The notes under the pieces: model-generated
Seen by the model: the letters and a program-made list of their open reading frames with translations, nothing else
Databases searched by the model: none
What the model was told of the DNA's origin: nothing
Shown here: positions 1-20,234 of the stretch, in pieces
Layout: each line of letters opens with the position of its first letter
Numbering within the stretch: the first letter of the stretch is position 1
Source: a virus
IMG/VR virus record: IMGVR_UViG_3300046522_000275
Coordinates: 1-20,234 of that record
Direction: 5' to 3' (one strand)
DNA: 20,234 bases
Made by a program: the position numbers and the translations under genes

Positions 1-2
1 TG

Positions 3-1343
3 ATTAAGAAGCTTCATTCGAAATCGAGCGGTCCGGTTTCCTTCATGGAAATCTTCGACGCTGTCGGCCGCGCGACCAGCTCGGCGGGTCATCGACGCGG
101 CGCGCAAATGGGCGTGCTTCGCGTGGACCATCCCGACATTGTCGAATTCGTCAACGCCAAGCACAACGAAGACAAGCTAACCGGCTTCAACATGTCGGTT
201 GCGATCACAGACGAATTCATGGAAGCCGCCGCGAACGATAAGCCGTTTGCGCTTCGCTTCGACGGTCGCGAATACGGGGAAATCGACGCTGCGCAACTAT
301 GGGACCAGCTTATGCGGTCTACATGGGATTGGGCAGAACCCGGCGTGCTGTTTATCGACGCCATCAACCGCATGAACAACCTGCATTACTGCGAAAGGAT
401 CGCGGCAACGAATCCGTGCGGCGAACAGCCGTTGCCGCCCTATGGCGCTTGCCTTCTCGGTAGCTTCAATCTGGCCAAGTACGTTTCCGTCTTCGGCGGC
501 TTCGCGTCTTTCGATTTGGAGACGTACAAGCGCGACATTCGAACCGCCGTCCGTGCCATGGATCGCGTAACCGACGTGTCGCTCTATCCGCTGGACCAGC
601 AACGCGCCGAAGCACACAGCAAGCGCCGGATGGGACTCGGCGTTACCGGCTTGGCCAATGCCGGCGAAGCCTTCGGCTGGTCCTACGGCTCTCCCGCCTT
701 TATAGGTTTCGAGAACCAGATTCTCGACATTCTCCGAGACGAGTCCTATCGCGCCAGTATCGAGCTTGCCCGTGAACGCGGCGCCTTCCCTCTCTTCGAT
801 GCAGACCAGTATTGCGCCGGGGAATTCATTAAGACCCTGCCCGCCGATCTCCAAGCCGACATTCGCCGGCATGGCATCCGTAACAGCCATTTGACCTCGA
901 TTGCGCCAACCGGCACGATCTCGATGGCGGCGGACAACGTGTCATCGGGCATTGAACCGGTCTTCGCGCTGCGGTCCGACCGAACCGTGAATATGGCCGA
1001 TGGCGTGCGACAGGTGATTACAGAGGATTACGGCCTCATGGCGTTCGGCGTCGAAGGCAAGACGTGCGACCAGGTAAGCGTACAAGAGCATCTGGACGTG
1101 CTGATTTCGGCCGCTGAACGCGTGGACTCGGCCGTGTCGAAGACCTGTAACGTTCCGTCCGACGTTCCATGGGCGGACTTCAAGCGGGTCTATGTGCAGG
1201 CTTGGGAACGCGGCGCAAAGGGCTGTACGACGTACCGCGTTGGCGGCATGCGTGGCGGCATTTTAAAGGCCGCTGACGCGCCAATCGCGGAAGGCGGCGC
1301 TTGCACCTATGACCCGTCTACAGGCGTCCGTAGCTGCGAATAA
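3..1343 (+). CDS. nrdJ: Class II (adenosylcobalamin-dependent) ribonucleotide reductase, 5'-truncated by the window
   Basis: This enzyme makes deoxyribonucleotides from ribonucleotides using B12 as radical generator, feeding phage DNA synthesis in the cytoplasm. The reading frame is open to the window edge, so 446 C-terminal residues are present and the N-terminal part lies upstream. Visible family signatures are GRATSSAGHRRGAQMGVL near the start, NPCGEQPLPPYGAC with the catalytic Cys and Glu, APTGTISMAADNVSSGIEP, and KGCTTYR near the end. The last residues contain the Cys pair C-(9)-C that in this family accepts electrons for active-site re-reduction. The PPYGAC...LGSFNL form is typical of the vitamin B12-dependent subfamily, and no small (NrdB) subunit gene is seen here. 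The gene runs rightward and converges on the leftward operon, and its last 37 bases overlap a small opposing frame. Identification is firm; the subclass is slightly less so. Confidence 0.95.
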   Translation: MKKLHSKSSGPVSFMEIFDAVGRATSSAGHRRGAQMGVLRVDHPDIVEFVNAKHNEDKLTGFNMSVAITDEFMEAAANDKPFALRFDGREYGEIDAAQLWDQLMRSTWDWAEPGVLFIDAINRMNNLHYCERIAATNPCGEQPLPPYGACLLGSFNLAKYVSVFGGFASFDLETYKRDIRTAVRAMDRVTDVSLYPLDQQRAEAHSKRRMGLGVTGLANAGEAFGWSYGSPAFIGFENQILDILRDESYRASIELARERGAFPLFDADQYCAGEFIKTLPADLQADIRRHGIRNSHLTSIAPTGTISMAADNVSSGIEPVFALRSDRTVNMADGVRQVITEDYGLMAFGVEGKTCDQVSVQEHLDVLISAAERVDSAVSKTCNVPSDVPWADFKRVYVQAWERGAKGCTTYRVGGMRGGILKAADAPIAEGGACTYDPSTGVRSCE

Positions 1344-1582
1344 CGGGCGCTGAAAGCCGCTAGGGCCGCAATGATTGCTGCGGTTGCCCTAGCGGCCTTC
1401 TCATGGATGATAAGACAACCGCCTTGAAAGGAAATCGCGGCGACGTGGAAGGCGGACACAACACAACCCCAACTCGTCCCGCGATCTTGCAGAGCGAACA
1501 TTGCCACGGAAAAGCCAATGAATATCCAGCTTTGGCGCATTAACCGCCGCGACCGCTTAAGCTCTTTGGCAAGGTCAATCAT
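1307..1582 (-). CDS. Possible small two-helix membrane protein
   Basis: A 91-residue frame starts with ATG overlapping the TGA of the upstream regulator (ATGA), an arrangement typical of this operon and the main reason for listing it. The product has a basic N-terminus, two hydrophobic stretches (about residues 19-31 and 40-59) that could span the membrane, and an Ala-rich tail. I do not recognise a family. Against it, the frame runs through the hairpin at 1354-1399 and 37 bases into the opposing end of the ribonucleotide reductase gene, so the Ala-rich tail may only be translated hairpin. A longer version reaching to 1747 would lie out of frame over the regulator and is not credible. Confidence 0.4.
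   Translation of the reverse strand: MIDLAKELKRSRRLMRQSWIFIGFSVAMFALQDRGTSWGCVVSAFHVAAISFQGGCLIIHEKAARATAAIIAALAAFSARYSQLRTPVDGS
1354..1399 (+). terminator. Hairpin after the ribonucleotide reductase gene
   Basis: An 11-bp perfect arm pair (GCCGCTAGGGC at 1356-1366 and its complement at 1386-1396) closes over an inner CGCA/TGCG stem. It begins 13 bases after the reductase stop codon. The T-run after it is weak, so it may work as an imperfect terminator or an mRNA 3'-end stabiliser. Confidence 0.6.
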
Positions 1583-1773
1583 TCGCCGGCCTTGATTAGC
1601 TTTCTCAGATGCCTTTTGTCCGTAGCCATGACCAGCACCACGGCCACGGCAAGCGGCGGACCGTCCTTCGCCCATCGTGAAGAGCTTCGAAGACTGTAAC
1701 CGAATAACCGGGCGCATTCCGGCACTTTTAGCCCTAGCCGTGCGCATTGCTTCTTAAATTCGTCGGCTTCCAC
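1579..1773 (-). CDS. Small helix-turn-helix DNA-binding protein
   Basis: The 64-residue product begins MEADEFKKQCARLGLKVPEC and continues through a Ser/Arg-rich segment and WAKDG, the usual layout of a minimal phage helix-turn-helix regulator in alphaproteobacteria. The start is GTG, because a TGA in the same frame lies two codons upstream and no earlier start is possible. The ribosome site is weak (GGGCTGAGAA directly before GTG). The gene sits just downstream of a strong hairpin terminator, so it is either expressed by read-through from the leftward operon or from a weak promoter in the 1774-1790 stretch. Its stop overlaps the start of the next small gene. The target is unknown. Confidence 0.75.
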   Translation of the reverse strand: MEADEFKKQCARLGLKVPECARLFGYSLRSSSRWAKDGPPLAVAVVLVMATDKRHLRKLIKAGE

Positions 1774-1788
1774 TTCTCAGCCCAATAC

Positions 1789-1820
1789 AAAACGGCGCCC
1801 AATCGGGCGCCGTTTTTTTT
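1789..1820. terminator. Strong intrinsic terminator, probably bidirectional
   Basis: A 12-bp perfect stem (AAAACGGCGCCC / GGGCGCCGTTTT) encloses the loop AATC, with eight T on the plus strand and GTTTTGTATT on the minus strand. It closes the leftward operon after the gene ending at 1892 and would also stop rightward read-through from the reductase gene. Confidence 0.85.
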
Positions 1821-1832
1821 GTGCCAGAATCG

Positions 1833-1856
1833 ACCCTACGTCAAACAACGTAGGGT
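1833..1856. other. Second hairpin upstream of the terminator
   Basis: ACCCTACG at 1833-1840 pairs with CGTAGGGT at 1849-1856 over an 8-base loop. On the leftward transcript it precedes the terminator at 1789-1820. It has no T-run of its own and could be an mRNA end structure or an operator dyad. Confidence 0.45.
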
Positions 1857-1891
1857 TAGGTTTGTATTCCGACTAAGCCTTCATTAGAAAT

Positions 1892-2134
1892 CTATCCGAC
1901 TTCGACGCCGCGATCTCGCAACATGACCGTCCAAGCCGTTTGGGTCTCTTCGTCGCAATGCGCCATGGCGTCTTTCCACGTCGGCCAACGACCGTTAGCG
2001 AAGTAGAAATGATATTGATAATGCAACCTCTGCTTATCGTGCGGTTGGTCTGGCGTATGCTCCCGGCCGCACTCTTTGCAAAGGCGCGGGTCAGTAATCG
2101 GCAAGAGCCGAAATTGCTTCACTTCGTTGCCCAT
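1892..2134 (-). CDS. Hypothetical small putative zinc-finger protein
   Basis: The 80-residue product starts MGNEVKQFRLLP and carries CKECGREH near residue 18, followed by a His/Tyr-rich stretch, so a small metal-binding knuckle is likely. The ATG at 2134 is chosen because it has a good ribosome site (AGAGG about eight bases before). The frame continues upstream only within the preceding methyltransferase-like gene, which it overlaps by 44 bases. It is the last gene before the paired hairpins at 1789-1856. The function is unknown. Confidence 0.75.
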   Translation of the reverse strand: MGNEVKQFRLLPITDPRLCKECGREHTPDQPHDKQRLHYQYHFYFANGRWPTWKDAMAHCDEETQTAWTVMLRDRGVEVG

Positions 2135-2825
2135 GGCGCGGCCTCTGTCGTTTCTTGATGCGAATGTCCACGAAATCGTTAAGGTAGTTGAACGCTGGAA
2201 TATCAACTCTCTCGACAACGTCGAAGCAATCATCGAAGTAGTCCCACGCGGTTTCTTCGGCCGTGGCGTCTTCGCGGATGACTGCCATAACCTGTCCGAC
2301 CTGCATGGCCTTTAGCGCTTGCCGAAACCAGATGCCTTCGTAAGCCGGCCATGAACAGAAGATTGCGGAGTCGCGGTGCCGGCGAACCATCGTTTTGCCT
2401 TGCGCCACTATCTGCCAGTCGTCGTAACGTCCGACCTTATGCGCATAGCCGCCGTCTCCGCTGTCACTGCCAACGCAACGAATACCGGCGTGTCGCATCA
2501 GGCGCGTCATGTAACCAGAGCCGGCGCCGATCTCGACAACGGTTGGATACTTGGCCAGCGCCTTGAAGACTTCGGCGCATGGAATCGCGAACCCGAATTC
2601 CTGGATGAACTTGTCCCGCGTGTGCATCATTGCCACGGTGCTTTCTACGCCAAGCATAACACGGTCCGTAAAAAGCCCCCGGCGCGACCATGCGCGCCGG
2701 TACATTTCGAATTCAATTCCCCACGTCTTCAAGATTCGTTCGTGGGACCAGACCGGTTCGCCGTCTAACCACTTCCGCATTGTCTGCAAGACAATGTCGT
2801 ATCTCGTAAGATCAGGCAGTTTCAA
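2091..2825 (-). CDS. SAM-dependent methyltransferase-like protein
   Basis: The 244-residue product has a recognisable class I methyltransferase motif I, VVEIGAGSG (about residues 96-104), followed by an acidic end of strand 2 at GSDSGD (about 119-124). This implies S-adenosylmethionine binding. No DNA-methyltransferase catalytic motif such as DPPY is visible, so the substrate is open (small molecule, protein, RNA or DNA base). The N-terminal 90 residues are not recognised. The likely start is TTG at 2825, overlapping the upstream gene by 14 bases with GAGGC nine bases before. The first ATG, 15 codons in, is the alternative. It lies in the leftward operon of unknown small genes and could modify a host or phage component. 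Confidence 0.75.
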   Translation of the reverse strand: MKLPDLTRYDIVLQTMRKWLDGEPVWSHERILKTWGIEFEMYRRAWSRRGLFTDRVMLGVESTVAMMHTRDKFIQEFGFAIPCAEVFKALAKYPTVVEIGAGSGYMTRLMRHAGIRCVGSDSGDGGYAHKVGRYDDWQIVAQGKTMVRRHRDSAIFCSWPAYEGIWFRQALKAMQVGQVMAVIREDATAEETAWDYFDDCFDVVERVDIPAFNYLNDFVDIRIKKRQRPRHGQRSEAISALADY

Positions 2826-3030
2826 GAGACGGCGCCTCGATTACGTTCAACACTTCCCAATGCGTCAAGAACTCTGCCAGCTTCATCGGCTTGTGTTCGT
2901 AATACCGGTTGGCCACGGGTTCGCCGTTCAGCGTGTGAATGTGCGCAATGTCACCGGACTGCAATTTTTTCGTTACCGGGTCCGTGTGGCGAGAACGGAC
3001 AACATAGAAGCCGGGCTTGAAGTTCGTCAT
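2812..3030 (-). CDS. Hypothetical protein, 72 residues
   Basis: A short acidic/basic mixed protein (MTNFKPGFYVVRSRHTDP...) with a likely beta-rich N-terminus and no motif I recognise. The ATG overlaps the stop of the upstream gene (ATGA), and its own end overlaps the methyltransferase-like gene by 14 bases, so translation is probably coupled. There is no signal peptide or membrane segment. The function is unknown. Confidence 0.75.
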   Translation of the reverse strand: MTNFKPGFYVVRSRHTDPVTKKLQSGDIAHIHTLNGEPVANRYYEHKPMKLAEFLTHWEVLNVIEAPSLETA

Positions 3031-3230
3031 CTGGTAAGATTCCCTTTCAGTATGTTTAGCTCGCCTTGCTTATACGCTTTAATGAGCGCCCCTGTCATCG
3101 CGCCGGCAAGCAATTCACGCGCCGGGAGAGACAGGTGACCCGGCATTAATATATCCAGCACGCGCCATGCCTCGTCCGATGCCCAATGGGCGCCCGGCTC
3201 CCAACCTCTCGGATACTCATGTTTCGGCAT
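3027..3230 (-). CDS. Hypothetical protein, 67 residues
   Basis: The product begins MPKHEYPRGWEPGAHWASDE and has an amphipathic helical second half with LLAGAMTGALIKAYKQGE. The ATG at 3230 is preceded by an excellent ribosome site (GAGGGGG). The longer frame reaching 3362 would sit in the preceding gene and has improbable Cys/Arg composition. Start and stop overlap both neighbours, as expected inside this operon. No family is recognised. Confidence 0.75.
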   Translation of the reverse strand: MPKHEYPRGWEPGAHWASDEAWRVLDILMPGHLSLPARELLAGAMTGALIKAYKQGELNILKGNLTR

Positions 3231-3723
3231 TTTCAAATTCCCCCTCAACCTCAATACGCTTGAACCTGACAAGACGAAATTTTCCCGGCAACCCGTTGTC
3301 CTTGATGCCTTTAAAAAGCATGTCGCGCACGCGCGACGTTGTCGCGACCATGGGAAGGGCAAAGCCGTTGTCCCCCTCGATTGCGCACAGCCCCTCCCCG
3401 CCGCCGGGGTGGACGGCTAGGACCATCCACGCGTCTTCTACAGGGACTTTAGGCGCGTGGGCTTTCTCTCGTTCGGCTCGCTCCCGCGCGGCCTGTATGA
3501 TCCCCCGCGCGCGCTGCGCTTTCAGAATGGCCGGATCGCCCGCGACCTCGACCATTTCCGAGTCCGTCAACTCGCGTAGCGACAAGTCATCTGCGAAGGC
3601 CATAAGGTGGCCGCAGTGGAAGCACATGGTGACAGCGCCGGAAAACGGCTTCTCTGTCATGTTTTCGGCGTTGAACGCCGATTCAAGATCGGTGTTGCAG
3701 CTTGGGCAATTCATTTTCTTCAT
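3217..3723 (-). CDS. Hypothetical protein with N-terminal zinc ribbon
   Basis: The 168-residue product opens MKKMNCPSCNTDLES and has CFHCGH near residue 34, a CxxC...CxxC pair typical of a zinc ribbon. A charged helical stretch (ARERAEREKAHAPK) and a C-terminal half with beta-strand character follow. The start codon overlaps the upstream stop as ATGA. Zinc ribbons of this kind occur in phage nucleic-acid or adaptor proteins, but nothing here fixes the role. The second half has no motif I can name. Confidence 0.8.
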   Translation of the reverse strand: MKKMNCPSCNTDLESAFNAENMTEKPFSGAVTMCFHCGHLMAFADDLSLRELTDSEMVEVAGDPAILKAQRARGIIQAARERAEREKAHAPKVPVEDAWMVLAVHPGGGEGLCAIEGDNGFALPMVATTSRVRDMLFKGIKDNGLPGKFRLVRFKRIEVEGEFENAET

Positions 3724-3968
3724 TCGTCTGTTTCCTCTGCCGCCGGCTCAGTGCCGGCGACCCCCTCGAATGTTTTTGGATCGTCAATGATCTCGACAAC
3801 GATACGAAGCCGCTTGCCTTTAAGAACCGCAATGCTCTTGGCGTTCTCCAATGTGTAGTTGGTAACGCTTACGACCAATGCGCCATCCTGATTAAGCTGA
3901 TTGGCGTTGCGGCCACTGTCATCTTTCAGAATCAGGACGCCGCCCTCAAAGACAAGCGCGCGGCTCAC
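3720..3968 (-). CDS. Hypothetical protein, 82 residues
   Basis: A small beta-rich protein (SRALVFEGGVLILKDDSGRN...KRLRIVVEIIDDP) with an acidic tail. It starts at GTG, which overlaps the TGA of the Xre-type regulator (GTGA), a strong sign of translational coupling. Its end overlaps the next start by four bases. The family is unknown. Confidence 0.75.
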   Translation of the reverse strand: MSRALVFEGGVLILKDDSGRNANQLNQDGALVVSVTNYTLENAKSIAVLKGKRLRIVVEIIDDPKTFEGVAGTEPAAEETDE

Positions 3969-4432
3969 TTCGATTTTCTCGCTTGCGTCTTCCTAACCGG
4001 AATCTCGGAAACAACCGGCTTTGTGCCAGAGCTGATTTCCTCTTCCGGCTTAATGAAGCCGGCTTCCGCCATGCCGTTAAGCATCCGCTGAATCGGCGAA
4101 CGCAAATCCGGGTGAAGCGACTCGAAGCGCAAGGCCATCTTCATCGCCTCGCCTGATACTTGCTCTTGGATACGGAACGAGTCCTTGTCCCAACCAAGTA
4201 AGTAATTCGGGTCAATGCCGAGAAGACCGGAAATTTGAAGTACCTTTTCGCCAGCGATTCTATTGACTCCCTTTTCGTACTTCTGGATTTGCTGAAACGA
4301 CACGCCGAGTTTCTGGCCAAGCTCGTCTTGCGAAATGTTCTTCGCGATACGGCTAATGCGAATGCGGTTGCCGACTTGAACATCATGCGCGCCGGATGCG
4401 CGCGGGTTGTTTGCTCTCTTTGCTGGTGACAT
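3965..4432 (-). CDS. Xre-family helix-turn-helix regulator of rhizobial type
   Basis: The 155-residue product has a basic N-terminus followed by VGNRIRISRIAKNISQDELG and GVSFQQIQKYEKGVNRI, the classic HTH_3 (Cro/CI-type) fold at about residues 20-75. The FQQVQKYEKG version is characteristic of Rhizobiales regulators. The rest (about 80-155) is helical with a basic tail and no peptidase domain, so it would bind DNA as an oligomer without self-cleavage. It is the third gene of the leftward operon and could act as the Cro-like or late-stage switch, or autoregulate the operon. The ATG is three bases beyond the upstream stop. Confidence 0.9.
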   Translation of the reverse strand: MSPAKRANNPRASGAHDVQVGNRIRISRIAKNISQDELGQKLGVSFQQIQKYEKGVNRIAGEKVLQISGLLGIDPNYLLGWDKDSFRIQEQVSGEAMKMALRFESLHPDLRSPIQRMLNGMAEAGFIKPEEEISSGTKPVVSEIPVRKTQARKSK

Positions 4433-4435
4433 AGC

Positions 4436-4780
4436 CTATCTTCCCTTCGCCGCTTTCTTTTTGGCGATCTCGATTTCGCGCGTAGCCTTCGCGACTTCGG
4501 TTTCAAAATCGACGCGCTTCCCTCGTTTGAAAACTGCTTCGTATCCAAGGGCCGTCACCACGGCGGCAATGGTGGCGTACTGCGGCTTGCGTGTCTCGCC
4601 TTCAAACCAGTTGTTGAGCGTTGAAGCACCGACGCCGCTTAACTTCGCAATATCGGAATGGGCTAGTCCCTCGTCTTGAACAATCGTTCGAACTTTATCG
4701 ATGACGGGGTCTTTGTTGACGAAGTTGTATGACCTGTACGTGAAGCCGTCACGCTTCGCTGATCTTGCTGCTTTAGCCAT
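4436..4780 (-). CDS. Xre/Cro-like DNA-binding protein
   Basis: The 114-residue product contains HSDIAKLSGVGASTLNNWF followed by GETRKPQYATIAAVVTALGY, a clear helix-turn-helix of the Xre type at about residues 41-78. A basic Lys-rich C-terminal helix follows. The N-terminus (MAKAARSAKRDG) is basic. It directly precedes another Xre protein in the same operon, so two DNA-binding proteins are made together. It overlaps the upstream gene by eight bases. Whether it is an antirepressor, Cro analogue or host-directed regulator cannot be told. Confidence 0.85.
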   Translation of the reverse strand: MAKAARSAKRDGFTYRSYNFVNKDPVIDKVRTIVQDEGLAHSDIAKLSGVGASTLNNWFEGETRKPQYATIAAVVTALGYEAVFKRGKRVDFETEVAKATREIEIAKKKAAKGR

Positions 4781-5207
4781 TCGCGACCGCCTCCGTTTGC
4801 TTTGATAGTAACGCCTTCATTGCCTCAACCCCTTTTTTGCTGGCTTTCCATTCGCCCTTCCCCACGCTCTCAATCGCATCATCGTTCTTGATTTGATTGA
4901 GTGACTGATACGCTCGCGGACCTTCGAGTCCGTTGGCAACGAATGCGTCCTTGCATTCGGCCGTGGTGACAATCACGCCAGCGCCCTTCTCGACAAAAAG
5001 CCTGCGAAGGATATTGGCTTGCGCGCCCCTCTCTTTCTTCGGTCCCTCTAAGAGCTTCGGCGCCGGGTCAACGTTGCGCAATTGTCTCGGCTTCTTTGGC
5101 TCTTTTGATTCAACTTCGATGTTGAGTCCAACGCCGCGCTGGATAGCGAGCGCCATAATGTCTTCCATCGGAATGTCGAAGGAAAACCGCACATTCTTAA
5201 ACGCCAT
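4773..5207 (-). CDS. First gene of the leftward operon; hypothetical, possibly DNA-binding
   Basis: The 144-residue product starts MAFKNVRFSFDIPMEDIMAL and has a linker rich in Lys/Pro. Its C-terminal half (ANILRRLFVEKG...GEWKASKKGVEAMKALL) reads like a winged-helix-type fold, though I cannot name a family. The ATG at 5207 is preceded by GGGAG 12 bases upstream. The intervening bases form the perfect palindrome AGTTTGCAAACT. An upstream TTG-started version is possible but lacks a ribosome site. As the promoter-proximal gene it is the first target of the operators at 5284-5322. Confidence 0.8.
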   Translation of the reverse strand: MAFKNVRFSFDIPMEDIMALAIQRGVGLNIEVESKEPKKPRQLRNVDPAPKLLEGPKKERGAQANILRRLFVEKGAGVIVTTAECKDAFVANGLEGPRAYQSLNQIKNDDAIESVGKGEWKASKKGVEAMKALLSKQTEAVANG

Positions 5208-5219
5208 AGTTTGCAAACT
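5208..5219. promoter_or_regulatory. 12-bp perfect palindrome between ribosome site and start codon
   Basis: AGTTTGCAAACT fills the gap between the GGGAG ribosome site and the ATG at 5207. A near copy, ACTTGCAAAC, lies at 5327-5336 beyond the two operators. Such a pair could be binding sites for one of the Xre proteins encoded in the operon, allowing feedback. This is inference from symmetry and position only. Confidence 0.4.
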
Positions 5220-5283
5220 CCCGTTTTTTAACGGGCACACCTTACCATTCTCAACCTCAGAGAAAAGGGCCTTTAAAAGATAT

Positions 5284-5322
5284 GTACCGATTATCGGGAA
5301 GACTCTTCCCGAATATGGGTAA
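5284..5322. promoter_or_regulatory. Two tandem repressor operators (left immunity site)
   Basis: GTACC-GATTATC-GGGAA (5284-5300) and TTCCC-GAATATG-GGTAA (5306-5322) both fit the TTACC-N7-GGTAA dyad found at the repressor locus. Each has one or two half-site changes. Their centres are 22 bp apart, two helical turns, which suits cooperative binding. They also share a 19-base perfect dyad around base 5303 (TCGGGAAGA-C-TCTTCCCGA). They lie about 80-115 bp before the first gene of the leftward operon, where its promoter should be. A weak TTCCCG/TTTAAA pair with a 17-base gap can be read on the minus strand. Confidence 0.75.
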
Positions 5323-5345
5323 CATCACTTGCAAACGCGTATACA

Positions 5346-5442
5346 AACGGGCAAGCTGATCGCGTCCCGAACGGCAATCAGCAAACTTCCAATAGGGACA
5401 GACTAGGACCCCACCCCCCGGTTTGGTCCTAGTCTTTTTTTT
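5346..5442 (+). ncRNA. Candidate small RNA with terminator, opposite to the operons
   Basis: The interval between the leftward operons has no gene on the plus strand, yet it ends in a textbook plus-strand terminator. It also contains an upstream stem GCTGAT (5355-5360) / ATCAGC (5377-5382). TATACA at 5340-5345 could be a -10 element, placing the start just after the operators. The -35 is not convincing. The 3' end would overlap the end of the macro-like gene on the other strand. This is a candidate only; the alternative is that the hairpin simply insulates the two leftward operons. Confidence 0.4.
5400..5442 (+). terminator. Strong rightward intrinsic terminator
   Basis: AGACTAGGACC (5400-5410) pairs perfectly with 5425-5435 over a 14-base C-rich loop and is followed by eight T on the plus strand. 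On the minus strand the stem is preceded by A and followed by GTCCC, so it is not a good leftward terminator, although the leftward gene's TAG lies inside the stem. Confidence 0.85.
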
Positions 5443-5833
5443 GCGGCCATGGGCAAGGCGCCATGTCGTCAAAAGCCTGCCAGATAAGCATGTAGAGCTT
5501 GGGCGCACGTCGCGGAAGATCGGCCAAGCCAGTGCCTAAGCCGTGCGCTGGCACGTATATATCCCGGCCCTCTTCCCATGCTTTCGCGACCTTTAGTAAA
5601 TCATCGCGCACGGCGCTAATGAACTCTTCGCAATGATCATAGAAGTAGGCGTCTTCGTCTAAAGTCGGATATCGCTTTGTCACGACACCAATAGCGTTCG
5701 GCTCGTTACGCATGATGCGCGCCTGTCCGCCGCGCCCTCGCCGCTCCATATTGTCGCCGAAGACGAACCGGGCTTCCGGTAGCGAACGCATAAGGCTTCG
5801 GCTGATGAAGTTGCGATAGATCAGTTGCGGCAT
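5429..5833 (-). CDS. Macro-domain-like protein of phage type
   Basis: The 134-residue product contains RFVFGDNMERRGRGGQA (about residues 22-38), NEPNAIGVVTKR and, near the end, VPAHGLGTGLADLPRRAP. The Asn/Gly-rich first loop and the late G-x-G-T-G-L-A-x-L-P loop resemble the two ligand loops of macro domains, which bind ADP-ribose and related nucleotides. I recall this as a family of unknown function common in phages of alphaproteobacteria. The ATG at 5833 overlaps the upstream stop (TAATG), preferred over an upstream in-frame start inside the previous gene. It ends the leftward operon. A role in countering nucleotide-signal defences is possible but unproven. Confidence 0.7.
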   Translation of the reverse strand: MPQLIYRNFISRSLMRSLPEARFVFGDNMERRGRGGQARIMRNEPNAIGVVTKRYPTLDEDAYFYDHCEEFISAVRDDLLKVAKAWEEGRDIYVPAHGLGTGLADLPRRAPKLYMLIWQAFDDMAPCPWPQKKD

Positions 5834-6084
5834 TACCAGACCTTGGGATATTTTTCTTTGAGCCACTTATACTGTTCCGCGTCCGCCGGCCCGATACGCT
5901 CGGCGATGCCTTCGGTTGGCGTCAAGGCGGTGACGTTGAAGCCTTGCCGGCAATCGGCGTTCTTACAGTAAATGTTTTGAGACATGCCGCCGCGCGGTCC
6001 TTTGAAGAACCCATATGGCGCGCCGCATTGCGGGCAACAGATGCGCATGGAGAGAACGGAATAGAGCGCGGAAGAGTCGGTCAT
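5833..6084 (-). CDS. Hypothetical zinc-ribbon protein
   Basis: The 83-residue product has CCPQCGAPYGF near residue 16 and YCKNADCRQGF near residue 40, two Cys pairs that would form a zinc ribbon like those of Ogr/Delta-type or other small phage proteins. Its tail is charged and aromatic (EQYKWLKEKYPKVW). The ATG at 6084 overlaps the previous stop (TGATG), and the frame upstream is an improbable His/Arg-rich extension inside the neighbour. The role is unknown; DNA or RNA polymerase contact is a common use of such ribbons. Confidence 0.8.
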   Translation of the reverse strand: MTDSSALYSVLSMRICCPQCGAPYGFFKGPRGGMSQNIYCKNADCRQGFNVTALTPTEGIAERIGPADAEQYKWLKEKYPKVW

Positions 6085-6548
6085 CAGTGAGTGACTCGCG
6101 TCCCGAACATATCGCCGAAGGTGCCAAGCGCTTCGCCGTTCGGCGTCGTGATGAATTCCTTGATACGCGGTTCGCCGTTTATGCGCTCGATAAGCCAAGC
6201 CCCCTGTCTGCGGTTGCCGTCCCTGTCTTCGACCATGACAGCGACGCCTTCCTGTCGTTTCGGGTCTTGCGACGGCGGCGTGAAGTTGGCGGCGTCAATC
6301 GCCCGCGTGTCCGGTAGCTTCGTCTGTGTGAACCACATTTCAAATATCAAGCCATAACGCTGAACGTTCTTGGCCTTGAACATCACGCGCACCATGCCAA
6401 CCATGAAATGCTTTTGCGCGTTGTTCTCCCATGGGCACGGGATAACGTCTTCGTCCGTGACGAAGACGGGCATATGAGTCCCCGCCTTAAGGAACGTCTT
6501 GCGAGCGCGTCCCTTCAACAGTTCAAAGAATTCGTCTATGTCGCGCAT
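6084..6548 (-). CDS. Hypothetical protein, 154 residues
   Basis: The product (MRDIDEFFELLKGRARKTFL...) has alternating beta-type segments (HFMVGMVRVMFKAKNVQRYG, GVAVMVEDRDGNRRQGAWLI) and a Gly-rich end. No catalytic motif or metal site is apparent. The start overlaps the upstream stop by one base (TGATG), as do most joints in this operon. I recognise no family. Confidence 0.75.
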   Translation of the reverse strand: MRDIDEFFELLKGRARKTFLKAGTHMPVFVTDEDVIPCPWENNAQKHFMVGMVRVMFKAKNVQRYGLIFEMWFTQTKLPDTRAIDAANFTPPSQDPKRQEGVAVMVEDRDGNRRQGAWLIERINGEPRIKEFITTPNGEALGTFGDMFGTRVTH

Positions 6549-6748
6549 CAGTCCAAAGTCTCGATTGTCACGCGCACGCGCTTACCAAGGAATGGTTCAA
6601 TCTCGGCATGACGCATTGTCTCGTCCCACGACTGGATGCGAACGAACATGCCAGCGTCTTTGTCCCCTCCGACTTCGGCAATGATCGCCTGTCCGCCGTC
6701 TTCGATCTTGTGCATTTCTATTTCGGCTTCACGCGTCCACGTTGGCAT
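6548..6748 (-). CDS. Hypothetical protein, 66 residues
   Basis: A small acidic protein (MPTWTREAEIEMHKIEDGGQ...) whose end, EPFLGKRVRVTIETLD, looks like a terminal beta hairpin. The ATG at 6748 lies within the end of the preceding gene, with a 20-base overlap. The family and role are unknown. Confidence 0.7.
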   Translation of the reverse strand: MPTWTREAEIEMHKIEDGGQAIIAEVGGDKDAGMFVRIQSWDETMRHAEIEPFLGKRVRVTIETLD

Positions 6749-7316
6749 TGCCGTATTCCCTCTTCATGATCGCCAGCCCTTCGGCGTCGGGAAGCCGCTG
6801 GCCATGTCGCCAGAACTGGACCTCTGCGAACGGATGCAACGGCTTCATATTGAAGTTTTGGAACACTTGCTGGCGCGTCGCCTTGATCGCTACGAACAAG
6901 TCGCCGGCCGGACGACCGGGAATCATCGTGTTGTCGATAAGGATCATCTTAGGGTCAAAGGTTCCCTTGGCCTTCGCCTTCGCGAGTCCGATCTCCCGCG
7001 CGTAACGCGGCGCCGCGAGATAGGGGCAAACCTGTAAGGCATACTTTGCACATTCGCCGTGCATGGGCGGGTCAATGAACGCGCCGTCTTCATGAAATGC
7101 GGATAACGACCCGCCAACAAACCAGCGCGCCTTTACATTCCTGGTGCCGCAGATAGAACAGCAATCCTCACTAACTACTTGCCAGCGCGTCGCTTCGTTA
7201 TTGATTGCGAAGTGGGGTTCGCCGGCTGCATCGATAAGAACGCCGTGGGGGATTGGGTAGCCGCGCCTGTCTATCTTTAGGTGCGCCATCCTTTGCGGAA
7301 TGGGTACGGTCTGCAT
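6729..7316 (-). CDS. Conserved phage protein with Cys/His metal-site pattern, operon head
   Basis: The 195-residue product has CCSICGTRN near residue 53, then a FHEDGAFIDPPMHGECAKYA stretch and VCPYLAAPRYAREIG. I recall this combination as a recurring phage protein of unknown function. The CxxC and the later H-x-x-C and C suggest one structural zinc. The ATG at 7316 has a good ribosome site, GAGGAAG, eight bases before. A consensus TATAAT -10 element is embedded in an operator-like dyad just upstream, so this first gene and the four behind it are likely repressed in the lysogen. Confidence 0.8.
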   Translation of the reverse strand: MQTVPIPQRMAHLKIDRRGYPIPHGVLIDAAGEPHFAINNEATRWQVVSEDCCSICGTRNVKARWFVGGSLSAFHEDGAFIDPPMHGECAKYALQVCPYLAAPRYAREIGLAKAKAKGTFDPKMILIDNTMIPGRPAGDLFVAIKATRQQVFQNFNMKPLHPFAEVQFWRHGQRLPDAEGLAIMKREYGNANVDA

Positions 7317-7336
7317 GCAATGGCTTCCTCAAAATT

Positions 7337-7353
7337 TTACCGATTATAGGAAT
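7337..7353. promoter_or_regulatory. Operator overlapping the leftward TATAAT promoter
   Basis: TTACC-GATTATA-GGAAT matches the operator consensus in the left half and spacing, and only partly in the right half. Its centre reads TATAAT on the minus strand (7348-7343), a perfect -10 box, 27 bases before the ATG at 7316. No good -35 is visible 17 bases further up, so the promoter may need an activator or an extended element. Confidence 0.6.
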
Positions 7354-7390
7354 ATTGCGGGCGGCGCATAGCGTGCGCGACGTAAAGCCG

Positions 7391-7454
7391 CCACGCGCTC
7401 GCGTGGGTTGACGGTGCTTGAATTAGTTCCCCTTTGAAACGGCGGTTGTTTCAA
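7391..7454. promoter_or_regulatory. Two dyads in the divergent region
   Basis: CCACGCG-CT-CGCGTGG lies at 7391-7406 and TTGAAAC-N7-GTTTCAA at 7434-7454. The second has the same 7-base centre as the repressor operators but a different half-site. Both lie between the leftward operon start and the rightward Zn-ribbon gene, so they could be operators for it. Function is inferred from symmetry only. Confidence 0.4.
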
Positions 7455-7563
7455 GTCGTATCTCGGGTTCGGGTTGAAAAGTTGCCGGCGTACTCGCCGG
7501 AACGTAGGTTCCCAAGACGGACCCGATTCCGGTTCCGAAACATGGGAAGACAAGGAATGGAAG

Positions 7564-7845
7564 TTGAACACAATCGCCGTTAGCGACGCCGCCAAGCTCT
7601 TCGTTTGCGTAAGGGTCACAGACCCGCTGTTGTTGCCGGACAACGTCACAGGGGCTTGCGTGTCCTGCGGTGCCGCCGTCCAGTTCAGACCGTCCACCCC
7701 GGCCGACACGTTGAAGCTCTGCAACGTGTGTGCGGCCCCGGCCATGGCGGCGGCGTTCGGCAAAGGCGACTTGCACCTAACGTTGACGAAGGAAGGGCTT
7801 GAAGAGGCGACGAAGATCATAGGCGACGTGACGAAGGCGGAATAA
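7564..7845 (+). CDS. Small zinc-ribbon protein, isolated rightward gene
   Basis: The 93-residue product has CVSCGAA near residue 32 and CNVCAAP near residue 53, a plausible four-Cys zinc ribbon. An acidic/helical tail (TKEGLEEATKIIGDVTKAE) follows. The TTG at 7564 is chosen because AAGGA lies seven bases before it. A longer frame from a TTG at 7474 would translate a hairpin and lacks a ribosome site. Competing minus-strand frames here have unlikely composition. The gene stands alone between the leftward operon and attP, and its stop codon lies in a hairpin. I do not recognise a family. Confidence 0.65.
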   Translation: MNTIAVSDAAKLFVCVRVTDPLLLPDNVTGACVSCGAAVQFRPSTPADTLKLCNVCAAPAMAAAFGKGDLHLTLTKEGLEEATKIIGDVTKAE

Positions 7846-7853
7846 GCCGCCTT
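7834..7853 (+). terminator. Hairpin at the end of the zinc-ribbon gene
   Basis: AAGGCGG (7834-7840) pairs with CCGCCTT (7847-7853) around the stop codon. The T-run after it is short, so the strength is uncertain. Confidence 0.45.
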
Positions 7854-7935
7854 GGCGCTCTTACCCGGATTGGCGAATGGCTGAACCTGAAACCGGGAAA
7901 TGAGCGGAATGGAGGGAAAGAGACCTTAACCAGCC

Positions 7936-7963
7936 TGCCCTTGGTATCTTATTGGTATCTTTT
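7936..7963 (+). repeat. Left copy of a 28-bp direct repeat (arm sites)
   Basis: Identical to 8196-8223, with two TTGGTATCTT boxes 11 bases apart. A third box follows at 7974-7983 on this side only. Confidence 0.9.
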
Positions 7964-8001
7964 GGAAGGTTGGTTGGTATCTTAAAAGCCGCCAATTTCG
8001 C

Positions 8002-8021
8002 AAAACCCTATCAAAATAGGG
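8002..8021 (-). terminator. Terminator just past the tRNA-Asn fragment
   Basis: On the minus strand CCCTAT-TTTG-ATAGGG followed by TTTT begins seven bases after the CCA end of the tRNA fragment. After integration it would terminate the reconstituted tRNA-Asn transcript. Confidence 0.75.
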
Positions 8022-8027
8022 GGAAAT

Positions 8028-8077
8028 TGGCTCCCCGGGCTGGATTCGAACCAGCGACCATTCGATTAACAGTCGAA
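8028..8077 (-). other. attP: attP core: 3' part of a tRNA-Asn gene
   Basis: On the minus strand this reads as the anticodon arm TTCGA-CTGTTAA-TCGAA (anticodon GTT at 8070-8068), the variable loop, the TTCGAAT T-loop arm, the 3' acceptor strand GGGGAG and CCA. The D-arm and 5' acceptor strand are missing, so it is not a functional tRNA. It is the piece a tRNA-targeting integrase carries to restore the gene it enters. The 50 bases are the likely identity segment with attB; the exact crossover is not visible. After insertion the complete tRNA would face the reductase side of the phage, and the leftover fragment would lie beside int. Confidence 0.85.
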
Positions 8078-8105
8078 TTAAGGCCATGGAAGAGAGGTGA
8101 AATAG

Positions 8106-8122
8106 ATACCCAAAATCGGGAA
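8106..8122. promoter_or_regulatory. Possible repressor operator upstream of int
   Basis: ATACC-CAAAATC-GGGAA fits the TTACC-N7-GGTAA pattern with one change per half. It lies just before TTGCAG-N17-TAAGAC (8129-8157), a weak promoter candidate for int. The match is degenerate and could be chance. Confidence 0.4.
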
Positions 8123-8195
8123 ATATGCTTGCAGAATGCGGGTTTTTTCTCTAAGACCATTCGAATAAGGAGAACCAAGGGGAAGCGATTGGAAG

Positions 8196-8223
8196 TGCCC
8201 TTGGTATCTTATTGGTATCTTTT
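8196..8223 (+). repeat. Right copy of the 28-bp direct repeat (arm sites)
   Basis: Identical to 7936-7963 and offset by 260 bases. It ends just before the GGAGG ribosome site of the integrase gene. Confidence 0.9.
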
Positions 8224-8236
8224 TGGAGGCTGAATC

Positions 8237-9436
8237 TTGAGATTTACGCAGGCGGCTTGCGAAACCCTAACGATCCCCAAGGGCAAAACCGACCATATCG
8301 AATGGGACGAATCCATGCCGGGGTTTGGCATTCGGTTCCAGAACGGCGGCGGCAACCCATCTTACACGATCAAGTTTCGCGTCGGAACTAAGCAGCGCCT
8401 TAAGTCCCTTGGCCGCGTTTCTCAGGTCAAGCTTACGGCGGCGAAGGCCATGGCGTCGAAGCTCTTTGGCGAAGCCGTCCAGAATATTGACCCGGTCAAA
8501 AAAGCCGCCCTTGCCCGTATCGATTCCAAGAACACCATCACGGCGCTTAAGCAAGACTTCCTTGACTGGCTGACCTCGAACGGCCGGAGTCAGTCGTGGA
8601 TTGACTTCAACGATTTTGCCCTAACAACGCATTGGGAACCGCTGCACAAGTACAGCCTTGGCGAGATTACCCGTGCGCTGGTTGCCGACCAGCTTAAGAG
8701 CTTGACCAAGACCAGCGGTCCGACCTCTGCGGACCAATGCCGGGCCGTCCTGTCGAAGTTCTTTAATTGGGCCATGGGGGAAGGCAAGGCGGAAAACAAC
8801 CCGGTCCATGGGACCAACAAGAACGGCACAGCCAAGCGAACCCGCGTCCTGACGTTCGCCGAAATCAAGAAAATTTGGCATGCCCTCCCGAATGACGACT
8901 ACGGCAAGATTTGCCAATTGCTGATCTTGAACGGATCACGGCTCGCTGAAATGGGCGATCTCAGCCGCTCGGAAACCGACCTTGGCAACCGGCAAATCAT
9001 TCTCTTGCCGGGAGACCGGACCAAGAACGGCTTGCCGCACACGATCCCGTTGGCGCCTCACTCGCTGGCGTTGCTTCGCGGGATGACCAAGACAGGCCGT
9101 GATTTCTTTTTCGGTAAACCGCGAAGCACCAACCCGACGAAGAAACCGAAGAAAGCCAAGGGGTATTCCGGCTGGACCAAGAGCAAGAAGCGCCTTGACG
9201 AAATTCTCAAGTTTAAGAAGGCATGGACGCACCACGATTTCCGCCGCTCGCTGGCGACTTACATGCGCCAAGAGTGCAAAGTATTGCCGCACATCGTGGA
9301 AGCCGTCTTGAACCACGTTAGCGGCGCCGACAAGGGCGGCGTGGCCGGCGTCTACAATTACGCCGAGTACGACGAAGAGAAGCGCGCGGCGCTGATCTCA
9401 TACGAAGAATTCATATTGCGCGTTGTGAATTCCTGA
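8237..9436 (+). CDS. int: Tyrosine-type site-specific integrase
   Basis: The 399-residue recombinase inserts and excises the phage at tRNA-Asn through a covalent DNA-tyrosine intermediate. The N-terminal segment (about 1-95) resembles the DUF4102-like arm-binding domain (MPGFGIRFQNGG...YTIKFRVG...KSLGR), the middle (about 100-190) is the SAM-like core-binding domain, and the rest is catalytic. The tetrad is visible as R235 (NGSRLAEMG), H333-x-x-R336 (HDFRRSLATYM), H360 (LNHVSG) and nucleophile Y373 (GVYNY). The start is TTG at 8237, supported by GGAGG seven bases before; no nearby ATG fits. The gene follows attP directly and converges on the AlpA-like gene across a shared terminator. The arm repeats immediately upstream suggest autoregulation. 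Confidence 0.96.
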   Translation: MRFTQAACETLTIPKGKTDHIEWDESMPGFGIRFQNGGGNPSYTIKFRVGTKQRLKSLGRVSQVKLTAAKAMASKLFGEAVQNIDPVKKAALARIDSKNTITALKQDFLDWLTSNGRSQSWIDFNDFALTTHWEPLHKYSLGEITRALVADQLKSLTKTSGPTSADQCRAVLSKFFNWAMGEGKAENNPVHGTNKNGTAKRTRVLTFAEIKKIWHALPNDDYGKICQLLILNGSRLAEMGDLSRSETDLGNRQIILLPGDRTKNGLPHTIPLAPHSLALLRGMTKTGRDFFFGKPRSTNPTKKPKKAKGYSGWTKSKKRLDEILKFKKAWTHHDFRRSLATYMRQECKVLPHIVEAVLNHVSGADKGGVAGVYNYAEYDEEKRAALISYEEFILRVVNS

Positions 9437-9443
9437 AATGAAA

Positions 9444-9467
9444 AAGGGCGGCTGAAAAGCCGCCCTT
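9444..9467. terminator. Bidirectional terminator between int and the AlpA-like gene
   Basis: AAGGGCGGCT and its perfect complement form a 10-bp stem over the tetraloop GAAA. T-rich sequence follows on both strands (TTTTTCATTT on the minus strand, CTCTTTAG on the plus strand). It closes both int and the long early operon. Confidence 0.9.
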
Positions 9468-9471
9468 CTCT

Positions 9472-9693
9472 TTAGTGTCGTGTCTCTGTCAAGCCGTTCA
9501 GGAATTCGGCGATCTCGAATTCATACCAGCCGATTCCGCGATCCCCGACTTTAACGCGTTTCGGGAATTTGCCTTCGTTCTCCAAGTTCAGTAAATGCCG
9601 ACGCGTGAACTTGATCCCGGCGACGGGCTTTAGCTCTTCATAGCTCAATAGCTTTTTGATGAATGGAACGCTTGCCGCTTGCTGCGCTCCCAT
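9472..9693 (-). CDS. alpA: AlpA-family DNA-binding protein, putative excisionase
   Basis: The 73-residue product shows the AlpA/MerR-like winged helix: FTRRHLLNLENEGKFPKRVK followed by GIGWYEFEIAEFLNGL. This family includes phage regulators and recombination directionality factors. It is the last gene of the early operon and lies tail to tail with int, which fits a protein needed for excision once the operon is derepressed. The N-terminus (MGAQQAASVPFIKKLLSYEE) precedes the motif, and the ATG touches the stop of the upstream gene. The family call is firm; the excisionase role is inference. Confidence 0.85.
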   Translation of the reverse strand: MGAQQAASVPFIKKLLSYEELKPVAGIKFTRRHLLNLENEGKFPKRVKVGDRGIGWYEFEIAEFLNGLTETRH

Positions 9694-9938
9694 CAGTGCG
9701 GCCTCCCCCGCGTCGCTGGCTTCGGTTCAAACTTGCTCTTGATGTACTTCAACGACGCTTCCACGCCTTCGCTGGCGAACCGGTAAGGTGGCGTCTGGTA
9801 ATGCATGCCCGGCTGATAATCGGCCACGACGAAGCCGCCGTCTGGCAACTTGCGAATGGTGTATTCGGTTGGTTCGTTCGTCTGCACTGTGTATTTCTCC
9901 GCTGTGATTGTGCCGTCTGTGATCATGTGTCCAGGCAT
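9693..9938 (-). CDS. Hypothetical protein, 81 residues
   Basis: A small protein with a beta-rich core (YTIRKLPDGGFVVADYQPG) and a basic tail (YIKSKFEPKPATRGRPH). The ATG at 9938 is the first good start after the helicase stop at 9973. A GTG two codons earlier is close to GGAAGAG and is an equal alternative. The frame stays open and protein-like for about 15 codons further (VQIGRDGFIVS), so an unusual start overlapping the helicase end cannot be excluded. The stop touches the AlpA-like gene. No family is recognised. Confidence 0.7.
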   Translation of the reverse strand: MPGHMITDGTITAEKYTVQTNEPTEYTIRKLPDGGFVVADYQPGMHYQTPPYRFASEGVEASLKYIKSKFEPKPATRGRPH

Positions 9939-9972
9939 AGACACGATAAACCCGTCTCTTCCGATTTGTACT

Positions 9973-11595
9973 CTATGCAGCTTTCGACTCCTCCGCTGGC
10001 TGGTTGTCGTTGGCCGGTGCGCGCCACGGCTTGAAGCCAACGACGTTCATAAATTTTCCGTCCGGCGTCGGTCGCGCCATGATCTCCAAAGTTGGATTCA
10101 ACTCGCCTTGGCGTTCCAGCCATTCGGCGACATTGTCCGGCGACGGTCCCTTGCCGCCGTGATCCTTCCAAAACTTGTTCCACTGCCCCGGTTTCTTGTC
10201 GCGGTTCAGCCACGTTCGGTAAGGAATGAAGCCGCTAAAGAATTCAATCTTGACGCTCTCTTCGTCCGCCTTGTTGACGTGATGCGAGAAGGTGCGACTC
10301 CGCACATGAAGCCAATCGCTATAAGCGCTCTTAAGAATGGGCGTTACGTCGGCGACAGCGGCATGGCGCGGCGCGTAGTTGATTGGGAACGGCGTTCCAC
10401 AGCACGGGCATTCCTTCGCGCTGATATGAACCAACTCGCGGCAAGCCGCGCATTCCTTGACAGGCGCTTCCCCGTTGCCCTTCCCCGGCTTGCGCGGCTC
10501 GATAGCGTCAACCGGTCCATGGCGCCGAACGTTGCCGGCGAAATCCATGTACCGGCAATCGAGCTTGCCGGGGAAAAGCCGTGTGCCACGTCCGACCATC
10601 TGGACGAACAGACCCGGCGAGTCCGTTGGTCGCAAGCCGGCGATAAGGTCCAGACGCGGGAAGTTCGAACCCGTGGTTAGAACGCTGTTGTTCGTAAGCG
10701 CGTCGATATCGCCGTCTTTGTACCGCTCGATAATAAGCCGGCGTTCGCCCTTCGGCATTTCACCAGTGATCGTTTCGCACTTGTAGCCATGCGAGCGGAT
10801 CGCGTCGCGGACATGGTAAGCGTGTTCAACGCCGGCACAGAACGCCAGCCAGCTTTTGCGGTTCTCGGCGCGTGCGGTCGCGACGATCTCTTCGACAGCC
10901 GCGCGCGTCGTCTCTTCCTTATCGCAAGCGGCCTGCAATGCCTTGGCGTTGAAGTCGCCTCCGGTCCGGCCAACGCCGCGCAAATCAAAGCCGGCGTTCG
11001 TGGCCTTGTTCGTAAGCTTGGTAAGGAAGCCGTCGCGGATGCCATCGGCGATCCCGTATTCATATACGACCCTGTCGAAGAGTCGTTCTTCGCCGTCGTC
11101 CAGCCGGCCGCTATCGGTTCGGTACGGCGTGGCCGTGAATCCGACAACGCGCATTTCCGGGTTGATGGCCAGAAGCTCTTTGATGAATCGGCCGTACTTG
11201 GTGGACTCCTTGCGCGGCACAAGGTGGCATTCGTCAATCGCAAGCAAATCGACGTGGCCGATAAGTGCGGCCTTCATGTAAACGGAGTCGATGCCACAAA
11301 AGAGAATCTGCGCATTGGCGTCGCGGCGGTTCAGCCCCGCCGAGTACACGCCAGCCGGTGCGAAAGGCATGATGCCTAGAAGCTCGATATAGTTCTGTTC
11401 AATCAATTCCTGGACGTGCGTAACGCAGACGACGCGGAACTGTGAATACGTCGTGATAAGCCGGCGCGCCATATCGGCTTGCACCAATGACTTACCCGTA
11501 CCAGTCGCGAGAACGACAAGCGGATTATCCCCGCCGTTCGCCCAATAGTCGAAGGTCGCGGTGATTGCGGACTCTTGGTATGGTCGAAGTATCAT
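9973..11595 (-). CDS. SF2 DEAD/DEAH-type helicase with C-terminal zinc finger
   Basis: An ATP-driven nucleic-acid helicase of the type phages use in replication or recombination. In the 541-residue frame counted from the TTG at 11598, motif I is ATGTGKS (31-37), motif II DECH (122-125), motif III TAT (155-157) and motif VI QMVGRGTR (333-340). The N-terminal LRPYQ is the Q-motif region. A Cys cluster, CAACRELVHISAKECPCC (383-400), makes a zinc ribbon, and about 140 C-terminal residues follow, ending in ANDNQPAEESKAA. The ATG at 11595 is preferred because it overlaps the upstream stop as TGATG. The Res/RecG-like subfamily is not resolved. It is the largest early gene and sits near the operon end. 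Confidence 0.93.
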   Translation of the reverse strand: MILRPYQESAITATFDYWANGGDNPLVVLATGTGKSLVQADMARRLITTYSQFRVVCVTHVQELIEQNYIELLGIMPFAPAGVYSAGLNRRDANAQILFCGIDSVYMKAALIGHVDLLAIDECHLVPRKESTKYGRFIKELLAINPEMRVVGFTATPYRTDSGRLDDGEERLFDRVVYEYGIADGIRDGFLTKLTNKATNAGFDLRGVGRTGGDFNAKALQAACDKEETTRAAVEEIVATARAENRKSWLAFCAGVEHAYHVRDAIRSHGYKCETITGEMPKGERRLIIERYKDGDIDALTNNSVLTTGSNFPRLDLIAGLRPTDSPGLFVQMVGRGTRLFPGKLDCRYMDFAGNVRRHGPVDAIEPRKPGKGNGEAPVKECAACRELVHISAKECPCCGTPFPINYAPRHAAVADVTPILKSAYSDWLHVRSRTFSHHVNKADEESVKIEFFSGFIPYRTWLNRDKKPGQWNKFWKDHGGKGPSPDNVAEWLERQGELNPTLEIMARPTPDGKFMNVVGFKPWRAPANDNQPAEESKAA

Positions 11596-12020
11596 CAAAA
11601 CGAGAACCCGCGATTTGTGGCCTTGCTAAAGATTGCGTCCATGCATTCGATTTGCCGAACGCTTGGGCGCCAATACCCGTTGTCGTCATGCTGTTGCAGG
11701 ACACTCGCGACGAACGTTTTTTCCCAGCCGCTCAAGAACGGTTCGGCTTTCATCGCTTCCAATGCCTGCATGGCCTGCGCAAAGCCGAAGTAGCGGAACG
11801 TCTTCGCGTCGCTGTTATCGTTGCTCGCTCGATACTCGCGGCGCGGCTGTTCGAATGCCGGCTTCGGCGCACCCAGGAATTTTGCGAAATCGTGCCAGTC
11901 GTAACCGCCAGATTTCAGCGCGCGGCCGATAGCCGCCGCAGTCGCGGCAACCTCTCCCGTCTGGTCACTACTCAACATGGGTAGCAACTTCTGAACTCTG
12001 GCGATTACGTCCGGTGTCAT
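11595..12020 (-). CDS. Conserved phage hypothetical protein
   Basis: The 141-residue product begins with a helical segment, IARVQKLLPMLSSDQTGEVA, then AAIGRALKSGGYDWHDFAKF, a pattern I recall in many alphaproteobacterial phage and host proteins of unknown role (DUF2786-like in look). A disordered stretch with RASNDN and a helical C-terminal domain (LSGWEKTFVASVLQQ...RQIECMDAIF) follow. The latter is reminiscent of small domains attached to replication or helicase partners. It is coupled to both neighbours (ATGA upstream, TGATG into the helicase), so it may be a helicase partner. Confidence 0.75.
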   Translation of the reverse strand: MTPDVIARVQKLLPMLSSDQTGEVAATAAAIGRALKSGGYDWHDFAKFLGAPKPAFEQPRREYRASNDNSDAKTFRYFGFAQAMQALEAMKAEPFLSGWEKTFVASVLQQHDDNGYWRPSVRQIECMDAIFSKATNRGFSF

Positions 12021-12202
12021 GGCGTTACGACCGCGTCCAATTCACCCGGCTTGAAGTATTCAATGAGCGCGGCTTTCTGCCCGTCATCCAGACGCAGAAC
12101 CAACCGGCTTTCTGTAAGCGTGTAGCCAACGACTGGCAGACCTACGCAATGGTGCAGCTTCTCGCGAAGCGACGCGGAGTCCCATGAGTCACTTACAGGC
12201 AT
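12017..12202 (-). CDS. Hypothetical protein, 61 residues
   Basis: A short acidic protein (MPVSDSWDSASLREKLHHCV...) with a beta-type middle (VVGYTLTESRLVLRLDDGQ). The ATG lies in the last ten bases of the deaminase gene, and the stop overlaps the next ATG. It carries no motif I can name. Confidence 0.7.
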   Translation of the reverse strand: MPVSDSWDSASLREKLHHCVGLPVVGYTLTESRLVLRLDDGQKAALIEYFKPGELDAVVTP

Positions 12203-12621
12203 CGCAATGTGACTCCCGCCTCTTCAAGCATGGTCTGCGCTTCCCATTGCTCGTCCGACCAACGTTGGTTCTGAACGTCTGTCGTGATGACTTCCGAAAT
12301 GCCGGCACCGATCACAGCGCGCGCACAGTCCATGCACGGCGCAAGGGTCACATAGAGACGACAGCCCTTAAGCGGCGTCCCGACGCGTGCGGCGTTGTAA
12401 ATGGCGTTGCGCTCGGCGTGTTCGGTCCAGCGATACTTTGCCGGCCGTTCGTGGCGTGCTTCCACGTGGTCATTGATGCCACGGGGAAACGAGTTGTAAC
12501 CCGTGGTTCGGATTTCGTTGTCTGGACCAACGACCACGGCGCCAACCTTCGTTGACCGGTCCTTGCTTGGCCGGGAGACAACCCCGGCCAAGTCCATGAA
12601 GTGTGCATCGCCCCAAGCCAT
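12193..12621 (-). CDS. Deoxycytidylate (dCMP) deaminase family protein
   Basis: Zinc-dependent deaminase that in this family converts dCMP to dUMP, the precursor of dTMP. In the 142-residue product the zinc site is H68-A-E70 (TEHAERNAIYNAAR) and P95-C96-M-D-C99 (LAPCMDCARAV), the cytidine/dCMP deaminase signature, with the catalytic Glu present. The start SRPSKDRSTKVGAVVV is also typical of dCMP deaminases. The ATG at 12621 overlaps the previous stop (TGATG) and is preferred to a TTG three codons earlier. With the ribonucleotide reductase and MazG-like protein it forms a nucleotide-supply set. Allosteric control by dCTP/dTTP is a family property and not visible here. Confidence 0.92.
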   Translation of the reverse strand: MAWGDAHFMDLAGVVSRPSKDRSTKVGAVVVGPDNEIRTTGYNSFPRGINDHVEARHERPAKYRWTEHAERNAIYNAARVGTPLKGCRLYVTLAPCMDCARAVIGAGISEVITTDVQNQRWSDEQWEAQTMLEEAGVTLRCL

Positions 12622-12842
12622 CACGCGCAACAGTCCATCAAGAACCGCGCGGCCATAGCTCCGACCTGTACGGCTTCGTCTGCCGCGTGGTCACTGTCGT
12701 TCGCTTTCACGTCGTCCCAAAGCTCGTCCACCTCTTCCATGAGAACCGCAAAGCCCTCATGGCTGGAATTGAACGCCGGAAACTTCGCCGTAGCTCGCTC
12801 CACTTCGGCGCGGATTGAGTCCATTGCTTCGTCAAGAGTCAT
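12621..12842 (-). CDS. MazG-like (all-alpha NTP pyrophosphohydrolase) protein
   Basis: The 73-residue helical product has HEGFAVLMEEVDELWDDVKA (about 29-48), with the EExxE metal-binding motif, followed by DEAVQVGAMAARFLMDC (about 55-71). This is the layout of short phage MazG-like proteins that hydrolyse (d)NTPs or alarmone-type nucleotides. The ATG at 12842 has GAGG six bases before; a TTG two codons earlier is possible. It sits immediately before the dCMP deaminase, supporting a role in dNTP pool control. The substrate is not known. Confidence 0.85.
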   Translation of the reverse strand: MTLDEAMDSIRAEVERATAKFPAFNSSHEGFAVLMEEVDELWDDVKANDSDHAADEAVQVGAMAARFLMDCCA

Positions 12843-13242
12843 CTTCAACCTCGCTCACGCCGACGCTGAAACCGCCGTAATAGCCATTGTGTTCGTTGTG
12901 ATTCACGATGGTTACGAAGCCGGTTTCCGTCGCGATCTCAACAAAGACGGTTTCATGTTCGCCGCTGTCGTCGCCTTCGCCTGGTCCCGGCTTCTCTTCG
13001 ATGCGAATAAGCAGATGACCGACAAGCGACTGAATATCGTCGTCCGTCGTCATGTACCTATGTTCGCAACACGACTGCCCGTCGTCGCGAATGGCGATGC
13101 GCTTGCCGTTCTCAAGAGCGAGGGTGATTTGCTCTTCGGTCATCGTGGCGGACGTGATGCGCTGGCCATAATGCTTCGACAGTTTAAGGTCGCGCTCTGC
13201 ACGCCTGTACGAGTCGAGATAGATATGCTGTCCGTTGAACAT
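12832..13242 (-). CDS. Conserved phage protein (DUF7448-like)
   Basis: The 136-residue product contains GQRITSATMTEEQITLALEN, then DDGQSCCEHRYMTTDDDIQS and an acidic C-terminal half with IVNHNEHNGYYGGFSV. I recall this GQSCCE...TDDD...HNEHNGYYGGF pattern as a family found widely in phages, with no assigned function. Two adjacent Cys and nearby acidic and His residues could bind a metal. The ATG at 13242 is the only good start. It overlaps the MazG-like gene by 11 bases. Confidence 0.8.
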   Translation of the reverse strand: MFNGQHIYLDSYRRAERDLKLSKHYGQRITSATMTEEQITLALENGKRIAIRDDGQSCCEHRYMTTDDDIQSLVGHLLIRIEEKPGPGEGDDSGEHETVFVEIATETGFVTIVNHNEHNGYYGGFSVGVSEVEDDS

Positions 13243-13251
13243 TGACCGTTC

Positions 13252-13500
13252 CTATGCTGCTACGCGGTATCGAAAGAGTCCGCCGCTCACGCGTTCACGT
13301 TCCACGTTCCACGCGCCGAACCGTGTTTTGCGAAGATCGCGAAGCCGCGCCGAGACGCTGGCTTCTGGCTTGTTTGTCGCTACCGCGATCTCGCGAAGCG
13401 TCCGCCAACGACCGTCCGCCATAACGGCGAAGACGGCGTCTAGCTGTGTGGACAGGCGTTGGTTGTCCAACGCGGGTTCATATGTTTGGCCGCTGAACAT
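13252..13500 (-). CDS. Winged-helix DNA-binding protein
   Basis: The 82-residue product contains LDAVFAVMADGRWRTLREIA and NKPEASVSARLRDLRKTRFG, a winged helix-turn-helix with a typical recognition helix (EASVSARLRDLRK). A beta wing ending YRVAA follows. Similar small proteins are common in alphaproteobacterial phages and are thought to act as transcription or replication regulators. The ATG touches the upstream stop (TGATG). The target is unknown. Confidence 0.85.
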   Translation of the reverse strand: MFSGQTYEPALDNQRLSTQLDAVFAVMADGRWRTLREIAVATNKPEASVSARLRDLRKTRFGAWNVERERVSGGLFRYRVAA

Positions 13501-13862
13501 CAGGCGGCTCGCTTGTCGAAGCTCAGAATCTCGCCGTCCGCGTACAGTCCGCTCGCTTGGAAGTACGCCAGAATCTTCGGCATCATATTGTCCGCATCGA
13601 TACGGCTTGTCGGCTGCGGCGCCTCCAAGTGCGCGATAGCTGGCGTTTTGATACCAGTGGCCGCGCCAAGCTCCTTTTGCGTAATGTCCAGCAACGCGCG
13701 ACCAGCCGCAACGTACCGGCCCAAGGGCTTGACGGCGTCAACGTCAAACGGCTTACGCGTCTCCCGCGCTTCGGCCATGCTAATGGCGCGTTGGGCCGTT
13801 TGAAAAAGAGCGTCCATTTTCGATTGGAAGTCTGCCCGAATCTGTTCTGCTGTTTTCGTCAT
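13500..13862 (-). CDS. Xre-type helix-turn-helix protein
   Basis: The 120-residue product has a helical N-terminal region and then GRALLDITQKELGAATGIKT followed by PAIAHLE (about 54-80), a recognisable Xre fold. The remainder is acidic and helical and ends KRAA. This is the fourth or fifth DNA-binding protein of the window, placed mid-operon, so it may act late in the early phase. The start overlaps the upstream stop (ATGA). Confidence 0.8.
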   Translation of the reverse strand: MTKTAEQIRADFQSKMDALFQTAQRAISMAEARETRKPFDVDAVKPLGRYVAAGRALLDITQKELGAATGIKTPAIAHLEAPQPTSRIDADNMMPKILAYFQASGLYADGEILSFDKRAA

Positions 13863-14047
13863 GCCGTGACTCCTTTGCTATTTTCCAACAACCATTCCAG
13901 TTCTTGAACGGCGCCGATCTCACGCGCGAAAACCGTTGCCGTTATCGCAACATCGGCGACACCTTCGGACGCTTCGAACGCCTTTTGAGCGTCCACAGAT
14001 CGCGCACGCGCTTTGATAAGGCGCTGGTTGATTAGGTCTTTCGTCAC
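13859..14047 (-). CDS. Hypothetical helical protein, 62 residues
   Basis: The product (MTKDLINQRLIKARARSVDA...) is predicted helical with an Ala-rich centre and the tail LEWLLENSKGVTA. The GTG at 14047 is chosen because GTGA overlaps the stop of the nuclease gene, a coupled arrangement seen elsewhere here. The longer frame would extend 11 codons into that gene. The role is unknown; its place beside the nuclease may be meaningful. Confidence 0.7.
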   Translation of the reverse strand: MTKDLINQRLIKARARSVDAQKAFEASEGVADVAITATVFAREIGAVQELEWLLENSKGVTA

Positions 14048-14979
14048 GCTGCTATCCTCTCGTTTGTGCCATCGGTCCACACGGACCCGTTCTTCATGCG
14101 ATAGGTGATTGTCTCGGCGCCTTCGTCGGAATCGATTTGTTCGCCGGGCACCAGGTCAGGATCAAAAAGGTGCGTCGGACATGCCGCTTTCTGTTCGTCA
14201 AAGCTCAACGGCTTCGCCCATCGCGCGCATGACCAATGCGCGTCGCCCGACATTTCCGGCGTGGAATGAATGCAAGAGCGGCACGTGATGCGCGGGAACG
14301 CGTCGTAATGGCAGACCGGTTGATGATTGCAGAATGAACACAGGTAGTAGTCGTGTTTCTCCGATATCTTTGCCGGCGGACGCGTTGCCTTTACGATGCG
14401 TTCGGCCTTCGCCAACATCTGCATGCAGAAAGCGGCGTCATACTCGATACGCTCTTGATAAAGCTGGTCATCGTTCTTGTTGACGACCAGATACAGCGCA
14501 CGAGTCAGACCAAAGGCATGCATGCCGATTTGACATTGAACGTAATGTTGCGGCTTGGCCTTCGCGCAGCCGTCCTTTACGAGAAGCTTAAAATTCTTGT
14601 CGTTCGAAGATTTGAACTCGGCTAAGTGTTCTGTCTTCGGCGCCTCTGGCAGATTGAGCGCGCGACCGTCGATCTTGCCGCGCACGTGGCCGGCGACAAG
14701 GCGGATACGGTCTTGCTCTCCGAAGACTTCGACGCCAGCGCGTTCAAGGTCTTCAATCATCCGGCGTTCTTCGATATTGCCGGTTTCGAACAAGCGCAGT
14801 TGCTTGCCGGTGAAGATTTCAAGCGGAGTCGCCCAACGGAACGAGTAGTAAAGCGAGCGCTCGCATTCGTTGCCTAGATCGCCAACGGAAATCCCTAGCG
14901 AGTCCCAATTCTCGGCGTTCGCAACCCACGCGGCATAGATCGCGGCAATGGTATGCTGGATTGGTACGGGGAACGGCAT
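14044..14979 (-). CDS. Cas4-like PD-(D/E)XK nuclease with extra Cys cluster
   Basis: A 311-residue DNA exonuclease of the RecB/Cas4 fold. Visible motifs are GNECERSLYY (C39), HVRGKIDG with D104, EFKS with E121-x-K123, and the following Gln-rich helix YVQCQIGMHAFG. The Cys set C39, C214-x-x-C217-x5-C223 has the layout that holds a 4Fe-4S cluster in Cas4 and AddB. A second set (CRSC at 233-236, then C251 and C267) suggests another metal site. With the Sak4-like ATPase and the DUF669 protein upstream it would supply single-stranded ends for phage recombination. It ends in Ile-Ala-Ala. It is unlikely to belong to CRISPR adaptation, as no cas1, cas2 or array is present. Confidence 0.88.
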   Translation of the reverse strand: MPFPVPIQHTIAAIYAAWVANAENWDSLGISVGDLGNECERSLYYSFRWATPLEIFTGKQLRLFETGNIEERRMIEDLERAGVEVFGEQDRIRLVAGHVRGKIDGRALNLPEAPKTEHLAEFKSSNDKNFKLLVKDGCAKAKPQHYVQCQIGMHAFGLTRALYLVVNKNDDQLYQERIEYDAAFCMQMLAKAERIVKATRPPAKISEKHDYYLCSFCNHQPVCHYDAFPRITCRSCIHSTPEMSGDAHWSCARWAKPLSFDEQKAACPTHLFDPDLVPGEQIDSDEGAETITYRMKNGSVWTDGTNERIAA

Positions 14980-15167
14980 TAGTGAACGCTCACACGCTTT
15001 GTTGCATAGCCCGGCTTAAGCTTGCCTTCGGCGGCCATCTGTTCACGCCATTTGATTTCGTCCGCTCGGAACTGCGCAGGGCTATACGACGCGTAGCCGC
15101 CGCCGATTAGTTCGCCGTCCTGCATTTCGCGTACCTCTGCCAAGTGAGCTTCCATCTGTGTGTGCAT
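14979..15167 (-). CDS. Hypothetical protein, 62 residues
   Basis: A charged helical protein (MHTQMEAHLAEVREMQDGEL...KLKPGYATKRVSVH). The ATG at 15167 has a clear ribosome site (AAAGGAC seven bases before). The open frame further up is Arg/Pro-rich shadow of the DUF669 gene. Its stop overlaps the nuclease ATG (TAATG), so it is probably translated together with the nuclease. No family is recognised. Confidence 0.75.
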   Translation of the reverse strand: MHTQMEAHLAEVREMQDGELIGGGYASYSPAQFRADEIKWREQMAAEGKLKPGYATKRVSVH

Positions 15168-15231
15168 GGCCTGTCCTTTGAAAATCCCGACCGGGAAGAC
15201 GCGCGCAACGCGTGCGCCCTCCCGTGTTCGG

Positions 15232-15747
15232 TTAAGCGGCGTTACGCTGCGGCCACGGCGCCTTGGTATTGCTGTTCGCGGCGTTGGCGACTTGCTTGAC
15301 GTTGTCGTTCGCGGCCTTCGGAGGCGGCGCGGTCCCGCCGCTGGTGAACAGCTTGTGAGTCTTCGACCAATCGACTTCGTTGCGCGCTTCAAAGTCACCC
15401 TTGGCCGCGCGGATTTTCACCACGCCGGTAAACGCACGGAAGCAAAGGTCTTCCGGCTCTTCCGGGTCCGGCACGCCGACCACGTCGCGAAGCGCCTTGA
15501 ATTCGGACTGGCCGATTTCCTGGGCTGTCGGATTCGGATTGCTCAAGTTGAACTGTCCGAAGAGGAGTCGGCCCTCGTATTCGCCGCTGATGACTCGAAT
15601 CTTGTGCTTGAACAGTTCGCCGTCACCCTTGGCCGTGGGTTTTACTTCGCCCTCGATAAGCTCAAGTTCGTATGTGCCGGCGGGGAAGGTATCAAAGCCT
15701 TTAGGGGCTTCGGCGTTCTCGTCGTAACGACCTGACAGACTACCCAT
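15232..15747 (-). CDS. DUF669 phage protein, putative ssDNA-binding partner
   Basis: The 171-residue product has the DUF669 pattern: an N-terminal acidic start, FPAGTYELELIEGEVKPTAK (about 21-40), FKHKIRVISGEYEGRLLFGQ (46-65) and a QSEFKALRDVVGV helix. A long low-complexity tail follows (PPPKAANDNVKQ, ending NAA). DUF669 proteins sit next to RecA-like Sak4 ATPases in many phages and are believed to bind single-stranded DNA; a flexible acidic/Asn tail is SSB-like. The ATG at 15747 has AAGGAA upstream, and the longer frame is discounted. A 64-base gap separates it from the next gene. Confidence 0.82.
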   Translation of the reverse strand: MGSLSGRYDENAEAPKGFDTFPAGTYELELIEGEVKPTAKGDGELFKHKIRVISGEYEGRLLFGQFNLSNPNPTAQEIGQSEFKALRDVVGVPDPEEPEDLCFRAFTGVVKIRAAKGDFEARNEVDWSKTHKLFTSGGTAPPPKAANDNVKQVANAANSNTKAPWPQRNAA

Positions 15748-15834
15748 GAAGATTCCTTTTGTTGGGTTTTGGACACAGAGAGGCATTCGCCGCCGAAGCG
15801 GCGTTGGCCGATTTCAGAATGTGAGAGTTGTTAG

Positions 15835-16536
15835 TTAGGCGGCTTGCGCGATTGTCTCGACGGGCTTGAAGCTCGCGGCGGGGTAAGCGCCATCAAGCAA
15901 GCCGGGATAATTGCGGTGCCAGCGATCCCACTTCACGAACAACGTATTGCCCGTGACGCCGGTAATGGTTGCGGTGAAAGGATCGCGAAGGAATGGCGAC
16001 GAATAGTTGACGCGCTGTCCAACTTTGAAGACTGTCTTGTCTTCAATGATCGGGTACAGCTCTTCCACGTCCCAACCGTTTTGAGGCGTCGGTATGTTGT
16101 CCCATTTCACCACACACGTACCGAATCCGTTGGACACGACAGTACCGGGTTCCTCGTCAATTCCGCGCTCGGTGACGCGGTCCCCTGCTTTCGGAAACCA
16201 GAATTTCAACTCACTCGCGTTGAAAATGTAGTTGTCCGAAATGGCGCGGCTCTGCCCCTTAAGGAAGGTCACGGTGTACGGGATTTCCTCTTCGTCGTCG
16301 CCGTCATCTGCGGTAACGATTCCGATTAAGTCCTGATACACGGCGCCGAGAACCACGACGCAGTCACCAACCTTGAAGGCGCGTTCGTCTTCGTCGTCCG
16401 GCGCCAGCTTCAAGCCCCGGCCGTCGATGACGCACTTTTCGCCGTCGTCAAACTGGATGCCAACCAGCCCCGGCAAAATCACAGTGCCAATGCGGTTGTT
16501 GAAGACGGATTCAACACGGTCATTTACAGCGAACAT
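15835..16536 (-). CDS. Unknown protein of four tandem SH3/KOW-like repeats
   Basis: The 233-residue protein seems built from four similar segments (about 3-45, 54-110, 115-163, 168-228). Each opens with a F/A-x-V-G-D-x-V type turn (FAVNDRV, FKVGDCV, KAGDRV, FKVGQRV), followed by a Gly-x-Val strand. The last two share V-x-K-W-D. This resembles tandem small beta-barrels of SH3 or KOW type used for protein, RNA or DNA contact. It is acidic overall. It lies between the Sak4-like ATPase (TAATG overlap) and DUF669, so a recombination accessory role is plausible. I know of no characterised homologue. Confidence 0.8.
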   Translation of the reverse strand: MFAVNDRVESVFNNRIGTVILPGLVGIQFDDGEKCVIDGRGLKLAPDDEDERAFKVGDCVVVLGAVYQDLIGIVTADDGDDEEEIPYTVTFLKGQSRAISDNYIFNASELKFWFPKAGDRVTERGIDEEPGTVVSNGFGTCVVKWDNIPTPQNGWDVEELYPIIEDKTVFKVGQRVNYSSPFLRDPFTATITGVTGNTLFVKWDRWHRNYPGLLDGAYPAASFKPVETIAQAA

Positions 16537-17339
16537 TATGCGGCTTCCTTTTGCTCTACCTGGACGTTGTCGTTTGCCGCTCGCGGTGCGGGGAAGTATT
16601 GAGCCAAGGCCGCGTAGCCTTTGCCTTTCTTGAAGGGGACGCTTGCCGGCATCGAATAGCGGTTCTTGGCAAGGAAGCCGGGACGCTCTTCAAGATGAAT
16701 GTTGCGCTCGCCAGAACCTTCGCCGTGAGCAACCTTCGTCTGCCGCGCCACTTCCTTTTCTTTCAACGTCGTCCGATAATTAACGAACGCGACAACGTCC
16801 GCCTTTTCCCTGACAAAACCGCGCGCTCGCTTATGTAGCTTAAGGTCATATCGGGAGTACGGGTCACTGGTTGGCGAGTCGAAACGGTCAATGTGCGGAT
16901 GCGCAAGCAACACCACGCCAATTCCAGCCTTCTTAAGATGGGCGAACCCGTCCAGAAGATTGAACCATTCCTTGTCCGCTTCAACGTAGCCCTTGCCGAA
17001 CCCCGGCGTTTCGATTGACGGGACACCAAGGCGCCGGCACGTTTCAGCCCATACCAGCGGTTCAAGGCCATCCATAGAGTCGATAATGACCGTCTGGAAG
17101 CCGTGGTCCGTGCTAAGTAGCTCGCCAATATAATCAACCAAGTCACCATACGACTCGATCTCTCCCGGCGTTGGCAGTTCAATGTCGTTCGGCGTCTCTT
17201 CACCCGTCGTATTCAGATAGATCGGGTTCGGCCATTCGGCCGCGAGTGAAGTCTTGCCGACACCATCCACGCCATACAGGACGAAGATAGGCGGCTTGTC
17301 AGACTTCGAACTCACTAGCGCGCTAATGCTCTTAGCCAT
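16536..17339 (-). CDS. RecA-like phage ATPase (AAA_24/Sak4-type)
   Basis: The 267-residue product shows Walker A GVDGVGKTS (23-31), Walker B TVIIDSMDG (about 83-91) and a sensor-like LLAHPH (144-149). This is the core of the compact RecA fold seen in Sak4/AAA_24 phage proteins, which promote single-strand annealing or strand exchange. The tail carries RAANDNVQVEQKEAA. The ATG has AAAGGGA before it and lies in the end of a small membrane-protein gene, with a 25-base overlap. Together with DUF669 and the Cas4-like nuclease it forms the recombination set. The exact annealing activity is family inference. Confidence 0.88.
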   Translation of the reverse strand: MAKSISALVSSKSDKPPIFVLYGVDGVGKTSLAAEWPNPIYLNTTGEETPNDIELPTPGEIESYGDLVDYIGELLSTDHGFQTVIIDSMDGLEPLVWAETCRRLGVPSIETPGFGKGYVEADKEWFNLLDGFAHLKKAGIGVVLLAHPHIDRFDSPTSDPYSRYDLKLHKRARGFVREKADVVAFVNYRTTLKEKEVARQTKVAHGEGSGERNIHLEERPGFLAKNRYSMPASVPFKKGKGYAALAQYFPAPRAANDNVQVEQKEAA

Positions 17340-17473
17340 TCAATTCCCTTTGCTGCGATGAAATGGATTGCCCCGGCGGCTAGGACCGCGACCATTAAGG
17401 CCGCGATCCAAAGCAGAAACGTTGTTGGCCAAAGACCTAGCAACGCAACGGGCGCGATGATTAGGTCGCTCAC
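17315..17473 (-). CDS. Small membrane protein, 52 residues
   Basis: This short frame reads SDLIIAPVALLGLWPTTFLL then WIAALMVAVLAAGAIHFIAA, and ends KGIEWLRALAR. It begins at GTG, which overlaps the upstream TGA (GTGA), and runs 25 bases into the RecA-like gene. One or two membrane helices and a basic tail are evident, with no known family. Coupling on both sides supports real translation. It might anchor the recombination complex, act against superinfection or affect membrane potential. All of these are speculation. Confidence 0.65.
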   Translation of the reverse strand: MSDLIIAPVALLGLWPTTFLLWIAALMVAVLAAGAIHFIAAKGIEWLRALAR

Positions 17474-17811
17474 GCCGCCTTGGTCGTTGCGACCGGCGCG
17501 GGCGCCGATGACTTCGACGCCAGTTCGAAGACGTAAAAGTCCTTGCCGGGGTTGGCTTCGGACAGCCGGCGCGCTTCGGTTTCAGCCAGCACACGGCTTG
17601 AATGGACGTAAGGACGCGTCGCCGGCTTCAAGCTTCCGTTTTCGACCAAGACAACGATTGAATCCTTGCCGGCCAAATACCAATCATCGGCAAAGTGATA
17701 TTGAGCGTCCTTGCTGATGAAGTACGCCAGTCCGACATACTGATGAAACACCGTCTTGGCGTTCGGGTTGAGTCGGTGCGACAGCACGTCGCCGGTTTTG
17801 AAAGGTGCCAT
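17470..17811 (-). CDS. Hypothetical protein, 113 residues
   Basis: The product starts MAPFKTGDVLSHRLNPNAKT, looks like a small beta-rich fold (VFHQYVGLAYFIS...DSIVVLVENGSL), then has a helical Ala/Arg segment and the tail APAPVATTKAA. The FKTGDVL opening resembles the SH3-like repeats of the 15835-16536 product. The ATG at 17811 is one base beyond the upstream stop. The long N-terminal Ser/Thr-rich version is a shadow. The function is unknown. Confidence 0.75.
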   Translation of the reverse strand: MAPFKTGDVLSHRLNPNAKTVFHQYVGLAYFISKDAQYHFADDWYLAGKDSIVVLVENGSLKPATRPYVHSSRVLAETEARRLSEANPGKDFYVFELASKSSAPAPVATTKAA

Positions 17812-17812
17812 G

Positions 17813-18022
17813 TCAGTTCTTCCTTGTGTGAGCGATTGCGTATTGCGGGCGGCTGATTTCGTGCTGGACTCCGTCGTCGCCGATGAGTGAGACGATGAAG
17901 TGATCTTGAAACGCGACGTGTTCAGTTCGGCCAACGACCGTTCCGGTAACCGAACCGACTAGGACCTCTTCACCCATGAAGAACTCCCAACCGTCGCCGC
18001 TGTCGTCCTGCTGCTGCTGCAT
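17813..18022 (-). CDS. Hypothetical protein, 69 residues
   Basis: The product begins MQQQQDDSGDGWEFFMGEEV and continues with beta-like segments (LVGSVTGTVVGRTEHVAF). FMGEEVLVGSVTGTVVGRT recalls a single SH3/KOW-like barrel, as in its downstream neighbours. The ATG at 18022 overlaps the previous stop (TGATG). The function is unknown. Confidence 0.7.
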   Translation of the reverse strand: MQQQQDDSGDGWEFFMGEEVLVGSVTGTVVGRTEHVAFQDHFIVSLIGDDGVQHEISRPQYAIAHTRKN

Positions 18023-18234
18023 CAAATTGCCTTCTTGATCTTGTCGGCTGCTGCCAGCGCCTTGTTGCTCTCGGCGTGCGCGGTAGCCGCATGGTCCATG
18101 TGTAGTTCCGCAAGGTGCGTGTGGTTCTCTCCCTTCGCTGTGTGACGCTGTGAATACTGAGTGAGACGTTCCAGAATGCCGGCGATAGGCGCGACGATGC
18201 CTTCGACGCTTTCGCGTCGGTTCAGTAACTTCAT
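18022..18234 (-). CDS. Hypothetical helical protein, 70 residues
   Basis: The product (MKLLNRRESVEGIVAPIAGI...) has amphipathic helices and a His-rich middle (HTAKGENHTHLAELHMDHAA) that could bind a metal or form a coiled coil. The ATG follows AAAGGAACGC, a good ribosome site. It is the second gene of the early operon. No family is known. Confidence 0.7.
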   Translation of the reverse strand: MKLLNRRESVEGIVAPIAGILERLTQYSQRHTAKGENHTHLAELHMDHAATAHAESNKALAAADKIKKAI

Positions 18235-18245
18235 GATGCGTTCCT

Positions 18246-18794
18246 TTAAGAAGCGAGTTTGAAGGGAGTCGTTGGAAGCGTGATTGGCCGCGCCGTGGTA
18301 TGCGACTGGTCAACCTTGTATCGCGCGCGATCCGTGTTCACTTGAAACAGGACAACCGCGCTGTTCCGCTCGGCGTGCGAACGTGAGTCAACTTCATAAA
18401 CACGGCCGGGATATGCAGCACGCAAGGCGCGAAGCTCTGCGGCACTGGACCGCATGTTGTTCTCGTGACTGCAAATATCTTCGTCGTCTTCGCTATCCGC
18501 CTTGTCGAATAACATTGCGCCGGATGCTGCCAAAATATCTTGCTTGACCTCATGGACTGAACCAAGCGAAACACTAAACAGATTAGCTATCACGCGAAGC
18601 GAAAGACCCGGAAACATTCGCATGATCTCTTCAATCTTGGCGAGAGTCTTAGGTCCATGCGTCTTTTTAGAACTGGTCGAAGCATCCTTCGCCTTGAAGA
18701 TGACCGGATTGGCCTTCATGTAGGCTCGCGCCGCCGCTTCAAGTTCGGCGTTCGCTGCACGTTTCTTTGTGTAGTAATCCCCGCCCGTCGTCAT
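18246..18794 (-). CDS. Head gene of the early operon; helix-turn-helix protein
   Basis: The 182-residue product contains ELEAAARAYMKANPVIFKAK, then KIEEIMRMFPGLSLRVIANL and SVSLGSVHEVKQDILAASG. This is a plausible helix-turn-helix (sigma-4 or MarR-like in look) around residues 55-90, followed by a basic/acidic C-terminal half. It is the first gene to be expressed on derepression, divergent from the repressor across two operators. That is the usual place of Cro, an early activator or a replication initiator, and which of these applies cannot be told. The ATG at 18794 has AGG seven bases before. Confidence 0.7.
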   Translation of the reverse strand: MTTGGDYYTKKRAANAELEAAARAYMKANPVIFKAKDASTSSKKTHGPKTLAKIEEIMRMFPGLSLRVIANLFSVSLGSVHEVKQDILAASGAMLFDKADSEDDEDICSHENNMRSSAAELRALRAAYPGRVYEVDSRSHAERNSAVVLFQVNTDRARYKVDQSHTTARPITLPTTPFKLAS

Positions 18795-18815
18795 CTTGTA
18801 CCTGTCGTGTTGCTG

Positions 18816-18868
18816 TGACCGGAAGTAGGTAAATCTCAGTGGTCAAACGTTTACCGATTTCAGGTAAA
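18816..18868. promoter_or_regulatory. Two repressor operators in the divergent immunity region
   Basis: TGACC-GGAAGTA-GGTAA at 18816-18832 and the perfect TTTACC-N7-GGTAAA at 18850-18868 lie between the repressor and the early operon, with centres 35 bp apart. On the minus strand TTGTTA-N17-TAAACG (18877 to 18849) overlaps the second site and is a weak promoter candidate. Position and symmetry mark these as the main control sites of the lysis-lysogeny switch. Confidence 0.85.
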
Positions 18869-18894
18869 ATTAACAACTTTGTTCAGACGATTTT

Positions 18895-18923
18895 TCTTGA
18901 TTGGTGCCAAATTGGCGTATAAG
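18895..18923 (+). promoter_or_regulatory. Likely repressor promoter
   Basis: TATAAG at 18918-18923 is a good -10. The -35 could be TTGATT (15-base gap) or CTTGAT (16). The spacer contains the dyad GCCAA-A-TTGGC (18906-18916), possibly a further control site. A short leader leads to the ATG at 18955. Confidence 0.6.
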
Positions 18924-18954
18924 ACCGCAGGTTGCATATGGGGAATGGGCGGCA

Positions 18955-19617
18955 ATGGCTGATCTAAAAAACTGGCTGGCCAAGGGACTAACTAAGGACG
19001 GCGTCACCGCCGCGAAGGTCGCCGCAGCGTTGAATATGCACCATTCGGCTGTGTATAAGCTGGCCAAAGGCGAACGCCGTTTCAGGCCGGAAGAGCTTCC
19101 GCTTATCGCTCAAGTGATCGGTGAACCGGTTCCGTATGACCCGGAGTCCGGTGCCAGCTTCAACAATAAGAAGGTTGTCACAATCCCGGTTGAAGGCATT
19201 GTCACCGCTGGCGATTGGATCAGGCTCGATAAAGCGGCCCCCCTCGCCCCGTACAATATCGTTGTTCCACGCGATGAACATTTCCCGAAAGCGCAACATC
19301 TGGCTTACCGGGTTTCGGGAAGCTCGCTGAAAGAGTGCGGCGTACTGGACGGCGACAACGTCTTCGCAATCGCGTTCGATGGCATGGGCGGATACGAAGC
19401 ACTCAACGAAGGTATGATAGCCGTTGTGGAACGTTGCAGCCGGCGGAACATCGTAGAGCGCTCGCTTAGGGCTGTGACGAAGACCAAGGACTCGTTTGTG
19501 TTGCAGTCGGGAAAGACTGAAACCATTCTGTTACTTGCGCCAACAAGCAAGCCGTCGATTGCCTCTGGTATCAGGATCGTATCAATAGTTCGCGGATCGT
19601 TTCGCAACTTCACCTAG
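18955..19617 (+). CDS. CI-like repressor: HTH plus S24 (LexA-like) domain
   Basis: The 220-residue lysogeny repressor has an N-terminal Xre-like HTH (about 8-50, with VTAAKVAAALNMHHSAVYKL) and a C-terminal S24 domain (about 75-220). A possible self-cleavage bond is A85-G86 (GIVTAGDW). The Ser nucleophile is S124 (VSGSSLKECGVLDGDNV). The residue expected to be the Lys partner is Arg (R172 in ERSLRAV), so RecA-stimulated self-cleavage may be weak or lost. The ATG at 18955 is preferred over a GTG frame beginning 54 bases upstream, inside the promoter. It faces the early operon across two operators and is followed by another operator and a terminator. A DNA dyad like the operators also lies inside its coding sequence. 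Confidence 0.9.
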   Translation: MADLKNWLAKGLTKDGVTAAKVAAALNMHHSAVYKLAKGERRFRPEELPLIAQVIGEPVPYDPESGASFNNKKVVTIPVEGIVTAGDWIRLDKAAPLAPYNIVVPRDEHFPKAQHLAYRVSGSSLKECGVLDGDNVFAIAFDGMGGYEALNEGMIAVVERCSRRNIVERSLRAVTKTKDSFVLQSGKTETILLLAPTSKPSIASGIRIVSIVRGSFRNFT

Positions 19618-19653
19618 AGATTAACTAAATCCTGTTGAACAAACTTGTAAGTC

Positions 19654-19670
19654 TTACCGGTTTTCGGTAA
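19654..19670. promoter_or_regulatory. Repressor operator between repressor stop and terminator
   Basis: TTACC-GGTTTTC-GGTAA is a perfect half-site match. It starts 37 bases after the repressor stop and abuts the terminator stem. No promoter is evident on top of it, so it could act as an elongation block or a looping partner. Confidence 0.65.
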
Positions 19671-19701
19671 ACCCGCCTTTACGCGTGAAGGCGGGTTTTT
19701 T
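19670..19701 (+). terminator. Intrinsic terminator of the repressor gene
   Basis: AACCCGCCTT and its perfect complement form a 10-bp stem over an 8-base loop, followed by six T. The 173 bases from here to the next start at 19875 hold a TCAAAC/GTTTGA dyad (19749-19768) and no clear promoter. Confidence 0.92.
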
Positions 19702-19874
19702 ATGGCCTGTACTTCTACGCGACGGCACACCTTCAAAATTTCAGAACTCAAACGCGCCCGTGTTTGAAAACGGACGGTGCATATCTGTGTGCCGAACGGT
19801 TCCGCACGTCCGCGAGTCAAGGAATGGCTATGCAGTCTGTTGCTTTCATTAGTTCTGCGTCGAAGTAACAACCA

Positions 19875-20126
19875 GTGCCGAACTCAGCGGAGAAAGAAGC
19901 TCGGAAGGCGGCTCTATGCCTTCGCGTTGTCGATAAGGTCTTCGGTCTATTCGACCTGTACGACCTCGATAACGGGGACGGCCTGTATACGCTTTCCGTA
20001 TTGCTGGCGCGCGTCATCCAAACCGAATGCGACACGACCATAGAACGCGACGCCATGGCGGACGCGGTCATGCAAATCGTGCGCCGCGAAATCACATCAA
20101 TGGACGAAATCAAGGAGTCGGCATGA
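19875..20126 (+). CDS. Hypothetical protein, 83 residues, head of a rightward operon
   Basis: A helical protein (MPNSAEKEARKAALCLRVVD...VFGLFDLYDLDNGDGLYTLS...). The DLYDLDNGDG stretch looks loosely like an acidic loop, but no EF-hand can be claimed. The start is GTG with only a weak ribosome site. Its stop overlaps the next ATG as ATGA, preceded by a strong AAGGAG. It starts a rightward unit pointing away from the repressor. The function is unknown. Confidence 0.7.
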   Translation: MPNSAEKEARKAALCLRVVDKVFGLFDLYDLDNGDGLYTLSVLLARVIQTECDTTIERDAMADAVMQIVRREITSMDEIKESA

Positions 20127-20234
20127 CAACCGTTTGCGGCGTTGGCAGTCATTCGCACAGCGACAGGGGACACGACTTCTACGCGACGCCGCGAGAAGCC
20201 ACAGAGTCCTTGCTGGCCATCGAAGACAAATGGC
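20123..20234 (+). CDS. N-terminus of a probable phage methyltransferase-type protein (cut by window)
   Basis: Only 37 residues are present (MTTVCGVGSHSHSDRGHDFY then ATPREATESLLAIEDKW). The S-D-R-G-x-D-x-Y-x-T-P-x-E-A-x-x-x-L-L pattern is one I recall from the start of phage and alphaproteobacterial SAM-dependent (DNA) methyltransferases, but the catalytic part lies outside. The ATG has AAGGAG five bases before and overlaps the upstream stop. Confidence 0.6.
   Translation, partial: MTTVCGVGSHSHSDRGHDFYATPREATESLLAIEDKW

Follow-up and report, generated by a model that had tools for sequence, protein, structure and literature searches.

The stretch of DNA analysed here (the window) is the entire record IMGVR_UViG_3300046522_000275, which is 20,234 b long and represents a fragment of a phage genome. 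Its integrase gene, int (8237–9436, plus strand; Pfam Phage_integrase, PHROG 1), is followed by the gene of an AlpA-type excisionase, xis (9472–9693). A tRNA-like stretch at 8031–8090 adjoins int and looks like an attP. Because this candidate lies by int with phage genes on either side, the window seems to be free DNA of a temperate phage rather than an integrated end. The core of the early operon (9973–17339, minus strand), assigned through PHROGs and through homologues in related phages and in phage 16-3, encodes a helicase (9973–11598), a Cas4-type nuclease (14044–14979) and a Sak4-like annealing protein (16536–17339), all on the minus strand. The first early gene (18246–18794, minus strand; 182 aa) is divergent from a repressor gene (18955–19617, plus strand; 220 aa; Pfam HTH_3, PHROG repressor). 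The window contains several HTH genes, and two XRE proteins are encoded in the left operon (3965–4432 and 4436–4780).

The repressor is composed of an N-terminal HTH and a C-terminal LexA/CI-like (S24) domain. Its structural model, which is of moderate confidence (pLDDT 78), matches the lambda-186 CI hybrid and LexA in Foldseek with E about 5e-6. In an alignment with the LexA profile, Ser124 of the repressor corresponds to LexA Ser119 and Ala85-Gly86 to the cleavage site. Arg172 occupies the position of the catalytic Lys156 of LexA, so the Ser-Lys dyad is incomplete, with Ser124 kept. Among the six relatives described below, L004 has Lys at this position and the other five have Arg, while L007 has Cys in place of Ser. 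Reduced self-cleavage is predicted for the window repressor from its sequence.

A dispersed family of 17-bp palindromes, TTACC-N7-GGTAA, was described in a first-pass annotation of the window. All eight of its sites are present, and the family is far above chance; seven of the coordinates were correct, and the site placed at 18850 properly occupies 18851–18867. Allowing up to 2 mismatches, the window contains 15 matches compared to 4.3 ± 2.2 expected from its dinucleotide shuffles, a count that was reached by 0 of 100 shuffles. At up to 1 mismatch, there are 5 matches, whereas shuffling in 200-bp blocks, by which local composition is kept, gives 0.45, and the degenerate form TTMCC/GGKAA gives 10 matches at 1 mismatch compared to 1.3 expected. 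Out of 320 half-sites with 2 G/C, TTACC ranks first both by total matches and by intergenic matches. The motif could have been equally frequent inside genes, a check that the first-pass annotation had proposed. It is not: 8 of the 15 matches at up to 2 mismatches are intergenic, although intergenic DNA makes up 7.1% of the window (binomial p 3e-6), a fraction that rests on a gene set picked by the analyst from the ORF list. At 1 mismatch, 4 of the 5 matches are intergenic.

Related viral contigs were gathered through the Sak4 gene, which yielded 80 loci, and in 6 of these an orthologous repressor is found beside a homologue of the first early gene. The first early gene product is mostly 30–41% identical to its counterparts in the six (BLASTP; G003 gives a short match only), and as to its function these orthologues give sub-threshold HTH hints only. 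Five of the six (L003, L005, L007, L009 and L010) combine divergent orthologous repressors with 19-bp palindromes of the form TGTNNC-N7-GNNACA, of which their records hold 7, 7, 4, 4 and 4 exact copies compared to 0.1–0.6 expected. The sixth, L004, has flanking inverted repeats of 28 nt, and an operator could not be defined there. In each of the five, two palindromes spaced by 31–32 bp lie in the intergenic region between repressor and early operon, although one of the two is imperfect in L010. A site past the repressor stop occurs in two of the five, at 23 bp in L005 and at 46 bp in L009, and L003 and L005 each have, roughly 400 bp behind the repressor, two sites with a spacing of 22 bp. Judged by eye, the sites at 3207 in G003 and 3760 in G004 correspond in position, each immediately following a homologous gene, and further sites precede scattered genes. 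The relatives keep the 5+7+5 geometry and the corresponding places, and the letters differ (TGTAGC/TGTACC-N7). Single-protein searches of viral contigs with the window repressor and the first early gene product found no close relatives. One repressor alignment (A1) was too diverse for scanning, and a second (A2) yielded neither additional viral relatives nor any in the species-genome collection. No additional phages came from scanning for a pattern of the PR region of the relatives.

A 13-bp core matrix was trained solely on the operators of these related phages and scanned over 20,222 positions of the window. Seven of the eight sites rank between 1 and 13, and the site at 19305 ranks 32; this ranking is partly non-independent, because the C/G columns are common to matrix and half-site. 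By their 7-bp centres alone, the seven intergenic sites fall in the top 0.1–9% of intergenic positions (p 7e-6) and are set apart from the other half-site matches, most of which score badly (p 0.003), although both tests are partly circular because the sites were originally chosen with similar centres. The matches at 9551, inside xis, and at 19305 likewise score well on the centre. A 19-bp matrix of the relatives with fixed TGT/ACA ends also picked 13053, which is inside a gene and was treated as a coincidence. It is confirmed that the window carries a genuine set of about seven matching sites, with the consensus TTACC-GAWTWTC-GGTAA.

Two of these sites make up the putative OR. The exact match at 18851–18867 (minus strand, matrix rank 3) is located in the 17-bp spacer of PR, a predicted leftward promoter, and the same place is occupied in five relatives. 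The second OR operator, at 18816–18832 (minus strand, 1 mismatch, rank 13), lies just before the first early gene, with its centre 35 bp downstream of that of 18851; in the relatives, the second site is 31–32 bp away. The putative OL operator at 19654–19670 (plus strand, exact match, rank 5) lies 37 bp past the repressor stop, in the spacer of PL, a predicted promoter that points rightward. A distal pair, composed of 5306–5322 (minus strand, 1 mismatch, rank 7) and 5284–5300 (minus strand, 2 mismatches, rank 2, with a centre in the top 0.2% of intergenic positions), precedes a leftward operon starting at 5207/5240. The two centres are 22 bp apart, a spacing also found in two relatives (pairs 9114/9136 in G001 and 11901/11923 in G003). 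A homology search with the gene that opens the left operon, run as a check on this pair, found nothing.

The single candidate operator at 7337–7353 (minus strand, 2 mismatches, rank 1) overlaps a TATAAT and is situated 21 bp before the leftward gene 6729–7316, and a possible operator at 8106–8122 (plus strand, 2 mismatches, rank 6) lies between the putative, tRNA-derived attP core and int, on which it may act. Neither the distal pair nor 7337 nor 8106 has an orthologous position in the relatives. Together with 19305, the sites at 7337 and 8106 had been graded as weak, a label that no longer fits these two in view of their high ranks with a matrix from other phages. The match at 19305 (1 mismatch) falls inside the repressor gene, within the codons for its YRVSGSS motif, and was discounted as an operator; with its rank of 32, it is probably coincidental.

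PR and PL are built alike. At PR (18848–18885, minus strand), the block TGAACAAA (18878–18885) is followed by a −35-like TTGTTA (18871–18876) and a −10-like TAAACG (18848–18853), while at PL (19636–19673, plus strand) the same block (19636–19643) is followed by TTGTAA (19645–19650) and TAAACC (19668–19673). PL is an inverted copy of PR, since an inverted repeat of 37 nt with 78% identity (18849–18885 / 19636–19672) flanks the repressor and spans the operator and TGAACAAA-N-TTGTWA. In the window, the block is found at just these two promoters. Alignment of the window with its relatives reveals a common promoter plan, consisting of a block, a −35-like TWGYAA, a 17-nt spacer with the operator, and a −10-like TACAAC/TAAACC. 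The inverted copies and the common plan place the repressor gene between PR, directed leftward into the early operon, and PL, directed rightward. The hexamers and start sites are predicted, the hexamers being weak by sigma-70 standards, and a promoter scan of the window gave no excess.

PL overlaps the predicted terminator hairpin of the repressor transcript (19669–19698, plus strand), in which an inverted repeat (I2) is followed by a U-run. This hairpin folds at −21.3 kcal/mol (z −3.5), and the predicted PL start at about 19680 falls inside it. An RNA started before the hairpin folds the terminator, while an RNA from 19680 is without the 5′ arm and has a different predicted fold. This suggests that the repressor message ends at 19669–19698 while PL transcripts pass.

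Judged from sequence comparison, the sites are very probably the operators of the repressor encoded at 18955–19617 and constitute one regulon. This had been the central claim of the first-pass annotation, and it is supported by the orthologous repressor, the site geometry and the corresponding positions in the relatives. During lysogeny, a repressor dimer would bind the palindromes at both of the near-identical inverted promoters on either side of its gene, that is, at PR through 18851, helped by 18816, and at PL through 19654. Because the operator is in the 17-bp spacer, bound repressor would block RNA polymerase, and the leftward early operon and the rightward operon would be shut off. The same repressor would shut the distal leftward operon through the pair 5284/5306 and gene 6729–7316 through 7337, and it may act near int through 8106. 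The repressor transcript would end at the hairpin 19669–19698. As the PL start lies inside this hairpin, PL transcripts would lack the 5′ arm and pass the terminator.

Alternatively, a different regulator of the phage might bind the sites, either as their main ligand or alongside the S24 repressor, which would share only some of them. Candidates include the protein made from the first early gene, if Cro-like, and the two XRE proteins of the left operon. The several HTH genes of the window leave room for such a protein, as do the first-early-gene orthologues with their sub-threshold HTH hints, and lambda CI and Cro, which use common operators, provide a precedent. However, the letters of the sites vary between phages while the geometry and the positions by the repressor gene persist, and no homologues of the left-operon XRE genes were detected in the contigs of the relatives, where the sites are present. 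Moreover, the phage-specific block upstream of the −35 is a better candidate target for a second regulator, and this alternative is considered unlikely. Even less is expected of a narrower regulon, in which 18816, 18851 and 19654 would be the only true operators and 5284/5306, 7337 and 8106 would be chance look-alikes. Two mismatches in all of the latter except 5306, and the lack of orthologous positions, speak for it. It is quite improbable given that these four sites rank 1, 2, 6 and 7 of 20,222 with a matrix from other phages, that the spacing of 5284/5306 recurs in two relatives, and that extra sites before scattered genes are found in relatives as well.

Two further explanations have next to no probability. 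Arrays of TTACC-N7-GGTAA in more than 100 viral contigs raise the idea of a replication iteron array of the lambda-O type, but the long arrays examined are tandem and inside a lambda-O-type replication gene, whereas the window sites are dispersed, mostly intergenic and at promoters. Such lambda-O-type arrays made up most of what a paired-site pattern scan brought up, and they were rejected as unrelated to the window sites. Since these letters recur in more than 100 other viral contigs, mostly as repeats within a lambda-O-type replication gene, the bare consensus is uninformative on kinship. Chance palindromes could be favored by intergenic DNA, which is somewhat richer in A+T, but the excess at 1 mismatch stands despite block shuffles that keep composition, and TTACC leads the 320 half-sites. 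The core-matrix ranks and the centre test contradict chance as well.

The earlier description of the regulon as lambda-like in logic is correct, but among described layouts that of immC in Rhizobium phage 16-3, taken here from the annotation of record NC_011103, comes closest. In that record, OL1/OL2 and PL lie just after the c stop, with OL1 about 16 bp after it, and OR1/OR2, Pc and PR lie before the early operon. As in the window, an operator-bearing PL is found at the repressor 3′ end and PR before an early operon with the same genes (Sak4-like, Cas4-domain exonuclease, DEAD/DEAH helicase). In contrast, the C protein of 16-3 has no significant BLASTP similarity to the window repressor (E 1.4), its operators are of the ACAA-N4/N6-TTGT type compared to TTACC-N7-GGTAA in the window, and each 16-3 promoter has two sites while the window PL has one. 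No exact TTACC-N7-GGTAA occurs in the 16-3 early region. The window has a 16-3-type immunity layout, but it is no member of this type by repressor or operator letters. The pair at 5284/5306, which had been taken for the left control region, is an extra distal pair, and the left operator that matches lambda and 16-3 is 19654 at PL.

Phage lambda resembles the window in the CI/LexA-like fold of its repressor, in a repressor gene between two outward-pointing promoters, and in multiple 17-bp palindromic operators. It differs in having three sites at OR compared to two, and the window has extra operators before distal operons. Lambda operators have no sequence-level kinship to those of the window, and the window repressor has Arg at the catalytic Lys position. 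Stoperators halt elongation. Those of Cluster A mycobacteriophages, as described in two reports (PMC9283540, PMC6550527), are asymmetric, numerous and bound by a monomeric repressor. According to the same reports, they are dispersed over the genome, like the window sites, with immunity specificities that diverge among related phages; the window sites are few, palindromic and at promoters. The half-site had not been recognised from a described phage in the first-pass annotation. It differs from that of 16-3, and neither the repressor nor a TTACC-N7-GGTAA operator was found described in the open-licence papers searched.

The five relatives with TGT half-sites share with the window an orthologous repressor, the same early operon, the 5+7+5 geometry, the placement of the sites and their centre, but their half-site is TGTAGC/TGTACC rather than TTACC. 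Their HTH turn is longer by about 8 residues ahead of the recognition helix, and near the start of this helix they have Arg compared to His in the window repressor. It may be speculated that this difference explains the changed outer operator letters. The repressor-operator specificity is new within a known kind of system, and the 16-3 immunity layout has been kept while repressor and DNA code have been exchanged. Related repressors with one geometry and centre and changing outer half-site letters form a natural series on the switching of immunity specificity, and candidate orthogonal repressor-operator pairs for use in alphaproteobacteria could be drawn from them. In addition, the short site list makes the one-regulon claim directly testable.

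It can tentatively be proposed, with more doubt than confidence, that the main lytic promoters in this family of phage switches carry two co-varying codes. One, the spacer operator, would be read by the repressor, and the other, a block of ~10 nt that directly precedes the −35 and differs from phage to phage, by a second phage regulator. The repressor may in that case not self-cleave and be induced by another route. The blocks upstream of the −35 in the relatives are TATGGAAACAC, TTGTCGGGCCAC, AGCTTGAACAC, TTCTAAAACC and TTCTGGTCACA. In L005, L010 and L009, the best second match of the block in its contig precedes a further operator by 7–8 nt, and in L003 it is tied.

At the main operator-bearing promoters of the window and its relatives (viral contigs with an orthologous repressor), a block of 8–12 nucleotides lies immediately 5′ of the −35 element. 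This block is the same within one phage and differs from phage to phage. It is found in the window at 18878–18885 (minus strand) and 19636–19643 (plus strand), and in the relatives at positions 10327, 9164 and 35157 of record G001, 13087 and 11951 of G003, 5028 and 3849 of G005, and 1875 and 288 of locus L009. Such a phage-specific block is a possible site for a second regulator.

Of the promoters downstream of the repressor in the relatives, the second is directly followed by a conserved stem, CCCRCAWWRAGGG (G001, 9114; G003, 11901; G004, about 13100; G005, about 3800). This stem may be an RNA hairpin and not an operator. In the relative L004, TGTGCCGATTTTC occurs three times in tandem 5′ of the repressor gene (L004:7632–7670), and a 28-nucleotide inverted repeat lies on either side of that gene.

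Arrays of TTACC-N7-GGTAA are present in many viral contigs (L083–L202), and the long arrays examined among them sit within a lambda-O-type replication gene. These arrays share the letters of the window operators, and their use is unrelated. The window itself contains a full match to the relatives' operator pattern, TGTNNC-N7-GNNACA, at 13053–13071 within the gene at 12832–13242 (codons CCEHRYM), which is probably a coincidence.

Beside int, a tRNA-like stretch at 8031–8090 (Rfam tRNA, 30 bits), whose anticodon looks like Asn GTT, has TTGGTATCTT repeats on either side (7940–8222). Together, this stretch and its flanking repeats probably make up the core of attP and the arm sites of the integrase. 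Spanning the int/xis end at 9423–9505 (minus strand) is a sub-threshold Rfam match to the Brucella sRNA BSnc120 (35 bits; cut-off 114). A ribonucleotide reductase large subunit gene (45–1343) reads out past the record's left end.
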